Of a stretch of 64,000 nt of DNA, positions 1 through 64,000 are shown piece after piece (positions within the stretch are counted from its first letter, which is position 1; the number at the start of each line of letters is the position of its first letter). Location: NCBI RefSeq assembly GCF_000234805.1, contig NC_016645.1:1402391-1466390 (forward strand), given 5' to 3'. The DNA comes from Pyrobaculum ferrireducens (GTDB taxonomy: Archaea > Thermoproteota > Thermoprotei > Thermoproteales > Thermoproteaceae). The translations under genes and the position numbers were made by a program. The notes below the pieces were generated by a model that was given only the letters and a program-made list of their open reading frames with translations, did no database searches and was not told the DNA's origin.

Positions 1-238
1 AATCTCTACAAAATTAAAATTTGCGTTATGTGTCGAAACTCAGTGCCCTGGTTAGTTCGACTGTGCATTATGTAGGAATTGTGTACATTGGTTATAACTA
101 CTATTCAGGAAAGTTGTAAATTAAAACTAGACATTTTTAACATATTCATTAGAGATTTATAAAAGCATTTATTGTTTAGCCAATAAAGTAAATAAATAAT
201 TATAGAAATACTTTTATAGATTGACTAACCAGAACTTC
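1..238. other. A/T-rich upstream region with promoter of the first synthetase gene
   Basis: No coding frame is convincing here. The stretch is clearly more A/T rich than the genes. A TATA-like box (CTTTTATA, 211-218) lies about 25 bp before the ATG at 239. A TGTACA hexamer at 82-87 lies far upstream and does not have the spacing to a TATA box seen at the respiratory promoters further right. Confidence 0.5.
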
Positions 239-2251
239 ATGGAGACAAAGATTTTAGAAAAAGAAGGCGAGTTGCCCTTTGGAGAAAATATAATAAATGA
301 AAAATGGAGAAGCAGACTCACCCCCGTTGATGCTTACTATAAGTTTCACGCCCACACAATAGAGAATTTAGAGACTTTCTGGGAGGGAGTTGCTAAGGAG
401 CTAGAGTGGTTCAAGCCGTGGGATAAGGTGCTTGATGCCTCAAATCCGCCTTTCTACAGGTGGTTCGTTGGCGGTAAGCTGAACCTCTCTTACCTTGCCG
501 TGGATCGGCACGTCAAGACTTGGAGGAAGAATAAGCTAGCTATTGAGTGGGAGGGGGAGCCGGTGGACGAGAACGGCTACCCCACAGACAGGAGGAAGCT
601 AACGTACTACGACCTCTTCAGGGAGGTGAACCGCGTCGCATGTATGTTGAAGTGCAACTTCGGGGTCAAGAAGGGGGACAGGATTACTCTCTACATGCCG
701 ATGGTTCCGGAGCTCCCCATAACGATGCTGGCGGCGTGGAGAATCGGCGCGATTACAAGCGTCGTGTTCTCCGGCTTCTCGGCGGAGGCGCTGGCTGAAC
801 GCATCAACGACTCACAGTCCCGCATAGTCATAACCGCAGACGGCTTCTGGAGGAGGGGCAAGGTGGTGAGGCTGAAGGAGGTGGTCGACACGGCTTTGGA
901 GAAGGCGACGGGGGTGGAGAACGTAATTGTGCTCCCGCGCCTCGGCCTCAAGGACGTGCCGATGACAGAGGGGAGGGACTACTGGTGGAACCGCTTGATG
1001 CAGGGCATCGCACCGAACACATACATAGAGCCGGAGCCTGTGGAAAGCGAGCACCCGTCCTTTATCCTTTACACATCTGGCACCACCGGCAAGCCCAAGG
1101 GCATTGTCCACGACACGGGCGGCTGGGCTGTACACACATACGCAACGATGAAGTGGGTCTTCGACATAAGAGACGACGATATTTACTGGTGCACGGCAGA
1201 TATAGGCTGGGTCACCGGCCACACCTACATAGTGCTTGGCCCGTTAATTATGGGGGCAACTGAAATCATTTATGAGGGAGCGCCAGACTACCCGCAGCCG
1301 GATAGGTGGTGGGCGATAATTGAGCGCTATGGGGTGACAATACTGTACACCTCCCCCACCGCCATTAGGATGTTTATGAGGTATGGAGAGGCGTGGCCGA
1401 GGAAACACGACTTGTCTACGTTGCGCATAATCCACTCCGTGGGTGAGCCCATTAACCCAGAGGCGTGGAGGTGGGCCTACAGAGTTCTCGGCAATGAGAA
1501 GGTTGCCTTTGGCTCCACCTGGTGGATGACAGAGACGGGGGCTATTATGATCAGCCACGCCCCGGGCCTCTACCTAGTGCCCATGAAGCCCGGCACCAAC
1601 GGGCCGCCCCTCCCCGGCATCGTAGCCGATGTATACGACGACGAGGGCAAGCCGGCTCCGCCCGGCGTCAAGGGCTACCTCGTGATTAAGAAGCCCTGGC
1701 CGGGGATGCTCCACGGCATCTGGGGCGACCCGGAGCGCTATGTGAAGACGTACTGGAGCCGCTTCCCCGGCGTGTTCTACGCCGGCGACTACGCCATAAA
1801 GGATCAAGACGGCTACATATGGGTGTTGGGGAGGGCCGACGAGGTGATTAAAGTCGCCGGCCACAGGCTGGGCACCTACGAGCTGGAGTCGGCGCTCATA
1901 TCGCACCCCACAGTGGCGGAGGCGGCGGTGGTGGGTATACCCGACGCCATCAAGGGTGAGGTGCCCATCGCCTACGTGGTGTTGAAGCAGGGGGTGTTGC
2001 CTAACGACGAGTTGAGGAAGGAGCTGAGGGAGCACGTCCGCAAGACCATCGGCCCAATCGCCGAGCCGGCCCAGATATTCTTCGTCACCAAGTTGCCCAA
2101 GACCCGCTCCGGCAAGATCATGCGCCGCCTATTGAAGGCGGTGGCCACAGGGGCGCCCCTCGGCGACGTAACCACGCTGGAGGATGAGACGTCAGTGGAA
2201 GAGGCTAAAAAGGCGTACGAGGAGCTGAAGGCAGAGGTTGGGAGGGCATGA
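239..2251 (+). CDS. acs: AMP-forming acetyl/acyl-CoA synthetase
   Basis: Activates acetate or a short acyl acid with ATP and CoA through an acyl-adenylate, releasing AMP and PPi in the cytoplasm. The adenylation signature YTSGTTGKPKG is near residue 280, the WWMTETG motif lies in the middle, and the C-terminal lid ends in RSGKIMRR, which carries the catalytic lysine. About 670 aa, the usual family size. A TTG at 221 is also open, but the TATA box at 211-218 points to leaderless initiation at ATG 239. The stop overlaps the next gene (ATGA), so the transporter is very likely co-transcribed. Acetate versus propionate preference cannot be read from the sequence. The second synthetase at 4358 is a paralogue. 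Confidence 0.93.
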   Translation: METKILEKEGELPFGENIINEKWRSRLTPVDAYYKFHAHTIENLETFWEGVAKELEWFKPWDKVLDASNPPFYRWFVGGKLNLSYLAVDRHVKTWRKNKLAIEWEGEPVDENGYPTDRRKLTYYDLFREVNRVACMLKCNFGVKKGDRITLYMPMVPELPITMLAAWRIGAITSVVFSGFSAEALAERINDSQSRIVITADGFWRRGKVVRLKEVVDTALEKATGVENVIVLPRLGLKDVPMTEGRDYWWNRLMQGIAPNTYIEPEPVESEHPSFILYTSGTTGKPKGIVHDTGGWAVHTYATMKWVFDIRDDDIYWCTADIGWVTGHTYIVLGPLIMGATEIIYEGAPDYPQPDRWWAIIERYGVTILYTSPTAIRMFMRYGEAWPRKHDLSTLRIIHSVGEPINPEAWRWAYRVLGNEKVAFGSTWWMTETGAIMISHAPGLYLVPMKPGTNGPPLPGIVADVYDDEGKPAPPGVKGYLVIKKPWPGMLHGIWGDPERYVKTYWSRFPGVFYAGDYAIKDQDGYIWVLGRADEVIKVAGHRLGTYELESALISHPTVAEAAVVGIPDAIKGEVPIAYVVLKQGVLPNDELRKELREHVRKTIGPIAEPAQIFFVTKLPKTRSGKIMRRLLKAVATGAPLGDVTTLEDETSVEEAKKAYEELKAEVGRA

Positions 2252-4317
2252 GTGTACAAGTCAGTTTTAGACAAGTAGCTGGCGTTGCCGCGGTTGCGTG
2301 GTCAGGCGCTTTTCTGGAGTGGCTTGATTTCTACACCTACGCCCTTTTAGCGGGCATCGTGGCTAAGGTCTTTTTCCCATCGACTGATCCCATTGCATCG
2401 CTGTTGGCATCATTTGCAGCTCTCGCTATCGGGTTCTTGTTTAGGCCACTAGGCGCCATAATTTTTGGAAAAATAGGTGACCAGTTTGGGAGAAAAGTGG
2501 CGTTTATTACAGCTATGACTCTAATGCTTGCGGGTACTCTCGGTATAGGACTTCTACCCGGCTACGCTGAGATTGGAATATTGGCATCTGTAGGGGTGTT
2601 TCTACTCAGAATAATTCAGGGTCTTGCACTTGGCGGCGGGTACGGCGCCGCTATTACATATCTTGGGGAGTTCGTGCCGGAGCACCGCAGAGGCTTATTC
2701 ACTGGTTTCCTCTTCACAACACCTGCCGCAGGCATGGCCACAGTTGGCGCTTTGATTTGGCTGTTCTCAACTTACTTAGGGAGCCAAGCCTACAACGCAT
2801 GGGGTTGGCGTCTCAACTTCATAGTCGCCGGCGTAATTGTCTTCCTAATTGTGTTAGTAATGCACCTATTCTACAAGGAGACTCCAGTGTTTTCCATGTT
2901 GAAGGCTGTGAGGCGGGTCACCTCCGCCCCTATTAGGGAAGTATTCTCGCGGCGCTACCTACCCCTGGTCTTGCTTGCGTGGATCGGCGTTGTGGGGGCC
3001 CACGGACCGATTTGGTACACAAACCAGCTCTTCAACACTTACTACATTGGCCCTAACTTTCAGAAATATGTAGATGCCGCAACGGCAAGCGCCCTCTTGT
3101 CCACTGCAACTTACGCCGCTCTGTGGATGTACCCCCTGTTTGGATATATATCTGATAAAATCGGCAGGAAGCCTGTACTTCTACTAGGGATTTATGGCAA
3201 CGCCTTGTGGTTCCCCATAGCCTTCTGGCTAATAGATCAGTTTGGTCCGCAGAAAAATCTCACAGCACTGTGGCTACTGTTTTGGTCTATGACGCTTTTC
3301 AACGGCATTGGATACAGCGGCGCGATGTCTGCTTTCTTGTTAGAGTTATTCCCCGCTAGGATTAGACTCTCAGCGGTGTCGCTGGCCTACAACTTGGGTT
3401 ACGGAGTCACCGGCGGATTGACGCCTTTTGTAATTACTTGGCTCTACTCAATGAATCACAACATATACTTATCTACGCTTATCTGGTCAACCGCCGTGCC
3501 TATGGTGATGGCGTTGTGGTATTTGCTAAAGGGGCCTGAGACCCTCGGCGTTAGAATTTGGGCCGAGTTCTCAGCAGAGAAGTTTGCTAAAAAGACGGTT
3601 ACCCTACCCGCAACGACGCCTATAAGAGAAGTTGTTTCAAGACTACTCCAAGCCGGGTCTAAGTACGCTGTGTTGACTGGAAGCGTTGTTGGTGTGTTTG
3701 GAACCAGGAGCTTATTAAGGGCTCTGAGCTCTGGCGCTAGTTTAGATGAGCCAGCTGAGAAATATGCTACAAAGGTTCCATGCATCCAGGCCGACCACCC
3801 GGTGACTGAGGTATTTGTGGCGTTGGAGCAGTACAACGTGAGGGCTGTGCCAATATGCAGAGGAAACGAGGTGGTGGGCATAGTTGAGGCCCGTGATCTA
3901 ATTAACGAGGCTTTGGCTTTAAGGAGCGCTCTTAGGAAGAAGGTGGCTCTGCGCTTCACTGCGGCGGACGCCGCTCCGAGGGAGTTAATATCCGTAGGAC
4001 CCGAGACAACTTTAAAGGAGGCGGTGGACACGATGGTTAAGTACGACATAGGGTTCCTACCCGTCGTAGAGGGTGGGAAGCTGTTAGGCGTAATTTCTGA
4101 ATCCGACATAATGAAGCTAGTAGGAAAGGGAGCCGACTTCAACGCGCCAGTTTCCGCCTATATGAATGAGAAACCTATAACCATAAATAAACAGGCAACG
4201 CTGAGAGACGCGGCTGAGCTAATGGTTAAGTACAACATTAGACACCTCCCAGTGGTAGAAGACGGTAGAGTCGTTGCTGTACTTTCAGTAAAAGACATAG
4301 TCAAAGTTATTGGTTAA
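2248..4317 (+). CDS. MFS (MHS-type) solute transporter fused to four CBS repeats
   Basis: An N-terminal major facilitator domain of about 440 residues with roughly 12 hydrophobic segments has the MFS loop motif GDQFGRK and a second-half copy, SDKIGRKP. This resembles the metabolite:H+ symporter branch. The C-terminal 240 residues are soluble and hold four CBS-like repeats (two Bateman modules). The last two end in VVGIVEARD-like and GVISESDIM/AVLSVKDIV strands. CBS modules commonly bind adenine nucleotides. The gene overlaps the synthetase by 4 bp, so import and activation of an acid such as acetate are probably coupled. The substrate is inferred from context only. Confidence 0.85.
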   Translation: MSVQVSFRQVAGVAAVAWSGAFLEWLDFYTYALLAGIVAKVFFPSTDPIASLLASFAALAIGFLFRPLGAIIFGKIGDQFGRKVAFITAMTLMLAGTLGIGLLPGYAEIGILASVGVFLLRIIQGLALGGGYGAAITYLGEFVPEHRRGLFTGFLFTTPAAGMATVGALIWLFSTYLGSQAYNAWGWRLNFIVAGVIVFLIVLVMHLFYKETPVFSMLKAVRRVTSAPIREVFSRRYLPLVLLAWIGVVGAHGPIWYTNQLFNTYYIGPNFQKYVDAATASALLSTATYAALWMYPLFGYISDKIGRKPVLLLGIYGNALWFPIAFWLIDQFGPQKNLTALWLLFWSMTLFNGIGYSGAMSAFLLELFPARIRLSAVSLAYNLGYGVTGGLTPFVITWLYSMNHNIYLSTLIWSTAVPMVMALWYLLKGPETLGVRIWAEFSAEKFAKKTVTLPATTPIREVVSRLLQAGSKYAVLTGSVVGVFGTRSLLRALSSGASLDEPAEKYATKVPCIQADHPVTEVFVALEQYNVRAVPICRGNEVVGIVEARDLINEALALRSALRKKVALRFTAADAAPRELISVGPETTLKEAVDTMVKYDIGFLPVVEGGKLLGVISESDIMKLVGKGADFNAPVSAYMNEKPITINKQATLRDAAELMVKYNIRHLPVVEDGRVVAVLSVKDIVKVIG

Positions 4318-4357
4318 ACAGACAGAAAATTTTTAAATTATAATTCATAATTTTATT

Positions 4358-6313
4358 ATGGAACATGTATATAGTAAATACAGTGTATATAAAAGATGGT
4401 TAGAAGATCAAGAGGGATACTGGAGAGAGTTTCTAGAGAAGACCTCTAACTTGATATACTGGGCAAAGAAGCCAGATCAGATATTTGAGTGGAATCCGCC
4501 CCAGCCGTTTAGATGGTTCACTGGAGGCTACACCAATGCCGGCTACAGCGCCGTGGATTACAAAGTGGGTAGATTCGGCGACAAGACTGCATATATCTAC
4601 GTAAACCCCGAGCTTGGTCTAGAGAGGAGGGTAACCTACGGCGAGCTGTACAACCTAGTGTGTAGATTCAGCGCGGCCATGAGGGCGGCGGGGGTGGGGA
4701 GGGGGGACTCCGTCCTTATCTACATGCCAAACACCGTGGAGGCGGTGGCGGCTATTCTGGCGGCGGCTAGGATAGGGGCGGTGTCCAGCACGGTGTTCGC
4801 CGGCTTCTCGCCTAAGGCCGTGGCGGACAGGGTCGAGCTTGTGGAGCCCAAGATTATCTTTACACAAGACTACTCTGTGAGGAGGGGGCGGAGGGTTCCG
4901 CTGAAGGAGAATATAGACGAGGCGCTGAAGATATCGCCGTGGAGGCCCCGTATGGTGGTGGTGAGGAGGAGCCTAATGGAGGAGAAGGAGCCGCCCATGG
5001 ATAGGGGCCGCGACATGTGGCTGGAGGAGTTTCTCGAAATGGGGAAGGCCGGCGACTGCTCGCCTCTGTTTGTAGAGTCTAACGAGCCTCTATTCGTCCT
5101 GCCGACGTCGGGCACCACCGCCAAACCAAAGCCGGTTGTCCACGTCCACGGCGGCTACCAGGTGTGGATTATCCACGGCGCCTTGCTCGTATACGGCCTG
5201 TCCAGCGACGACGTGATATTCAACACAAGCGACATAGGCTGGGTGGTGGGGCAGAGCTACATAGTCTTCGCCCCTACCATATTGGGCGCGACCTCAGTCT
5301 TATTCGACGGCGTCATAGACCACCCCAGGCCAGACGTGTTTTGGGAGGTGGTTGAGAAGTACCGCCCCACCTTGATATGGACCTCGCCCACGGCCGCCAG
5401 GATGTTGATGAGGCTGGGGGCCCACCACGCCAGGAGGCACGACCTCTCCAGCGTCAAGCGGGTTGTGACCGCCGGCGAGGTGCTTAACCCAGAGGTGTGG
5501 AGGTGGCTGTATGAGGAGGCCTTCCAGAAGCGGGTCCCAGTAATTGACCACTGGTGGCAGACCGAGCTCAGCGGCCCCGCCATCGGCTACTACCACGCCC
5601 TTGTGAAAGACATGCCCCAAGGCCTGGAGTTTATGCAAATCAAGCCGGGCTCCGCCGGCGTGCCGATCCCCGGCGTGGAGGTGGAGGTGGTGGACGAGAA
5701 GGGCAACCCACTACCGCCCGGGCAGAAAGGCACCTTGGTAATAAAGAAGCCGTTCCCCGGAATGACCCCCACTCTGTGGAAAGATCACAGGAGGTATATG
5801 GCCGACTACTGGGAGCGCTTTGAGGGGAAGACGGTTTACTACACCGGCGACGCCGCGTATGTAGACGAGGACGGCTACGTGTGGTTCGGCGGGAGGGCAG
5901 ACGAGGTGATAAAAATCGCCGGGCACCGCATAGGAACAATAGAGGTGGAATCCGCCCTCCTCACGCACCCCGCCGTGGCCGAGGCGGCTGTGGTCGGCGT
6001 GCCCGACCCAATAAGGGGAGAGGCGATCGCCGCCTTCGTCGTGCTCCGCCCAGGCTGGAGCCCCAGCGAGGCTTTGAGAAGGGAGTTGATAGAACATGTG
6101 AGGAAGACCTTCGGCCCCATCGCGGTGTTCGCCGGCATGGAGTTCGTCAATATGCTTCCCAGAACTCGGTCTGGAAAAATCATGCGTAGAGTTATGAAGC
6201 GGCTCTGGACCGGGGAGCCGCTCGGCGACTTGTCTACAATAGAAGACGAGGCGTCTGTAGACGAGGTGAGAGAGGCTGTGTCGAGGCTAAAAGTTCTGAA
6301 AATAGAAGAGTAA
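4358..6313 (+). CDS. AMP-forming acyl-CoA synthetase (second copy)
   Basis: A paralogue of the gene at 239 with the adenylation motif LPTSGTTAKPKP, a WWQTELSG motif and the C-terminal RSGKIMRR lysine motif. 651 aa. A TATA-like box at about 4330-4340 sits 20-25 bp before the ATG, so it has its own leaderless promoter after the transporter gene. The P-loop-like motif differs from the canonical TSGTTGKPKG (A instead of G), which may reflect a different acid substrate (for example propionate), but this is inference. A degraded copy of part of this gene lies at 7118-7200. Confidence 0.9.
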   Translation: MEHVYSKYSVYKRWLEDQEGYWREFLEKTSNLIYWAKKPDQIFEWNPPQPFRWFTGGYTNAGYSAVDYKVGRFGDKTAYIYVNPELGLERRVTYGELYNLVCRFSAAMRAAGVGRGDSVLIYMPNTVEAVAAILAAARIGAVSSTVFAGFSPKAVADRVELVEPKIIFTQDYSVRRGRRVPLKENIDEALKISPWRPRMVVVRRSLMEEKEPPMDRGRDMWLEEFLEMGKAGDCSPLFVESNEPLFVLPTSGTTAKPKPVVHVHGGYQVWIIHGALLVYGLSSDDVIFNTSDIGWVVGQSYIVFAPTILGATSVLFDGVIDHPRPDVFWEVVEKYRPTLIWTSPTAARMLMRLGAHHARRHDLSSVKRVVTAGEVLNPEVWRWLYEEAFQKRVPVIDHWWQTELSGPAIGYYHALVKDMPQGLEFMQIKPGSAGVPIPGVEVEVVDEKGNPLPPGQKGTLVIKKPFPGMTPTLWKDHRRYMADYWERFEGKTVYYTGDAAYVDEDGYVWFGGRADEVIKIAGHRIGTIEVESALLTHPAVAEAAVVGVPDPIRGEAIAAFVVLRPGWSPSEALRRELIEHVRKTFGPIAVFAGMEFVNMLPRTRSGKIMRRVMKRLWTGEPLGDLSTIEDEASVDEVREAVSRLKVLKIEE

Positions 6314-6432
6314 AGGTTTATTTTTTCCTATACCCTCCAACAGGGCGGATACTCTGGAAATACTCCCCTTATATGCACTGCAAGACGCGGCGATTTACCT
6401 CTCCTAAGGGCTTGTTGAGGGTTTAGGGCTTG

Positions 6433-6777
6433 TCAGACGAGGATTAGTCCAATTTTTTCTATCCTCCCCGTCTTTGGGTCTACCACGTATCCCAGCCTTT
6501 CAAGCGCCTGCACGCCCACAAGCACATCTAGAGGCAACTCGTCGATAATCTCCACAAAGGCCTCGGTTTCCTCTCCGCCGATTTTTACCACACCAACCGC
6601 GACACCCATCTTTACTATCCTCCCATCTGCCAGCACCCTCTCCTTCGTCCTAAACGGGGCGAGGCCCGCCTCCTCTGCAACTCGGCGGCTCACCGCCACC
6701 TCTCCATTAAACCCAGTGTCCACCAACGCTCTGTACCTTCTGCCACCTATCTCCACCTCTGTAAATGTAATACCCAC
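6433..6777 (-). CDS. Retropepsin-like (clan AA) aspartic protease domain protein
   Basis: A small single-domain protein with the catalytic motif ALVDTGFNGEVAVS about 25 residues in, and the family C-terminal pattern VGVQALERLGYVVDP then TGRIEK. This architecture is the predicted archaeal aspartyl protease type, expected to act as a homodimer because one DTG is present per chain. The frame is open to 6972, but a TATA-like box (TTAAATAG on the minus strand, about 6799-6806) points to leaderless initiation at GTG 6777, giving about 114 aa. It is divergent from the broken coiled-coil gene at 7301; paralogues at 8669 and 46193 also lie next to coiled-coil genes. Confidence 0.75.
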   Translation of the reverse strand: MGITFTEVEIGGRRYRALVDTGFNGEVAVSRRVAEEAGLAPFRTKERVLADGRIVKMGVAVGVVKIGGEETEAFVEIIDELPLDVLVGVQALERLGYVVDPKTGRIEKIGLILV

Positions 6778-7117
6778 ATCTATAACCCAGCCACTATTTA
6801 AGCAACTTACCGCCCCCTCGCCCTCCGCCATTCTGTAGATGGCGTACAGTGCTACGCCCTCTCTGTGTAATTTAGAACCGCCGCCGTGCCCAAGTTGTTG
6901 AAAGACCGCACTTAATCCAGTCACTAGAATTAACGAGGCGGAATTGAATTGGTAATTTACACCTCCGTTCATAGGGAGTGTACCTCTACGCCCATCAGTT
7001 GTCCCCCGCGTCGTGTTGTGCGGGGCGGCTCTTTAAAATGGGCCTAAGGCGGCGGATCCTATCGGGGGCAGAATCTGCCCAGGAGACCGCCAGTCCTCCG
7101 GACGCGGACCTGCCGTT

Positions 7118-7200
7118 GGCTACTACCACGCCCTTGTGAAGAGCATGCCCCCAAGGCCTGAAGTTTATGCGGATTAAGCCAGGCCCCGCCTATGTGCGCC
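7118..7200 (+). pseudogene. Fragment of an acyl-CoA synthetase gene
   Basis: The first 24 bases, from GGCTACTACCACGCCCTTGT, match the synthetase gene at 4358 exactly (starting at 5585). The likeness continues for about 80 bases with substitutions and single-base indels, so no reading frame survives. It lies in a 500 bp gap between the divergent protease and coiled-coil genes. It shows that a second partial copy of the synthetase, or a recombination event bringing part of it, once existed here. Confidence 0.8.
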
Positions 7201-7300
7201 CTCCGATAGGGGCGCTAACCTCCGCAAGAGTAGAAAGGCGCGGATTGAAATAATTCAATCTCCCCTCTCAAGACCTTTATATTTGCAGATAGTGGTTTAT

Positions 7301-7971
7301 GTGGTTGATGCAGATATCGTAATATTAGCTCTCTCATAGCCCAAGCCCCGCTCGTAGCGCTGGCGGTAGTGGTGCTCTACTACACATTGGAAAAGAGAAT
7401 TGATGGCGTTAAATATGAGCTTGAGAGGAGGATTGAGGGCGTGGATAGAAAAATTAAAGGCGTTAGAGAGGAGCTGAATGGGAGAGTTGAGGGCGTTAAG
7501 GCAGAGCTGGGGGGACGCATCTCGGGGCTGAAGGGCATGGTGGAGGAGTTGAGACACGACGTTAAGTCTCTTGGCGTTGCGTTTTACAACTATCAAAATA
7601 CCCTAATCGACTTCCTAGCTACGAAGGGGGTCGTCTCGGCGTTTGAGGCTGTGCTCCTCCGCGGCGCGTTGAGGATCCTAACCCCCGTGGCCAGATCTAG
7701 GTACTACACCGAAGAGGTGAGGAGGCGGCTTTTAGAGCTGTTAGACAAAGACGTGGAGTCCTACACCTGAGACGAGGTGGCTGAGCTAGAGAGGATCGCC
7801 AAAGCCATCTACCAAGAGTACATAGCCACGGGTAGGGAAGATCTACTGGAGTACTACCCCAAACTTATGCTCTACGTCGCAATAATTAGGGGGCTTATAC
7901 GGAGGAGAGAGATGGAGAAGGGCCAGGTACAGAGCAAGACCGAGAGCCATGGACAGTCCCAGCCCAAGTAG
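7301..7971 (+). pseudogene. Broken membrane/coiled-coil protein gene, paralogue of 9231
   Basis: The product aligns end to end with the intact gene at 9231: N-terminal hydrophobic segment, coiled coil of repeated ER-IEG units, conserved C-terminal helical domain. Two lesions are visible. Near 7305-7326 the frame carries 2 extra bases relative to 9231, separating the promoter-proximal GTG at 7301 (TATA at about 7275-7284) from the body. At 7768-7770 a TGA stands where the paralogue has TGG (Trp) in the motif YTWDDVAELE. After the stop the frame stays open and similar for 67 codons. A shortened product from GTG 7369 to 7770 could still be made, but without the membrane segment start. Confidence 0.8.
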
Positions 7972-8162
7972 CAGAGAGGCCCAGCAAAGTCTGTAACTCA
8001 AACCCTCTGGCGGCGCCGGCGATGCTTGAGTCTTGTCAAGTTAGTGTTCAAACCACTAAAATGCCATCTGTGGTCTAACCCTCCAGCATCTACCAAGTCC
8101 TACACCTCATAACTCTTATATGTAGGACCGCGTATGTCGGCGTTGTTAGAGGCCTAGGCCTT

Positions 8163-8185
8163 GCCAAGCCCTCACTCAGCTTGGC
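8163..8185. terminator. Inverted repeat over the PaREP1 stop codon
   Basis: GCCAAG (8163-8168) and CTTGGC (8180-8185) form a perfect 6 bp stem around the PaREP1 stop codon. It may act in 3' end formation or be chance. No U-run follows on the minus strand, so the call is weak. Confidence 0.25.
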
Positions 8186-8658
8186 TTTGTACCACTGGCG
8201 TGTCCTACTCTCAGCGCTTTCAGCTTTTCTCTAAGTTTTCTAGCGGCGTCTATAAATACATCCACCTCTACACGGCTGAGGTGGCCCTCGTAGAAGTTTA
8301 CGTGGAGCTGCTCCACCTGGGCGAAGAGGGCTATAACCTCCCTGTCCCCAGACTCCTCGGCGATTTTCCTCAAGGCAACCCATACAAGTCTATGGGAGTC
8401 GTGCCTCCAGCCCCGGCTCTCCGCGATCGCCTTGACGAGCTGAACCACGGAGTTCCAAATCTTCTCCCCGCCCTGCCTGAGCTCCCCCCTCTCCACTAGG
8501 GACAGCCCCTCAGTCCAGAAATACTCCGAGGACTCTTCATAAAGCCTCTCTCTATCAGAGGGGTCCACCTCTCTGAGAACCAGCTCGGTGACGTAGGCAA
8601 CCGGATCCACGCCCCTCTCCTCCAGCAACTTTACGATGTAGGGCGGTAAAGCCGCCAT
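8176..8658 (-). CDS. PaREP1 family protein
   Basis: An alpha-helical protein of about 160 aa with the family pattern of an N-terminal helix (LPPYIVKLLEERG), then a segment like YFWTEGLSLVERGELRQG followed by KIWNSVVQLVKAIAE. This is typical of PaREP1, a family expanded in Pyrobaculum with no established function. A TTG at 8667 is in frame, but a TATA-like box at about 8680-8690 places a leaderless start at ATG 8658. It lies directly downstream of the protease-like gene at 8669 on the same strand, though it appears to have its own promoter inside the end of that gene. Confidence 0.75.
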   Translation of the reverse strand: MAALPPYIVKLLEERGVDPVAYVTELVLREVDPSDRERLYEESSEYFWTEGLSLVERGELRQGGEKIWNSVVQLVKAIAESRGWRHDSHRLVWVALRKIAEESGDREVIALFAQVEQLHVNFYEGHLSRVEVDVFIDAARKLREKLKALRVGHASGTKPS

Positions 8659-8668
8659 ATGTCTCAAC

Positions 8669-9070
8669 CTAGTTTAAAAACAACAGCCTGCCGGCGCCCG
8701 CCCTCTTAAATAAAAGATGTTTCATCGGTGCTCTCATCGGCCTCAGCTTTCTTTCAAAGGGGTCAAGCACGAGGCCGAAGATCTCCAGCGTCACGACGCC
8801 GAGGATACTCTCGTCCCCGCTCTCCCCCAGCACGACGGGGGAGCGCCTCTCGCCGTAGCCCGGAAGCTCGATCAAGGCCTCAGACACCGCCCTCTTCACC
8901 ACGGTGCCGTCCGCTAAGACAAACTCCATTTCGCCCATCGGCCTGAGGCCCAGCTCCTCCCAAACGTCTCTCCTGAGGACTGTGTAGGTCGCCCCGGAGT
9001 CGACAAGGGCCCTAACCCATCTACCGCGCCCCCCATGCTTAACTACTAAATCCACATAGACGAGGCCCAC
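8669..9070 (-). CDS. Retropepsin-like (clan AA) aspartic protease domain protein
   Basis: A paralogue of the gene at 6433, with the active-site motif ALVDSGATYTVL (DSG variant, as in retroviral-type proteases) and the C-terminal pattern SILGVVTLEIFGLVLDP. GTG start at 9070 is 25 bp from a TATA-like box (about 9090-9098). It is divergent from the coiled-coil gene at 9231 across a 160 bp gap holding both promoters, the same layout as 6433/7301. The last 20 residues are extra compared with 46193. Substrate unknown. Confidence 0.75.
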   Translation of the reverse strand: MGLVYVDLVVKHGGRGRWVRALVDSGATYTVLRRDVWEELGLRPMGEMEFVLADGTVVKRAVSEALIELPGYGERRSPVVLGESGDESILGVVTLEIFGLVLDPFERKLRPMRAPMKHLLFKRAGAGRLLFLN

Positions 9071-9230
9071 ATAAAAAACAACTCACAAGTTTAAAAATGT
9101 AGCAGGATGCACTCTATACATCATAGCTGGGGTTCAGACACGTTGAGACATCATTACTGACAACTGGGCTGTGTTATTGCGCTCTACGAGGTGGTAAAAA
9201 CGTATATAAGTATAGCTGTCTGACCTACAC

Positions 9231-9827
9231 GTGATTGATATAGGCGTTGTGCTAAGCTCGCTCATAGCCCAGGCACCGCTGGTGGCGGTTGTCATAATAA
9301 CGCTGTATTATACTCTTGACAAAAAAATTGGAAAACTAGAAAGAAGAATTGAAAGGTTAGAAAATGAGGTTGTGAGATTAGAAAACGAGGTTATGAGACT
9401 TGACAAGAAGATCGAGGCCATTGGGGGAGTGCTTAGTGGCCAGATCAAGTCGCTGGCCAGGGCCTTTTACAGCTACAGCGACATGCTCATCCGCTTCCTA
9501 AGCGCCAAGGGGCTGGTGGCCGAGCCAGAGGCGGTGCTTCTACGCGGCGCGCTGGATGCTTTAATCCCCGTCGCCAGGTCTAAGTACTACACAGAGGAGA
9601 TCAGAGAAAAGCTGTTAAAACTGTTGAGAAAAGAGATAAAAGACTATACCTGGGACGACGTAGCTGAGCTAGAGAAAATAGCGGAGGCCATATATAAGGA
9701 GTACGAAGCCACGGGAAGGGAAGACCTCCTCGACTACTACCCCAAGCTAAGGATGTACATCGCGATAATCCAAGGCCTTCTGACAAGGAGAGAGATGGAG
9801 CGCAGAGAGGTGACAAAGCAGAGCTAG
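9231..9827 (+). CDS. Membrane-anchored coiled-coil protein, family unknown
   Basis: 198 aa. Residues about 5-28 form one hydrophobic segment (SSLIAQAPLVAVVIITLYY). Residues 29-68 are a heptad coiled coil (repeated R-LENEV, R-IE-LE units). The rest is a helical domain with RFLSAKGLVAEPEAVLLRGA and a tail around YTWDDVAELEKIAEAIYKEY. Leaderless GTG start, with TATA at about 9199-9209. Relatives in this window are 7301 (broken), 45515 and 62758. I do not recognise a named function. Repeated pairing with a retropepsin-like protease gene suggests a joint role. Confidence 0.75.
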   Translation: MIDIGVVLSSLIAQAPLVAVVIITLYYTLDKKIGKLERRIERLENEVVRLENEVMRLDKKIEAIGGVLSGQIKSLARAFYSYSDMLIRFLSAKGLVAEPEAVLLRGALDALIPVARSKYYTEEIREKLLKLLRKEIKDYTWDDVAELEKIAEAIYKEYEATGREDLLDYYPKLRMYIAIIQGLLTRREMERREVTKQS

Positions 9828-10040
9828 CACGTGGCTGGCTGACTCAAGTTAGACTACCGTGGCCTTAGGCGAGTTATAAGAGATAGATTTGTATCACTAG
9901 GCCCCACTGGATTGCTCCGGATATAAAAGTAGCCAGTTCTGGTGTGTGCTGTGGGGGGGGGGTGTTAAACCTAGAGAGGGAAATGGTGTTGATCTACATA
10001 TCGAGTCTAACCGTTTAGAGGTTGTGAGCGATTTATAACT
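9828..10040. other. Gene-free spacer with a G10 run
   Basis: No open frame of note. A run of ten G (9953-9962) lies about 130 bp upstream of the octaheme cytochrome start. Pyrobaculum genomes are known for length variation in such G/C runs, so this may be a variable site. Confidence 0.5.
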
Positions 10041-10072
10041 TGTGTACACAGTTAATAGTAATTAATTTAAAT
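10041..10072 (+). promoter_or_regulatory. TGTACA operator plus TATA box of the octaheme cytochrome gene
   Basis: A 10 bp palindrome TGTGTACACA (10041-10050) is followed, 14 bp after its TGTACA core, by AATTTAAATT (10063-10072). The GTG start at 10093 is 25 bp from the box centre. The same arrangement occurs before 20150, 24203, 25582 and 30131. Confidence 0.6.
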
Positions 10073-10092
10073 TGTGTTAAACGTGTATATTT

Positions 10093-10779
10093 GTGAAGAG
10101 GAGTCTAAGCAGAGTTTTTATTCTGCGAATCGTCGTATTGGCTCTATTGGCTATTCTCCTGGCTTTACCAGTTTTTTATGCATACTTTACGTATACCCCC
10201 ACGTTAAATGTGCAGTGTAGCATCTGCCACACAATGAAGTTCTACGTGGCTAATATAAGTAAGCCACACGCCACCTACAGCTGTTTGGTGTGCCACAACC
10301 TTGATATGGCGAAGATTCTCAACATAATGTGGACGTATGTCACGCAGTCTCCAGCGCCGCGGACAGTTTTTGAAAAGTACTACCCACACAGAGATCTGCT
10401 AGAGAACTGTAAAAAATGTCATGCAGATTCTAGCAGATTGGCAATACATAAGGTTCATGACCAAGTTGTAAAAACCTTAGGGACTTGTAGCGTCTGCCAC
10501 GCAGTACATATCCAGAACTTCCTAGACCAGTCGTGTGTCAAGTGCCACCCCTATCTCGACACGGTGGATAAACACATGCAGATGCACGGCGGCGTAGTTG
10601 CGCGGCTGGCCGCCGACGACTGCGCAAGGTGCCACTCGCCTCTGGCAGATGCACCTGTACTGCCTGCGAATATTTGCCTAGAGGCCACTATCGAGGGGAG
10701 GAGTTGTATGAGTTGCCACGCCCAGCTCAGGCCGCCGGATATATCAGACAAGCCCTGCATCAAGTGTCATTATAAGTAA
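10093..10779 (+). CDS. Octaheme c-type cytochrome with N-terminal anchor (NapC/NrfH-like)
   Basis: 228 aa. One N-terminal transmembrane helix (residues about 8-30) is followed by eight CxxCH heme sites: CSICH, CLVCH, CKKCH, CSVCH, CVKCH, CARCH, CMSCH and CIKCH. The first is CxxCHxM, as in NapC/NrfH quinol dehydrogenases where Met can ligate heme 1. It most likely sits on the outer face of the membrane and passes electrons from quinol or from the FeS/NrfD module encoded next to it. It is paralogous to 14937, with the same spacing of the first two hemes and a shared (I)SK-PH motif. It has its own TGTACA-controlled promoter. Confidence 0.85.
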   Translation: MKRSLSRVFILRIVVLALLAILLALPVFYAYFTYTPTLNVQCSICHTMKFYVANISKPHATYSCLVCHNLDMAKILNIMWTYVTQSPAPRTVFEKYYPHRDLLENCKKCHADSSRLAIHKVHDQVVKTLGTCSVCHAVHIQNFLDQSCVKCHPYLDTVDKHMQMHGGVVARLAADDCARCHSPLADAPVLPANICLEATIEGRSCMSCHAQLRPPDISDKPCIKCHYK

Positions 10780-10849
10780 TGTACAGTAGACATCTATCGT
10801 GAACAAGATGTATAAACATCTTTAAATAAGTTACACGGATACTCTAATC

Positions 10850-11635
10850 GTGTCTACCTTAAAACCTGTCAAATGGCCGTCGCGAGACTTCGGTGTACTT
10901 TATGATGTAGATAAATGTACAAAATGTGGAAGGTGCGTATTGGCATGTAAAGAGAGGAACGGAACAGTCTACGAAGCCAAGTCTAAAAGCTTCCAGCCGT
11001 CGTCCCTCACGGCGACTACATGGCTCTCCCTAAGGGAGTACAGAGGCGTCCCCTTCCTCCACCGCTGTTTTCACTGCTATTCAGCGGTATGCGCATTGGT
11101 GTGTCCCGTAGATGCCCACATAGTCACTGACTATGGCGCCGTGGTTATACAACAAGATAGGTGCATTGGCTGTGGGAGATGCGCCGAGGTGTGTTGCTAC
11201 GGCGTACCGAGACAAGGCCTAGACAGGAGGTACAAGAAATGCGACCTCTGCCTAGATAGGATAGCGCAAGGAAAGCCGCCGGCGTGCGTGGAGGCCTGCC
11301 CCGTCGGCGCGCTTAAATTCGGCAAGATAGAAGACATCTACAAAGCGGCTAGGGAAGAGGAGGCAAAGGGGCGGTGTACATACGGCATAGAGCTCACACA
11401 TTGGGTATACGTATATAGTGACCAAGAGGCTTTTGAGGCATTTCTAGGCGACGTTGCGAGGAGGAAAGATGCCGAGAAAATTAAAAATATACTCTCATTC
11501 CCCACGAAGCGCGGCGCGCCCCCGCCGGTGAGCTACCTAGGAATAGAGGGGGCTGTCATAGCTCTCTCCATCGCAGCCCTTGTGGCCTGGCGTCAAAACA
11601 GGATAAGGGAGAAGAAGGAGGGGGGTCATGAATAG
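10850..11635 (+). CDS. Four-cluster ferredoxin-type subunit with C-terminal membrane helix (HybA-like)
   Basis: Four cysteine groups for [4Fe-4S] clusters are visible: CTKCGRCVLAC, CFHCYSAVCALVCP, CIGCGRCAEVC and CDLCL...ACVEACP. Residues about 233-250 form one hydrophobic helix followed by a basic tail, as in HybA. No Tat signal is obvious, so it may be cytoplasmic-facing or carried by its partner. GTG start, TATA at about 10819-10828. It overlaps the next FeS gene by 8 bp and heads an operon running to about 17425. Role: electron transfer between the NrfD-type quinone subunit and cytochromes. Confidence 0.85.
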   Translation: MSTLKPVKWPSRDFGVLYDVDKCTKCGRCVLACKERNGTVYEAKSKSFQPSSLTATTWLSLREYRGVPFLHRCFHCYSAVCALVCPVDAHIVTDYGAVVIQQDRCIGCGRCAEVCCYGVPRQGLDRRYKKCDLCLDRIAQGKPPACVEACPVGALKFGKIEDIYKAAREEEAKGRCTYGIELTHWVYVYSDQEAFEAFLGDVARRKDAEKIKNILSFPTKRGAPPPVSYLGIEGAVIALSIAALVAWRQNRIREKKEGGHE

Positions 11636-12308
11636 GCGGACTTTTCTTAAGACGCCTGCGCTGGCCCTCCTCGCCACTCTGCCTACTGCTAAGGCAAAGT
11701 CTATAAAGTTACAGCCAGTGGAGAAGCCGGGGGGGACTGGCGGCGCGAAGAAATACGCCCTTTTGTGGAGCGCGACTAAGTGTATCTTTTGTGGGGCGTG
11801 TGTCGCCGCGTGCAACGCCGTGAATTATGGACGTGACAAAACTCCAAACACAACATGGGGGTGGCCGCAAGCAAATACAAGAATTGTAGAGGTAAGTCAC
11901 GGCAGGGCTCCCAAATTCGTCTTTACGCAGTGCCAGCACTGTGAAGACCCGCCCTGTGTCTACAACTGCCCCACGGGGGCGTCTTACATAGATAAAAAAC
12001 ACGGCGGCGTTGTCATAATAGACTACAACCTGTGCGTCGGGTGTAAATACTGCCTAGCCTCGTGTCCCTACGACGCCAGGTGGATAAATGGAGATGGGCT
12101 ACCTTCAAAATGCCACTGGTGTTTTCAAAGGGTAATGGAGGGGAAGCCCCCGGCATGCGTAGCCTTCTGTCCAGTGGGGGCGCGGGATTTCGGCGACTTA
12201 AACGACCCCAACTCGTCAATATCACGCCGCCTAGCCAGCGCCAAGGCGGTGTACGTCCTCTTGCCAGAGAAAAATACAAAGCCAAGGTTCTATATAGTGG
12301 AGGAGTAA
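11628..12308 (+). CDS. Tat-exported four-cluster ferredoxin-type subunit (NrfC/TtrB-like)
   Basis: 226 aa. The N-terminus MNRRTFLKTPALALLATLPT is a twin-arginine-type signal, so the protein should end up outside the membrane. Cysteine groups CIFCGACVAAC, CQHCEDPPCVYNCP, CVGCKYCLASCP and CHWCF...ACVAFCP fit four [4Fe-4S] clusters. The stop overlaps the NrfD start by one base (TAATG). It most likely connects NrfD to the octaheme cytochromes. No molybdopterin subunit is present in this operon. Confidence 0.88.
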   Translation: MNRRTFLKTPALALLATLPTAKAKSIKLQPVEKPGGTGGAKKYALLWSATKCIFCGACVAACNAVNYGRDKTPNTTWGWPQANTRIVEVSHGRAPKFVFTQCQHCEDPPCVYNCPTGASYIDKKHGGVVIIDYNLCVGCKYCLASCPYDARWINGDGLPSKCHWCFQRVMEGKPPACVAFCPVGARDFGDLNDPNSSISRRLASAKAVYVLLPEKNTKPRFYIVEE

Positions 12309-13291
12309 TGTTCCAGGAGTACTGGGACGCGTTCCTCATCGGCCCCTTCCTCTTCTTCGCAGGTCTGGTAGGCATAGGCATGGCCACCACGTCGTTTCTG
12401 AGGCTGAAAAGGTACGAGTTGAGGTACGAGGTATTGAGCTATCTTTTCCTTGGGTTCATCATATTGGCGTTGTTACTAGTGATGGCCGACCTCACAAGGC
12501 CTCCGACAGTTATGATGTTCTCAATGCTCAACTCCTTCATCACTCTGAGGTATAACTTCCTACTGCCGGTTCTGAGGGGGGAGATAACCCTAAGATTCTC
12601 ATGGATGGCCCTTGGCATAGTTATGTTAATAGTGGCGCTCCTTCTAGTAGCTATATGGGCGGTGCCCCACCTACTCGAAAGGATCAGGGTAATTCTCCCA
12701 CAGCGCATCACCAAGCCTCTTAGCCCAATCCTTACTATATTGGACAAGTTGGCTGGTTTCTTCCTCGCCCAGAAGTGGTTTTACTACCTATGTATGGTGG
12801 TGGGGGTGGTGGTGACGCTGTACAGCGGCTTCTTAATTTCAGAGGCAAAGGCAGTGCCCTTTTGGAACATCACGCTGTGGGGAATCCCGGCGATCCCAGT
12901 AATATGGATTTTCTCCGCCACCGCGGGCGCCCTGGCGTTCATAAGAATGTACCACCTAGATCACGAGCACATAGTCCACACAACTGAGAAATACGGCGTG
13001 GTGGCTGAGCTAGGCGAAATTCTCTTCATCTTTCTCTATCTCTACACAGCGCTGAACTCCCCGTCTATAGCAGCGAGGGAGAGCGCCTACGCAGTGATGT
13101 GGGGCGAAGTGGCGCCGGTCTTCTGGGGAGTAGTGATCGGCCTGGGGATTCTGACGCCGCTAGCCCTAGCCGCTGTATCGAGATTTTACCACAGCCCCGT
13201 ACTCATATACGCCGGTTGCGTAGCCGGCCTGTTCGGCGCTTTGGCGCTAAGAACCATGGTAGTGTACGTAGGAATACCTGAGCCTTTATGA
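12308..13291 (+). CDS. nrfD: NrfD/PsrC-type quinone-interacting membrane subunit
   Basis: 327 aa with about nine hydrophobic helices, beginning MFQEYWDAFLIGPFLFFAGL. Family-typical segments include the RPPTVMMFSMLNSFIT region after helix 2. The open frame extends far upstream inside the previous gene, but TAATG at 12306-12310 is the natural start. The protein should oxidise or reduce quinol at the membrane and exchange electrons with the two FeS subunits encoded before it. It overlaps the following gene by 4 bp (ATGA). Confidence 0.85.
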   Translation: MFQEYWDAFLIGPFLFFAGLVGIGMATTSFLRLKRYELRYEVLSYLFLGFIILALLLVMADLTRPPTVMMFSMLNSFITLRYNFLLPVLRGEITLRFSWMALGIVMLIVALLLVAIWAVPHLLERIRVILPQRITKPLSPILTILDKLAGFFLAQKWFYYLCMVVGVVVTLYSGFLISEAKAVPFWNITLWGIPAIPVIWIFSATAGALAFIRMYHLDHEHIVHTTEKYGVVAELGEILFIFLYLYTALNSPSIAARESAYAVMWGEVAPVFWGVVIGLGILTPLALAAVSRFYHSPVLIYAGCVAGLFGALALRTMVVYVGIPEPL

Positions 13292-14934
13292 CAAGGGTCG
13301 TATACATCGTGTACCTATTGGCGGCGTTAGGCTACGCCCTCAGCATAGCGGCGGCACCTGGAGCAGTAGTTAAGATCGAGAACAGGACTACCTTGACCGT
13401 AACCACAGACTTAATACTGACGGTGGAGGTGAATAATACAAAACTTTCCCAGCTCTACGGAGGAGACGTCTTCACCACCGCCGTCGTTAATTACGAGCTG
13501 TGGTGCTCAGCTAAGATGAATAAAAGCGTGGTCTATTTACTACAGAAGCCGATAGATGCGGTAACCCTTTCCTTTTCTCAGATCTCGATGGATATCTGCC
13601 AAGGAGAAGTCACAAAAATAGCGAAGCTGTACATCTACCTAGTAGTTTTAACACGGGACGGCAGATACGTAGCATCATTTCACATAGACGTCGCCAAGCT
13701 CGCCGCAGAGGCTGGAATAAAGCTTGAATTCACGCCAGAGTGGAGAGCCGTTGTGTTCACCATCGACACCAGGTTGGTAGACCGCTGTAATTGGTTAGAG
13801 TACGATATAAGGGGCAAATACGGCGGCGACGTGGGAGTCTTGAAAATAATTTCATGGGACTGCTTCAACTCCTCTAGAGCACTGCGTATTTCATACCAAC
13901 CTACGTACTTCTACCTCTCTAAATATATAAAAGTAAACCTATACATAACCATCGACAACAGGACTCTGGCTAGGGATTTAAGTACAGGAGGCGAATTTAT
14001 TCTACCGGGCCGCGAGGGCCTCTACGGAGTTGTTAAAAACATGACAATAGAGATCTATGGTCCCCAGAACCGCTATTTCTTAAAGCCGCTTGACACCATA
14101 GGACCCGTCAACATAACTCAACCCACAACGTCGCAGAGGCAGATAACTGGCATCGTGATTAACGCCACTTACATACCTCCCTTCTACTTCATGGAGATCC
14201 TCCTCAACGACACAGTAGCCCCCGAAGGGCTTTATATATACCAGGGCAACGTCACCCCGAGGCTTCTATACGCCTATGCTGTGGTCAAAAAGCCAAACCT
14301 GCTCCATATCTACGTTATTCCAGAAAGAGAGGGGTACCTAAGCGGCAACTTCACAATAACCTACTCCGGCCCCGGCGTAGTTAAGACAGGGTCGATACCC
14401 GTCCCGCCTATTCAGCTAGGCGCCGGGGAGGTTGTCAAGTCGTGGCCGGAGCCCAGGGCCAAATTTTACCAAATAGGAATTAAGCAACCGCAACCGCTGA
14501 TCAGCGTCGACATACCGCTGGAGGGAGGCGCCGTCGCCGCCTATGTTGAGGTAAACGCCACGGTGAGGCCGAGAGATCCGCTGTACCCCTCCATGCTCTA
14601 CATCGCCGCGTATGTCAATAAATCGGGAGTGTTGTTGCCAATGCCCCGAGGTGTTTTACTAAACTCCACAAACCCCGGGATTTACAGCGCCTATCTCAAC
14701 GGTACAGTTAGGTTGAGGTGGCTAATCCCAGCCCCAAGCGGCGGCTCGCTTACCGTTTATATCTACGGCGACAACATAGCCACCTTCCAGTTGCTCTCAG
14801 GCAGGGCTTACCTCCTAACGCCCCGTTGGAGCCAGAGAACGCTATCGCCACCAGCTGACTGGGATCGCGTAGTAGCCGCGGCGCTTGCCACAGCCGCGGC
14901 AGCCGCCTTGCTTGTCTTCAAGCGCCGCAGGTAA
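13288..14934 (+). CDS. Secreted, C-terminally anchored protein of unknown function
   Basis: 548 aa. The N-terminal signal (about residues 1-23, ending AAAPGA) is followed by a long beta-rich, Asn/Thr-rich ectodomain with many potential N-glycosylation sites. A C-terminal hydrophobic helix (AAALATAAAAALLVF) ends in KRRR. No catalytic motif is recognised. It overlaps nrfD by 4 bp and is followed 3 bp later by the octaheme cytochrome, so it is an integral part of the electron-transfer operon. It could be a scaffold or S-layer-contacting component that places the cytochromes. This is inference. Confidence 0.75.
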   Translation: MTRVVYIVYLLAALGYALSIAAAPGAVVKIENRTTLTVTTDLILTVEVNNTKLSQLYGGDVFTTAVVNYELWCSAKMNKSVVYLLQKPIDAVTLSFSQISMDICQGEVTKIAKLYIYLVVLTRDGRYVASFHIDVAKLAAEAGIKLEFTPEWRAVVFTIDTRLVDRCNWLEYDIRGKYGGDVGVLKIISWDCFNSSRALRISYQPTYFYLSKYIKVNLYITIDNRTLARDLSTGGEFILPGREGLYGVVKNMTIEIYGPQNRYFLKPLDTIGPVNITQPTTSQRQITGIVINATYIPPFYFMEILLNDTVAPEGLYIYQGNVTPRLLYAYAVVKKPNLLHIYVIPEREGYLSGNFTITYSGPGVVKTGSIPVPPIQLGAGEVVKSWPEPRAKFYQIGIKQPQPLISVDIPLEGGAVAAYVEVNATVRPRDPLYPSMLYIAAYVNKSGVLLPMPRGVLLNSTNPGIYSAYLNGTVRLRWLIPAPSGGSLTVYIYGDNIATFQLLSGRAYLLTPRWSQRTLSPPADWDRVVAAALATAAAAALLVFKRRR

Positions 14935-14936
14935 GT

Positions 14937-15641
14937 ATGAGGCTCTCCCTCCTGTCCTTTAAGAAGTTCTTCACCCCCAAGACACTGGCTGTGTTGCTAC
15001 TGGCGGTGGCCCTTGCCGCCGGCGTAGGGATGTGGCTATATGTAAGATACGACCCAGGTAGTTCAAGCATATGCGCCACCTGCCATAACATGGCCCCCTT
15101 CGTCGCCGACATATCTAAAACCCCACACGGAGCCGTGGCCTGCGCGTGGTGCCACAGTATCGACTTCCCCCGGTGGCTTTATGTACAAGTGGTTGAGAAC
15201 CCCACCCCCCAGCAGATAGCCCAAAGATACAGCGCCACGATGCTGAGCCAATGCGTAAGTTGCCACTCGCAACAGTTAAACCCGCCAAATATCCACAAGA
15301 CGCACACCGCCCTGGTACAGAAACTCGCCGACTGCACAATCTGCCACAACCCACACAACCCACAAGCCCTAAGCGCCAACTGCCAGATCTGCCACGATAT
15401 AAACAAGATATTAGCTAGTCACATGGAGTTCCACGCCTACGCCTGGGCCCAGGTAGACACGGGCCGCTACGACGTCTGCCTCGAGTGCCACAGCCCCTGG
15501 GGCAAGTGGTACGTCCCTATAGGCCCGGACTGCCAGCTAGGCATCGGCAGGGGGGTCACCTGCATAGGTTGCCACGGCCCACGCGCCGAGCCCTTCCAGC
15601 CCATCCAGTTCCTAGACTGCGGGAGATGCCACGCCAGGTGA
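14937..15641 (+). CDS. Octaheme c-type cytochrome with N-terminal anchor (NapC/NrfH-like)
   Basis: 234 aa. One N-terminal membrane helix (residues about 12-35) precedes eight heme sites: CATCH, CAWCH, CVSCH, CTICH, CQICH, CLECH, CIGCH and CGRCH. The first is CxxCHxM as in NapC/NrfH. It is a paralogue of the cytochrome at 10093 but embedded in the FeS/FeS/NrfD operon, so it is the probable electron exit of that module. The 3' end overlaps the protease gene. Confidence 0.85.
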   Translation: MRLSLLSFKKFFTPKTLAVLLLAVALAAGVGMWLYVRYDPGSSSICATCHNMAPFVADISKTPHGAVACAWCHSIDFPRWLYVQVVENPTPQQIAQRYSATMLSQCVSCHSQQLNPPNIHKTHTALVQKLADCTICHNPHNPQALSANCQICHDINKILASHMEFHAYAWAQVDTGRYDVCLECHSPWGKWYVPIGPDCQLGIGRGVTCIGCHGPRAEPFQPIQFLDCGRCHAR

Positions 15642-17425
15642 TACACGCGTTGTTGCTACTCGCCGCGCCACATGTCCTAGCCGCCGCCTTTGGCATAGCG
15701 CTGTACCAAGACCGCGGGATCCCCGTCGAGGTATCTGTCAATGTGTCGAGGGGTTCGGGCTACGTAAATATTGAAGGCCTCTACTACTACGACGACTCCC
15801 TCTGGTACTCCACGGTATTTGCCTGCTGGGAGGCCGCAATTTCGGCCGGCGCCGATCCCTTCTCTTATAACTACACAGTCTACATAGCTCCGATAAACGC
15901 TTCAAGATCGCTGGCGGGGCCGAGCCTATCCCTAGCGGTATACATAGCAACCTACAGCACCATCACCGGGTCACCAGTAAACTCCAGCGTTGTGTATACG
16001 GGAACCGTGGCGCCAGGCGGCGTCGTAGACTTCGTAGGCGGAGTTGAGCAGAAGGCCGAAGGCGCCGCGAGATACGGCTTTAAACTCTTCGTCTACCCGG
16101 CGTTGCAACACCTAGAATTTAAAATGGTGGAGAAGCCGAGGCTGATAGGGGTGTACGGCTCCTTAGTGCCCGTGTTGGAGATCACTCCCATACAGATCAG
16201 GAACATAACTGCCATTGAGGTGGGCAACGTATACCAAGCCGCCGCGGCTACAACTGGGCGTTACAACGCCACTGCCAATATCGAGAGGCTAAGAGAGGTA
16301 CTTACGAGAACCAACGCAACCGCCCCCCAGTACAAAATCGACGCGTTGATAAACGAGGTAAATAGGGCAGTGAAGAAAGCCAAGAGACTAGCGGCGCAGC
16401 AACCCAGGTACCACGACGCCCTCGCCGCGGGCATAGGCAAGGCGCTTGCATATGTAGAAATCTCTAGAAACATAACTGCGGCATCTACCGAGGCGCTCCC
16501 CAGGGCGTTGGCTGAGGTCTTGACACCCTACTTTTATGTGCTATTCGTCACAGATTTTGAGAGGGGACGTGCCGTGGCTGAGATATACCTCGCCACGTTG
16601 CGAAACATAACAGAGGCTTTGAGGCCGGCTGTAGGAGCCGATAACATATGCGACGCCGCCGTGGCCCACGCCTACATCCACACGGCAGAGATGGCTAAAT
16701 CAACGGCGGAGAGGTCACTGACGTCGTATATGCTGACAGGAGACGTCACATACGCCGCCGAGGCTTCTTACTGGTACAGCCAAGCCGCCTACTACCTATG
16801 GAAGGCAATTCTGCTATCCAGAGAGCCAACCACCGGGCTGGATCTCAACAAGACGCTGGCGAAAATAGGCCGCTACGTACAGACAGCGGTTGAGTACGGC
16901 GATGTATACAGCAGAGCCACCGGCGTAACCTCGCCCCAGCTCCTAGAAGGCGGCGCGAAACTCAACCTCCTGAGGGCACTCGCGGCGCAACAAGAGGGCC
17001 GCGGCGAGGCCGCGCTGGGCTACTACATCGAGGCCCTCGCCTCCCTCCTCGCCTACTTCGCCATACACCCCGGGTTCCCCAACACCACCGGGGTGAAGTA
17101 TATGCACTATCTAGACGCCGTCGCCCACGTAGCGGCGCCGGTTAAATCTATATATGCCGCCGAGGCCGCCGCCCTTGCAGAAGCCGCCGGCCTTAACGAC
17201 ACAAAGATCTTGTACATGGCAAAAATTCACGCATGTATCATAGCTGAGAAGCTAGCCGTAGCCGGCGACGGCGCCCCACACCGAATGCTGAGATACGTTA
17301 ACTACCAAGCGCCGGCCCCCCCTCCACAGCCACCCGGGGAGATGCCAGTAGAAATCACCGCGCTGGGGCTACTCCTCCTGGTGTTTATAGTCAAAGTACT
17401 GCATCACCTCAGCAGGCGGCGTTAA
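15626..17425 (+). CDS. Secreted Lon-like (S16) serine protease without ATPase domain
   Basis: About 599 aa. A signal peptide (MPRQVIHALLLLAAPHVLAA) is followed by an S16-like domain in residues about 25-190. This has SLAGPSLSLAVYIA (nucleophile Ser in GPS) and GVVDFVGGVEQK (catalytic Lys), in the Lon order and spacing. It matches the archaeal exported S16 type that lacks an AAA domain. A long helical region follows, then PPPQPPGEMP and a C-terminal helix ending RRR. The canonical GPSAG is GPSLS here. ATG 15626 overlaps the cytochrome by 16 bp; GTG 15638 (GTGA overlap) is an alternative start. In this operon it could process or quality-control exported cytochromes. Confidence 0.75.
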   Translation: MPRQVIHALLLLAAPHVLAAAFGIALYQDRGIPVEVSVNVSRGSGYVNIEGLYYYDDSLWYSTVFACWEAAISAGADPFSYNYTVYIAPINASRSLAGPSLSLAVYIATYSTITGSPVNSSVVYTGTVAPGGVVDFVGGVEQKAEGAARYGFKLFVYPALQHLEFKMVEKPRLIGVYGSLVPVLEITPIQIRNITAIEVGNVYQAAAATTGRYNATANIERLREVLTRTNATAPQYKIDALINEVNRAVKKAKRLAAQQPRYHDALAAGIGKALAYVEISRNITAASTEALPRALAEVLTPYFYVLFVTDFERGRAVAEIYLATLRNITEALRPAVGADNICDAAVAHAYIHTAEMAKSTAERSLTSYMLTGDVTYAAEASYWYSQAAYYLWKAILLSREPTTGLDLNKTLAKIGRYVQTAVEYGDVYSRATGVTSPQLLEGGAKLNLLRALAAQQEGRGEAALGYYIEALASLLAYFAIHPGFPNTTGVKYMHYLDAVAHVAAPVKSIYAAEAAALAEAAGLNDTKILYMAKIHACIIAEKLAVAGDGAPHRMLRYVNYQAPAPPPQPPGEMPVEITALGLLLLVFIVKVLHHLSRRR

Positions 17426-17521
17426 TACTAGATGTACACTAAATATAACTTAAGGAAACAAATAATATAAAAAGCAAATTAGTTATAGAAAAACTTAAAA
17501 GATACCCAAAAACTCTCACAC

Positions 17522-18682
17522 ATGCCTAATACCAAATTAGCGATAATTACTGCGGCGCTACTACTTGTAGCAGTCGCCTACGCGCAGACTCTGTACGGCC
17601 CGCCATACGGCTTCAACCACCCAACCAACTGTATCCAGTGCCACTCCGATTCCACCTCTACAGCGAATAGCCCCGCGTTGAGCGGCCTCACGTCGTCGCC
17701 GCCCGCAGGCCAGTGCGATCCATCACAACAGGAATGTGTCTGGAGCCACCAGGTCCTGACGGGGCAAGTTGTATGGAAGAAGTGTGTAAACTGCCACGTA
17801 GCTATTCACAATTCCCTCCTTCAAAACAACGTACATTCTAACTTGTATAACGCATATGGCTGTGCCTGTCACGCAGTTGCTCACGTGGGCTACGGCGACT
17901 CGGTTGACGGCTACACTGCATGTATATACTTCTATGTACCGGTCCTATCTAGTAACCCCGGCTACTTCGGCGCAAAGCCGCCTGCTGTCAAATTCAATAA
18001 CACCTACATATGCTTCAAGGGGACGCCCGGCGGCACTTATCAATTCAAATACGACACCTACGTACCGACATCGTTACAGGACGTCCTAAATTCGAGTGGC
18101 TACGTCTATGTCAAGTGGCTTAATGTGAGCTATGTCGAGTACCCCAATGGTACTGTGATTGCCCAGAGGATGAGGGCCTCCTTCGGCTACGTGGACTTCT
18201 TCTCCCTGTTAACAACTACACCGATATTCCGCTATGAATACGGCACTGCCTACGGCGGGGTGTTAAGGAACTCCACCGTGAGAACTCACCCATTGACTGA
18301 GGAGGCGCCTAACGGAGAGACGATAATCATGGGCGCGTTCGACATACATGAGGGTTCCTTCATCCTAGTGGTGCCCTATGCTCCATACAGCCGGGCTCCC
18401 TACTACTTACCTGTGGCGAGTAACGTAGCCGTCGCGGCGTGTTTCAACTGCCACTTCGTGTACGAGGGCCAGACGGGCACCGCTAAGGTTATGAACATCG
18501 GCGGCGTGTGGAAGATAGGAATACCCTCCGACGTTCTCAACTCCCTAACCAATCCGCACGAGATTTCGATGCCAACTGTGGCGGCGTCCGGAGGCGCGGC
18601 GCCCAACCTAGCCCTGGTGGCTCTGCTAGCCACAGCCACGTTGCTAGGGGGAGCTTTCGTAGCTATTAGGAGGAGGTTATAA
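17522..18682 (+). CDS. Tetraheme cytochrome with a CxCH motif and C-terminal anchor; nanowire-subunit candidate
   Basis: 386 aa. The signal peptide ends near AYAQT, and a C-terminal hydrophobic segment ends in RRRL. Heme sites are CIQCH, CVNCH, an unusual CACH (one residue between cysteines, followed by AVAH) and CFNCH near the C-terminus. The long spacer between sites 3 and 4 is beta-rich with many aromatic residues. The same four-site unit occurs twice in the protein at 22792. Small tetraheme cytochromes forming extracellular filaments are reported for Pyrobaculum calidifontis; this gene, beside cytochrome maturation genes, is a good candidate for that class. ATG 17522 follows a TATA-like box at 17491-17500. 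Confidence 0.75.
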   Translation: MPNTKLAIITAALLLVAVAYAQTLYGPPYGFNHPTNCIQCHSDSTSTANSPALSGLTSSPPAGQCDPSQQECVWSHQVLTGQVVWKKCVNCHVAIHNSLLQNNVHSNLYNAYGCACHAVAHVGYGDSVDGYTACIYFYVPVLSSNPGYFGAKPPAVKFNNTYICFKGTPGGTYQFKYDTYVPTSLQDVLNSSGYVYVKWLNVSYVEYPNGTVIAQRMRASFGYVDFFSLLTTTPIFRYEYGTAYGGVLRNSTVRTHPLTEEAPNGETIIMGAFDIHEGSFILVVPYAPYSRAPYYLPVASNVAVAACFNCHFVYEGQTGTAKVMNIGGVWKIGIPSDVLNSLTNPHEISMPTVAASGGAAPNLALVALLATATLLGGAFVAIRRRL

Positions 18683-18706
18683 TAATAAAACATATTTTTT
18701 CCTTTC

Positions 18707-20110
18707 ATGTTGAATTTAGTATTTCTATTATTTCTCCTAGTTGCCAGCGTCGTATTTCCCTCTTTTCCTCTATTAGCCGTTGCGATATATGCCGTGGGCC
18801 TCGTCTTTATTGCCCGGCGTCATTGGTGGTTCCTGGTGACGTACGGCGTCTTGTTAGCCGCTGTCTGGGAGATGGGAGGGGTGCCGGGGCCTTTGCAACA
18901 CTTAGCGTTGCTTGCGGTTGCGCTCTACGTCACAGCGATTGCCATTTGGCAACACGCCTACGTGCCGATCGCGGGGGGCGTCGCCGTAAGCTCTATCGGC
19001 TACGTGGCGGCTGGAGATCCTCTAAAGGTCTTTGCTCCCTACTTCGCCTATTTAGCTATGGTGGCGTGGGTGGCTTGGAGGCTTGGCGGGGGGAGGCCGG
19101 CCTATTTAATAGGAACCTCCTCGCTAGTTCTACAGACAGTAGTTCTGCTTTTTGGCGAGGTGCCGCTAGTGGGGAGCTGGCACTTCGCCCCTTTGCTAGT
19201 TTTCTCCCTAATCCCCCTGGTCTTCCAAGACGGGGGAGGTTTTACACCATGTAGAGATGTAGCGGCGTTGATTATCTCCGCCGCCGGGGGCCTGGCTTGG
19301 GGGCTGTTTGTACTGTTTACGAAATCGCCCGACTCCTTCTATACAAATCTATACACGTTGCCATTCCTCGCGATGTCGGCGCTGTTGGTGTCTCTGATAA
19401 GATCCCCCAGGGGGTTCGTGGGGGGTGTCTTAGTCGCCTTGGGGATATACCTCCTTGGTCTATACTTTGTACCTCCTCTCCTTTCATGGCTCTTTACATC
19501 GGTTATTCCTCTGTACGTTGTCTTGGCGTTTTCCTTGGGGAGATCCAGGGCGTTGGTCTACGCGACGGCGGCCGTGGTCACCGGGCTTGTCTTGATCTAC
19601 ATCTCGCCGTTGATATATACGCCGGCGGCAACAGCCAGCCTCAAGCTTGGGCCCGTCGTGGTGGCCCCCGACGGAACCCTGGCCTCTTACAAAGGGGGCT
19701 TCGCCAAGCTCTCTGGTGGTGCCTTCGGCGTAGTCGACGGCGTCGGTAGGGGGTATGTATATGTTGAAGTTTTTCGCACGGGCTTCAAGGCGCCTATAGA
19801 GGTGGATTTTGTAGATATGGAGGGCTCTGTCTACCAAGGCGTCTTCTACATATTTCCCGATATATACATCATCAGGATTTACGTACTTGACGACGTCTAC
19901 AGGTCTTATCTCATGTGTACGCTGGGCTCCGAGCTAGGCGTTGGGTGCGGCGGGTTGCGGCTATCTCTTGAGCTGGTGGTGACTGTGGCTCGCGGTGTCT
20001 TGCTCTACGGGTTGCTGTGGTTCTGTGTGTTGCTGTCTCCGTGGGTTGCGTGGCGTCTCTCGCAGTGGTTGATAACTTTTGTGGAGCGGTTTAAAACAAC
20101 TGTACACTAG
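18707..20110 (+). CDS. Polytopic membrane protein of unknown function in the cytochrome maturation cluster
   Basis: 467 aa. About ten hydrophobic helices fill residues 1-310, then a soluble beta-rich domain (starting near LKLGPVVVAPDGTLASYKGG), then a final helix pair near the C-terminus. No WWD heme-handling motif or CxxC is seen, so it is not CcmF/CcmC. It lies between the tetraheme cytochrome and ccmF, all on one strand. The topology (membrane bundle, outside domain, last helix) resembles that of CcmF in outline. It may help heme delivery or cytochrome export; no family is recognised. Confidence 0.7.
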   Translation: MLNLVFLLFLLVASVVFPSFPLLAVAIYAVGLVFIARRHWWFLVTYGVLLAAVWEMGGVPGPLQHLALLAVALYVTAIAIWQHAYVPIAGGVAVSSIGYVAAGDPLKVFAPYFAYLAMVAWVAWRLGGGRPAYLIGTSSLVLQTVVLLFGEVPLVGSWHFAPLLVFSLIPLVFQDGGGFTPCRDVAALIISAAGGLAWGLFVLFTKSPDSFYTNLYTLPFLAMSALLVSLIRSPRGFVGGVLVALGIYLLGLYFVPPLLSWLFTSVIPLYVVLAFSLGRSRALVYATAAVVTGLVLIYISPLIYTPAATASLKLGPVVVAPDGTLASYKGGFAKLSGGAFGVVDGVGRGYVYVEVFRTGFKAPIEVDFVDMEGSVYQGVFYIFPDIYIIRIYVLDDVYRSYLMCTLGSELGVGCGGLRLSLELVVTVARGVLLYGLLWFCVLLSPWVAWRLSQWLITFVERFKTTVH

Positions 20111-20130
20111 TTATACATAGACATAAATAG
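20101..20130 (+). promoter_or_regulatory. TGTACA operator plus TATA box of ccmF
   Basis: TGTACA (20101-20106, inside the end of the previous gene) is followed after 14 bp by ACATAAATAG (20121-20130). ATG 20150 is 24 bp from the box centre. It has the same geometry as the other operator sites. Confidence 0.6.
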
Positions 20131-20149
20131 AGAGATGTATCTACAATAC

Positions 20150-22795
20150 ATGCATTTCACAGGTGCCGTGTTTATAACATCTCTCCTTATGTATCTAGCC
20201 TATTTAACATCGCTTATCAAGGCGCCGCGTTGGTCCCGGTGGTTGTTAATAGCCGCAACTGCGGCGCTTACGGCATCTTGGGCTTTGTACACTTACTCAT
20301 TCCTCGCCCAAGATTTCTCACTGGCGGAGGTGGCGAGGAATACAAATCTCGGGATGCCTTGGTGGCTGAGGCTCGCGGCGTCTTGGGCCAGCACGGGATC
20401 GAGCCTCCTGCTGTTCACATTTTTCATAGGGCTGTACATCTTGGCCGCCCACCTTGCCTCGGCTCCCCGGGTTGGGCTTTCGGCGGCCACCGCGGTGCTC
20501 CTAGTCGTGGGCGCCAGCGTCTTTCTCTACGGCACCTTTGACACCTTGAGCGAAGCTACTATAGGCGGGGGGCTGAACCCCTTGTTGAAAAGCTTCTGGG
20601 TGGCGGTCCACCCGCCTCTTGTCTTTTTGGGATACGCCGGCGTCTTGGTTACATCGCTGTCGCTGGCGGCGGCTGAGTCGCAGAAGTTAAAAAGGTTAAT
20701 GTATGTGGCGCTGGCCTCTCTCTTTGCAGGGCTTGTAGTTGGGGGCTACTGGAGCTACGTAACTTTTGGATGGGGCGGGTACTGGGCCTGGGATCCGGTG
20801 GAGACGGCCCAGCTGATGGTATTTGTAGCGGCCACCGCATCGCTCCACGTGCCTTCGTCGCTGGGCCAATTGAGGCGCGCCTCCTACCTCTTAGCAGCGA
20901 GCGGCGTCTTCCTAGCCCTCTTCGTGACTAGGACTGGCATGAGCCCTCTACACGGCTTCGCCTCGCCGGGCGCCGGCGGCTACCTCTTGCTGGCCGCCGC
21001 ACTTCTCTTCCTCTTCGCTTTTATCCGCGATGTTTTGACCGCCAAGTTTACACACTGGGCCAGCTGGGGTAGGACCGTCACGTTTCTTGTGATATTCGCC
21101 GCTGGCCTCCTTCTCTACGGCTCTTTGCTGGTGCCAGCGATAGGCGTGGCGGCTGGCGTAAACACATCGCCTCCGCAGATGGACGACGGAATGTGGTTCT
21201 ACAACCCGGCGCTCTACGTCTTGGTATTCACAACACTTGTCCTGGCTCCTCTGATCTACCTGGAGCGGGGCGGCCGCCTTCTTGTAATATACCTCGCCGC
21301 AGGCCTAGCCGCCAGCGGCCTCGCCGTCGCCTTAGTACTCGCCGGCGTCTTAGTAATCTCCCTAAAGTCTCATGTACTTACAAACGTCGCCGTCGCCGCG
21401 GCGTTGGCGTGGTCAGTCCCGGCGGGTGTAGTCATAGCATACTCAGCATTCAAGGCGGGGGGCAGATCAGCCGCTCTCACGAGAGTACTGCACCTAGCCC
21501 TTTTGATCTTCTTCGTGGCTGTGGTGTACAGCTTGCCTTTCGCCTACAATAGGGCCTATTTTCTAGATGTCTATATCACGCCCGAGGCCACCGCCAAGGT
21601 GGCGGGCTTCGAGGTTAGTGTGGTTAACTACAGCCTTGGCTTAATGGAGGAGCGCCTTGATATATACACGGTTTACCGCGGCAACGCTGTTTACAGCTAC
21701 GCCCAGGCTGGCCTGGCGTCCGTCACGGGCCTTCTGTCTCAGATAAAGCCGATGATCGACGAGGCGGCTAGGCGCGTGGAGAGGAGCCCCGTGCTGGGCT
21801 TCTTATTCAGAGGGGTGGAGACGCCGCTGTCCATCGGCGACGTCGTGATAACGCTGGTTAACTCCACCAAGGTTGTGTTGAGAAACGCATCGCTTGCCCC
21901 GTACGTGGCGCATACGGGGGGCGGCTTCGCCTTGATGCTCTCCATACACGGCGAGTCCAACATCTCTATTGTAAACCAGACTGTGCTGGAGGTAGAGCCG
22001 ACATTACTTAGAGTTGAAAATGTCGAGATCAACATCTCCGGCGTCGTGGTGGCTCAAGGCGGCGGTGGATATGTTGTTTTAATACCGATGTCTGCGCAGA
22101 TATCCGCGCCGGGCGCCGCGGCGAAGTTGCCGATGTTGCTAGACATGAATCTGACTCTGTACTACATGGCGTTTAGGCCGGGGACGCCGATATACGGCCT
22201 GCTGTACCTACCGTTCTACAACTTGCTAAGCGACGCGAGGTTTGGGCGCGTATTTTCCCAAGACTTCCCCAAGGCCGTGTCCTCGGGCGCATATTCCAAA
22301 GCAACTCTGTCTATAGACGGGAGGCGTGTAGACGCCGTTGTGAGGTACGAAGTCAGCGGAGAGGTGAGCGGAGTACACGGACTCGTCTCGACGGTTGTGA
22401 CCATTCCCAGAGGCCTGGGAGATGTGTACATCGTCGTATTTACGCCTTATGTTAAGGGCTCGCTTTCCTACTACCCAGAGCCTATGATTTACTACATACA
22501 CAACATCCTAAGGTCTATGCCGCCTGTAGACGCCCTACGTGTCGCCGCGGTGTTGATCACCGGATTCTTCCTAGACCAGCTGGGCAGAGCTTCGCCAGAG
22601 ACCTTCCCCACCCTCTACACAAACGCCTACCTTGAAGTGCTCACACTGGCCTATAAATACGACCCCAGGCAGTCGCCTATATACACCGAGGGTCTACATA
22701 TCACTGTTAAGGAGGTGCCCGCCGTAAACCTCCTGTGGGCGTCCTCCATAGCCGCGGCGGCTTTGCTCATAATACTGGCCTTTGTGAGGAGGTGA
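20150..22795 (+). CDS. ccmF: Cytochrome c heme lyase CcmF
   Basis: About 881 aa. The protein is strongly hydrophobic, with the tryptophan-rich heme-handling motif GWGGYWAWDPVETAQL near residue 205 and conserved histidines such as in FWVAVHPPLVFLGYAG. A large outside domain occupies residues about 480-840 before the last helix. It joins heme, delivered by CcmE, to CxxCH sites of exported apocytochromes. ATG 20135 is in frame, but the TATA box at 20121-20130 favours ATG 20150. The 3' end overlaps the next cytochrome gene (GTGA), tying lyase and substrate in one transcript. Confidence 0.88.
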   Translation: MHFTGAVFITSLLMYLAYLTSLIKAPRWSRWLLIAATAALTASWALYTYSFLAQDFSLAEVARNTNLGMPWWLRLAASWASTGSSLLLFTFFIGLYILAAHLASAPRVGLSAATAVLLVVGASVFLYGTFDTLSEATIGGGLNPLLKSFWVAVHPPLVFLGYAGVLVTSLSLAAAESQKLKRLMYVALASLFAGLVVGGYWSYVTFGWGGYWAWDPVETAQLMVFVAATASLHVPSSLGQLRRASYLLAASGVFLALFVTRTGMSPLHGFASPGAGGYLLLAAALLFLFAFIRDVLTAKFTHWASWGRTVTFLVIFAAGLLLYGSLLVPAIGVAAGVNTSPPQMDDGMWFYNPALYVLVFTTLVLAPLIYLERGGRLLVIYLAAGLAASGLAVALVLAGVLVISLKSHVLTNVAVAAALAWSVPAGVVIAYSAFKAGGRSAALTRVLHLALLIFFVAVVYSLPFAYNRAYFLDVYITPEATAKVAGFEVSVVNYSLGLMEERLDIYTVYRGNAVYSYAQAGLASVTGLLSQIKPMIDEAARRVERSPVLGFLFRGVETPLSIGDVVITLVNSTKVVLRNASLAPYVAHTGGGFALMLSIHGESNISIVNQTVLEVEPTLLRVENVEINISGVVVAQGGGGYVVLIPMSAQISAPGAAAKLPMLLDMNLTLYYMAFRPGTPIYGLLYLPFYNLLSDARFGRVFSQDFPKAVSSGAYSKATLSIDGRRVDAVVRYEVSGEVSGVHGLVSTVVTIPRGLGDVYIVVFTPYVKGSLSYYPEPMIYYIHNILRSMPPVDALRVAAVLITGFFLDQLGRASPETFPTLYTNAYLEVLTLAYKYDPRQSPIYTEGLHITVKEVPAVNLLWASSIAAAALLIILAFVRR

Positions 22796-24147
22796 AGTGG
22801 GTAACCATACTTGTGTTGCTCGTCGCCTTGGCCTTTGCAGTTCCCAACCCCACTTCCGATAAAGGTGTGTGTAATACATGCCATGGCAAGGGGTGTACGG
22901 CGTGTCACTCAGCCCCAACTTTAAGCGGGACAGTTCATCAATCATTTCCCAGTGTTGCGAAATTTTGTGCATGCCATGCCGTAATACACTTTAAGCAGGG
23001 TGATGTGAGTCTTTTTATCAAAGTGTTTTACCCAACAACATCACCTCCTTACGTGACGCCGTCGCCAAACTTTAGAGATACGGAGATCGACTATGCTAAC
23101 TGTCCTCGGGATTGTCCCCCTAATCTACGGCAACTTTGGTATGCTTTAAATAGTAGCGGCTGGATACAAAACGCCCCCGCCTCACGTATCCTCGTAGTAG
23201 GGCTCTGGGATTGGTATGTAAGAGATATAATAAAGCCGCTTCCCGGGGATTCTATAGCCAGGAATGTGCCCGGGATTGATCCCTCTTTTGTGGGGCGGTA
23301 CGGCTCTGTTGCTAATAGTAGCTGGGTTGTGTGTTTTAACTGCCACTTCGTCTACACGGCGCCTCAAGGCGTAACTGTTGGCGGGCCGCGGACACTTTTC
23401 GTGCAACACCCCGACACATGCCAGCCTTGCCACGGCGTCCCCACAAACCAAACTACTACAATAACCACCCCAAGTGGGGGAGCTGTGTCTAGGACTATTT
23501 GGGCGCATAACATTTTGGGGTATAGAGTCAACGGAGCAGACGCGGTGTGGAGTAACTGCGGCGTCTGCCACTCGGCGATTTCAAATGTAGTGGCTCAGTC
23601 TGTCCACAGCGGGGTGGGTTGCAAATGCCACGCCGTTGTCCACATCGGCTACAACTACAGCGGGACGTGGCTTGCCGGCGTGTATACCTACGTCGGCACT
23701 GGAACTGGGTGGGAGACCGTGCCGTCTATTGCGAGGACTGTACGGGTATATACGCAGTTAAACATTTCGGCAACCTCCGCCTTATACGCTCTGCTGTCAA
23801 ACGTCTGGAGGGCGGCTGGCCCTGGCCGGGACGTGGAGGTGGGCCTCTGGGACGCCTACTTAAAAGACTACATATCGACTCTCCCGGTAGGCGTGGGGCC
23901 TCAGAGGGTCTGGGCCGCGTGTTTCAACTGCCACTTTGTGAATATAGACCCCAGCAAGGTATCTGATCCTCATAGAATTGGCTGGAGCTTTGGCGTCAGT
24001 CCCTGGGATTTGAATAAAGACACAGGTTCTATTGAGCCTGGTGCTGAGCCTAGGAAGACCTCGGAGGTTGTAATGCCCCCGGCTGGGGTTTTGGCGGCGT
24101 TGGCGTTGCTGGTCGGTGGGTTGTTTTACCTTAGGCGTAGGGTGTAG
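22792..24147 (+). CDS. Octaheme cytochrome made of two tandem tetraheme units with CxCH motifs
   Basis: 451 aa starting at GTG 22792 (GTGA overlap with ccmF). It has a signal peptide, and C-terminal hydrophobic helix ending RRRV. Unit 1 has CNTCH, CTACH, CACH and CFNCH. Unit 2 has CQPCH, CGVCH, CKCH and CFNCH. In both, the CxCH is followed by AVIH or AVVH and the last site by FV, exactly as in the single-unit protein at 17522. An internal repeat GLWDWYVRDII/GLWDAYLKDYI precedes the last heme of each unit. It is a duplicated form of the 17522 fold, perhaps a cap, branch or alternative filament subunit. Confidence 0.78.
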   Translation: MKWVTILVLLVALAFAVPNPTSDKGVCNTCHGKGCTACHSAPTLSGTVHQSFPSVAKFCACHAVIHFKQGDVSLFIKVFYPTTSPPYVTPSPNFRDTEIDYANCPRDCPPNLRQLWYALNSSGWIQNAPASRILVVGLWDWYVRDIIKPLPGDSIARNVPGIDPSFVGRYGSVANSSWVVCFNCHFVYTAPQGVTVGGPRTLFVQHPDTCQPCHGVPTNQTTTITTPSGGAVSRTIWAHNILGYRVNGADAVWSNCGVCHSAISNVVAQSVHSGVGCKCHAVVHIGYNYSGTWLAGVYTYVGTGTGWETVPSIARTVRVYTQLNISATSALYALLSNVWRAAGPGRDVEVGLWDAYLKDYISTLPVGVGPQRVWAACFNCHFVNIDPSKVSDPHRIGWSFGVSPWDLNKDTGSIEPGAEPRKTSEVVMPPAGVLAALALLVGGLFYLRRRV

Positions 24148-24153
24148 TAGCAA

Positions 24154-24182
24154 TGTACATTTCGTATAATAAGTTTTATATC
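24154..24182 (+). promoter_or_regulatory. TGTACA operator plus TATA box of ccmC
   Basis: ATGTACAT palindrome (core 24154-24159), 14 bp, then TTTTATATC (24174-24182). The GTG start at 24203 is 25 bp from the box centre. Confidence 0.6.
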
Positions 24183-24202
24183 TTGATTTCAGAAGTAGTT
24201 GC

Positions 24203-25141
24203 GTGACTGGGTGGAGATTCCTGTTGTATATTCTCATCGCGGCGGATGTCCTGTCTGCGATCTACCTCGTGGGGTGGGGGCCTTTTCCGCTGATTATTTC
24301 AGAACTGGGCGCACCCACGGCGTATTTAAACGTGTATGTCCACGTGCCTGCGGCTATTCTGCTGTACATAGTTGCTGTCGTAGCCCTCGCCTTCGCAGTG
24401 TGGGGCGCCGTGAAGAGGCCCTCCGAGAGGATTGTAAAGTGGATGGACTTCTCGGCGTATACAGTGGCGTTGCTGGGCTGGTACGCATTTATAAGCGGCA
24501 CGATATGGGCCGCCGAAAGCTGGGGCTCCCCCCTCGCCCTCGACCCTAGGCAGATGTCTATACTTGTCCTAGCACTGGTATTCTCTATATACCCGGCGAT
24601 TAGGAGGGGTGTCGAGGATCCCGACAGAAGCGTCAAGCTGGGCCAGGCGTTTATCGCGGCGGGGTTTGTCCTAGCTGTGGTGTCTCTCCTAGCGCCCGTC
24701 CTCGCGCAGGCCTACCACCCCAAGCCTGGGACGACGCTCGCCGGATCCATGGGGATGTACATGGGCTTACGCATCCTCCTCCTCATAGCTCTTTTCTTCT
24801 CAGTAATGTTTCTAGGCTCTGCCCGCCACGTCGCATGGATCTACGTAGTGGGCGTCTTGATTTCGCTGGCGCTGCTCTACCCCTGGCTTTTTTACAGCCC
24901 TGTCAGAGTTGTGAATGTTACGGCCACCTCCATTATCTTGGAAAATGGCAGGTCTGTGCCGGTGCCGCCTGGCGAGGTTCTCAGCCCCGTGGAGGTGGGC
25001 GGAGTCCCCACGTTGCCTAAGAACTACGTTGCTGTGATCGGGGGGAGGGTTGAGCTGGTGAGGCATTTTAGTGCGTTTGTAAATTCTGCGCTTTACTTCA
25101 TTTTCATGGCTTTACTCCTCAAGCTGAGGGAGAGGCTATGA
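24203..25141 (+). CDS. ccmC: Heme-handling membrane protein CcmC/CcsA-like
   Basis: 312 aa with about eight hydrophobic helices. The tryptophan-rich region WAAESWGSPLALDPRQM corresponds to the CcmC heme-handling motif, and conserved histidines (VYVHVPAAI, RHVAWIYV) flank it. A short outside beta domain (residues about 232-285) precedes the last helix. It should load heme onto CcmE. It overlaps ccmE by 4 bp (ATGA). CcmC and CcsA are related; the CcmE neighbour favours CcmC. Confidence 0.85.
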   Translation: MTGWRFLLYILIAADVLSAIYLVGWGPFPLIISELGAPTAYLNVYVHVPAAILLYIVAVVALAFAVWGAVKRPSERIVKWMDFSAYTVALLGWYAFISGTIWAAESWGSPLALDPRQMSILVLALVFSIYPAIRRGVEDPDRSVKLGQAFIAAGFVLAVVSLLAPVLAQAYHPKPGTTLAGSMGMYMGLRILLLIALFFSVMFLGSARHVAWIYVVGVLISLALLYPWLFYSPVRVVNVTATSIILENGRSVPVPPGEVLSPVEVGGVPTLPKNYVAVIGGRVELVRHFSAFVNSALYFIFMALLLKLRERL

Positions 25142-25512
25142 AGAGGTGGGTGTTGGCCGGGGTCTTAATTGCCGTGTTTCTGGCGGCCGGCATAGCCTCG
25201 CTTTATATAGGCACGCCGAGGGACGTGTCTGATCTCGAACGCTTCTCGGGTGGAAAAGTGCGGGTTTCTGGTAAACTTGTGACGTATGGCAAGTCTGGGG
25301 ACTACCTCTACCTAATCCTCGAGGGGAGGGACGGCTTTAGAATCACGGCGGTTGTGCCGTATGTAGAGGTGTTGAAGGTGGCTGGCCCCTCCTTCCAGTT
25401 CAGCGACGAGGTTGTGGTTGAGGGCTTCTACAACCCCAGTACAAGGGTGTTGAACATAACCACCATTCTAAAGGGTTGCCACTCTGCCTACTATGCGCCG
25501 GTTAAGAGCTGA
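25138..25512 (+). CDS. ccmE: Heme chaperone CcmE, archaeal CxxxY type
   Basis: 124 aa. One N-terminal membrane helix is followed by an OB-fold-like domain (GKVRVSGKLVTYGKSGDYLY...). The heme-binding motif near the C-terminus is GCHSAYYAPV, where Cys replaces the His of bacterial HxxxY. This CxxxY form is known from archaea and some sulfate reducers. It receives heme from CcmC and delivers it to CcmF outside the membrane. Confidence 0.9.
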   Translation: MKRWVLAGVLIAVFLAAGIASLYIGTPRDVSDLERFSGGKVRVSGKLVTYGKSGDYLYLILEGRDGFRITAVVPYVEVLKVAGPSFQFSDEVVVEGFYNPSTRVLNITTILKGCHSAYYAPVKS

Positions 25513-25533
25513 GTTGTTAAACATTAGATTTTA

Positions 25534-25562
25534 TGTACATGTTTTATAGAAATCTTTTTATC
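25534..25562 (+). promoter_or_regulatory. TGTACA operator plus TATA box of ccmA
   Basis: ATGTACAT (core 25534-25539), 14 bp, then CTTTTTATC (25554-25562). GTG 25582 is 24 bp from the box centre. A second A/T-rich box within the first codons (25589-25602) would suit GTG 25618. Confidence 0.55.
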
Positions 25563-25581
25563 GAGATTGGTATTTGAAAAT

Positions 25582-26193
25582 GTGTATACTTATAAGTATA
25601 TATCCGAGTGGGGGGATGTGATTGAGGCTGTTGACGTGTGGAAGCGCCTAGGCGGGGGCTGGGTGTTGAGGGGGCTGACTCTTAGAGTTAACAGCGTTGT
25701 GACGCTTGTCGGGCCTAATGGCTCTGGCAAGACGACTCTAGTCAGGATAATCGCCGGCGTTTTGGAGCCCACCAGGGGGGAGGTTTATGTAGACGGGAGG
25801 AGGCCTAAGGTGCCGGCTAGTTTGCTGGGCGTGGTTTTCCACAACCCGATGCTGTATCCAGAGCTCACAGTGAGGGAGAATTTAAAGCTGTTTGGAAAGA
25901 TGGCTGGTGGGAGACTGGAGGGGTGCCCCCTGGGAGTTTGTAAAGTGCTTAACAAACCTGTGAAGGCGCTGTCATTTGGCTGGAGGAGGCGTGTGGACAT
26001 CGTGAGGGCTCTCCTGCCGGATCCGCCTAATTTAGTAATCGACGAGCCCACCACAGGCCTAGACGAGGAGGCGAGGGGGGAGCTTCTTGACATCCTGAGG
26101 CAGAGAAGCGCGGCGTTGCTCACATCTCCATTCCCACTGGGCGTAGGCGTGCAGGTGGGCATCGAGGAGGTTCAGTATGTGGGAGGTAGTTAA
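25582..26193 (+). CDS. ccmA: ABC transporter ATPase CcmA
   Basis: About 203 aa with Walker A GPNGSGKTT, a degenerate signature region (ALSFGWRRRVDIVRALL) and Walker B LVIDEPTTGLD. It is the ATPase that drives release of heme-loaded CcmE. The family usually starts near the codon at 25618 (MIEAVDVWK...); GTG 25582 fits the TATA box at 25554; TTG 25567 is also open. The signature lacks the canonical LSGGQ, as is common for CcmA-like proteins. It overlaps ccmB by 17 bp. Confidence 0.82.
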   Translation: MYTYKYISEWGDVIEAVDVWKRLGGGWVLRGLTLRVNSVVTLVGPNGSGKTTLVRIIAGVLEPTRGEVYVDGRRPKVPASLLGVVFHNPMLYPELTVRENLKLFGKMAGGRLEGCPLGVCKVLNKPVKALSFGWRRRVDIVRALLPDPPNLVIDEPTTGLDEEARGELLDILRQRSAALLTSPFPLGVGVQVGIEEVQYVGGS

Positions 26194-26722
26194 GGCAGAT
26201 TTCAAGGCGGCGTCCCGTAGGCTGGAGGAGCTTGTCTTTATTGCAGTTGCCGGAGTGGCGGCCGGGGTGCTGGGGTCCTTCGCAGGCGGTGCCTCTGTTT
26301 ACCTCGTCGCGCTTTTAATGTCTCAAATCGCTGCGTATCTCTACGTCATTAGGGATTGGGACCGAGGAGTGTTGGAGGGCCTCATCTACTACATAGGCCA
26401 CGTCGGCGTCTACGTCTCTAAGCTCGTGGTCACCTCGACGGTGGCTCTTGCATCGACAGCTCTCGCCTGTCTATTTATCAACATCTCCTATCTCCCATCC
26501 GCCGCGGTGGGGGCGTTGTTGCTATCTGCCACCAGCTCGCTGGCCGCGTTGTTTGCCGTATATGGCGGCCTCCCGCCTCCTGCGGCGACTGCCATGTCGC
26601 TTGTGCTGGCGCTTCCGCTGGTTGTTAGAGTTGTAGAGGGTGGGTTTGTGGTTTCTCTCGCAATGGTCGCAGTGGTTGTGGGTATGGGTGTGATAGTTTC
26701 GGCGTTGCTTGACAAGGTATGA
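26177..26722 (+). CDS. ccmB: Heme exporter permease CcmB-like
   Basis: 181 aa with six hydrophobic helices after an amphipathic start (VVKADFKAASRRLEELVFIA). It is shorter and more divergent than bacterial CcmB (about 220 aa), but position after ccmA with overlap and the topology support it as the membrane partner of the ATPase. It overlaps the next gene by 4 bp. Confidence 0.7.
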   Translation: MWEVVKADFKAASRRLEELVFIAVAGVAAGVLGSFAGGASVYLVALLMSQIAAYLYVIRDWDRGVLEGLIYYIGHVGVYVSKLVVTSTVALASTALACLFINISYLPSAAVGALLLSATSSLAALFAVYGGLPPPAATAMSLVLALPLVVRVVEGGFVVSLAMVAVVVGMGVIVSALLDKV

Positions 26723-27852
26723 GACTCCTCTTCATATTCTTGCTTGTCGTAGCTGTTGTTTCTGCCAGCTATGTGGAGAAGGGCGCTTTAGTGTTCCAAG
26801 TGATAGACTCCCCCAAGGCGGTGGAGGGTAGGTTTTTGTTGTATTTCTACCAGCCGCTGTGTGAGGAGTGTAGGGTGCTTGAGGCAGAGGTGTTTTCCGA
26901 CAGAGCTGTGGCCGCCGCGCTTTCGGGATATCAGCTGTACGCTATAGATATCTCTAGGTCTCGGGTGGATTACATAGACGTCTATATAGATGGGCAGGTT
27001 GTGTACGTCGACCACGGCGTGGTGAAGTACTTCGTAACGAGGGGTGAGAGGAGGTTTCTAATCCCCGGCACGCCCACCGTGGTGATCGGCGTAAGGGAGG
27101 GGGACGTGATTAAGATGCTGGGCTTCTGGACCGGCGCAGACATGCCTCCCGGAGTGAAGCTTAAAGACGCCTTTATACAGTTTTTAAAAGAGGCCTCGGC
27201 AGAGAGAGGCGCAGAGGCCCGAGGTGGATCTGATTTCTATATCTGGCCTCTAGTCTTTACTTTTTTGATGGGCGTGGCCAGCGTATTCTCTCCATGTGTC
27301 CTGCCTGTCTTAGGCGTCGCGGCGGTTTCCCACTTCGCCCGGCGCAGTGTAGGTAAGGTGCTCTCTGGTTTAGTTGTTGCCTACGCCGTTTTCGGCGTCT
27401 TGGTGGCCGCCCTGGGCGAGGTGGCGTCATCTGCGAAGTTTCTGGTTACAGCTATAGGAGGGGTGGTACTCCTGGGGATGGGGCTGGTGTTGCTTGTAGA
27501 TAGGTTGAATATTAAATACGCCGTGGCTATGTCCCGGCTTCAGACATCGGCGTTTAAAAAACTCGGCGGCGCGGGGGATTTCCTCCTCGGCTTATCTCTC
27601 GGCGGCGTCTGGATGCCGTGTATCCTGCCGTATACAAGCTTCGCCACTGTGCTGGCCCTATCATCACTCGCCGGCAACTTCGCGTTGTTGTTTCTATCGC
27701 TTCTGCTCTACGGCGTGGGCCTCGCCGCCGCCAGCTACATGGTAATTAAGGGTCTCTTCAGACGCGTGGCCGGGGGGAGGAGGCTGGAGAGGGCGGTGGG
27801 GATCGCCGCGATGTTGCTCGGCGTTTATATGCTGGCGGCTGTGTTGATATGA
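26719..27852 (+). CDS. Thioredoxin-like domain fused to CcdA (DsbD-like reductant conduit)
   Basis: 377 aa. A signal is followed by a thioredoxin-like domain with FYQPLCEECRVLE (CxxC) near residue 45. A second half of six helices has FSPCVLPVLG and GVWMPCILPY, the paired membrane cysteines of CcdA. It carries reducing power from the cytoplasm to the outside to keep CxxCH cysteines reduced for heme attachment. In most organisms the thioredoxin partner is separate or C-terminal; here it is N-terminal in one chain. ATGA overlaps on both sides. Confidence 0.85.
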   Translation: MRLLFIFLLVVAVVSASYVEKGALVFQVIDSPKAVEGRFLLYFYQPLCEECRVLEAEVFSDRAVAAALSGYQLYAIDISRSRVDYIDVYIDGQVVYVDHGVVKYFVTRGERRFLIPGTPTVVIGVREGDVIKMLGFWTGADMPPGVKLKDAFIQFLKEASAERGAEARGGSDFYIWPLVFTFLMGVASVFSPCVLPVLGVAAVSHFARRSVGKVLSGLVVAYAVFGVLVAALGEVASSAKFLVTAIGGVVLLGMGLVLLVDRLNIKYAVAMSRLQTSAFKKLGGAGDFLLGLSLGGVWMPCILPYTSFATVLALSSLAGNFALLFLSLLLYGVGLAAASYMVIKGLFRRVAGGRRLERAVGIAAMLLGVYMLAAVLI

Positions 27853-29003
27853 ATTTTGTAGACCGCCTTGTCGCGCTTTCACTTACGCATAAAGAGGTAG
27901 ATGTAAATACCTTGTCGGAGGTGGCGCGGGGAGTTCACAAGAGGTGCGTGGAGGCTCCCTATCCAATTTTTGTCCTCCACACCTGTAACAGAGTAGAGGC
28001 GTATCTATATGACGTGCCAAGGGAGTTTATAAGCTTCATAAAAGAGGGCTACGCGCCGTACATAGGCAGACTAGTTGAATACAGGGGGCTGGACGCCGCT
28101 AGACACCTCTTTCGCGTAGCCGCCGGACTGGAGTCTATGCTAATCGGCGAGACGGATGTTCTAGGCCAGGTTGAGGAGGCGTTTGATAGACAGGTAAAGG
28201 CTGGCTACACCCGCGGCCTTCTTAAGACAGTGGTGGAGAGAGCTATAAGAGTGGGGAAGCGCGTCAGAACTGAGACCGGCATATCCAGAGGGCCACGTAG
28301 TCTTGGAACTCTGGCGATTATGTATGTACAGAAGAAGCTTGACCTCTCCACTGCGAAGATATGCGTCATTGGTCTAGGCGCGGTTGGCCGTGGATTAGTC
28401 AGGAGCTTGAGAGAAATGGGGGCGGGGGATGTGGTGGCGGTAAACCGTACTGTGGATAAAGGAGCGGATCTGGGCGTGGTGGTGTGGGCGTTGACTGAGG
28501 AGTCTGTGGAGAGATGTCTCAAGGAGTTTGACGTGGTCTTCACCGCCGTTTCTGCTTTTGAGCCGGTGATTAAGCAGTTGCCGCAGGGGGCCAGGGTAAG
28601 TTTGATAGTTGATTTAGGGATGCCTCGAAACACCGCGCCGGGGGTCCCCAACGTGGTGACTTTAGAAGATTTGAGATCTCTCGCCGAGGAGTACAACAAG
28701 AGCCGCGTTGCAGAGGTGGAGAAGGCGGAGAGGATTGTGGAAGAGGAGGTGCAGTCGCTTGAGCTGTTTCTAAGGAGGCGTTGGGTCGAGGAGAGGTGGG
28801 CTGGGCTACTGTCCTACTGGGTTAAGATCGCCGAGGATGAGGGCGAGAGGGCCGGCGGGGGGCTTGCGAAGACCGCCGCCCTAAGCGCAGTCAAGAAGAG
28901 CATTCTCCCACTTATCAACTACACGAAGTACATGGCGCTTGAAAAACCTGAAGAGGCTGACAGACTTATTTCAATTCTTGAAAAGGCGTATAAAATTAAA
29001 TAG
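27849..29003 (+). CDS. hemA: Glutamyl-tRNA reductase
   Basis: 384 aa. Reduces glutamyl-tRNA to glutamate-1-semialdehyde, the first step of heme synthesis. Visible motifs are FVLHTCNRVEAYLY (catalytic Cys46), AAGLESMLIGETDVLGQVE, and the NADPH-binding stretch VIGLGAVGRGLVRSL. Its overlap with the CcdA gene places heme supply in the same transcript as cytochrome assembly. Confidence 0.95.
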   Translation: MNFVDRLVALSLTHKEVDVNTLSEVARGVHKRCVEAPYPIFVLHTCNRVEAYLYDVPREFISFIKEGYAPYIGRLVEYRGLDAARHLFRVAAGLESMLIGETDVLGQVEEAFDRQVKAGYTRGLLKTVVERAIRVGKRVRTETGISRGPRSLGTLAIMYVQKKLDLSTAKICVIGLGAVGRGLVRSLREMGAGDVVAVNRTVDKGADLGVVVWALTEESVERCLKEFDVVFTAVSAFEPVIKQLPQGARVSLIVDLGMPRNTAPGVPNVVTLEDLRSLAEEYNKSRVAEVEKAERIVEEEVQSLELFLRRRWVEERWAGLLSYWVKIAEDEGERAGGGLAKTAALSAVKKSILPLINYTKYMALEKPEEADRLISILEKAYKIK

Positions 29004-29579
29004 ATGAGGAGGCGTATAAGGCCTATGTCTAGATCTACAGTGCCTGTGGAGGGAGACGTAGCTAAGGAGCTGTCAACGGTGGCCAAGTCTCAGGGTTTTT
29101 CCGTGTTGAGGCTGGCCTCGGATTCCCTTAGGCTGGCCCTCGAGCTTTTGAAACGCGGAATCACCCCAACCAGAGCTATAGAGATGTGGAAGCTGACTGA
29201 GAAAATCGCGGCGTTCGACGCGGTGCCCGTCCCCCTCTCCTACCTAGAGCTGGTAGCTAAGAAGTGGGGGGTTTGCGAAGATCCTGAGGTAGAGGCCTTC
29301 CTTAGGGAGATAGGAGCTAAGTTTGGCAAAACCGTTGCGGGGGAGTTCAGGAGCTTCGGCGAGTTTATGTCTGTGGCTACCCAGTTTCTCTCAATGTTGC
29401 CGGTGGCTAGGCTCTCCCTCAGCCGGGGCGGCAACACGTGGCGTATTGTCTTCACCTCGGCGGGGTCCTTTTCTGTGAAGTGCCTGGGCTACTTCGCCGA
29501 GGAGGCTGTAAAGCAGTTTGGGTGTGTGGTGAAGATTTCCTACGGTGACTCTACGATCACCGCAGAGGTTACGTGTTGA
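29004..29579 (+). CDS. Putative regulator, paralogue of the next gene
   Basis: 191 aa. The N-terminal 70 residues (TVPVEGDVAKELSTVAKSQG, then helices with ALELLKRGITPTRAIEMWKL) align with the start of the protein at 29611 and have a ribbon-helix-helix-like pattern of one strand and two helices. The C-terminal half is a separate alpha/beta domain with RLSLSRGGNTWRIVFTS and two cysteines. It starts immediately after hemA. DNA binding is inferred from pattern only; a heme- or redox-sensing role would fit the neighbours. Confidence 0.55.
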   Translation: MRRRIRPMSRSTVPVEGDVAKELSTVAKSQGFSVLRLASDSLRLALELLKRGITPTRAIEMWKLTEKIAAFDAVPVPLSYLELVAKKWGVCEDPEVEAFLREIGAKFGKTVAGEFRSFGEFMSVATQFLSMLPVARLSLSRGGNTWRIVFTSAGSFSVKCLGYFAEEAVKQFGCVVKISYGDSTITAEVTC

Positions 29580-29582
29580 CAA

Positions 29583-29611
29583 CTTTTATATCTGCTGTAC
29601 AGTTCTGTACA
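29583..29611 (+). promoter_or_regulatory. TATA box followed by a double TGTACA site overlapping a start codon
   Basis: CTTTTATATC (29584-29593) is followed by TGTACAGTTCTGTACA (29596-29611), two TGTACA hexamers one helical turn apart; the last A is the first base of ATG 29611. Here the sites lie between the TATA box and the start, where bound protein would block transcription, so autorepression of the 29611 gene is likely. Confidence 0.6.
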
Positions 29612-30048
29612 TGGTTAACAAATATGCAAGACTTGCAGTAGATAGGTCTCTAGCTGATACTTTTTCACAAAAGGTACGGAAAATGGGACGCAAGCCATCT
29701 GACGTAATATCCGCAGTTTTGAAAGCCGTCATAGACGCCGTTGACCACGGCGTCGACCCCATAGATATGATTCACATATGTCGAATAGCAAGATCGGTGG
29801 GAATAGGGAAGGGGGGCTACGAGGTTGGGCTGAACGCCGGCGCTCTGCTCAAGGCGTACTACACCCCGCAGGAGTTTCTAGAAGTCTTAACGAGGGTGGG
29901 GCCCCAGGCGATGGGCGTCTACAGAATTGCCCCCGGAGTTTTTAGGATTAACGATCCCCAGCTCCGGGAGACTGTGCGGGGGTTGCTGACCGGCATGGGG
30001 TGTAGATGCGAAGAGAGTCAAGAAATCCTCAAGGTTGTCTGCGACTGA
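29611..30048 (+). CDS. Putative ribbon-helix-helix-type regulator of the respiratory block
   Basis: 145 aa from leaderless ATG 29611. The N-terminus (KYARLAVDRSLADTFSQKV, then RKPSDVISAVLKAVIDAV) has the strand-helix-helix layout of RHH DNA-binding proteins. The C-terminal domain includes YTPQEFLEVLTRVGPQ and ends with a Cys pair (GCRCEES). It is paralogous to 29004. The double TGTACA site on its own promoter, and single sites at five neighbouring promoters, make it the best candidate for the TGTACA-binding protein. Binding is not shown by the sequence. Confidence 0.55.
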   Translation: MVNKYARLAVDRSLADTFSQKVRKMGRKPSDVISAVLKAVIDAVDHGVDPIDMIHICRIARSVGIGKGGYEVGLNAGALLKAYYTPQEFLEVLTRVGPQAMGVYRIAPGVFRINDPQLRETVRGLLTGMGCRCEESQEILKVVCD

Positions 30049-30069
30049 AGGTACACAGGTTATAAATCT

Positions 30070-30097
30070 TGTACACAGCTTGATCAAGTTTTATAAC
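30070..30097 (+). promoter_or_regulatory. TGTACA operator plus TATA box of the molybdopterin enzyme operon
   Basis: TGTACA (30070-30075), 14 bp, then TTTATAAC (30090-30097). A related GGTACACA lies at 30050-30057. The expected transcription start (about 30118) is after ATG 30107, which argues for ATG 30131 as the translation start. Confidence 0.6.
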
Positions 30098-30130
30098 AAG
30101 AGTTAAATGCATAAAAAGTCGTGTAGACAC

Positions 30131-33100
30131 ATGTCTATCTCTAGAAGAGATGCAATTAAGGCCGGGGTCACAATAGGTATTGTTGCAGGCGCCTCTGGCC
30201 TTTTGCTTAAGGCTACTATTAGCGAGGTGCCTAAGGCCGGCGTCTCCACGACGTCTATCCCCTCTATCTGTGGTATGTGTATGGCGCAATGCGCAATCTA
30301 CATCGACGTAGTGGACGGCAAGCCGGTGAGGATAAGGCCCAATACCAACGCCCCAACCAGCGCCTTGGGGATATGTCCCCGGGGCGTCTCCGGCACCTTC
30401 AACGCCTGGCTTAACCCAGACGCGGTGAAGAAGCCCATGGCGAGGAGGGCGCTTGTGGATTGGGTACAGGGCAGGATCAGCTGGGAGGAGGCAAAGAGGC
30501 AGCTGTCTCAGTCGAGGGGGAGGTACGACGACATGGTTGAGGTGGACTGGAACACCGCAATTGAGATAATCGCCAGGAAGCTAAAGGAGCTGGCAGACGG
30601 CGGCGAGCGTCGCGCCTTCACCTTCCTCTTCGGCGCGTGGGGCCCCACGGCATCTATGAGAGCCGGTGTGCCCGTCTCACGCTTCGCCGACGCCTACGGA
30701 GGCGGCATGATAACCTTCGACAACCCCTACTGCACCTACCCCCGCTACCTGGGCCACTGGCTGACATGGGGCCACGGCCACCAAGCCCACACCGTCTGCG
30801 TCGACTACTCCGAGGCGGAGGCTGTCCTCGTAGTTAGGAGAAACGTGATCGGGGCGGGGGTGGTGACTGAGACGTGGCGCTTCATGGAGGCGGTGAGGAG
30901 GGGGGCGAAGCTGGTGGTACTCAGCCCCGTCTTCGACGAGACGGCCAGCTACGCCACGGTGTGGCTACCTGTCAAGCCCGGGACAGACCTGGCGGTGTTG
31001 CTGGCCTTCATTAAATACGTCCTCGACAACGGCTACTACGTCGAGCAGTATCTGGCCAGGTTTACCAACGCGCCGTTTCTCATAAAGGAAGACGGGTTGC
31101 CCCTCCTAGCCTCGGAGGTGGCATGGGATAGGTACGGCCTGCCTGAGCCCAAGGAGTTTGCCTACGTCGTGTGGGACACAGCCGCCGGCGCCCCCGCCCC
31201 CGACAACGCGGCCAAGAGGCCTGCCCTCTTTGGGCAGTACGAGGTTCAGCTGAAGGACGGCGGCGTTGCGAAGGCGAGGACTGCGTTGACAATACTAAAG
31301 GAGTGGGTAGACGCCAACCTCTCAGCCCTCGCCAAGAAGCACGGGGTCGGCGACTACATGGAGGCCGCGGCGAGGGAGGCTGATGTAAACGTCGACGACC
31401 TCAGAAGGGCGGCGGAGATCGTGGCGAGGTACAGAGCCGTCGTCCCCATCGGGTGGCACGACCCCCGCTACAGCAACTCGCCGCAGACGTGGCGCGCCGT
31501 CGGCATCTTAATGGCCCTTCTGGGCCGCATCCAGCAACCGGGGGGCGTCTTCCTCTTGACGCACCTAGTCATGCCGTATGCGGATATCTACACCAAGGTG
31601 CTGAAGTACACCAAGAAGGACCTCCCCTACAAGACAATCCGAGGCCTCACCTTCGGCGAGTACGTACCTGCCTACCTCCCCGCTATCTACGTGATTCCAA
31701 TCGCCCCGCCTCTGCCCGGTCCCTCTGACAGAGGCGCCCCGCCGGTGCCTGCGCTGGTGGAGGAGTGGGCGGTGGAGGCGGAGAAGAGGGGCTACCTCTA
31801 CCCCTACGACACGGTGCAGGCGCTGTACGAGAGCGTTGTCCACGGGAAGCCGTTTAAGACAAAGGTTGTGTTTATCATCGGCTCTAACCCTATTCCGCAG
31901 ATCGGCAACAGCAGACTCGTCGAAGCGATATTCAGAGAGCTGGATTTAGTAATTGTGCACGACATACAGTTTAACGACACAACCGCGTTCGCCGATATGA
32001 TACTCCCCGATCTTCCATACCCAGAGCGCATGGACCTGGCCCTGCCCGGGCCCTTCTCCCCGTTCCCAGCAATATCGGTGAGGTTCCCGTGGTACTACGA
32101 GGAGTATATGAAGAGGCTTGAGCTGGGCGGGAAGCCGGGGGAGCTGGACAAGCTGTTTAGGTCGAGGGACGGCCGCACGATATTTGAGGTCCTGCTGATG
32201 GTGGCTCGGAGGCTTCAGCAGATGGGGGTCAAGGCTAGAGACGGCACCGACTGGTCTCAGAACATGCCCGTGGGCATGATTACGGAGGACGGCATCTTCC
32301 CGATACCCAACCTAAAGATGTTTATCAACGCCACTTTTAGACGTATTAGGATTGTGGACGAAAACGGCCAGGTGAGGGCTCCCACGGTGGACGACTTGTA
32401 CAAGATGGGGGGCTACATGGTGCTGGTCCCCACCGGCCGCGTCGAGACTGTGGTAGACGAGCGGTGGAGCCAAGCCCTCGGCAAGGAGGTGAAGGTGAAG
32501 GTCCACGTGTTCAGGCCGGTGCAGTACAGCGTAGATAAGGAACAGTTGCTCTGGAGGCAGATACACTACAACTCTCCCTTGACGCAGGGCCTCGCGCCGC
32601 TTCCCACGCCGAGCGGCAAGGTGGAGATCTACAGCATAAATCTGGCCTACGACGTGAAGAGGGTATTCGGAAAACCAGCAACTTCAATTGACCCCTCTGA
32701 CCTGGAGGGCGCCAGGAGCGGCGTGGATCCCCTCTTCTCTCCTGTGCCGCTGTACGCCGGGATGGCTAGGCCGGACTACATGTGGGCCGCCGGCCCGCCG
32801 ACGCCGGACGTGGAGATCAACGGCCTCGCGTCTCCCGACCCGCCGAGGAGGCTTCTGCTCGTATACCGCCACGGCCCCTACACCCACACCCACAGCGCCA
32901 CGCAGAACAACCTACTCCTCAACACGCTGACGCCGGACGAGTTGTTGACTGCGTGGATTCACCCGGACACCGCGGCGAAGCTGGGGGTTAAGGACGGCGA
33001 CGTGGTTGAGCTCAAGCCCGCGGCCCCCAAGGTGTTGGAGCAGTTGAAGGCCGTGGGCGCCGCCGAGGTGCCGACGGCTAGGTTCAGGGTGAGGGTAACG

Positions 33101-33307
33101 AAGATGGTGAGGCCGGATGTGATAGCCATCTACCACTACTGGCTGGTGCCCCGGGGCAGGCTGAGGGTGAAGGCGGCGAAGCTGGCGGGGTTGAGGTCTG
33201 GCTACAGCGACGACAACTACCTAGGACCCATGCTGGCGGGGAAGCTCGGCACGCCGGGGGCCATGGGCAATACAGTAGTAGAAGTGAGTAAGGTGGAGAG
33301 GCTATGA
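30131..33307 (+). CDS. Molybdopterin oxidoreductase catalytic subunit (DMSO reductase family)
   Basis: About 1058 aa. The Tat signal SISRRDAIKAGVTIGIVAG is followed by a [4Fe-4S] site C47-x2-C50-x3-C54-x27-C82. A likely Mo-ligand Cys lies in FDNPYCTYPRYLGHW near residue 200. The C-terminal dinucleotide-binding domain contains YRHGPYTHTHSATQNNLL. It is a respiratory terminal reductase on the outer face; size and partners fit the group that includes tetrathionate, thiosulfate, polysulfide and arsenate reductases. The substrate cannot be fixed from sequence alone. The alternative start ATG 30107 lies upstream of the predicted mRNA start. It overlaps the FeS gene by 4 bp. Confidence 0.88.
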   Translation: MSISRRDAIKAGVTIGIVAGASGLLLKATISEVPKAGVSTTSIPSICGMCMAQCAIYIDVVDGKPVRIRPNTNAPTSALGICPRGVSGTFNAWLNPDAVKKPMARRALVDWVQGRISWEEAKRQLSQSRGRYDDMVEVDWNTAIEIIARKLKELADGGERRAFTFLFGAWGPTASMRAGVPVSRFADAYGGGMITFDNPYCTYPRYLGHWLTWGHGHQAHTVCVDYSEAEAVLVVRRNVIGAGVVTETWRFMEAVRRGAKLVVLSPVFDETASYATVWLPVKPGTDLAVLLAFIKYVLDNGYYVEQYLARFTNAPFLIKEDGLPLLASEVAWDRYGLPEPKEFAYVVWDTAAGAPAPDNAAKRPALFGQYEVQLKDGGVAKARTALTILKEWVDANLSALAKKHGVGDYMEAAAREADVNVDDLRRAAEIVARYRAVVPIGWHDPRYSNSPQTWRAVGILMALLGRIQQPGGVFLLTHLVMPYADIYTKVLKYTKKDLPYKTIRGLTFGEYVPAYLPAIYVIPIAPPLPGPSDRGAPPVPALVEEWAVEAEKRGYLYPYDTVQALYESVVHGKPFKTKVVFIIGSNPIPQIGNSRLVEAIFRELDLVIVHDIQFNDTTAFADMILPDLPYPERMDLALPGPFSPFPAISVRFPWYYEEYMKRLELGGKPGELDKLFRSRDGRTIFEVLLMVARRLQQMGVKARDGTDWSQNMPVGMITEDGIFPIPNLKMFINATFRRIRIVDENGQVRAPTVDDLYKMGGYMVLVPTGRVETVVDERWSQALGKEVKVKVHVFRPVQYSVDKEQLLWRQIHYNSPLTQGLAPLPTPSGKVEIYSINLAYDVKRVFGKPATSIDPSDLEGARSGVDPLFSPVPLYAGMARPDYMWAAGPPTPDVEINGLASPDPPRRLLLVYRHGPYTHTHSATQNNLLLNTLTPDELLTAWIHPDTAAKLGVKDGDVVELKPAAPKVLEQLKAVGAAEVPTARFRVRVTKMVRPDVIAIYHYWLVPRGRLRVKAAKLAGLRSGYSDDNYLGPMLAGKLGTPGAMGNTVVEVSKVERL

Positions 33308-33990
33308 GGCCGGTATTTGTCATTGATCTCAATAAGTGCGTCGGTTGCCGCGCGTGCGTAGCCGCTTGTGTGCAGGAGCACGGCCAGGTGTTCACCGCCG
33401 CACGGACTGCAGACATCGGCAGGCCTCAGACTGTTTGGCTGAGGACGTGGGTGGAGTGGAGGGAGAGGGAGGATCCCACGCCGTCTAGGAAGTTTATACC
33501 ATATCTATGTTACCACTGTGAGAACTCGCCCTGTGTCACGGCGTGTCCAACCGGCGCCTCTTACAAGACCAAGGAGGGAATTGTGTTGATAGACAAAGAT
33601 CTGTGTATCGGTTGCCGCTACTGCGTCGTGGCTTGTCCATACGGCATGAGATACGGGCCGCTGGTTAAAACCGCTGAAAAAGCTATGGAGGAGCCGCTAG
33701 TGAGGGAGGCGGCCGAGGGGGCTAAATACGGCGGGGTGATATTCAAACCGCCTGTACCTAATAAATGGGCCTTTAGAGCGGACGCCGTTGATAAGTGTAC
33801 CTTCTGTTACCACAGATATAAGGGAGATGGCAAGATATGGACGCCTGCATGTGTAGAGGTATGTCCTACAAAGTCTCGGATGGTAGGCGATTTAGACGAC
33901 CCCAGCGACGAGGTGGCTGACTTGGTGCGTAGGGGCGTAGCTAAGCCGGCTAATAAATGGGGAGGGTTGGTATACTACGTGGGGCTATGA
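33304..33990 (+). CDS. Four-cluster ferredoxin-type electron transfer subunit
   Basis: 228 aa with CVGCRACVAAC, CYHCENSPCVTACP, CIGCRYCVVACP and CTFCYHRY...ACVEVCP, i.e. four [4Fe-4S] clusters as in PsrB/TtrB. It has no signal peptide, so it is probably exported with the Tat-carrying catalytic subunit. It passes electrons from the membrane subunit at 33987 to the molybdopterin subunit. Overlaps of 4 bp on both sides. Confidence 0.9.
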   Translation: MRPVFVIDLNKCVGCRACVAACVQEHGQVFTAARTADIGRPQTVWLRTWVEWREREDPTPSRKFIPYLCYHCENSPCVTACPTGASYKTKEGIVLIDKDLCIGCRYCVVACPYGMRYGPLVKTAEKAMEEPLVREAAEGAKYGGVIFKPPVPNKWAFRADAVDKCTFCYHRYKGDGKIWTPACVEVCPTKSRMVGDLDDPSDEVADLVRRGVAKPANKWGGLVYYVGL

Positions 33991-35156
33991 GCAGGGATAT
34001 GAGGTGGGGTCTGGCGGGCCTCGCGGTGGTTTTAATCGCGGCGGGAGCTGTGCTGATCTGGCAGGGTAGTGAACATAGACATGCCGAGGTCATCCCCTGG
34101 GGCCTACTGGTGCCTGGATATGTCTTCTTCGCTTTAATGGCCACAGGTTCGAGTATTGTAAATTCGATTTACACAGTATTTGGGTATAAGGGACCTAACG
34201 GAGAGTATGAGAAAATCATTAAGTTGGGCGTGTTCTTCTCACTGGTTACAATCATCCCGGCGTGGATAATGATATTAATGGACTTGTCAAAAGGACCGCT
34301 TGCCGCGATGAATATGTTTATCCATACCAAGGAGGGCTTCTCGCTCTTCTTCCAGCCTCGTTCAGCAATTGCATGGATGGCCTTACTATACATGATATTT
34401 GCACTCACCCTACTAATTGAGTTGATATATTTCATACGTAGCGAGGTAAGTGAAAAATTAAGAAAAGTGAAATCCCTTGAGCTCGCCATTGCCCTAGCTG
34501 TATTAACCGCCACAGTACTAGTCCACAGCAACCTAGGCCAGGTGTTTGGGAACGTCATGGCTATACCTGCGTGGTACGGGCCGCACATGGCTGTTTACTT
34601 CATTATCAGCGCCATAATAATAGGAGCCGCTGGCCAAGCTTTATTCCTATTGCCATTTACACAGAGCTTAGGTGTACGGGAGTTTACCACGTGGTACTAT
34701 TCTAGGATATTAATGATCTCTCTACCAATTTTAGCATTTATAAAGGGGTGGATGGTGATTAACTCGTATTACAGCCCAGCCTCTTGGGAAGCGTACAGAG
34801 AAGTAGTATCCACGCCTAACTTCTATGTATTTGAAGTAATTCTGCTACTAGTCTTGCCGTTTATAGCGGCTACGGTGGCCTACTACAGAAAGAATACTGC
34901 CCTGCTCATCCTAGCCGCGTTGTCGCTCGTGGTGGCGGGGTTTGTGGATAAATACGACTTGATAATTCACCCACAGATAGCCTTCATCCATAGCTATCTT
35001 GGAAAGGTTGGCCATGTCCACTACGCACCTGCTGAGTTTGAAATTATGATTTCTACCGGAGCGGTGTTGGTGTACATAGCATTGCTAATACTCGGCGTAT
35101 TGCTTTTACCTCTAAAGCCAGGCGAGAAACCTAAAACTTTATATATTTTTAAGTAA
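33987..35156 (+). CDS. NrfD/PsrC-type membrane subunit of the molybdopterin enzyme
   Basis: 389 aa from ATG 33987 (ATGA overlap); the frame is open 30 bases further upstream, but those codons lie inside the FeS gene. About ten hydrophobic helices. Sequence features include GYVFFALMATGSSIVNS and the long loop with VYKG/KGPNGEYEK. It should oxidise quinol and feed the FeS subunit. It has more helices than the protein at 12308, and the two are not close paralogues. Confidence 0.85.
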   Translation: MSRDMRWGLAGLAVVLIAAGAVLIWQGSEHRHAEVIPWGLLVPGYVFFALMATGSSIVNSIYTVFGYKGPNGEYEKIIKLGVFFSLVTIIPAWIMILMDLSKGPLAAMNMFIHTKEGFSLFFQPRSAIAWMALLYMIFALTLLIELIYFIRSEVSEKLRKVKSLELAIALAVLTATVLVHSNLGQVFGNVMAIPAWYGPHMAVYFIISAIIIGAAGQALFLLPFTQSLGVREFTTWYYSRILMISLPILAFIKGWMVINSYYSPASWEAYREVVSTPNFYVFEVILLLVLPFIAATVAYYRKNTALLILAALSLVVAGFVDKYDLIIHPQIAFIHSYLGKVGHVHYAPAEFEIMISTGAVLVYIALLILGVLLLPLKPGEKPKTLYIFK

Positions 35157-35373
35157 ACTACCTCCAAAACTAAATAAAAATTATATTTTTGTATATATAG
35201 AACAGTATTTTAAATTTTATTAGTAGTATGACTTATTAAAAGCCTTTAAGGAAAGTCTTCATATCTCACAAGAAGTGTAGAAGAGGTTGTTTTTCCGAAC
35301 TCTGTTCTTTTTTCTGTATACAACTATGTACGGGATTTTACCAATACTTAAATATACCAATAAAACGCGCTTT

Positions 35374-36534
35374 ATGCCCAAAAAACTGCTGGTTCTGGGC
35401 GGCGGCACCGGCGGCTTGGTGATTTCTAAAGAGGTTAGGGAGTTGTTTAAGCCGGAGGAGGTGGAGATCACGGTGGTTGATATGAAGGACAGGACCGAGT
35501 TCCGCCCCTCGTATCTATACGTGGCGTTTGGCTACAGAAAGCCGGAGCAGATAAGCGTGCCGCTGGAGTACCTAAAGCGCCGTGGTATAAACTTCGTAAA
35601 GGCGAGGGTTACTAAGATAGACGCCGCGAATAGAAAGGTGTCGACAACCGCGGGTGACTTCACCTATGACATCCTCGTCGTTGCGCTTGGGGCGGAGACT
35701 GTGGACACGGGCTTCCCCCATACATGGGAGCTGGAGCCCTCGCTTAAGGTGGCCGAGGCGCTGAGCAACGTAAAACAGGGCCACGTTGTCATCGGAGTCT
35801 ACTCACTGCCTTATAGATGCCCACCGGCGCCGATTGAGCTGGCGATGTTGACACACTTCTACTACCTCACCAGGGGGCTGAGGGACAAGGTGAAGATCAC
35901 GGTGGTGCACCCCCTGAAGCGGCCCTTCGAGAACTTCGGCCCCATGGCGGCTAAGTGGATGTCTGGCTTCCTACAGCAGCTGGGCATTGAGTACATTGGG
36001 GTGGGACAGGGGCAGGCAATTAAGAGTCTTGGGAAGAACGAGCTGGAGACCACAACTGGCGAGAGGGTGAAGTTCGACGCGGCGTTTATTGTGCCGCCGC
36101 ACAAGGCGCCCGACCCCGTGCTGGGGAGCGATCTGGTCAAGAACGGCTGGGCCGCGCCGAGGAGTCCGCCAAACGGCGATTTTAGAAGCGAGAAGTACGA
36201 CGACGTGTACGTCGTCGGCGACGTCGCGGCGCCGAACGTCCCCGTGGGGATGGCAGGGACAATTCTACACAGCTACGCGCCGTGGGTTGTGAGCAACATC
36301 GCGGCCGACCTCGCCGGCGTTTCCATCGGTAAGCCACCGTTTAGGATCGTGGGGACCTGCGCGCTCGACGTGGGGGCATACGGCATGGCCGCCGCCTGCG
36401 ACTTCACGCAGTTTGTCAAGAAGCAGAAGCCCTACCCAGACTGCATGTTCCTCCCGCCGTCGCCCGTCACCAGAATCTTCAAAGAGATGTTTGAAAAGGT
36501 CTACTTCAACTGGCTTCTGGGGGTGGTGCCATGA
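35374..36534 (+). CDS. sqr: Sulfide:quinone oxidoreductase-like flavoprotein
   Basis: 386 aa. FAD-binding LVLGGGTGGLV is at the N-terminus, a second nucleotide-binding VYVVGDVAAP region near residue 285, and the conserved Cys in YRCPPAPIE near residue 150. The frame extends to 35287, but the TATA-like ACTTAAATATACC (35346-35358) marks leaderless ATG 35374. It oxidises sulfide (or a polysulfide/thiol) to reduce quinone on the membrane. It is followed by a DUF1641 gene with 4 bp overlap, a common pairing in Crenarchaeota. Confidence 0.85.
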   Translation: MPKKLLVLGGGTGGLVISKEVRELFKPEEVEITVVDMKDRTEFRPSYLYVAFGYRKPEQISVPLEYLKRRGINFVKARVTKIDAANRKVSTTAGDFTYDILVVALGAETVDTGFPHTWELEPSLKVAEALSNVKQGHVVIGVYSLPYRCPPAPIELAMLTHFYYLTRGLRDKVKITVVHPLKRPFENFGPMAAKWMSGFLQQLGIEYIGVGQGQAIKSLGKNELETTTGERVKFDAAFIVPPHKAPDPVLGSDLVKNGWAAPRSPPNGDFRSEKYDDVYVVGDVAAPNVPVGMAGTILHSYAPWVVSNIAADLAGVSIGKPPFRIVGTCALDVGAYGMAAACDFTQFVKKQKPYPDCMFLPPSPVTRIFKEMFEKVYFNWLLGVVP

Positions 36535-36962
36535 GCGAGGTTGTTACAATACCCAAGGCCGACTACCAGCGCCTGCTCGCCGAGGTTGAGGCGCTGAGGA
36601 AAGAGGTGGAGGAGCTCAGCTCCCTGTTGCTACCGGTGAAGATCGTGCTGGAGAAGCTACCGCACTTAATGGCCGACATACAGGTCTTCAAAGTGGCGGC
36701 CCCGCTGATCTCCATGCTGTCCATCATGGACGCCGCCGACGTAAACGCCATGGGCGCCGCGATGCAGGGCGGCGTGACGTGTACAAGCAAGGCGCTGAGA
36801 CAAATAGCCGAAAACGGCGCCCCCAAGGTGGGCCTCATGGGCCTCCTCAACGCCATGCGCGATCCAGAGGTGCAGAAGGCAATGGGCATAATGCTGACAA
36901 TACTAAAGGCAATGGGTAGCTGCATGGAGGAGAACCTAAAACAAGTCAGCGAAAAAGCCTAA
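36531..36962 (+). CDS. DUF1641 family protein
   Basis: 143 aa. An N-terminal coiled coil (LLAEVEALRKEVEELSSLL) is followed by a Met/Ala-rich helical region with MLSIMDAADVNAMGAAMQGG and MRDPEVQKAMGIMLTILKAM. This matches the DUF1641 type often encoded after SQR. Probably an accessory or membrane-peripheral partner of SQR; the biochemical role is unknown. Confidence 0.8.
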   Translation: MSEVVTIPKADYQRLLAEVEALRKEVEELSSLLLPVKIVLEKLPHLMADIQVFKVAAPLISMLSIMDAADVNAMGAAMQGGVTCTSKALRQIAENGAPKVGLMGLLNAMRDPEVQKAMGIMLTILKAMGSCMEENLKQVSEKA

Positions 36963-36963
36963 C

Positions 36964-37068
36964 CTAGCACCAAGCCGACCTAACCCCCCAAACCTGGTTT
37001 CTTGCATGTCTTTCTGAGCCGTCAAAAGACTCTAATACCAATGCCTCTGTGTCAACTAACAGCTTCAT
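36964..37068 (-). pseudogene. Truncated PIN-domain toxin (VapC remnant)
   Basis: Starts at ATG 37068, overlapping the AbrB-type antitoxin end by 17 bp as VapC genes usually do. The first residues MKLLVDTEALVLESF are a typical PIN strand 1, first catalytic Asp and helix 1. The frame then loses the PIN pattern and stops after 34 codons, directly at the end of the DUF1641 gene. The rest of the toxin (three more acidic residues) is missing. It is shorter than 60 codons. Confidence 0.6.
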
Positions 37069-37279
37069 CTAGCGCCTTCTCCACACCTCTTTCCAACTCC
37101 TTGACGTTGACAGTACGGCCGATCTTGAAGGTAATTCTGCGCCTCCTCGCTGGGACTAGCACTAGCCTGTCCCCCTCCATGTATATCATAACCACGTCGC
37201 CAATCTTAATACCTAGCTTTTTCCTATACTCTGCAGGTATGGTAATTTGATAGTTACGTGTCACCTTGACGGTGGCCAT
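37052..37279 (-). CDS. AbrB/SpoVT-type antitoxin or regulator
   Basis: 75 aa. The swapped-hairpin AbrB domain, with TVKVTRNYQITIPAEYRKKL and GDVVMIYMEGDRLVLVP, is followed by a basic hinge and a C-terminal helix that would bind a toxin. TATA-like box at about 37300-37310, leaderless ATG 37279. The partner toxin is reduced to a fragment, so this is probably an orphan antitoxin or a freed DNA-binding protein. Confidence 0.75.
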   Translation of the reverse strand: MATVKVTRNYQITIPAEYRKKLGIKIGDVVMIYMEGDRLVLVPARRRRITFKIGRTVNVKELERGVEKALDEAVS

Positions 37280-37401
37280 AGTAAAAGGTACATAGTAGAT
37301 TAAAAGGCTTACTACTATGACGTGCGCCCTGCCGCCTTGGCACGGCTAGTAATATCTGGCGCGTGGCCGGCAGATGTATATTATATAGTGGTTGTTTATA
37401 C

Positions 37402-38142
37402 ATGCCCACCGCGATTGTGACCGGCTCCGGTAGGGGGATAGGTAGGGCTGTTGCTGTGAGGTTCGCGAGGGAGGGGTGGAATGTGGTGGTAAACGCTAAG
37501 AGGGGGAGGGAGGAGGCTGAGGAGACTTTGAGATTAGTAAAAGAGGCTGGTGGCGTCGGCGTGTTGGTCATGGCGGACGTGGCCACAAGGGAAGGTTGCA
37601 AGTCCGTGGTCCAGTTGGCAGTGGATAAATTCGGCGGCGTAGACGTTTTGGTTAACAACGCGGGGCTGGGGCTCTACTCCCCATTTCTAGACGCCGATGA
37701 CAAGCTAATCGATAAACAGCTAGAGGTTACCCTAAGATCGGTGATCTACTGCTCACAGGAGGCGGCTAGGGCGATGAGGGAGGGTGTCATCATAAACATA
37801 GCGTCTATCGCCGGCATACGGCCCTTTATAGGCCTCTCTATCTACAGCGCGGCGAAGGCCGCGGTTATGAACCTCACCAAGGCGCTGGCAGTGGAGCTGG
37901 CGCCGCGCATAAGAGTGAACGCCGTGGCGCCGGGCGTCGTAAAGACTAGGATGGGCGACAGCCTCCTCCAACTGCTGGGGATGTCTGAGGAGGAATTTGC
38001 CAAGCGGTATACGTTGCTGGGGAGGCTGGTCGCCCCGGAGGACGTGGCTGAGGTAGTGTGGATGCTGGTTAAAATACCGACAATTACCGGACAGGTGGTT
38101 GTTGTAGATTCCGGCGGCTTGCTAAAAGCGGGGCCTCCTTAA
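37402..38142 (+). CDS. Short-chain dehydrogenase/reductase
   Basis: 246 aa with TGSGRGIGRA (nucleotide binding), VNNAGLG, catalytic Ser in IASIAGI and YSAAK (Tyr/Lys), in the classical SDR order and spacing. ATG 37402, TATA at about 37376-37387. It resembles FabG-type 3-oxoacyl reductases, and the neighbouring acyl-CoA dehydrogenase and CoA-transferase suggest acyl-CoA metabolism. The substrate is not determined. Confidence 0.85.
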   Translation: MPTAIVTGSGRGIGRAVAVRFAREGWNVVVNAKRGREEAEETLRLVKEAGGVGVLVMADVATREGCKSVVQLAVDKFGGVDVLVNNAGLGLYSPFLDADDKLIDKQLEVTLRSVIYCSQEAARAMREGVIINIASIAGIRPFIGLSIYSAAKAAVMNLTKALAVELAPRIRVNAVAPGVVKTRMGDSLLQLLGMSEEEFAKRYTLLGRLVAPEDVAEVVWMLVKIPTITGQVVVVDSGGLLKAGPP

Positions 38143-38322
38143 TCCACCGGCATAGTTGCCACGTTAATAGACCCCGTCAGAAACGAGATACCTACTACAT
38201 GGAAGCGGCAACCCGGCTGTCGACGGGATGCCGGCATCAATGTGTAGTGGCTACTACCGTTGTTTAGTATAATAGAACCTACTTGTGTTTTTTGCATTTT
38301 TGCCGAGGCTGAATAACCTCGT
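38143..38322. other. Convergent spacer
   Basis: 180 bp between the converging SDR and acyl-CoA dehydrogenase genes. An inverted repeat CGAGG/CCTCG (38304-38321) is present near the dehydrogenase stop. No gene seen. Confidence 0.4.
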
Positions 38323-39948
38323 TTATAGCATCCACTGTAATCCCTCGCCTCCCTTTCTCACTAGGTTTGAGTCGATCTCCTTGTCTATGACTTCTGTATA
38401 GAGGTAAATCTTGCTTAGGGCGGTTGCCCACTGCTCTCCTGAGTCTTCTGCCCACTCCTGGTAGTAGGTAGCGGCCGTTGCTTTCCCCAGCATGGCTAGT
38501 AGTTTTTTCGAGTGTAGCTCTACGCCGTCTTTCAACGCCTCTGTCGCAAAGTCTTTGATATTTTGCAAGGCGGCTGTGAGTTTGTGCCTCGCCTCTTCGT
38601 CGCGTAGCTTGTTTATCCTAGTTGCTAGGTCCTCAAGTAGGGCTTTTCCAGCGTCTTTGCGGTAGAAGGCCTCAGCCATGTCGAGAGACTGGATGTTGCT
38701 TGTGCCTTCCCAAATCGCCGTGACCAGCGCGTCTCTGTGGATCTTCGCCATGGGGAACTCCTCCAAGAAGCCTATCCCGCCCATAAGCTCCATGGAATAC
38801 CTAGTTATTTCTATTGAGGTCCAGGCGGCGAGGTTTTTCACTATGTGTGTATGGAGCCTTGCGTAGTAGTAGGCGGGGCTGTAGGGGGGCCTCTCTGCAT
38901 ACGCCACGTCGCTGAAGGTTTTCGCGGCGGTGAGCGTGTACAGAAGCGTTGCCTGTAGCTTGGCCTCCATCTCCACCAAGTCGCGGAGGTAAAGCGGGTG
39001 CTCCACCAGTCTTTTTCCAAAGGCTCTTCTCTCGTTTCCGTAGAGATACGCCTCCCACAGAGCCTTCCTTGCCAGGCCGAGGCCGGCTGTGGAGTTGTCA
39101 ATCCTGGCTATTGTCAAAATTTCCAACGCGATGTAGATGCCTATGTCGAGGGTCCCCAGTAGGTGGGCATCGGTATCTCTAAGCTCTACTTCTCCAGTTG
39201 GGACGGTGACCGTGCCCAGTTTGTCTTTTAGCCTGAGTATTTTCCAGTTGGGTCTGCCGTTTGGTAGGTAGGCTGGGGCGAAGAAGGTGGCGACTCCCTT
39301 CGCGCCGGGCCTGGGCGGCGTTGGCTTGGCGGTTATTATGGCGGCGTCTGCCAGCCCGACGTTGGAGGTGAAGTACTTAATTCCTCTTAGTCTCCACTTT
39401 CCGTCTCCGCTCTGTTGAGCAACCGTCTCCAATCCGCCTAGGTCGCTACCGGCTTGTACTTCTGTGTAGAAGGTGGCGCCCATCCAAGGCTTCTCTCTTT
39501 TCAAGAAGTTGGGGAGATACGTGGCTTTGACCTCGTCGCTTCCGTATTTGGCGAGGCCGTATGCCGTCTGCTCGGTGAGTGTTATTGTGCAGAAGAAGCC
39601 CGCGTCGGATATGACGTAGCCAGAAATGAAGTGGTATAGCAGATCTCTTTCACCTGTGATCGTCTTCGAAACGACGCCGTGTCTCAATAAGTCGTATAGA
39701 GTCTGGAGATGGCTGGGCGATACCTCTACGTAGTTTATCTCCTCGCCGCGGACGCTCCACATCTTTAGAATCGGTTTCGCGTAGTGGTCCACGTAGTACG
39801 CCTCTTCTATCATTTTCGTAGAGACGTAGTGACCCAGGGCGTCCAGGTCTGCATCGGGCTTAAAATTGAGGTGGCTTAGAAAGTATTGCAGAGGCTTGTC
39901 ATGGCTGTAGTAGTTCTTGCCGGTGGTGAGCCAAAGTTTTTGAAACAT
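38323..39948 (-). CDS. Acyl-CoA dehydrogenase
   Basis: 541 aa. Typical motifs: TEVQAGSDLGGLET and TSNVGLADAAIITAKP in the FAD/acyl-CoA domain, LMGGIGFLEEFPMAKI and IWEGTSNIQSLD in the C-terminal helical domain. It is longer than standard 380 aa enzymes, with an N-terminal and C-terminal extension like the DmdC/AidB-type branch. TTG 39960 is open but ATG 39948 lies 25 bp from an A/T-rich box. It oxidises a fatty or branched acyl-CoA to the 2,3-enoyl-CoA, passing electrons to ETF or a quinone system. Confidence 0.87.
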   Translation of the reverse strand: MFQKLWLTTGKNYYSHDKPLQYFLSHLNFKPDADLDALGHYVSTKMIEEAYYVDHYAKPILKMWSVRGEEINYVEVSPSHLQTLYDLLRHGVVSKTITGERDLLYHFISGYVISDAGFFCTITLTEQTAYGLAKYGSDEVKATYLPNFLKREKPWMGATFYTEVQAGSDLGGLETVAQQSGDGKWRLRGIKYFTSNVGLADAAIITAKPTPPRPGAKGVATFFAPAYLPNGRPNWKILRLKDKLGTVTVPTGEVELRDTDAHLLGTLDIGIYIALEILTIARIDNSTAGLGLARKALWEAYLYGNERRAFGKRLVEHPLYLRDLVEMEAKLQATLLYTLTAAKTFSDVAYAERPPYSPAYYYARLHTHIVKNLAAWTSIEITRYSMELMGGIGFLEEFPMAKIHRDALVTAIWEGTSNIQSLDMAEAFYRKDAGKALLEDLATRINKLRDEEARHKLTAALQNIKDFATEALKDGVELHSKKLLAMLGKATAATYYQEWAEDSGEQWATALSKIYLYTEVIDKEIDSNLVRKGGEGLQWML

Positions 39949-40132
39949 GGTATACCTCAAGGCTGTATTTTAATATGTTAATAGAGAAGATGCACTTAGA
40001 TCGCAAAGATAAAGCAGAAATAGATTTTAAATCTATTGTAATTTACCGAATCGAAAACCATAGAGGATGAAGGTTTCGACGAAAATGAATTCTGCCCTAT
40101 AACCAGTCGACATTTAGTATTAAAATTATTAC

Positions 40133-41779
40133 ATGTGTCTAGACGTGATACGGAAGTTTGTTTCGGGGGCTGAGGCTGTTTCTAAAATTCCAGATGGGGC
40201 CGTGGTGGCTATTTCAGGCTTCAACGCGGCGACGGCGCCTTTCTACCTAATTGACGAATTGATAGAGAGGTATAGGAAGACGGGGCACCCAAGGAGGCTT
40301 TTCATAATTTCAGACGCCATCCCCTCAATACCCGGCTTTGGCCTCGACAAGATCGGGAAGCTGATCCTGGAAGACCCGGACCAGGACTTTGTGAAAGGTT
40401 TTCTACTCCCGTTCTACGGCTGGGCGCCGGAGTTGCAGAAGGCCGTCATGAAGAACTTAGTGGAGGCCTACACCTGGCCCATCGGCATAGTCACCAGGTG
40501 GCTCCGCGCCGTTGCCGTTGGGGCGCCGGGCATCTTCAGCCGGGTGGGCCTAGGCACATTTATAGACCCGCGGCAGGACGGCGGCTTTCTAAACGGGCTG
40601 GCTAGGGAGAGGAGGACCGCCACGGTTGAGCTCTACGAGGTGCATGGAAGGGAGTACCTGCTGTATAGAGGCCCCAAGCCGAACGTGGCTCTGGTAAGGG
40701 CTACGACGGCCGACGAGATTGGTAACCTGAGTATGGAGCAGGAGGCGATATACGGCTCCGTCCTCTCTATTGTGGAGGCCGTCAAGGCCCACCCCGGCGG
40801 CGTCGTGATCGCACAGGTGCTGAGGACGGTGACGCTGGGGGAGATCCACCCCAAGCACGTGGTGGTGCCTGGGCCCTTGGTGGACTACATCGTCGTGACT
40901 AGGCGGGGCACGGAGGTGGAGAAGTACCACTGGCAGACCGCCTCCTTCGACCTCAACCCGGTCATAAGCGGCGACGCGCCCTACAGAGTGGCGTACGAGC
41001 CGGTGAAGCTAACTGCCGAGAAGGTGGTGGCTCGGAGGGTTGTCCTCGAGCTGGTGAACTTGGTGGGGAAGCTGGGGCGCCCAGTAACTGTTAACCTCGG
41101 CATCGGCATACCCGCTGTGGCCGCAGACGTCATTAGAGAGGAGAGGCTAGACGACTTCATCCACCTCACGGTTGAGTCGGGGGTTTGGGGAGGAATCGCC
41201 CTCATGGACGCCGACTTCGGAGCCGCCATGGGGCACTACGCCGTGATCCCAATGCCCGACCAATTTGTCTTGTACGAAGGCGGCGCGATAGACGCCACCT
41301 CGCTGGGGTTTCTACAAATTGACAAGGAGGGCAACGTCAACCCGGCGTTTCTGCCCGGGAGGCTTCCCGGGCCCGGGGGGTTCCCCGTCATCGCGATAGG
41401 CTCCCCAAGGGTGTACTTCGCCGGGGGGTTCACCGCTGGCCGGAGGGACATAGCGGTGAAAGACTGCAGGCTGGTAGTCGCTGAGGACGGCCCCATTGTC
41501 AAGTTCGTGGAGCGTGTCTACAAGATCGTCTTCAGCGGGAGATATGCGGTGGACGAGGGGAAGGAGGTGCTGTACATCACAGAGCGCGCGGTGTTTAGAC
41601 TGACGCCAGGCGGCTTGGAGCTTGTGGAGGTTGCCCCGGGAGTCGACTTTGAGAGAGACGTCTTGGCTAAGATGGAGTTCAAGCCAGCGGTGAGGCGCGT
41701 TGAGGAGATGGACAGGAGACTTTTCTGTGAAGAAAGGCTAGGGCTGAGGGAGGTTGCTCTCGAAATTGTAAAAAGGTAA
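40133..41779 (+). CDS. Acyl-CoA:acetate CoA-transferase (alpha and beta halves fused)
   Basis: 548 aa. The N-terminal half has VVAISGFN in place of a GG-FG loop. The C-terminal half holds NLGIGIPAVAAD and the catalytic Glu in HLTVESGVWGG, as in family I transferases such as propionate CoA-transferase and 3-oxoacid CoA-transferase. It moves CoA between short acyl groups. Position beside acyl-CoA dehydrogenase and acyl-CoA synthetases further left suggests short-chain acid metabolism. Confidence 0.82.
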   Translation: MCLDVIRKFVSGAEAVSKIPDGAVVAISGFNAATAPFYLIDELIERYRKTGHPRRLFIISDAIPSIPGFGLDKIGKLILEDPDQDFVKGFLLPFYGWAPELQKAVMKNLVEAYTWPIGIVTRWLRAVAVGAPGIFSRVGLGTFIDPRQDGGFLNGLARERRTATVELYEVHGREYLLYRGPKPNVALVRATTADEIGNLSMEQEAIYGSVLSIVEAVKAHPGGVVIAQVLRTVTLGEIHPKHVVVPGPLVDYIVVTRRGTEVEKYHWQTASFDLNPVISGDAPYRVAYEPVKLTAEKVVARRVVLELVNLVGKLGRPVTVNLGIGIPAVAADVIREERLDDFIHLTVESGVWGGIALMDADFGAAMGHYAVIPMPDQFVLYEGGAIDATSLGFLQIDKEGNVNPAFLPGRLPGPGGFPVIAIGSPRVYFAGGFTAGRRDIAVKDCRLVVAEDGPIVKFVERVYKIVFSGRYAVDEGKEVLYITERAVFRLTPGGLELVEVAPGVDFERDVLAKMEFKPAVRRVEEMDRRLFCEERLGLREVALEIVKR

Positions 41780-41807
41780 GTTTAAAAGGCGCTGTGTAGA
41801 GAAGGAG

Positions 41808-42923
41808 GTGATAAGAAGAGACAAGCCCTCAGTCCTCGTTGTCAGCGGAAGATCCGACTTGACGAAGTACCTCTCGCAGACTCCCCTCTACTTCGCATAC
41901 CGCGGCCCCCACGGCGACTGGTTCAAGTCGGTGGCCGAGAGGCATGTGGACTCCGCGGAGTGGCAACTCCTCCCGCCGGCGGAGGCGAAGGCGGCTACTC
42001 GCAGAGATCTGCTGACGGGCGGCTTCCTGAGGCTGAGGGACACGGTGGCGGTGAGGCAGGACAGGTGTATATGGTGCGGCCTCTGCGCCTCGCTCTGCCC
42101 AGCCTCTGCCTTTGAGTACGCGGAGAGGCGCGTCGTGAGGGTGAGGTACGAGTCTTGTATCGACTGCGGCCTCTGCAACGCCGTGTGCCCCGTCGATGCC
42201 GTGCAGATGCCCTCCCTCCCCGACGCCTACCTCGCGGACTTGGTAAAGACCGCCCCTGCGCCGCTTAGGTTTATCTGCGACTACGCCTTCCAAGACGGCG
42301 ACGAGGAGGGGGTGCGAGTCAAATGCGTCGCCGCAATTCCAAAGCAGTATCTCTACCTCGCCGCGGCGAGGCACGGCGAGGCCCGGGCCTACTGCTCAAG
42401 AGGCGAGAGCTGTCCCCTGTGGCCGGCGGCGGCGAGGTGGGCAGAAGGCCTGGATAGGGAGGGGAGAGATTTCGTGGTGAAGACGGCTAGGGCCCCACTG
42501 GAGCCGGGGGATAGGTGGCAGACGAGGATGCTGGCCGCGGCCCTGGGAATGCCCGTAGGCCAGCTAGAGGTGGCGAGCGGTTGCACCTTATGCGGAGCAT
42601 GTGTCAACGTCTGTCCAACAAACGCCCTGGCTCTGAAAGGCGGCGAGCTGAGGCTGGTGCCGGCTTTGTGTATAGCATGCGGCGTATGCGCCGACAAGTG
42701 CCCGGAGAGGGTCATCAAGGTGTTTAGAGGGGCCGTGGAGAAGCCGTACGAGACGCAGACGCTGTACCGCGACGCCCCGGCTAGGTGCGCCTCGTGCGGC
42801 AGAGCCCTCCCCTACACGGAGACCATGGCGAGGAGGCTGGCGGAGCGTCTCAAGTCTAGGGGGTTGCCCCACGGCCACGTGTACCTCTGTGAAGAATGCC
42901 GCTTCAAGACCTCGCCCGCCTAG
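41808..42923 (+). CDS. Polyferredoxin with four [4Fe-4S] motifs
   Basis: 371 aa. Two ferredoxin pairs are separated by a 120-residue linker: CIWCGLCASLCP with CIDCGLCNAVCP, and CTLCGACVNVCP with CIACGVCADKCP. A CxxC/CxxC zinc-like site (CASC...CEEC) is at the C-terminus, plus an extra CSRGESC in the linker. GTG 41808 lies inside GGAGGTGAT, but a TATA-like box at 41782-41790 supports a leaderless GTG start rather than ribosome binding. A soluble electron carrier hub; the partner enzyme is not evident, perhaps the CoA-linked enzymes just upstream. Confidence 0.8.
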   Translation: MIRRDKPSVLVVSGRSDLTKYLSQTPLYFAYRGPHGDWFKSVAERHVDSAEWQLLPPAEAKAATRRDLLTGGFLRLRDTVAVRQDRCIWCGLCASLCPASAFEYAERRVVRVRYESCIDCGLCNAVCPVDAVQMPSLPDAYLADLVKTAPAPLRFICDYAFQDGDEEGVRVKCVAAIPKQYLYLAAARHGEARAYCSRGESCPLWPAAARWAEGLDREGRDFVVKTARAPLEPGDRWQTRMLAAALGMPVGQLEVASGCTLCGACVNVCPTNALALKGGELRLVPALCIACGVCADKCPERVIKVFRGAVEKPYETQTLYRDAPARCASCGRALPYTETMARRLAERLKSRGLPHGHVYLCEECRFKTSPA

Positions 42924-43119
42924 CCCTGACAGCGTGTTTGTCCCCCTCCCGCCAGACGTCCACAACTACGTACTGGAAGAGGGGGAGGACGAGTCTAAGG
43001 ACCTTTACACAGTCCTCGTCGCTTGTCTTGACAACCAATTCCTCGGGTCCCCTCTCCTTTATGTACTCAACTGTCTGGAGAGAGCCCTGGGGACAGCCCG
43101 CAACCTCTAGGACATCCAT
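42904..43119 (-). CDS. Small TusA/SirA-like protein
   Basis: 71 aa. The start MDVLEVAGCPQGSLQTVEYI has the strand-Cys-Pro-helix pattern of TusA-type sulfur carriers (usual CPxP), followed by ELVVKTSDEDCVKVL and a final strand VVVDVWREGD. ATG 43119 is 26 bp from an A/T-rich box (about 43140-43148). The end overlaps the polyferredoxin end by 20 bp. It could be a persulfide carrier linked to the sulfur metabolism of the window; similarity is by eye only. Confidence 0.55.
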   Translation of the reverse strand: MDVLEVAGCPQGSLQTVEYIKERGPEELVVKTSDEDCVKVLRLVLPLFQYVVVDVWREGDKHAVRARRARS

Positions 43120-43173
43120 ACGGAGAAAAACTCTACGAAGTTTAAAAATAGTGGCTAAACCGGCGCAACTATT

Positions 43174-44118
43174 CTACCCCGTGTTGCTGATATACCAGCC
43201 ACACATCCTGCAGTACCTCCCATCGGTTTCTGCGCCGCATACAGGACACGGCCTTGCACCTCCGCGCGCATAGGACAAGCCCATGTTGCGGAACAGGTGG
43301 TAGAGATACCTCGCGGCGCCTTTTACCGGGATATCTACATCGACATCTCTGCCCAGCGCAGCTAGTACGTCGTAGAGCTTTCGAAAGCCGCTACCCACCT
43401 CAATAGGGTCTTTCCTCCTGCGCCCCAGCCCGCCGAGCGCCTTCTCAAGCTCAAGGCGCAGTAGGCACTTCCCAACTCCACACCTTATCTTCTCCTCAAG
43501 AGGGATTGACATGAGGAACTCCTCTATCTCGAGAAACGGGGCTTTTACAGAGACGCCCAGGGCCTTCCCGATGTCAAAACTACAGAAATACCACCGGCCC
43601 CGCATTTGGCGTAGATAGCTCGCCAGCTCGTCAACTCCCTTTCTCAACATAAAGTCGTAGCCGATGCAGAGGTCATCCCCGCCGTCCCCCGTACAGACTC
43701 TAGAAAAGCCGCGCATCTTAGCCTCCAGGAGGCCGATGTAAACATCGGCGCAGTTAACCATCTCCATGGGGTTAAACACCCGGAGAATTTTCACAACCTC
43801 GGCAACCGCCCCCAGCGCCTCGACCTCCGGCACCTTTTCTCTCTCCACTTTTATAAAGTCTAGCCTTCACTTGGCGATTTCGCAAGGCACCGCCAGCCGC
43901 TGGGGTAGGGCGTTGCAGTTGGCGGTCGACACGAGGTGTTTAACGCCAGCCGCCAGCCTCCGGGCTGTGGGCGGAAGCTTTTCAACAGGCGTTATGAGGA
44001 TTAGGTCAAGTTCGTGTTCTAGAAAGGCGCCGCTCCGCAGAGCCTCTCCCGCGGCCTTTTCAAGAAATGCAGGGTCCCCCGTTTCGACGTATTTTACAAT
44101 TAAGTCATACATATACAT
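43174..44118 (-). pseudogene. Asparagine-synthetase-like protein with lost PP-loop and in-frame TGA
   Basis: One reading frame from ATG 44118 to 43174 is interrupted by a single TGA at 43867-43869. Before the stop: an N-terminal helical part and DLILITPVEKLPPTARRLAA, where synthetases carry the SGGxDSS pyrophosphate loop, here absent. After it: RLDFIKVEREKV, RVFNPMEMVNC, CTGDGGDDLCIGY and APFLEIEEFLMSIPLEEKI, all standard asparagine synthetase signatures, then a C-terminal zinc ribbon (CPVCGAE...CRMCG). The downstream part could be re-initiated at GTG 43833 (TATA-like TTTATAAA about 25 bp before). Without a PP-loop it should not activate aspartate. Confidence 0.65.
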
Positions 44119-44663
44119 GTCTGTAAAAGGCTTCAAATTTATCTCTAATCCCCAGCCCCGAAGCGATTCCCCTGGCCCTTTCCCAGTCGACTCTGTCTTT
44201 TAGCAACCTAAATCTAGCCACGTCTACGGCCCTGGGGCCGTCTGGCCTGGTGGCTTGGAGTACCGCGTAGGCCTCTAGGCTAAGCGTCCAGTAGTCGACG
44301 CAGTCGCGCTTCACTAACACCACCTCGTTAAAGAGAGGTGTTTCTGATATCCTGCCGAGGTGGGTTCTCGACATAACCTCTATAGAGACGACGCCCGCCT
44401 CTACCGGGGCGAAGAAATGGAAAATTACATTATCGCCTCTTCTAAAGACTTCATACCTCTCCTCGCCGATGCCAAGCGCCTCTGCAATTATGCGGGATAG
44501 GAACATTGGATTAAATTCTTCTTATGAATATGTCGATGTCTTTCGAGGGGAGCGCCAAGCCGAGAGTTATGTAGAAAACTTGAGAACCTCTAACCACTGC
44601 GTTGTAGTGCCTAGCCAAGGCGGGGTAGATCTTCTTCAATACCTCCACCCAGATTGTAACCAC
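44105..44663 (-). pseudogene. Nucleotidyltransferase-like gene split by a frameshift
   Basis: A 50-codon open frame from GTG 44663 (TATA-like box 44679-44687) ends at 44511 and holds VVRGSQVFYITLGLALPSKD then IDIFI, the GS...DxD core of minimal nucleotidyltransferases. The next frame, from ATG 44506 to 44105, continues the same fold (FLSRIIAEALGIG, ... DVARFRLLKDRVDW). Removing one T from the TTT at 44513-44516 joins the two parts as ...RRINPMFLSR.... Either slippage has broken the gene, or the assembly has an error. The 3' end overlaps the next gene. Confidence 0.6.
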
Positions 44664-44779
44664 GGGTATGCCCCACCGCTTTTAAACATAATTCAATATG
44701 TGGAGCGTCTTTATCCACATCTTTTGGGCAGTGGCCGTTGATGTTAGTGGAGTCAGGATTGGGGGGTAAAAAGTTTGTT

Positions 44780-45193
44780 TTAGAGGCTTGGGTGTGCGGG
44801 GGTGGGGGTTTTGTGGGTGGCGTACAGCGCCACTATGTCGCGTTGAGAAATAACGCCGTATAAATCGCCGCTTTTATTTAGGACTAGGACGTGTCTTATG
44901 CCGTGTTTTACCATTTTCCCCGCGGCGAGCTCCACCGGGTCGTCTGTGTAAACATAGATCAGCCCCGTGGTGGTGGCTACTTCTCTCACGGTGACTGTCA
45001 ACGGGGCTCTCCAGGCGAGTGCCCTCACCACGTCCCGTTCAGACAGCACCCCCACGGGCTTGTTTGGATTATTTCTATCCACGACTACTAGAATCCCCAC
45101 GTCGTGTGTTGCCAACAGCTCCACAGCCTTGTCTAGAGTCTCGTCTGGCGTTATGACTATAGGCGGGCGGGAGGCAATTTCTCCACATTTCAT
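44780..45193 (-). CDS. Stand-alone CBS-pair protein
   Basis: 137 aa from ATG 45193; the frame runs on to 45250, but the A/T-rich promoter at about 45208-45226 supports the shorter form. Two CBS repeats: VGILVVVDRN...VGVLSERDVV and GIRHVLVLNKSG...GVISQRDIV. It probably senses an adenine nucleotide; no fused effector domain. Confidence 0.82.
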   Translation of the reverse strand: MKCGEIASRPPIVITPDETLDKAVELLATHDVGILVVVDRNNPNKPVGVLSERDVVRALAWRAPLTVTVREVATTTGLIYVYTDDPVELAAGKMVKHGIRHVLVLNKSGDLYGVISQRDIVALYATHKTPTPAHPSL

Positions 45194-45514
45194 ATTTAAC
45201 AATAATGATAGATAAATAAAAACTTTTCTATAGACATTCACACTTGACAAATTGTTAAGGTGTTGTACAAGGAGAAGATCAAAATGCGGACTAGCAACCG
45301 CTTGTTCTACTCACGACGCTCCAAGGGGGTATTACTGCCGTCGACATTGGCTAATAAGATACAGAAGTCAATGCTCAGGTAACTGCCTTAGATAGGCGCT
45401 TAACCGAGCCTCTAGCAGTAGCCGCTCTAAATTTCTAATTCACTACACCGCCGAATTGCCTCATTGCGCCTCTGAAGTTTTTAAAAGCTTTAAATAGGAG
45501 ATCGGTATTGATTT
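45194..45514. other. Gene-free stretch
   Basis: 321 bp with the two divergent promoters at its ends (A/T-rich box near 45215 for the CBS gene; CTTTAAATAG at 45488-45497 for the coiled-coil gene). Short open stretches in the middle are not convincing. Confidence 0.5.
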
Positions 45515-46150
45515 GTGGTAAGTGATGTGGTGTTGTCCATCATAGGACTTGCTGTGACGGTCGTAGGCATGCTAGGCGGCGCTCTCTACTGGCTGGGGAA
45601 AAAATTCCAGGAGATAGAAATGAGATTTAGAGAGATTGAGATGAGGTTCAAAGAAATAGATAGGAGGTTTGAGGAAATTAACAAGCGGTTTGAAAGCATT
45701 GAGAGGAGGTTTGAGGGTATAGAGAAGAGGTTTGAAGCCGTGGATGCTAGATTTGCCGAGATGGATAAGAAATTTGTTGCGTTTGCCGACTCCATTAGAT
45801 CGGCGGTGGTGGCTATGAACTCCGCCGTTGTGGAGTTCCTCGGCGTCAAGGGCTTGATCAGCCCGCGGGAGGCCTCATTTCTAGTCAGCGAGATTTCTAG
45901 ACTCTCGCTGGCCATAAAGGCCAACCCCATCTCGAAGGAGGAGGTCGAGTACATCCGGCAGGTCTTCGCCAAGGGCGACGTAGATAAGATCAGCGTCGAG
46001 GAGCTGGAGAGAGTCGCCGAGATTGCCAAGCGCTGGTGGTACGAGGACGGCTCCGAGGTGGCCTACAAGCTGTTTCTCTACACCTGGATGCTGAGGGCAT
46101 ACAAGCTATACGGCAAGGAGAGCCAGGAAAGCGGCGCGGGGCGTAGCTGA
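45515..46150 (+). CDS. Membrane-anchored coiled-coil protein, family unknown
   Basis: 211 aa. Residues 5-28 form a hydrophobic segment (VVLSIIGLAVTVVGMLGGAL). Then come about eight seven-residue repeats of the form E-RF-EI/SIE-RFE (residues 32-90), predicting a long rigid coiled coil. A helical C-terminal domain has VEFLGVKGLISPREASFL and EELERVAEIAKRWWYEDG, related in layout to 9231 and 62758. GTG start, TATA 45488-45497. The retropepsin-like gene follows 42 bp downstream on the same strand, so the two are probably linked in function. Confidence 0.8.
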   Translation: MVSDVVLSIIGLAVTVVGMLGGALYWLGKKFQEIEMRFREIEMRFKEIDRRFEEINKRFESIERRFEGIEKRFEAVDARFAEMDKKFVAFADSIRSAVVAMNSAVVEFLGVKGLISPREASFLVSEISRLSLAIKANPISKEEVEYIRQVFAKGDVDKISVEELERVAEIAKRWWYEDGSEVAYKLFLYTWMLRAYKLYGKESQESGAGRS

Positions 46151-46192
46151 CGTTGAGGCGTCTAGCTTTTATTTCGACCCCCAGCACTATCC

Positions 46193-46546
46193 ATGGTCCA
46201 TGTATTTGCCAAGGCTGTGTTTAGGGGGAGGGGTGAGGTGGTTTTTGACAAAATTCTAGTTGACACGGGCGCCACCTTCACCGTGCTTCCGCTAGAGGTG
46301 GCTGAGAAACTTATAGAGACTCCCTTCACAGTGGAGCTTAAGCTGGGAGACGGCCGTAGGGTGGCGGCGAGGGTCTACATAGCGGAGGTGGAGATCGGGG
46401 GGGGGGGGCGCGGCCCGGTCAGAGTCTTGGCGTTTCAAGGCGCGGTGCCCGTAGTAGGGGTGGACACGCTGGAGACCCTGGGACTGCGTGTAGATCCCAC
46501 CACCGGCAGGCTGGAGAAAACCGAGTACTACATGCTTTACGTCTAG
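46193..46546 (+). CDS. Retropepsin-like aspartic protease domain protein with an internal G12 tract
   Basis: 117 aa. Catalytic motif ILVDTGATFTVLPLEVAEKL near residue 22, and the family C-terminal pattern VVGVDTLETLGLRVDP then TGRLEK. ATG 46193, with TATA-like CTTTTATTT at about 46166-46174. A run of twelve G (46397-46408) encodes four glycines in a surface loop before the second half; gain or loss of one G would cut the protein. Paralogues are at 6433 and 8669. Confidence 0.8.
   Translation: MVHVFAKAVFRGRGEVVFDKILVDTGATFTVLPLEVAEKLIETPFTVELKLGDGRRVAARVYIAEVEIGGGGRGPVRVLAFQGAVPVVGVDTLETLGLRVDPTTGRLEKTEYYMLYV
46397..46408. repeat. G12 homopolymer inside the protease gene
   Basis: Twelve consecutive G in frame (Gly-Gly-Gly-Gly). 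Long G runs slip readily; in-frame here, so the gene is in the ON state in this sequence. Confidence 0.9.
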
Positions 46547-47017
46547 CAGCGGCCCACGCCCCCTGCCCCCGTAAAGGCCTACTTTACGCATCTCACAAGG
46601 TCGAATCTCTGACAATTGCAGGAGTCCGACATAAGTAATGCCCCTTTCTGCTCTCAAGCATCCCGAGGGTGCGGGGCCCGTGCGTGCACGGCGGCGCGCG
46701 GGCAAACCACGTCTGGAGGGCTGGCGTTTCCCTTCAGCGGATTCTGTTTCTCCCAGAGTCGCTCCCCCCGCCTTAGGCTTGCACTTAGGTGTCTCCACAC
46801 GGCCCTATGCGGAGCGGCGGCAGATACATCACGGCTTGAAGCCGGTGGGATGCTCTAAGCTTGATCTACAGATACTGGGCAGTCACACAACACAAAAATC
46901 CCAACCCTACCCTCATCCTAGACGCCGTACAATCTCCCCTCCCTCCAACTCGTTATATCGTATTATAGAGACGTTGCACACCCTCATTGCCTATAAGGAG
47001 CTGTGATCCTCATAGCG
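46547..47017. other. Stretch without a recognised gene
   Basis: About 470 bp after the protease gene. Open frames on both strands are short or contradictory, with no promoter-like box at the right distance, and none shows a recognisable motif. No tRNA-like cloverleaf or repeat array is visible. Confidence 0.45.
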
Positions 47018-47188
47018 TTAAAAAGGCTGATGGATATCTCGAAGGAGACTCGGTAGCTTTGCCCTGTTGCCTAGAGATGTCTCTAATTTATCGAAGAGAT
47101 CTCTGACCCTAGCCGAGCGCGCGCGGGCCATGTGCACCCGGGCGCCTAGAGAGTAGAAGGGGGCGTGTGGCAGAGACGTTTTGGTCAC
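47018..47188 (-). CDS. Small basic protein, divergent from vapB
   Basis: A 56-codon frame from GTG 47188 to TAA 47018. It starts 24 bp from the A/T-rich box at 47204-47219 (AAATATATAAATTG region), which can also be read as TATA in the other direction for vapB. The product is basic and helical, with ARARSARVRDLFDKLETSLG in the middle. No family recognised. Support is the leaderless spacing and protein-like composition only. Confidence 0.35.
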   Translation of the reverse strand: MTKTSLPHAPFYSLGARVHMARARSARVRDLFDKLETSLGNRAKLPSLLRDIHQPF

Positions 47189-47236
47189 ATCAATTCTTTT
47201 CCAAAAAATATATAAATTGGCAAATATGATGAACTT

Positions 47237-47464
47237 ATGGAAATTGTGGAAGTTGACGGTTCTGGGAGAATTTATCTGCCCGCCAAAATTAGAAGGCGGT
47301 TTGGAGTTAGGCGTTTTAGAGTGAAGATTGTAGAACAGGGTATTTTGCTAGAACCTCTAGACGACGTGGATAAGTACTACGGGAAGTTTGGCCCGCCTAG
47401 GTATCAAACTCTGGAGGAGATAGAGGAGGCTTTGAAAGATGTCTCGCAAATGGATTTACATTGA
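47237..47464 (+). CDS. vapB: AbrB-type antitoxin VapB
   Basis: 75 aa. AbrB domain with IVEVDGSGRIYLPAKIRRRF and a C-terminal acidic helix (YQTLEEIEEALKDVSQ) for toxin binding. ATG 47237 is 25 bp after the A/T-rich box at 47204-47219. It overlaps the PIN gene by 26 bp. Confidence 0.85.
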   Translation: MEIVEVDGSGRIYLPAKIRRRFGVRRFRVKIVEQGILLEPLDDVDKYYGKFGPPRYQTLEEIEEALKDVSQMDLH

Positions 47465-47813
47465 TGTAAATGTTCTTTATTATTTTTTTACAGCTCATCC
47501 AAAATACGGAGAGGGCTCTCGTGAGCTGATTAAAAACTACGCGGGGAGGCTTGCCACCTCGGCTCTTACCGCCTGGCTACTCTACGTATTAACGCGAAAC
47601 GAAGAGGTGGTAGAGGCGGTAAGAGATTTAACAACGTTGCTACCGCTTGACGCAGAGGTTTTAAACAGAGCCAGGAGTCTGGCTAAGCCAAGAGATTTTG
47701 AAGACAGGATCCACCTCGCCACCATGCAGATCTACGGCATAGACACCATACTATCCAACGACGGCGACTTCGACAATGCAGGCGTGCATAGAATTCCCCC
47801 TAGAGCAAAGTAG
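47439..47813 (+). CDS. vapC: PIN-domain toxin VapC
   Basis: 124 aa. PIN nuclease with YIDVNVLYYF (first Asp), Glu near residue 50, and FEDRIHLATMQIYGIDTILS followed by NDGDFD (late acidic residues). The domain is complete, unlike the remnant at 36964. It is expected to cut RNA when freed from VapB. Confidence 0.85.
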   Translation: MSRKWIYIDVNVLYYFFTAHPKYGEGSRELIKNYAGRLATSALTAWLLYVLTRNEEVVEAVRDLTTLLPLDAEVLNRARSLAKPRDFEDRIHLATMQIYGIDTILSNDGDFDNAGVHRIPPRAK

Positions 47814-48004
47814 CACAGCCCCTCTTAGGACAAGCACCTATGGCGATTGGCGCCCATTCAGACCCCCGGCCGTCGCCACATCCGCAGATCACTGGGCGAC
47901 CTCTTCCTCCCCAGCCGCCGCTAACCTGTCATAGAGAGCCACGGCCAGCGACGCCGCACGTGGCGTCTGCAATAATACTTTAATTTGGAATTAATCAGTA
48001 ATTT

Positions 48005-49298
48005 ATGGCAAGGACAGTGATGGAGGAGGCCCGCCAGGGCCGGGTCACCGACGAAATTAAGGCGTATGCAAAGGTGGAGGGGGTTGCGCCGGAGAAGTTA
48101 AGAAGGAGGATAGCGGAGGGGAGGGCGGTTTTAATTAGGAACGTGTCTCACCCCTCTGAGAAACTCGTGGCGATTGGGGCCGGGCTAGCCACCAAGGTTA
48201 ATGTGAATCTGGGGACTTCTAGCGAGGTGGTGGATCTTCGACGCAGAGTTGAAGAAGGTGGAGGTGGCTAACCGCTGGGGGGACACCCTCATGGATCTGA
48301 GCGTGGGGGGCGACCTGGACTACATTAGGAGGGAGGTTCTAAGGGCGTCTAAACTGTCGGTGGGCACCGTGCCGATCTACCAAGTGTTTATAGAGTCTTT
48401 CACGAAGAAGAGGGGCGGCGCCTACTTTACCGAAGAGGATTTGTTGAAGACTGTGGAGAAGCATTTAAAAGACGGCGTGGCGTTTATGACTATACACGCC
48501 GCGGTGACGAGGGACTTGGCGTTGAAGGTTCTGCGGAGCGAGAGGGTTATCCCTGTGGTGTCGAGAGGAGGCGACATGGTTATCGGCTGGGTGCTCCACA
48601 ACAAGTCGGAGAACCCCTACCTCAAGAACTGGGACTACCTCCTGGAGCTCTTCGCCCAGTACGACGCCGTGATTTCCATCGGCGACGCCCTGAGGCCCGG
48701 CGCCATAGCTGATGCCCACGACGAGTTTCACGTGGCGGAGCTGGTGGAGGCGGCGCGGCTGGCTAAGAGGGCAGTTAAGAAAGGCGTCCAGGTGATGATA
48801 GAGGGCCCCGGCCACGTGCCGCTGAACGACATTATCTGGAGTATAAAGCTGGAGAAGAGGCTGACGGGGGGCGTGCCCTACTACGTGCTTGGCCCGCTCC
48901 CCACGGACGTGGCGGCTCCCTACGACCACATAGCCTCCGCCGTGGGGGCGGCGCTGGCGGCGGCCGCGGGCGCGGATCTGCTGTGCTACATCACGCCGGC
49001 GGAGCACCTCGCCCTTCCCACCGTCGAGCAGGTGGAGGAGGGGGTAAAGGCCTACAGAGTGGCGGCCCACATAGGGGACATCGTCAAGCTCGGGAAGAGG
49101 GCCTCCAGGTGGGACCGGGAGGTCAGCACCTACCGGGGGAAGCTCCAGTGGCGGGAAATGATATCGCGGTTGATAGATCCAGAGGCGGCGTGGCGGGTAT
49201 ACACACAGTACGGCACCCCCAAGACAAATGCCTGCACCATGTGCGGCGGCTACTGCCCAATGATGTGGGCAATGCAACAAGCAAAGGCTATGGCGTAG
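48005..49298 (+). pseudogene. thiC: Phosphomethylpyrimidine synthase gene with a frameshift
   Basis: Makes the pyrimidine part of thiamine from aminoimidazole ribotide using radical SAM chemistry. Two overlapping frames cover one ThiC protein: 48005-48271 ends after [15 protein letters not shown], and from about 48238 the other frame continues with [37 protein letters not shown] and the FeS motif CTMCGGYC. One extra base near 48233-48238 (GATCTTCGAC) separates them; the second frame has no good start of its own. TATA box 47978-47986 fits ATG 48005. This may be a real lesion, a sequence error or recoding. The 3' end overlaps the convergent vapC by 11 bp. Confidence 0.75.
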
Positions 49299-49749
49299 CA
49301 GACGCCGCCTCACCTCTTTGCAAACTCTGTAAACCACCGGTTTTTAAACTACAGTTCAATAAGCTAATGGCTTGCCCGCCGAGTCTTTCCGCCAGCGATC
49401 TGTCAGTAGTGGCGAGCTTGGCGCCTAGCTTCACGGCAAGTGTCAGATACAGGGCGTCGTAGACAGCCACGCCGTGTGTAACCGCTGTCTCGACAGCCTC
49501 CTCCAAGAGATCTATGCTTCTGTAGACATTGGCAGATGATATGATCTTGTTGGCGAGGCGGACCCGGTAAGCCGCCTCGCTGGCCGGTATGCGCCCCATC
49601 TTCACGTGTTTCCACACAACATTAGCCACCTCGGCATATGCGATATCCACCGTGGCCTTGTCGCCCCGAGCCACGTAGGATCTGCAACGATCGTAAAACT
49701 CGTCTTTTACCACGACGCTGGCGAAAACGCTGGAGTCAATTACTATCAC
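49288..49749 (-). CDS. vapC: PIN-domain toxin VapC
   Basis: 153 aa. [14 protein letters not shown] (first Asp), a Glu in [10 protein letters not shown], and [20 protein letters not shown] followed by DRSLAE are the PIN acidic sites. GTG 49749 overlaps the antitoxin by 14 bp. It is complete and convergent with thiC. Confidence 0.85.
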
Positions 49750-49957
49750 GATCCTCCCTAATCAGCCTCCAGCTGGGCGCCGGCGCCGGCGGGATGCCCT
49801 CGTTCAGCTTGTCCAGCTCTCTAAGGGCCTCCTCCGCCTCAAGCTGTCTAAGCTTCTCCTCGATGGCCTCTGTAATGACTCTCTTCCAGTCAATTTTATA
49901 CCTCTCCATCCTCTCCTTCAACTCCTTGGGAATTCGTATACTCAACACAACCTGCAC
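49736..49957 (-). CDS. vapB: RHH-type antitoxin VapB
   Basis: About 73 aa. The strand-helix-helix start VLSIRIPKELKERMERY and VITEAIEEKLRQLEAEEAL is of the CopG/RHH type; the C-terminal tail (PPAPAPSWRLIRE) would bind the toxin. A TTG at 49978 is in frame, but an A/T-rich box at about 49979-49990 fits GTG 49957. Confidence 0.75.
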   Translation of the reverse strand: MQVVLSIRIPKELKERMERYKIDWKRVITEAIEEKLRQLEAEEALRELDKLNEGIPPAPAPSWRLIREDRDSN

Positions 49958-50020
49958 GTCTACAGACCGTGTACGCAAATAAATACTTTATGTATACAGA
50001 TATGTAGACACCTCTCGGCT

Positions 50021-50379
50021 ATGGATCGCCTGAAGATGGCCGCGGTTCTGGGGGTAAACACCAGGCTGGTCTACACTGTTGCAGTGACCCTGGGGGGATC
50101 TTGACGGCGCTTCTGGAGGGAGCGGTTTCGTCCCTCTGGCAGAACTTCACCATCGGCCTCGCCAGGGTGCTCCTCGTATACGCCTTCGCGGTGGTGACCG
50201 TGGCGGGCCTGGGGAACGTGACGGGGGTGGTGGTGGCGGCGTTGTTAGTAAGCACGTTGAGGACGCTGGCGGTGTTCTACTTCCCAGAGCTCGAGCTCTT
50301 GGTGATATACATCGCGGTGATAGCAGTCCTCCTCTTAAAGCCGTCGGGGCTCTTTACTAGACATGAAAGGCGGGTATAG
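50021..50379 (+). pseudogene. C-terminal remnant of a LivH-type permease gene
   Basis: From ATG 50021 the frame reads KMAAVLGVNTRLVYTVAVTL, a late LivH helix, then hits a TGA after the G6 run at 50092-50097. The next frame continues as LTALLEGAVSS, VYAFAVVTVAGLGNVTG and LLKPSGLFTR, the LivH C-terminus. Adding one G to the run restores a continuous frame. The first ~200 residues of LivH are absent. Binding protein and ATPase genes are not in the window. Confidence 0.75.
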
Positions 50380-51265
50380 AGCCCTGGCAGTAGCCGCGGC
50401 GCTGGCGTACCTCCTCTCCCCCAACTACTACGTCAGATATGAGGTGGCCTACATCGCCGCGGCCAGCCTCGCCGTGCTGGGGGTGGTGACGTTGCTAAAC
50501 GCCGGGCTTGTGAACTTCAGCTACGGGATGTACGTAGCCGTGGGCGCCTATACGGCGGCGCTCCTCTATAAATACGCCGGGGTTAAGGAGCTGGCGGTTG
50601 CCCTCCCCCTCTCCATCGCCTTGGGAGCCGCCGTGGAGCTTGGCGTGGGGTCCCTCACCGGTGGAGTTAGGGGGATTTTCTACGCCCTGCTCAACCTATC
50701 CCTCGCCATGGTCCTGTACGGGGCGTTGGTTAAGTTCTACAACTTAACCGGGGGCTCAGACGGCGTCTCAGTCCCGATCTACACCATTCTGGGTGCGAGG
50801 CTCGGCCTAGACGGGCTCTTCGCCTTGTCGCTCGCCGCCGCGGCCGCCGCGGCGGCCCTTAGATATTTCTACGTCGAGACGGCTCTGTACTGAAGCGCCG
50901 TGGGGATAAGGGAGAATGAGCAACGCCTCCCCTCCATGGGCGTGGCGCCCGAGGGCGTCGTAGCCAGGATAACAGTAATCTCGGCTATGCTCGGTAGCGC
51001 CTCGGGTTGCCTACTGGCGTATCTCACCGGCCACGTAACCCCAGAGCTAGCCTTCTGGTCCTACTCCACCCTGCTGGTCATCAGCGGCGTCGTGGGCTTC
51101 TACGCATCTACGACGCTGGGCTTTTTAATAGGGACGGCGGCGATGCGCGTTGTAAACCTCGCCGCGTACCACGCCACCTACGAGCTGGTTATTGGAGCCG
51201 GTCTGCTCGCAGTTATGGCGGGGTTGCTCGCCAAGGACAGGCTGGCCTCTGGAAAAACCCGCTAG
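50363..51265 (+). pseudogene. LivM-type permease gene with an in-frame TGA
   Basis: About 300 codons from ATG 50363 to 51265 with LivM features: repeated hydrophobic helices, NLTGGSDGVSVP and GIRENEQRLPSMGVAPEG. A single TGA at 50891-50893 interrupts the frame just before GIRENEQ; the frame remains open and family-like to the end. With its LivH partner broken and the rest of the transporter missing, it is most likely decayed. Confidence 0.75.
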
Positions 51266-51876
51266 GCCTTTCCCAGGGCCATCTCCAGCACCCTCCTGTG
51301 GAAGGCGGTGGTGGTGAGCTCGGGGTGGAACGCCGTGGCCAATATATTGCCCTCCACCGCCGCCGTGTAGATAAGGCCGAGGCTTGCGTGCCTCACAGGT
51401 GCGAGAGGCTTCGCCGAGCCCCACGCCTTCACCACAGCGGGCGCCCTTATAAACACGGCGCGGATTTTCCCAAAACCCTCCACCTCGAGCTCCGCCTCGA
51501 AGGACTCCCTCTGTCTGCCAAACGCATTTCTAACAACGGCGATGTCCATCACGCCGATGGTCGGCTGCCCCGTCTCGCCCACCACGGCGTCTCTCACCTC
51601 CTTAGCCAGCAAGACGGCGCCGGCGCATGTCCCAAGCGTCGGCAGGCCCCCCTCCGCCGCCTTCCTAAGCGGCTCTATTAAACCGGCCCTCTTCGCCAGA
51701 ATCCCAATGGTGGTGGATTCGCCGCCCGTGAGCGCCAGGGCCTTGACGTCCTCTAGTTGCCGCGGCTTCTTCACCTCGAGAACCTCCACCGCAATTCCCA
51801 GCTCCGCGGCGGCTTTTCTAAAAGCCTCGGCGTGCTCCTCCACGTCGCCTTGCAACGCCACAACCCCCACCTTCAT
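51262..51876 (-). CDS. pdxT: Pyridoxal 5'-phosphate synthase glutaminase subunit
   Basis: 204 aa. Glutaminase with [11 protein letters not shown], the nucleophile in [11 protein letters not shown] and His/Glu in [12 protein letters not shown]. It frees ammonia from glutamine for PdxS. It overlaps pdxS by 4 bp (ATGA). Confidence 0.95.
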
Positions 51877-52892
51877 ACCCCCCTTGTCTGCAGGAGCTCC
51901 TCAGGCCTTAGAGTTCTGATATCAATACCCAGCATTGCGGATTTCTCACTAACCATCTTCTGCGCCTCCACCACAGTCTCGGGATCGTCCCAGTGCGCAG
52001 TGGCCAAAACAATGGCCTCCGCCCTCTGCCTCGGGTCCTGGGACTTGAAAATACCGCTACCGACGAAGACGCCGTCCGCCCCCAGCCACATCATCAAGGC
52101 GGCGTCCGCAGGCGTGGCTATGCCCCCAGCGGCGAAGGTTACCACGGGAAGGCGCCCCATCCTCGCCGTGAGGGCGACAAGCTCAATAGGCACTTGGCAC
52201 CTCCTCGCGTAGTCTCTAAGCTTCTCCTCGTCGCCAGATCTATAAGCCGCCGTGAGCTCCTCCACGGCGCTGTAAAGGGCTTTGAAGTGCTTCACCGCCT
52301 CCGCCACGTTGCCGGTGCCCGCCTCGCCCTTAGACCTAATCATGGAGGCCCCCTCCGAAATCCTCCTCAACGCCTCGCACAGCTCTCTACACCCGTTTAC
52401 AAAAGGCACCGTGAAGAGCCACTTATTGATGTGGTGTTGCTCGTCCACCGGCGTGAGGACCTCCGACTCGTCTATCAAATCTACGCCGATAGCCTCCAAA
52501 AGCACAGCCTCGTAGTAGTGGCCAATCCTAACCTTAGCTGACACCGGAATTGTAATGTGCGCCATCACCTCTTCAATCAACTTCAAGTCGGCCATCCTCG
52601 CCACGCCCCCCGCCTTCCTCACGTCGTAGGGAAGCTTGTCGAGAACCATCACGCCTACGGCCCCCGCGTCCTCCGCCACCTCCGCCTGCTCCACATTCGT
52701 CACGTCCATAATAACACCCCTCTTCAACATCGCGGGGAACCCCACCTTAACCCTCACTGTGCCGGTTTGGACCCCCTCCAGAGGCCTCGGCCACTTCACA
52801 CCCCCCTCCCTAAGCCTATCCCTCACTTCGAGCAACCCGTAGAAGAAGTCACGCAACCGGTCCAGCGTCGAGAAGCCCCCCGCCACCGACAT
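51873..52892 (-). CDS. pdxS: Pyridoxal 5'-phosphate synthase lyase subunit
   Basis: 339 aa, a TIM barrel that builds PLP from ribose 5-phosphate, glyceraldehyde 3-phosphate and ammonia. Visible sites: [20 protein letters not shown] (Asp), [20 protein letters not shown] (catalytic Lys), [11 protein letters not shown] (second Lys) and [20 protein letters not shown] (phosphate site). It has an extended insert typical of archaeal versions. TATA at about 52910-52918, leaderless ATG 52892. Confidence 0.95.
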
Positions 52893-53142
52893 AACCTACC
52901 TATCATACAGCCATATATAACTTTTTAGTTTCAAAACTTTGACGACTTGCTAAGGATATTATTGAGAACTAAATGCTTATCTCCTGGAAGTAGATATGAG
53001 GTGAGAGGAAAAGCGAGCTAGACGTCTTATTTAACGCCAAGCTTTTACGAAGGGGGCGAGGCCGTAGCTCATGGGAATTGCTGTGTTCGGCCTCGCTGAG
53101 TGCAGAACCGTCAATATTAAAACTCATGCCTGTCTAATTTAT

Positions 53143-53643
53143 GTGTGTCTCGAGGGATTTGCCAAGGTGCGGGCTGGGGTGGGGGGTCTATTCGCCGCGG
53201 AGATTTTGAGGCAGATTAAAGAGACCGCCAAGGCGCAGAGGCCTAGATGCGCGGTGCTTACCTGTAGCGACTCCCGCCTCTCGCCTGAGCTCCTCACCCT
53301 CTCGGGGATTGGGGAGATGTTCGTCGTGCGGGTGGCTGGCAACGTGGTGGACGAGCTGGTTTACCACTCTCTTAAATTTGCAGTGGAGAAGCTGGGCGTC
53401 GACACCATCTATGTGATCGGGCACAGGAGATGCGGCGCCGTGGCCCTCGGCATGGAGGGAGCCGCCCCGCCCCCCATACAGAAACAAATAGACGAAGCAG
53501 TCAAGCGGGCGGGCCGCCGCGAGCCGGAGGCCGTGGAGGTGGAGAACGTAAAGTTATCCTGCGAGAGGCTTAGAGACATCGGGGCTAGGGTCGAGGGCTA
53601 CTACTACGACATGGACGCTGTCGAGCTGAGAAAAGTTTGTTAA
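53143..53643 (+). CDS. Beta-type carbonic anhydrase-like protein
   Basis: 166 aa from GTG 53143, 25 bp after an A/T-rich box (53112-53122); the open frame extends to 53071, but those codons lie before the promoter. Zinc ligand motifs LTCSDSRLSPE (Cys, and Asp-Arg dyad) and VIGHRRCGAVALG (His, Cys) are complete. It interconverts CO2 and bicarbonate; the small size fits the minimal beta class. It may supply bicarbonate for autotrophic carboxylation. Confidence 0.82.
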   Translation: MCLEGFAKVRAGVGGLFAAEILRQIKETAKAQRPRCAVLTCSDSRLSPELLTLSGIGEMFVVRVAGNVVDELVYHSLKFAVEKLGVDTIYVIGHRRCGAVALGMEGAAPPPIQKQIDEAVKRAGRREPEAVEVENVKLSCERLRDIGARVEGYYYDMDAVELRKVC

Positions 53644-53680
53644 TAAGTAAAGTATATAAGAGGCGTTGTTATCGAGCCAC

Positions 53681-54010
53681 ATGAGTCCCGTGGGGAGCCT
53701 CACGGGGCTGGTTGTGGGGTGGATTGTTTCCACAATTGCCGTCTGGATTGCACTTAAGATTTTCCCCGGGAGGCAGAAGAACGAGAGCTTAACTGGGGCT
53801 GCCGTGACCGCGCTGGTGGGGGCCCTAATCTACTGGTTTTTCCACTCGGTGTTTAGAATACCCTTCGTAAGCGGCATACTCGCCTTGGTGGTGTGGCTCT
53901 ACGCCTTGAGAAAGCTCCAGGGCGTTGGGTGGCTCGGCGCCGCGGCCCTAGCCCTTCTTATATGGGTAATAAACGGCATATTCAGCCTATTCCTGCCCAC
54001 GATACTGTAA
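53681..54010 (+). CDS. Small integral membrane protein, unknown
   Basis: 109 aa with four hydrophobic helices. ATG 53681 is 25 bp after AGTATATAAG (53651-53660). No family motif recognised. The wHTH gene starts 2 bp after its stop, so the two form a unit. Confidence 0.65.
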   Translation: MSPVGSLTGLVVGWIVSTIAVWIALKIFPGRQKNESLTGAAVTALVGALIYWFFHSVFRIPFVSGILALVVWLYALRKLQGVGWLGAAALALLIWVINGIFSLFLPTIL

Positions 54011-54011
54011 A

Positions 54012-54305
54012 GTGCATAGGAAGTTCCCCCCGCAGTGCGGCGTGACGTGCCGGATCGCCCATGTACTAGCCGAGATCTTCTCCACAGCCCAGGGAGTCAC
54101 AGTGACGTTGCGCCCGGGGCAGGTGGCTAGGGAGGCCCGCGTATCCCCGATAGTGGTGGGGCAGATATTCAGAGCCCTGGCCGAGCGTGGCTATATGACG
54201 TGTAGCCGTGTGGGGGAGAGGCGGCTGAGATGCACCGTTAGGAGAGACTCTCCGCTGTGGAGCGGAGACCGCGAGGCGATCTACGCCATCCTCCAACAGC
54301 TGTAA
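54012..54305 (+). CDS. Small winged-helix DNA-binding protein
   Basis: 97 aa. RPGQVAREARVSPIVVGQIF and RALAERGYMTCSRVG make a helix-turn-helix plus wing. Two CxxxC-like cysteine groups (CGVTC; CSRVGERRLRC) could sense redox or metal. Translated with the membrane protein before it, suggesting a local regulator. Confidence 0.6.
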   Translation: MHRKFPPQCGVTCRIAHVLAEIFSTAQGVTVTLRPGQVAREARVSPIVVGQIFRALAERGYMTCSRVGERRLRCTVRRDSPLWSGDREAIYAILQQL

Positions 54306-54334
54306 AATTTTTATCAGCGCACGTATATAGAGCT

Positions 54335-54838
54335 GTGCTTAGGGAGCTAGCGAAGCCGTGGAGGGACGAGAGAGGCTATCTAGAGGCGAGGCTTATGGAG
54401 GCGGCGTATGAGAGGGAACTTGCCGAGAGATTTCTCTCAGAGGGGCTTATACGGAACGCCGCGGGGAAGGCTTGGCAGGCTTGGAAGGCGGTCCTGGCGG
54501 CCCTAGCGCTGAAGGAAAGGGACGCGGTGAGGGAGGCTTTTAGGGGGGTAAAGAAGATGCGCGGCGGAAAGGCTATAAACGAGGGCGACTGGGTAATTGC
54601 CTTCATGCTCTCTACCCGCGTGAGGCTTGTGGCGCAACTTTTGGCGCGGAGGCACGGCGACGAGGTTCTTATGTACACAGACATAGCCCTTAACCTCCAC
54701 GAGTATCAATACAACGGCCCCGATCGAGAGGGCATTTTCAGTAGATACCCCAGCGACGAGGCCGCCGCCGAGGACATCAAGAGGCTGTTAAGAGGAGTCG
54801 GCGAGTTCACCAACCGCCTTGTCGAAAAAGGCGGCTGA
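54335..54838 (+). CDS. PaREP1-like protein
   Basis: 167 aa. Helical, with AERFLSEGLIRNAAGKAWQA followed by WKAVLAALA, the core PaREP1 pattern seen at 8176. GTG 54335 follows an A/T-rich box (54304-54313) by 25 bp; the frame is open to 54257 inside the previous gene. Function unknown. Confidence 0.7.
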   Translation: MLRELAKPWRDERGYLEARLMEAAYERELAERFLSEGLIRNAAGKAWQAWKAVLAALALKERDAVREAFRGVKKMRGGKAINEGDWVIAFMLSTRVRLVAQLLARRHGDEVLMYTDIALNLHEYQYNGPDREGIFSRYPSDEAAAEDIKRLLRGVGEFTNRLVEKGG

Positions 54839-54843
54839 GAGCG

Positions 54844-56916
54844 CTACCTCCCGGCGACCTCTACGCCCAGCAACCTGCCGACGCGGCCGTCTAGAGATCT
54901 CAACAGGTCTAGGTTTCCTACCAAGGTGTGCATGTAGCTGGTGACGCCGCCGGCCCCCATCAAGACTTTTAACTCAGCTGTGAGGTTTGCTATCAGGTTT
55001 TCGTATCTACACCGCCTCTCCCCCTTGGGCATGTCCTTTACCCTCTGGCTTACATATTGAAAAGCGGACAGCGGCGCCACAATGTCGGCGCCCAGCGCCG
55101 CCGTCTTATACACATCAGCGCCGTTGTAGAGATCTCCCACGGCGACGATAAGCGTTTTGTTTCTCCGGCCGCTCTCCATAAGCCTCCTGTGGAGCCTCGC
55201 CACGGCGGCTTCCAGCGGGAGATCTCCGCCCAGTCTCTCGTCTATAACCACAACGCCCGGTCCGACGTCGGCGTCGCTCGGCGGGATAACCGCGGGGTTT
55301 AAAGCGCCTATGCAGTACTCCCCGTATCTACAGCGGTCTGCCAGTATGGGGGCGCCCATTACATACGCCGCGTCCTCCACAGCTTCGTCCACCGCCGGCG
55401 CGGCGATAGGCGTGTCGAAGGTGACGTCGCCGAACCTCACAGACACGTCTACGTCCTCTCTATACGGGTCGACGGAGGGTCTTGTGACCTGCGCAGCCTC
55501 TATTCTCAACACGTCGAGCAACCTCCTGGCGGGGGTTGTGTAGCCGGGGACTACACCGCCCATTCCGGTGATCGGTATATGGACAGACTCGTAGTACTCC
55601 CTCGGGACGACTACCCGCCGCGTTTTGTCAAACCACGCCGCGTCGCCCGGTTGCCCCAGCTCCACGCCGATGGCGTCGGCTAAGTCCTCGTCTACGTGGT
55701 GTATCTGCAACAAGTCGCGCCGCCCCACCAGCTCTTTTATACTTGACATGCCCAAGGAGTAGAGCACAGCCTTCAGCCCCCGGGCCACGGCTAGGAGATA
55801 GTTGCGGAGCACCGAGGACCCCCATTCGATGTCAAGCTCCTTCCCCGAGCCTATCATGTTCGTCAGCGCCGTGGGGCAACCGCCGGTGTGGCACGCGTGG
55901 CACATGATGCAACCCATCGCCAAGAGAGATGCTGTGCCTAGATTCGCCATGTCGGCGCCTAACGCCGCTATTTTAGCCACGTCCAGCGGGGAGTACAGCA
56001 TGCCGCCCGCCACCACCAGAAAGCCGCTCCTAGTCCCGTCTTTCCTAAGCCACTGATCCACCACCGGCACCGCGATGTCTATGGGTATCCCCAGATGGTC
56101 CCTAGCCACTATAGGCGTGGCGCCCGTGCCGGCCCCGGCGCCGTCGATAATGATGCCCTCGGCCGTCGACCTCGCCACGCCGACAGACACGTAGTGTATC
56201 TTATTAACGGCGGCGACCTTCACCAGCACCGGCTTTTTAGTCAAGTCCCGCAACGCCTTTACCCTCTGCGCCAAGTCCTCAATTGAATATATGTCGTGGT
56301 GAGGCGCCGGGGAGATAGCCTCGCTACCAACAGGTATTTTTCTCAACTGCGCTATTATATCAACAACCTTTCTCCCCGGGAGGTGCCCCCCGATGCCGGG
56401 CTTAGCCCCCTGCCCAATCTTAATATTCACCGCAATGCCAGCCCTAAGCAGATTCATGTCCATCCCGAAGCGCGCAGAGGCCCACTGAACCACGATATTT
56501 CTATACTTCGCCACCTCCGGGTGCAACCCGCCCTCCCCGACGCCCGCCACAGCCCCCACCTCCGTGACGGCCTTTGCAATTGCAATATTGGGATTTCCGC
56601 TCAACGCGCCGAAGGACATGTCGCCGACGTATATAGGCATTTCAAGCCTCGCGGCGCCGATGTTCACCCCGACGTCCACGTCGATTTTATCAGCTATCCT
56701 AAACGCCTCCTCTAGGCTACTCCTCCTCAAATCTCTAAAAACCATCCTATCAAGCAGGCGGCCGAATTTCTCAGGCTCAAACCTGTCAAGCACAGGCTCC
56801 GCGGTCTGCGCCATCTTTCTAATTGCCAGAACTCTACTAGGCTCCCAAAACTCTGGCACAATATGGCGCGCCACCTCTATATAGCTCTTAACCACCAAAG
56901 GCCTTAGGCCGCTCAT
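54844..56916 (-). CDS. gltB: Glutamate synthase FMN/FeS domain protein (GltB2-type)
   Basis: 690 aa. The FMN barrel has YVGDMSFGALSGNPNIAIAK, GQGAKPGIGGHLPGRKV, SPAPHHDIYSIEDLAQ and the [3Fe-4S]-type cluster region CIMCHACHTGGCPTAL. The last 240 residues are a second, degenerate barrel-like part (FGDVTFDTPIAAPAVDEAVE). It reduces 2-oxoglutarate plus ammonia to glutamate. It overlaps the glutaminase-domain gene by 4 bp; ammonia must pass between the two subunits. No GltD is seen; a ferredoxin donor is likely. Confidence 0.88.
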   Translation of the reverse strand: MSGLRPLVVKSYIEVARHIVPEFWEPSRVLAIRKMAQTAEPVLDRFEPEKFGRLLDRMVFRDLRRSSLEEAFRIADKIDVDVGVNIGAARLEMPIYVGDMSFGALSGNPNIAIAKAVTEVGAVAGVGEGGLHPEVAKYRNIVVQWASARFGMDMNLLRAGIAVNIKIGQGAKPGIGGHLPGRKVVDIIAQLRKIPVGSEAISPAPHHDIYSIEDLAQRVKALRDLTKKPVLVKVAAVNKIHYVSVGVARSTAEGIIIDGAGAGTGATPIVARDHLGIPIDIAVPVVDQWLRKDGTRSGFLVVAGGMLYSPLDVAKIAALGADMANLGTASLLAMGCIMCHACHTGGCPTALTNMIGSGKELDIEWGSSVLRNYLLAVARGLKAVLYSLGMSSIKELVGRRDLLQIHHVDEDLADAIGVELGQPGDAAWFDKTRRVVVPREYYESVHIPITGMGGVVPGYTTPARRLLDVLRIEAAQVTRPSVDPYREDVDVSVRFGDVTFDTPIAAPAVDEAVEDAAYVMGAPILADRCRYGEYCIGALNPAVIPPSDADVGPGVVVIDERLGGDLPLEAAVARLHRRLMESGRRNKTLIVAVGDLYNGADVYKTAALGADIVAPLSAFQYVSQRVKDMPKGERRCRYENLIANLTAELKVLMGAGGVTSYMHTLVGNLDLLRSLDGRVGRLLGVEVAGR

Positions 56917-58643
56917 AGAGCCCTGCCGCCAAGCGGCTTTATGATTGTAAACACCTCCCTCCTGATGTCTATATCTGTGTTAAATATAGAATTAAACCTA
57001 TTGATATACGGCTCTAAAAGCCTCAGCTCCTCTTCGGAAAGCTCCCTCACCTCCACCCTGTGCGTGACAGAAAACAGCTCAGCCCTCCCATCCAGCTTCG
57101 CTATCAGCTCGGGGCTTCTCAGTATTTCCTCATACTGCTCCCAACTCAACTCCCTCTCTCTGCGCATCACCTCTAGGTACCTCCTCAACCTCTTCGGATC
57201 AAATCCATAGCCTATCCTCTCCCTCGGCACCTCCCCCCTTATGAATATAGTCCCCCCAACCATGCCGCTGCCAATCCTCCACCCCACCTCCTCATCCCAA
57301 GTCTTTCTCAAAACCACCACAACCCCCCCGCCCATGTACTCCCCCAGGTAGTCGCCGGCTGAGCCCCCGATTATCATCACGCCGCCTCTGTGCTGAATAG
57401 CGGCGCGGGTACCCGCGTTGCCATATACATAAATCTCCCCCCCTCTCTTTGCCTGCCCCACAGCGTCGCCGACGTTGCCAAACACGGCGAGGACGCCGTC
57501 GTTCATCGCGTCGCCTAGGTCGTCCTGCGCGTCGCCGTATATGTTAAACACGCCCCCGCTCATCACATTTGCAGAGGCGTTACCCACAACACCCCACACG
57601 TTGATCACCCCCCTATACATGCCGTTGCCAACATAGCGGTGGCCGGCTACGTTCACCACGTTCACCACCCCGCGTCTCTCCAACTCCTCTCTCACAACCT
57701 CGGCCAATTTAGTAACCTCATACCTAGAGGCGTCTATAGCGTCGGGGGGCTGTGGATAAGCCAGATACTTAACAACCCGCTTTCTAAAGTTGCCCCACAC
57801 CTCGCCCCCCTCCGCAATTATGTACTCCCCACTTCTCATAGCCCAGACCTCCGCGTCTTTAGCCACCCTCTTAATAGCCATAGCCTCGCTCGCCACGTAG
57901 AGAACCTCGCCGTCGAACCCCACGTAGAGGGGGCGGAAGTGCTGTAGATCCACAAACGCCCCAAATATCGGCTTAGACTTGCCAATTATAAAAGCCACGG
58001 CGTAGGGGCCGTCCAGCCTCGCCCACCTAACCCTTCTGCCATACATCAACTCCAGCACGGCGTCCTCTACACCGTACTCCCTGTACAGCTCCCACAAGAG
58101 GTGAGCTATAACTTCGCTGTCAGTGCCGCTGAATTTCCCATAGCCGTAGACAAACCTCAGTAGGTTTACATTAGAGCCGTATGAGCTGAGGTCGCCGTTG
58201 TGGACAACCGCAACGTCGCCTACAGAAAATGGATGTGACTGGTAGGGATACCAACCGGGGCTGTTGGTGGGGTACCTAGTGTGGCCTATCCACACGCTAC
58301 TCTTCAAACTTTTAATATCATACAACTTGGCGATGTCCTCCGGCCACCCCACTATTTTATACACGTCAAGCCACCTACTCCTCATATATACAAAAGCCCC
58401 CTCGGGGAGGCTATCTCCGGAGGTGGCCACGTTGTCATAAATCCCGCCGGGTAGCTTGACAGAAGCAGGTGAGCTTGGCGACGGGGCGAAGAACTTAACA
58501 ACCTCTCTCCCCCAGTCTCTAAATAATGCAATACCTGCGCCGTGCTGGGTCCCTCTCTCCCTCATTGAGAGAAGCCCCTCAATTACGGTGCCAGAAAATA
58601 TATCTCCGCCTTCAATACTATATACGCCAAATATACCGCACAT
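56913..58643 (-). CDS. Glutamate synthase glutaminase plus GXGXG domain protein (GltB1/GltB3-type)
   Basis: 576 aa from ATG 58643, giving MCGIFGVYS with the catalytic N-terminal Cys; a TTG 58652 would bury this Cys, so it is rejected. Residues 1-300 form the class II glutaminase (HTRYPTNSPGWYPYQSHPF, NGDLSSYGSNVN). Residues about 345-500 form the beta-helix GXGXG domain (repeats such as GVLAVFGNVGDAVGQAKRGG). TATA-like AATTTTAAAA lies about 25 bp upstream. Makes ammonia for the FMN subunit. Confidence 0.9.
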   Translation of the reverse strand: MCGIFGVYSIEGGDIFSGTVIEGLLSMRERGTQHGAGIALFRDWGREVVKFFAPSPSSPASVKLPGGIYDNVATSGDSLPEGAFVYMRSRWLDVYKIVGWPEDIAKLYDIKSLKSSVWIGHTRYPTNSPGWYPYQSHPFSVGDVAVVHNGDLSSYGSNVNLLRFVYGYGKFSGTDSEVIAHLLWELYREYGVEDAVLELMYGRRVRWARLDGPYAVAFIIGKSKPIFGAFVDLQHFRPLYVGFDGEVLYVASEAMAIKRVAKDAEVWAMRSGEYIIAEGGEVWGNFRKRVVKYLAYPQPPDAIDASRYEVTKLAEVVREELERRGVVNVVNVAGHRYVGNGMYRGVINVWGVVGNASANVMSGGVFNIYGDAQDDLGDAMNDGVLAVFGNVGDAVGQAKRGGEIYVYGNAGTRAAIQHRGGVMIIGGSAGDYLGEYMGGGVVVVLRKTWDEEVGWRIGSGMVGGTIFIRGEVPRERIGYGFDPKRLRRYLEVMRRERELSWEQYEEILRSPELIAKLDGRAELFSVTHRVEVRELSEEELRLLEPYINRFNSIFNTDIDIRREVFTIIKPLGGRAL

Positions 58644-58819
58644 GGACCTCAATAGATTGAGGACCTTTTAAAATTTTCAGACTTGATATTTGATAATATC
58701 ACATTCAAATTTTTATAGTAGGACCAGAATTTTAAATAAGTAAAGCCATCAAAACTTCCATTATGAAAATCCATAAAATAGTAAGTTTGAAATTACGTAA
58801 TTATAATAGGAAGCATTAA

Positions 58820-59014
58820 TCTGAATATGATGCTTATTATTATAACAATTGTATAATAGATTTTGCCCAGCAACTTATCCAACACCTAGACACAAGAAAC
58901 GGTGCAACACGCACATCAGAGGCTGCTGGCTCAGCAGATGTGGGAACAATTTCTATCACATACAATGGACTCACTGTATTTCTTCCAAGCAACGCTGTGG
59001 AGGTACTAACATAG
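58820..59014 (+). pseudogene. Orphan coding remnant without a start codon
   Basis: A 64-residue open frame after a TAA, with no ATG/GTG/TTG start before its middle, ends at TAG 59012-59014. It reads like protein: FAQQLIQHLDTRNG and VGTISITYNGLTVFLPSNAV near the C-terminus. Codons are more A/T rich than in neighbours, so it may be the tail of a transferred gene. No family recognised. Confidence 0.4.
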
Positions 59015-59087
59015 CTTTCTATATATATTTCCCCTCCGCTAAATATGTTTGGAACTAAAATTAATAAAGGTGGTAAGTATTGAGGCT

Positions 59088-60383
59088 ATGCCGGTCGAGG
59101 GTCTAGACATGTGGAGGGTGTTAAAAGGCGCTGGGATAAAATACGTGAATTTTATAATAGCAGACATCTACGGAAGGCCCAGAGTTGACGTGATGTCAAT
59201 AGACATGGCTAAAGACGCGTTTATAGACGGAGTACCTTACGACGCGTCATCTATACCAGTCTACAGCACGGTGAATAAAAGCGACTTCGTGGCGATGCCC
59301 GACCCCTCAGCCGTGTACATAGAGGCTTGGAACGGCGGCAAGACCGCCTACGTCTTTACCAATACTCTAGAAGGCGACAAGCCGTCGCACCTGGATCCAA
59401 GGAATATACTCCAGAAAACTCTAGACATTGCCAACCGCCGCGGGTACCAATTCAAGATCGGCATAGAGCTTGAATACTTCATTGTAAGTGGAAACCCGCC
59501 TAAACTCGTAGACCAGGCTGGCTACTTCGACGTACCGCCTCCGCAGACGAGGAAGGTAGTTGAAGAAATTATGGACTCCTTCGCCGCCGCCGGCCTCGGC
59601 GACACCAAGACACACCACGAGGTAGCCCCATCCCAGTTCGAGGTTAACATCCCCTACGGCAACCCGGTTAAGGTGGCAGATTCGGTGTTGATATACAAGA
59701 TAATGGCCCGCTCTGTGGCGGCTAAACATGGATACACTGTTACATTCATGCCGAAGCCCTTCTGGGGGATGAACGGCAGCGGGGCGCACACCCATGTATC
59801 CGTGTGGAGAGACGGCCGCAACTTGATGGCCTCCGTCAAGGAGCCAACGCCGGAGCTGAGATACGCAGTAGGCGGCTTATTAGAAAACGCCATTTCGATA
59901 TCCGCGTTGGTGGCGCCCACCGTGAACTCATACAAGCGCCTCGTCCCCCACCACGAGGCTCCCACCCGCGTCGTGTGGGGCCTCGGCAACCGCTCGGCGA
60001 TGGTGAGGATCCCCTACTACGCCGGAAAGATAAACAGGATCGAGTACAGACACCCAGACCCCTCCATGAACCCCTATCTAGGCTTCGCGGCAATTATGCT
60101 GGCAATATTGAGAGGCTTGGAGGAGAGGATCGAGCCGCCGCCCCCCGTGTCCGAGGTGGCGTACGAACTTGAAGGGGTGAAGGAGACGCCGCGCCACTTG
60201 GGAGAGGCCGTTAAGTACTTCGCCGAAAGTAAAATAGCTAGTGAACTACCCTCCGAGGTTGTGAAGGCCTATGTACGGCTTAAGGAGGCGGAGTGGCAGA
60301 GCTACGTCGAGAAACATCCATGGGAAAAGACCTGGAACACAATTACGGATTGGGAGTACCAGCAGTACCTACTAACAGCGTAG
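59088..60383 (+). CDS. glnA: Glutamine synthetase, type I
   Basis: 431 aa from ATG 59088, 25 bp after AAATTAATAAAG (59058-59069). ATP-dependent amidation of glutamate. Motifs: YIEAWNGGKTAYVFTN region, MPKPFWGMNGSGAHTHVSVW (catalytic), APTRVVWGLGNRSAMVRIP and YRHPDPSMNPYLGFAA. It is divergent from glutamate synthase, so GS/GOGAT share a control region. No adenylylation motif of the beta subgroup is seen. Confidence 0.95.
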   Translation: MPVEGLDMWRVLKGAGIKYVNFIIADIYGRPRVDVMSIDMAKDAFIDGVPYDASSIPVYSTVNKSDFVAMPDPSAVYIEAWNGGKTAYVFTNTLEGDKPSHLDPRNILQKTLDIANRRGYQFKIGIELEYFIVSGNPPKLVDQAGYFDVPPPQTRKVVEEIMDSFAAAGLGDTKTHHEVAPSQFEVNIPYGNPVKVADSVLIYKIMARSVAAKHGYTVTFMPKPFWGMNGSGAHTHVSVWRDGRNLMASVKEPTPELRYAVGGLLENAISISALVAPTVNSYKRLVPHHEAPTRVVWGLGNRSAMVRIPYYAGKINRIEYRHPDPSMNPYLGFAAIMLAILRGLEERIEPPPPVSEVAYELEGVKETPRHLGEAVKYFAESKIASELPSEVVKAYVRLKEAEWQSYVEKHPWEKTWNTITDWEYQQYLLTA

Positions 60384-60412
60384 TCCACATTTTCTATTCT
60401 CAGCCTTCCTTT

Positions 60413-60577
60413 TCACCAAGGTGAAGCTTTAGCGAGAGGGCCGTTATCCGCCTCCTCAATCAGCCACGTGCTAGAGATCTCAGATGTATATAAGACGCGC
60501 CCGTTTTTTACGGCGGCGTAAACGCGCGGGGGAAAGGTGTAGAGAATTACATTCGGCCTCTGAAAGATGGACTGCAG
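60413..60577 (-). CDS. Possible small protein, start unclear
   Basis: A 54-codon frame ending at TGA 60413 reads protein-like (NVILYTFPPRVYAAVKNGRV, then TSEISSTWLIEEADNGPLA). No ATG/GTG/TTG is at its head; CTG 60577 lies 20-25 bp after an A/T-rich box on the minus strand. It is either a small gene with an unusual start or the tail of a broken gene. Low certainty. Confidence 0.25.
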   Translation of the reverse strand: MQSIFQRPNVILYTFPPRVYAAVKNGRVLYTSEISSTWLIEEADNGPLAKASPW

Positions 60578-60945
60578 ATGTTAACATCAGCCACTGAAAA
60601 ATACGGCGCATCGGAGCCAGGCGTCGAAGACGCGGCGGCTCTAGATAGAGGGTGGCATCTATGCTGGGAGTACCGTATCTCTACGGCTAATCTTACATAC
60701 ACCTCACGCGCGACGATAAACTGCATAAATCCACTAAAGCGCATAGCCAGAAAGCGATACATAATCGGGCGGCTCTTTGCCAAGCTCTACAACAAATATG
60801 CAGTCCTTTTCCTACCGAAATTCTGTATACAATGTAAATTATCCATACATGCCCGTATTAGACGTTTCACAAGGCTATAATCCTTTAGGGAGTTTTAGTA
60901 CATTAATCACGCAATATTTATCCCTCTGTTCATCCCCCCTCATTT
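60578..60945. other. Stretch without a convincing gene
   Basis: A 100-codon frame on the plus strand and a 78-codon frame on the minus strand overlap here, neither with protein-like pattern or a well-placed promoter. The right end holds the TATA-like AATATTTATCC (60913-60923) of the next gene. Confidence 0.4.
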
Positions 60946-62007
60946 ATGGATTATCTGGAGCCTAGGTTTCACCCTGCTGTGGTTGAGTTTGAGAAGCTTG
61001 TGGCGGATAGGGAGGGCTACCGTAGGGTGTTGGAGGAGTGGCTTAGGTACTCGTGGAGGTGGGCCCGCGTCGACAGATACCGGCTAGTCTTCAAGATACA
61101 GGCGGCTGCCCTAAGGGCTATCCGGGAGTTTCTAGACCGCCAGGGCTTTACAGAAGTCCTCCCGCCGATAATCGGCCCCGTGACGGACCCCGGCATTAGG
61201 GGGGCCAGGCAGGCCTCCATTGACTTCTACGGCCGTGAGTATAAGGTGATGTCCTCCGCCATCCTCTACAAGCAGTACATGGCCGCCTCCCTCGGCAAGA
61301 TATACTTCATAAGCCCCAACGTCAGGCTTGAGCCCCCCGACTCCATATACACCGGGAGACACCTCGTGGAGTTTGTGCAGGTGGATGTGGAGATGCTGGG
61401 CGCAGACTACCACAGGGCAATGGAGGTGGCGGAGGGCCTCGTGGCCTACGTAGTTAAGGCCGTGGGGGAGGAGTACGGAAAGAAGCTGGAGGAGGTGTTC
61501 GGCAGATCTCTGCCGTCGTTTAAGCCGCCGTTTAGGAGGTACAGCCATGGGGAGGTGGTGAAGATTGTAAACTCCTTGGGTTGCCGGAATCCGCCCGATG
61601 CGGAGCTTGAGTGGGGGTGTGAGAGGCTTTTTTCTGCATTACACAGCCAGCCTGTGTTTATATACGACTACCCCAAGGGTTCACGCGGCTTCTACGACCG
61701 GGAGGATCCGGCGAGGCCGGGGGTGTTGAGAGATTTCGATATGCTCTACCCAGAGGGCTTTGGGGAGGCTGTTAGCGGGGCTGAGCGGGAATTCGAGCCG
61801 GAGAGAGTGGCGGCGAGGATTAGAGAAGGCGGGGAGGACCCGGCGAGGTATCAGTGGTATCTAGAGATGTTGAGAGAGCTCTACCCTCTGCAGACGGCGG
61901 GCTTCGGCATAGGCGTAGAGAGACTGACAAGATACCTATGCGGCCTGAGAGCAGTATGGGAAGCCCGGCCATACCCAAAACTAGCAGGAATAGCGCCGAC
62001 GCCGTAA
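60946..62007 (+). CDS. Archaeal asparagine synthetase, AspRS/AsnRS-related (no anticodon domain)
   Basis: 353 aa class II synthetase core without the N-terminal anticodon-binding OB domain that AspRS/AsnRS carry. Motif 2 region VRLEPPDSIYTGRHLVEFVQ and motif 3 GFGIGVERLTRYLCGL are intact. A similar free-standing protein in Pyrococcus is known to make asparagine from aspartate with ammonia. It is longer than that enzyme, with an insert near residues 185-290. The stop overlaps a glutaminase start by one base (TAATG), suggesting ammonia supply. Leaderless ATG 60946. Confidence 0.8.
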   Translation: MDYLEPRFHPAVVEFEKLVADREGYRRVLEEWLRYSWRWARVDRYRLVFKIQAAALRAIREFLDRQGFTEVLPPIIGPVTDPGIRGARQASIDFYGREYKVMSSAILYKQYMAASLGKIYFISPNVRLEPPDSIYTGRHLVEFVQVDVEMLGADYHRAMEVAEGLVAYVVKAVGEEYGKKLEEVFGRSLPSFKPPFRRYSHGEVVKIVNSLGCRNPPDAELEWGCERLFSALHSQPVFIYDYPKGSRGFYDREDPARPGVLRDFDMLYPEGFGEAVSGAEREFEPERVAARIREGGEDPARYQWYLEMLRELYPLQTAGFGIGVERLTRYLCGLRAVWEARPYPKLAGIAPTP

Positions 62008-62681
62008 TGTGTAGGATATTGCTGTCGGTGGGGGGCCGCCCCTCTAGCTTTTTCAAGTCGTTTATTGAAATCTCCAAGCGAGATAGGACAATGGGCTGGA
62101 GCCACGGCAGTGGCTGGGGGGCGCTCTGGGCCTCTAGAGAGGGGTTTGGGGTGTACAAGTCTCTGAGGCCGATATGGGAAAGCTTCGTGGAGCCGCCGGT
62201 CGGCTACTCGCTTTACCTACTACACAGCAGGCTGGCCTCCGTTGGGAGGGTAGCCTTCGAGAACACCCACCCAATTGTCTACGGCCGCTACGCAATTGCC
62301 CACAACGGCACTCTGGACAAGGAGAGATTTCTAGCTGAGCTGGAGAGGCGCGGAGTGGAGGTCGGCGACGTGGCGGGGGAGACAGACTCCGAAGTTTTAC
62401 TCAAAGCCATTGTTAAAATGGGCGCGGACGAAGACGCGGTGAAGGAGATCGCAGAGGCGGCGAGGCAGTTCATAGACCCCGAGGAGCCCCTCCTAAACTT
62501 CGCCTTTATAGACGGCGGCGGGAAGGCCTACTTCTACACGTACAGGGAAAGCGAACACCCGCACTACGTCCCCGTCTACGCCGAGCTCGGCGACGTGTTT
62601 CTAATCGCCTCAGAGCCACTAGGCGGAGGCGCGGAGTGGAAAACTCTAAAAAACGGCGAGTTGCTAACCCTCACATACTAA
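62007..62681 (+). CDS. Class II glutamine amidotransferase domain protein
   Basis: 224 aa from ATG 62007 (TAATG overlap). The N-terminus MCRILLSVGG places the catalytic Cys second. LLHSRLASVGRV, HPIVYGRYAIAHNGTLDKER and GETDSEVLLKAI are Ntn-glutaminase signatures. No synthetase domain is attached. Translational coupling to the asparagine synthetase points to glutamine hydrolysis feeding that enzyme; the family (YafJ-like) also includes proteins of unknown partner. Confidence 0.82.
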   Translation: MCRILLSVGGRPSSFFKSFIEISKRDRTMGWSHGSGWGALWASREGFGVYKSLRPIWESFVEPPVGYSLYLLHSRLASVGRVAFENTHPIVYGRYAIAHNGTLDKERFLAELERRGVEVGDVAGETDSEVLLKAIVKMGADEDAVKEIAEAARQFIDPEEPLLNFAFIDGGGKAYFYTYRESEHPHYVPVYAELGDVFLIASEPLGGGAEWKTLKNGELLTLTY

Positions 62682-62757
62682 CTAATCAACGGCCGACTCA
62701 TCTCTACAACGCGGAACGGATAAGCAAAAGGGACGACGCCTAATCTCCGTCCAGGCT

Positions 62758-63324
62758 CTAACTGCTATCCCGATGCCCCTTTTCCTCCTCCTTTCTCCTG
62801 GCGAGGGCCACCCATATAGAGGCGTAGATGTGGAGTTTCCACGTCTCCGGGGTCCCGTACTCCAGAATCAGCCGCCTAGCCACATCCCTAAGCCACACAG
62901 CCTCGTCGTATGTAAGCTCCTCCTTCTCGATAAGGGCCTTCAGCCTCTCCACTTCCTCCCTCGTAAGCGGGTTGGCCCCCACCAGCTTCACAACCCGCCA
63001 AAGCTCCCCCCTCGCCAAGTCTGCACTCCTCTTATCAATCACACCCTCCGCGGCTAGGAACTCCACAAAAAACTCTCGATAGCCGGCAAAGCCGTGGAGA
63101 AGACGGTCAAGCCGCCGGTCGATATATCCCTTTAGATCCGCATCTCTTTTACTAACATCTTCAAAACCAAGCCGCATCTCCCGCTCTAGCCTCTCAAATC
63201 TGCTGTCTACATCTCTAAACCTGTTTTCAATTTCCTTAAACTTGGCGCCAAGCCAGTACAATGCCCCGCCCAGCAACCCAATTATAGTCAAGGAAAACCC
63301 AACCACGTAGTAAACCACATCCAC
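62758..63324 (-). CDS. Membrane-anchored coiled-coil protein, family unknown
   Basis: About 188 aa. N-terminal hydrophobic segment (VVGFSLTIIGLLGGALYWLG), a coiled coil with ENRFRDVDSRFERLEREM, and a helical C-terminal domain with VEFLAAEGVIDKRSADLARG and LTYDEAVWLRDVARRLILEY. The N-terminus is close to that of 45515 (GLLGGALYWLG versus GMLGGALYWLG). The open frame runs to 63498, but the TATA box at 63341-63351 fits GTG 63324. No protease gene is adjacent inside the window. Confidence 0.78.
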   Translation of the reverse strand: MDVVYYVVGFSLTIIGLLGGALYWLGAKFKEIENRFRDVDSRFERLEREMRLGFEDVSKRDADLKGYIDRRLDRLLHGFAGYREFFVEFLAAEGVIDKRSADLARGELWRVVKLVGANPLTREEVERLKALIEKEELTYDEAVWLRDVARRLILEYGTPETWKLHIYASIWVALARRKEEEKGHRDSS

Positions 63325-63340
63325 AACCCAACCGCGCCAC

Positions 63341-63351
63341 CCATATATAAG
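63341..63351. promoter_or_regulatory. Near-symmetric TATA box, divergent
   Basis: CATATATAAG reads as a TATA element on both strands. On the minus strand it is 20-25 bp before GTG 63324. On the plus strand the expected start (about 63371) has no standard start codon in the PaRep2b frame, so use on that side is uncertain. Confidence 0.45.
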
Positions 63352-63436
63352 TCTTGACATATCACCAAAAGTTTCAAAAGACACCCTCGGTGCTCCCATC
63401 ACTATTGCGGATATAACGGCGTGTAGATGTGCAGTC

Positions 63437-64000
63437 GTGGAGACTGGCGAGTTGCTAAGCCGCATAGAGACCGCACTCAGCCCGCAACCGCCGCCCACGC
63501 TGGAAGAGGTCTTGGCTGAGATAGGAAGGAGGGGCGTGGTGACAGGAGGGCTGAACAGAGTCCTCCAAGGGTATAAGATATACGTTTCATATGTCGCGGA
63601 GAAAATAGCACAAATGGCGCCGCAACACGAAGATATAGAAAAAGGAGCGGTGATAATGAAGCAATTACTTGATAGGTTAGGGAAGGTGGCGGAAGGCGTA
63701 CTGAAAATGGTAAGAGAGCATATTGATAGTGGAATTACGAAAATTAACGGAGTCGGGGTTTACGAAGCGGGAGGCCACAAGAGCTATTATGTGAAAATAG
63801 GCGGAGTAAAAGGAGAGAAGAATTTTCCAAACCTACTCAGCGGAATGGAACTGGAGCCGTTTCAATTAGGTTGGAGAGCGTCTGACGAGAGCAGGGTTGG
63901 GAAATACGCGGCGTTGTACACAACACAACTCTGGCAGTTGTACGCCTGGCTAGCCGTGAGGCCAGGTCGCGTTAAGATCTACGTCCCCCGTCTCAACCTC
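63437..64000 (+). CDS. PaRep2b-like protein, 3' end outside the window
   Basis: An open frame runs to the window end. Recognisable stretches: RRGVVTGGLNRVLQGYKIYV, VKIGGVKGEKNFPNLLSG, LGWRASDE and TTQLWQLYAWLAVRPG, which fit the PaRep2b family of Pyrobaculum repeat proteins as I remember it; function unknown. The frame is open and protein-like further upstream (KVSKDTLGAPITIADITA before 63437), but without ATG/GTG, so the given GTG is only the first standard start. The true 5' end may be damaged or use another codon. Confidence 0.55.
   Translation, partial: METGELLSRIETALSPQPPPTLEEVLAEIGRRGVVTGGLNRVLQGYKIYVSYVAEKIAQMAPQHEDIEKGAVIMKQLLDRLGKVAEGVLKMVREHIDSGITKINGVGVYEAGGHKSYYVKIGGVKGEKNFPNLLSGMELEPFQLGWRASDESRVGKYAALYTTQLWQLYAWLAVRPGRVKIYVPRLNL

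Follow-up and report, generated by a model that had tools for sequence, protein, structure and literature searches.

A conserved TGTACA operator linked to two putative ribbon-helix-helix genes at anaerobic respiration promoters of Thermoproteaceae

We observed that a TGTACA operator, set at a near-fixed distance from the TATA box and repeated in 10-bp phase, marks genes for anaerobic respiration and cytochrome synthesis in Pyrobaculum ferrireducens. The computational analysis showed the operator, its spacing, its phasing, its conservation and its link with two adjacent genes, RHH1 and RHH2. We consider it likely that a regulator dedicated to anaerobic respiration binds the operator in Thermoproteaceae, with RHH2 as the leading candidate, probably acting with RHH1, and that this regulator activates its targets and represses itself. 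We infer which protein binds, whether it activates or represses, and what signal it senses. The window analyzed here is a stretch of 64,000 nucleotides (positions 1,402,391-1,466,390) of the 2.47-Mb single-contig host genome (G000).

Promoter layout and operator architecture

A preliminary description of this DNA reported five TGTACA hexamers, each with a TATA-like box exactly 14 bp later and four of them 43-45 bp from a start codon. All five hexamers were present. They precede an octaheme cytochrome gene (TGTACA at 10043..10048; TATA-like TTTAAA at 10066-10071; start 10093), ccmF (20101..20106; TATA-like CATAAA at 20122-20127; start 20150), ccmC (24154..24159; TTTATA at 24175-24180; start 24203), ccmA (25534..25539; TTTTTA at 25555-25560; start 25582) and a molybdopterin reductase gene (30070..30075; TTTATA at 30090-30095; start 30131). 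The molybdopterin reductase promoter has an additional GGTACA 20 bp upstream, at 30050. The distance to the TATA box was near-fixed rather than exact, being usually 15 bp and about 14-17 bp at the sites in the window. Measured gaps between hexamer and start codon were 44 bp (octaheme cytochrome), 43 bp (ccmF), 43 bp (ccmC) and 42 bp (ccmA), and 55 bp for the molybdopterin reductase.

Two further copies had been set apart as having other spacing; both proved to be part of the set and are conserved in other genomes. The copy at 10780..10785 lies before a ferredoxin-type gene (start 10850; TTTAAA at 10821-10826), and a TGAACA 20 bp past it, at 10800-10805, occupies the standard distance from the TATA box. 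The copy at 17433..17438 lies 89 bp from the start of a multiheme gene (17522), where the TATA box is indistinct. We also observed two boxes beyond those described: a tandem pair at 29596/29606, in front of RHH2, and a degenerate tandem (TATACA-N4-TGTACG, 35317..35332) before a type III sulfide:quinone reductase (SQR)-like gene (35368..36534, plus strand). The reductase gene at 30131 opens a plus-strand operon (30131..35156) encoding a PhsA/PsrA-like Mo enzyme, an Fe-S subunit and an NrfD/PsrC-like membrane subunit. A second small octaheme protein, a paralogue of the 10093 product with 8 CXXCH motifs in 234 amino acids, is encoded at 14937-15641 without a TGTACA box of its own.

Promoters of orthologous genes were aligned on the hexamer to build a logo. 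Counted from the hexamer, the logo showed a TATA element at +11 to +14, an A-rich BRE-like stretch at +16 to +18 and TTTAWA from +21, which places the TTTAWA core 15 bp after the hexamer. With 35 sites, a mirror copy of the TATA element was seen at -6 to -10, and the full operator therefore reads as the palindrome TTATA-N5-TGTACA-N5-TATAA. The most frequent starting point of proximal boxes was 43 to 51 bp ahead of the start codon, peaking at 48-49 bp, which fits leaderless mRNAs. Where a target promoter had paired TGTACA boxes, the two were 10, 20, 30, 40 or 60 bp apart (±1) in 16 of 19 cases (P = 1.5e-6), as expected for subunits bound on one helix face. The site first described as a lone hexamer thus keeps TGTACA as its core within a longer palindrome repeated in 10-bp phase.

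Enrichment, conservation and scope of the regulon

TGTACA occurred 39 times in the window compared to 9.5 in shuffles, a raw count that overstates the case because the hexamer is frequent in coding DNA of the host genome and the majority of the copies are coding. Intergenic rates gave a different measure. A 400-kb sample of the host genome gave 2.0 intergenic TGTACA per 10 kb, less than in coding DNA; the corresponding figure for the cluster at 9.9-36.5 kb of the window was 53 per 10 kb, ~26-fold above the sample and top among 24 palindromes of equal composition. Because the hexamer is common in coding DNA, scans without promoter context give false matches. Exact TGTACA-N14-TATA, a pattern that is too strict, matched six places in the whole genome, none of which were the five sites. 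A looser TATA pattern gave 28 matches versus 14 in the control, and only conserved places were therefore retained. A tandem pattern allowing one mismatch stayed at control level in the host genome.

A consensus scan of 19 family genomes returned nine matches in the host genome versus none for the reversed-pattern control, and 12 versus 1 in G002. Seven of the G002 matches were at orthologues of ccmA, ccmC, ccmF, FdA (the ferredoxin), octahemeA, the 13288 gene and a second Mo-reductase, most of them 48-50 bp before the start. Orthologous sites were found in Pyrobaculum oguniense TE7 (G005) and G002 for the octaheme cytochrome, ferredoxin-type and ccmA genes, and in these two genomes and G014 for the multiheme gene and ccmF. 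The ccmC site was conserved in G002 and appeared as TGTACT in P. oguniense TE7. The molybdopterin reductase promoter carried TGTACA in all eight genomes where it was mapped, and the SQR promoter had an exact TGTACA-N4-TGTACA in G009, G001, G004, G017 and G018.

Across all mapped promoters, TGTACA stood within 110 bp of the start in 43/55 target promoters versus 1/75 other genes at the same loci. This comparison has some circularity, since two or three of the targets joined the list only once they had been seen elsewhere. We also scored an unbiased set, restricted to the other genomes with near-duplicates removed. When targets were chosen in the host genome and scored elsewhere, TGTACA was found in 23 of 28 orthologous promoters and in 1 of 53 others (P = 2e-14). 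The preliminary description had named two observations that would count against it, spacing that is not conserved at orthologous promoters and a motif equally frequent upstream of unrelated genes. The hexamer-aligned logo showed conserved spacing, and the unbiased set showed that the motif is rare before unrelated genes. The box was missing from some orthologous promoters in RHH2-bearing genomes, namely that of SQR in G002, Pyrobaculum sp. WP30 (G006) and G014, and that of a second PhsA-like Mo-reductase (MopA2) in G001 and G015.

The genes had been described as a cytochrome/respiration regulon. Respiration and cytochrome genes do carry the motif; "cytochrome" is too narrow a label. The targets also include the ferredoxin gene (10850), the multiheme gene (17522), the SQR gene and RHH2 itself, and, elsewhere in the host genome, MopA2 (G000:C1:2,222,942). 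Two PhsA/PsrA-like molybdenum reductases and SQR were the broadest members, joined by ccm and multiheme genes in cytochrome-bearing species. In species that have no ccm cluster, the Mo-reductase promoter still had the motif, as often did that of SQR. These data suggest that the regulon is better described in general terms as serving sulfur-compound or related anaerobic respiration, and that cytochrome synthesis joins it where present.

Several isolated sites were recorded along the way. At G009:C4:18277 (L144), the opening codons of a Mo-reductase-like gene stand behind a TGTACA promoter and then pass into an NrfD-like frame; the arrangement looks like a deletion of the second Mo-reductase gene that left its promoter in place. 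The G001 orthologues of the Mo-reductase (L063:8264-11436) and of gene 2248 (L062:13109-15176) each gave two overlapping partial matches, a pattern suggestive of frameshifts or sequencing errors. G001 also has a tandem TGTACA at C1:1509248-1509263 (L020), with a CbiM-like transport gene on one side and a divergent small membrane protein gene on the other; its orientation suits the latter. In the host genome, leaderless-looking TGTACA promoters precede a 2-oxoacid dehydrogenase E1-like gene (G000:C1:1559019) and a function-unassigned gene (2049682).

Candidate regulators and competing readings

RHH1 (29004..29579, plus strand; likely start 29028) encodes a putative ribbon-helix-helix protein with an alpha/beta C-terminal domain. 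RHH2 (29611..30048, plus strand) encodes a second putative ribbon-helix-helix protein and is the best candidate regulator. The tandem operator TGTACA-N4-TGTACA at 29596..29611 is the sole exact tandem copy in the host genome. It lies between the RHH2 TATA box, read from the sequence as TTTTATAT (29584..29591, plus strand), and the start codon, and we propose it as an autorepression site. Directly 5' of RHH1, after ccmAB/ccdA, is hemA (glutamyl-tRNA reductase, 27849-29003); it is co-directional with these genes and with RHH1, so that heme synthesis may share a transcript.

RHH2 was limited to Thermoproteaceae, where 12 of 19 genomes have it. Close RHH1 orthologues occurred in the same 12 genomes, those showing the regulon, and always directly upstream of RHH2. 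Exact tandem boxes were found in 8/12 genomes with RHH2 compared to 4/69 class members without it (P = 6e-6). TGTACA or a variant with a GTAC core stood at -15 and/or -5 of the RHH2 promoter in 10 of 13 orthologues. The exceptions were G017 and G018, which instead have an exact tandem just downstream, before the SQR gene, and G014, which has RHH2, few TGTACA sites elsewhere and none at the RHH2 promoter. In G003 and G004 the Mo-operon retains its tandem boxes although it lies far from RHH2, an arrangement that favours action in trans. Close orthologues of RHH1 and RHH2 were absent from G016 and G011; the SQR promoters of both genomes had no promoter-proximal box, nor did the MopA2 promoter of G016. 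The products of 29004 and 29611 had already been suspected as regulators; the autoregulatory site and the distribution of both genes strengthen that suspicion. In G002 a further close copy of RHH1 stands at the distal end of the ccm cluster (G002:C1:1378244-1378786), apparently without a second RHH2.

Among 13 RHH2 orthologues, Y5, R7 and A9 in the predicted strand were invariant; H46, D49, D52, H55 and C57 are further invariant residues of RHH2. Alternating strand residues Y5, R7 and A9 would be the DNA-facing ones, a suggestive fit to a ribbon-helix-helix protein. Monomer models placed helices at 12-24 and 29-45 in RHH2 and at 17-29 and 34-50 in RHH1, with the N-terminal strand at low confidence. 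In Pfam and NCBIfam RHH1 had no significant match of any kind and RHH2 none of relevance, and neither protein had a significant ribbon-helix-helix family match (one RHH1 member matched RHH_5 at E = 0.62), so the assignment of this fold comes from sequence shape and the monomer models. Profile searches of solved structures with both proteins gave nothing relevant, and a fold search with RHH2 gave no significant match. The same search with RHH1 returned mainly designed proteins and BcsD, with H-NOX as a weak match (E = 0.013).

With archaeal regulators like TrmBL1 and Tgr, sites upstream of BRE/TATA lead to activation and sites downstream to repression (PMC4158304), and a site upstream of TATA is linked to activation for TrmBL1, Tgr and Ptr2 (PMC4158304). 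By analogy with this position rule, the candidate factor would activate its targets and repress itself. We propose that a dimer of the regulator would read each palindromic hexamer through a two-fold beta ribbon, with further dimers seated 10 bp away on the same helix face. At a box ~15 bp upstream of TATA, near -45 relative to the mRNA start, the regulator would recruit TBP/TFB and activate the Mo-reductase, SQR, cytochrome and ccm genes, and boxes between TATA and the start codon would let it repress its own gene. The conserved His/Asp/Cys residues could serve to sense the signal, perhaps a sulfur compound or redox state. Only tentatively do we extend this to a new RHH1/RHH2 pair that would sense sulfur, heme or redox state through the RHH2 His/Asp/Cys residues or an H-NOX/V4R-like domain of RHH1, bind 10-bp-phased TGTACA arrays, activate via TBP/TFB from ~-45 and repress itself.

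That a common hexamer is enriched here by chance or through composition is very hard to credit: the abundance of TGTACA in coding DNA and the unrelated places picked by TGTACA-N14-TATA alone speak for it, and it is contradicted by the intergenic enrichment, the cross-species conservation, the phasing and the presence/absence tests. Given that the operator and regulon are real, we judge it unlikely that another DNA-binding protein reads TGTACA, with RHH1 and RHH2 as targets or accessory proteins. The RHH proteins are without domain matches, as this would allow, and a Cys-rich winged-helix gene has TGTACA promoters in G002 (L147:2275-2877), G009 (L148:1671-2336, minus strand) and probably G003 and G004. 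However, the host genome has the regulon but no member of that family at E <= 1e-3, and on this ground we rejected it as the general regulator; it is possibly a secondary regulator under TGTACA control. The RHH2 promoter is also among the most consistently marked, and the co-occurrence of close RHH1 and RHH2 orthologues with the regulon in the same 12 genomes points to the pair.

The roles within the pair could also be reversed or shared, with RHH1 as DNA-binding sensor and RHH2 as a co-regulator or antagonist under its control, or with the two forming a heteromer. We regard this as possible and rather doubtful. RHH1 has the larger C-terminal domain, with its weak resemblance to BcsD and H-NOX folds, its close orthologues keep their place directly upstream of RHH2, and its promoter mostly lacks a box (1/12 have one), as expected for a gene outside the feedback loop; but the RHH1 family is wider and includes distant members from genomes that do not have the motif, whereas RHH2 was seen only in Thermoproteaceae. 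A palindromic operator with phased repeats is frequently a repressor site, and the protein might repress all its targets, including those with a box upstream of TATA. This appears improbable, because target boxes end ~15 bp upstream of TATA and leave the BRE free, in a place associated with activation (PMC4158304), whereas at the RHH2 gene itself the box lies downstream of TATA, the place of repression.

Relation to known regulators and significance

We know of no characterized regulator of anaerobic respiration or cytochrome c maturation in Thermoproteales. An earlier mention of the TGTACA motif was not found in the literature searched, and one may exist. MetJ and other ribbon-helix-helix regulators are small strand-helix-helix proteins that bind short palindromic boxes in tandem. 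RHH1 and RHH2 are likewise small, with a predicted N-terminal strand-helix-helix shape, and their putative boxes are tandem palindromes; they differ in the 10-bp spacing, the lack of a sequence-family match and the proposed activation in an archaeon. YefM/Axe antitoxins use the same TGTACA core inside palindromes that autoregulate their own operon (PMC4803016). Unlike the Pyrobaculum system with its many unlinked targets, they have a different fold, a 12-bp centre spacing and a toxin-antitoxin operon as their only target. RHH1 and RHH2 had no Phd match, and their neighbours are hemA and the Mo-reductase, with no toxin gene seen beside the pair.

The TrmBL1/Tgr regulon of Thermococcales (TGM motif TATCAC-N5-GTGATA) is alike in having one palindromic motif per metabolic regulon, in the position of the motif relative to BRE/TATA setting activation or repression, and in autoregulation (PMC4158304). 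In position, the TGTACA sites fit this TrmB-type dual layout, upstream of BRE/TATA at most targets and downstream of TATA elsewhere. The motif is different, the targets are respiratory and not sugar genes, and RHH1 and RHH2 had no match to the TrmB DNA-binding domain (PF01978).

Overall, the analysis yields a defined operator and a cross-species target list, and singles out a candidate protein whose gene carries a putative autoregulatory site. If our reading is right, it would add an example of activation or repression being decided solely by where the site lies relative to TATA. If RHH1 and RHH2 do act as a sensing pair, cytochrome c maturation would be coordinated with the electron-acceptor enzymes.

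Follow-up and report, generated by a model that had tools for sequence, protein, structure and literature searches.

A CxCH motif in the cytochromes of archaeal extracellular nanowires is probably a heme c site with a shortened spacer

Can heme c be held at a motif whose two cysteines are only one residue apart? The question is raised by a 64,000-nucleotide stretch of the Pyrobaculum ferrireducens genome (NC_016645.1, positions 1,402,391 to 1,466,390, forward strand; hereafter the window), in which two genes encode multiheme cytochromes with CxCH in place of CxxCH. CxCH resembles CxxCH, CX3CH, CX4CH, the CX15CH of Wolinella MccA, and the CXXCK of NrfA in having a pair of cysteines followed directly by an axial ligand. 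Unlike CxxCH and its longer variants, CxCH has a spacer that is shorter than the standard one. Changes in spacer or ligand are known, and some of them need dedicated lyases (PMC3601427, PMC12285233). We consider it probable (roughly 0.7) that CxCH is a genuine bis-His heme c site, with both cysteines thioether-linked and maturation by Ccm proteins, and that it is a spacer variant of CxxCH.

We focused on the two cytochrome genes and their neighbours (Table 1). The tetraheme gene encodes an exported protein of 386 residues with an N-terminal signal and a C-terminal membrane segment, and its translation contains three CxxCH motifs and one CxCH: CIQCH at residue 37, CVNCH at 88, CACH at 114, and CFNCH at 307. 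AVAH directly follows CACH, which places a histidine four positions after the motif (the +4 His) at residue 121. The octaheme gene encodes 451 residues. Unit 1 contains CNTCH at 27, CTACH at 35, CACH at 59, and CFNCH at 181, and unit 2 contains CQPCH at 210, CGVCH at 256, CKCH at 277, and CFNCH at 377. Here the third motifs are followed by AVIH (+4 His at residue 66) and AVVH (+4 His at residue 284). The canonical two-residue spacer is therefore missing from site 3 of every unit, and the earlier note's description of CACH, CACH and CKCH at the third site of three homologous tetraheme units agrees exactly with the translations and motif positions. Both reading frames are open, with no sign of an insertion or deletion error.

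Table 1. Genes and heme sites of the nanowire cytochrome cluster, in window coordinates.
Position	Strand	Feature	Basis
14937..15641	+	Eight-CxxCH cytochrome, NapC/NirT-like and cytochrome c3/c7-like parts	PF14522, PF02085, PF03264
15632..17425	+	Exported protein with Lon (S16) protease-like domain	PF05362 E = 5.4e-06
17522..18682	+	Tetraheme cytochrome orthologous to PDB 8E5F, the nanowire subunit of P. calidifontis	phmmer, motifs
17861..17872	+	Heme site 3 (CACH), residues 114-117 of the 17522 product	Translation, alignment with the CACH of 8E5F
18707..20110	+	Membrane protein, no family match	Conserved position; no Pfam/NCBIfam match
20135..22795	+	Nanowire-cluster CcmF-type cytochrome c heme lyase, WWD motif GWGGYWAWDPVE	PF01578 E = 1.2e-17; TIGR00353 E = 7.7e-27, under its cut-off
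22792..24147	+	Two-unit octaheme cytochrome of the nanowire family, with six CxxCH and two CxCH	phmmer, unit alignment
22966..22977	+	CACH, site 3 of unit 1 of the 22792 product, residues 59-62	Translation, alignment
23620..23631	+	CKCH, site 3 of unit 2 of the 22792 product, residues 277-280	Translation, alignment
24203..25141	+	CcmC-like heme handling protein	PF01578 E = 2.7e-10; TIGR01191 ccmC E = 4.2e-9, under cut-off
25138..25512	+	CcmE-like heme chaperone, cysteine type, CHSAY (CxxxY) ending	Position, CxxxY ending
25567..26193	+	CcmA-like ABC ATPase	PF00005 E = 2.7e-23; TIGR01189 ccmA E = 1.7e-24, under cut-off
26177..26722	+	Probable CcmB, membrane partner of the ABC ATPase	Location after CcmA, shared by four genomes
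26719..27852	+	CcdA/DsbD-like thiol reductant protein	NF001419 DsbD E = 3.5e-7, under cut-off; synteny

Whether the CxCH site carries a heme can be answered from a solved filament. The tetraheme product matched chain A of PDB 8E5F, the nanowire subunit PcECN (A3MW92), with a phmmer E-value of 6.7e-177 over residues 7-385 and 73% identity. The octaheme product matched the same chain at E = 4.9e-10, and a profile built from units of its type retrieved 8E5F at 7.9e-23. The 8E5F chain is identical over all 385 residues to the orthologue from P. calidifontis (G018), and its sequence contains CISCH, CINCH, CACH, and CFNCH and no other CxnCH; the cysteines and histidine of its CACH are Cys113, Cys115, and His116. 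All four heme motifs of the tetraheme product match these positions, and the third is CxCH with its +4 His in both. 8E5F/A3MW92 is described as a tetraheme filament, and all known nanowires as having a single cofactor type, bis-His c-type heme (PMC11936953; PMC12954529). Because 8E5F is a tetraheme c-type cytochrome, yet has only three CxxCH motifs and one CxCH, the CxCH site should bear a heme. By this count of motifs against described hemes, we conclude that CxCH site 3 almost certainly holds one.

PcECN and the tetraheme product belong to the same family, are encoded in syntenic clusters, and share CxCH at site 3. The P. calidifontis protein polymerises as an extracellular filament with stacked hemes (PMC12954529). 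Filament formation is thus known for PcECN, and for the window's orthologue it is expected from orthology. The octaheme product is a two-unit, eight-heme relative of PcECN that is known here from its sequence alone. The Archaeoglobus nanowire 8E5G gave no match with any profile used.

To follow the motif through the family, we collected homologues by searches of the phylum, the class, the order, and the order of genome G208, and by one scan of named genomes. These gave a sample of 24 homologous units; the 10 genomes that contributed them belong to two orders (Thermoproteaceae and Pyrodictiaceae/Desulfurococcales). Site 3 was CxCH in 20 of the 24 units, in the forms CACH, CKCH, CRCH, CECH, CTCH, CVCH, and CICH. 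The +4 His was present in all 20 of these, with identity among units of about 30%. All four Thermoproteaceae orthologues of the nanowire subunit had CACH. The remaining four units (unit 1 of L046, units 1 and 2 of L047, and unit 1 of L051) had CxxCH at this position, between matching flanks that included the +4 His, as in SIHSGLQ-CSNCH-ATLH compared with SVHSSIG-CECH-AVVH. Both cysteines of site 3 were kept in 24/24 units. A tree built without the motif columns required three switches of spacer state, and strongly supported branches made two of these unavoidable. CxCH is thus old, mostly stable, and interchangeable with CxxCH, and the four CxxCH units indicate that site 3 is a heme c site of the ordinary kind with a variable spacer.

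The earlier note had held that site 3 is conserved and is neither a mutation nor a sequencing error, and this is supported by the 20 of 24 units, the ten genomes, the two orders, and the solved 8E5F. It had also proposed that a normal CxxCH in orthologues would count against the motif; CxxCH did occur, in four distant units only, and these point to a variable spacer, not to an error in the reading of CxCH. Its further observation, that AV-x-H follows each CxCH, holds for the three units of the window (AVAH, AVIH, AVVH). We rejected the +4 His as a feature specific to CxCH, because it is also kept beside CxxCH in relatives; it belongs to the site and not to the spacer length. In a comparison set from the phylum, made up of 25 unrelated multiheme cytochromes, there were 212 CxxCH and no CxCH. 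The 16 nanowire-family proteins had 24 CxCH and 75 CxxCH, and since these sequences are kin, their contrast with the unrelated set is descriptive only. A search of viral contigs found no relative.

Spacer length also varies at other sites. At the second heme site of unit 1 of the tandem cytochrome, P. oguniense (G129, L008) has PCSCH, its first cysteine shifted one place relative to the GCTACH of the window and the GCLSCH of G042. An extra CxCH, without the +4 His, occurs in unit 1 of P. calidifontis, P. oguniense, and G042 (YCGCH, YCSCH, and YCACH, respectively). In the 514-residue L008 protein, these two motifs lie at residues 55-58 (PCSCH, site 2) and 93-96 (YCSCH, extra), and tolerance of CxCH therefore extends beyond site 3. 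The stretch that bears the extra site in the three relatives is missing from unit 1 of the window's octaheme protein. In the 490-residue protein of G208 (L009:1468-2940, minus strand), site 2 of unit 2 reads C-SGASGVDSTLS-CH, an eleven-residue spacer at a site that is CxxCH in relatives, and the same family therefore varies its spacer both ways. The L047 protein (G440) has an extra CYGSRCH, with a four-residue spacer, at residue 125 between sites 3 and 4 of unit 1.

Histidines outside the motifs were also inspected. Full units have about five conserved non-motif histidines per four hemes (for example, His 35, 63, 92, 104, and 236 of L024), one of which may be a ligand for the heme of a neighbouring unit, or spare. 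Unit 1 of the octaheme product has few non-motif histidines, and some of its hemes have no obvious distal His inside the unit. An AlphaFold2 model of this protein, made with eight homologues, had a mean pLDDT of 38 and was not used.

We next consider how the heme is held. In the reading that we favour, CxCH would bind heme 3 of the tetraheme repeat that builds archaeal extracellular nanowires of the PcECN/8E5F family and is also found in the octaheme neighbour. This heme would be bis-His ligated, with the histidine of CxCH as the proximal ligand and two thioethers, one per cysteine. The thioethers would be made by the Ccm proteins encoded in the cluster, in a manner resembling System I*, and CxCH would differ in spacer length from a CxxCH site that is either ancestral to it or interchangeable with it. 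A cysteine from outside the motif could in principle substitute for the shortened spacing. We rejected this for the compact homologues L024, L025, and G208_a, which contain exactly eight cysteines, all within the four motifs; the CxCH heme of these proteins can therefore be attached through no cysteines but those of the motif itself.

Whether two bonds can form across a single spacer residue was addressed by a geometric fit, in which a Cys-Xn-Cys-His peptide was fitted in torsion space to a planar heme, with two thioethers and the His-Fe bond imposed and backbone angles kept in allowed regions. With one spacer residue the best cost was 0.02, as good a fit as with two. With two residues it was 0.25, and 0.0 in a pilot, and with no spacer residue there was no fit (cost of 8.4 or more). 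The model is permissive, with a planar heme, no vinyl methyls, and no surrounding protein, and it shows possibility only. Within these bounds, two thioethers together with His ligation would be sterically possible at CxCH. The suggestion that CxCH might be a new mode of heme binding has so far found no support: in the model CxCH can form its two thioethers and bind iron through His in the ordinary way, and no result points to a single thioether. The E. coli Ccm system matures CXnCH with n = 2 to 6, and we know of no report of its action on a motif with n = 1.

Attachment could instead occur through a single thioether from the cysteine adjacent to the histidine, leaving the first cysteine free or needed for maturation only. 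A shortened spacer is a natural spot for losing one bond, and cytochromes of this kind exist in Euglenozoa, where the first cysteine has drifted. A Tyr also replaces the first Cys in a subunit of a cd1-type nitrite reductase of Pyrobaculum arsenaticum (PMC4429474). However, the first cysteine of site 3 is kept together with the second in all 24 units, which argues against a single thioether, since an unneeded cysteine would be free to drift. In addition, the model leaves steric room for two bonds, and published structure-based modelling treats nanowire hemes as uniform c type. We consider a single thioether unlikely, while regarding it as a serious alternative. It also seems rather improbable to us that CxCH is a distinct and fixed attachment mode, in the form of a strained two-thioether loop or of a single thioether with a reserved first cysteine, that tunes heme 3 and is installed by the cluster's CcmF.

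A third alternative is that the CxCH cysteines form a disulfide or another metal site, with heme b or nothing bound and no covalent heme. CxC disulfides and CxC metal sites do exist, and CPCH is also found in Rieske iron-sulfur proteins, with two matches to the pattern in neighbouring loci. Box II of the Rieske [2Fe-2S] site, CPCH, contains the CxCH string, but a Rieske site also requires a CxH box I, and the two motifs are unrelated; motif inspection found box I to be absent from all cytochrome units. Given also that the solved orthologue is a tetraheme c-type cytochrome with only three CxxCH motifs, and that relatives have CxxCH at site 3, we judge an absence of covalent heme to be very improbable. 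Finally, sequencing or assembly error, or chance, is refuted by intact frames and 20 of 24 units in ten independent genomes, and by composition shuffles, in which one CxCHxxxH in the tetraheme product had P = 0.00025 (20,000 shuffles) and two in the octaheme product arose in 0/20,000.

The cluster also encodes a set of Ccm proteins. The Ccm genes and nanowire cytochromes occupy the same neighbourhood in four Thermoproteaceae genomes. No Pfam or NCBIfam profile, that of CcmE included, matched the CcmE-like protein, and a similar protein is encoded in a second Ccm cluster; the probable CcmB likewise had no Pfam/NCBIfam profile match. CcmH (PF03918) was absent from five genomes, with positive controls in E. 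coli and three others. The cluster shares with the archaeal Ccm System I* the proteins CcmA, CcmC, and CcmF, a CxxxY CcmE-like protein, a CcdA-like protein, and the absence of CcmH, which is also reported for System I* (PMC3601427; PMC9084895). Unlike in System I*, each genome here has two CcmF lineages, of which one goes with the nanowire cluster.

The two lineages led us to ask whether the cluster's CcmF is a dedicated heme lyase that CxCH needs, which would add to our preferred explanation and not replace it. The genome of the window has a second, general CcmA/C/E/F set elsewhere that is common to relatives without nanowire genes, and the nanowire CcmFs form a separate clade (support 100/100), apart from the second CcmF of the same genome. 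Within Thermoproteaceae, the nanowire CcmF accompanied the cytochromes in all four genomes that have them, and seven relatives that lack the cytochromes lack this CcmF too. Lyases for unusual motifs are also known, namely NrfE for CXXCK and CcsA1 for CX15CH (PMC3601427; PMC12285233). On the other side, the same CcmF clade adjoins the cytochrome of G440, whose family sites are all CxxCH. What this CcmF follows is therefore the cytochrome family, not the motif, and co-inheritance is enough to explain the linkage. We thus rejected the linkage as proof of a CxCH-specific lyase, and we hold a dedicated CcmF only as a tentative possibility.

Other genes of the neighbourhood may bear on the filament. 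In G042 (L074:9740-12487), the counterparts of the membrane protein at 18707 and of the tandem cytochrome form one frame of 915 residues, which suggests that proteins of these two types work as a membrane-anchored unit. A homologue of the Lon-like exported protein adjoins the G440 cytochrome (L084:3112-5037), so that this gene is kept beside the cytochromes in distant genomes too; the protein may help to process or assemble the filament. In the eight-CxxCH cytochrome upstream we looked for CxCH and found none. After the Ccm genes lies a glutamyl-tRNA reductase-like gene (window positions 27849-29003), which is also present in P. oguniense, as judged from the sequence. Glutamyl-tRNA reductase catalyses the first step of heme synthesis.

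We found no account of CxCH as an experimentally examined heme site in the literature searched, which lay outside the 8E5F structure paper. The earlier note's statement that no CxCH motif is established holds in this experimental sense. It does not hold for annotation, because the FEET pipeline already lists a CxCH pattern as a heme motif, with the evidence not given there (cited in PMC11218250). The site lies in a structure published in 2023, whose authors may well describe CxCH, and the observation is possibly already published.

Counting of hemes in genomes is affected by these results. A survey of archaeal hemes used CxxCH (PMC4429474) and another screen used n = 2 to 5 (PMC12545173). Screens that use CXnCH with n of 2 or more therefore undercount nanowire subunits by one heme per unit, and some relatives by more. 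Pipelines that count CxCH need a second criterion, because the CPCH of Rieske proteins is a false positive. Two likely Rieske proteins, so judged by their cytochrome b-like neighbouring genes (L078:6268-6822 and L079:10925-11488), match CxCH in this way. For the nanowire family itself, the alternation of CxxCH and CxCH at one conserved site offers a natural test of which spacers the archaeal heme lyase accepts, and of whether the geometry or potential of a heme in a conducting filament depends on spacer length.
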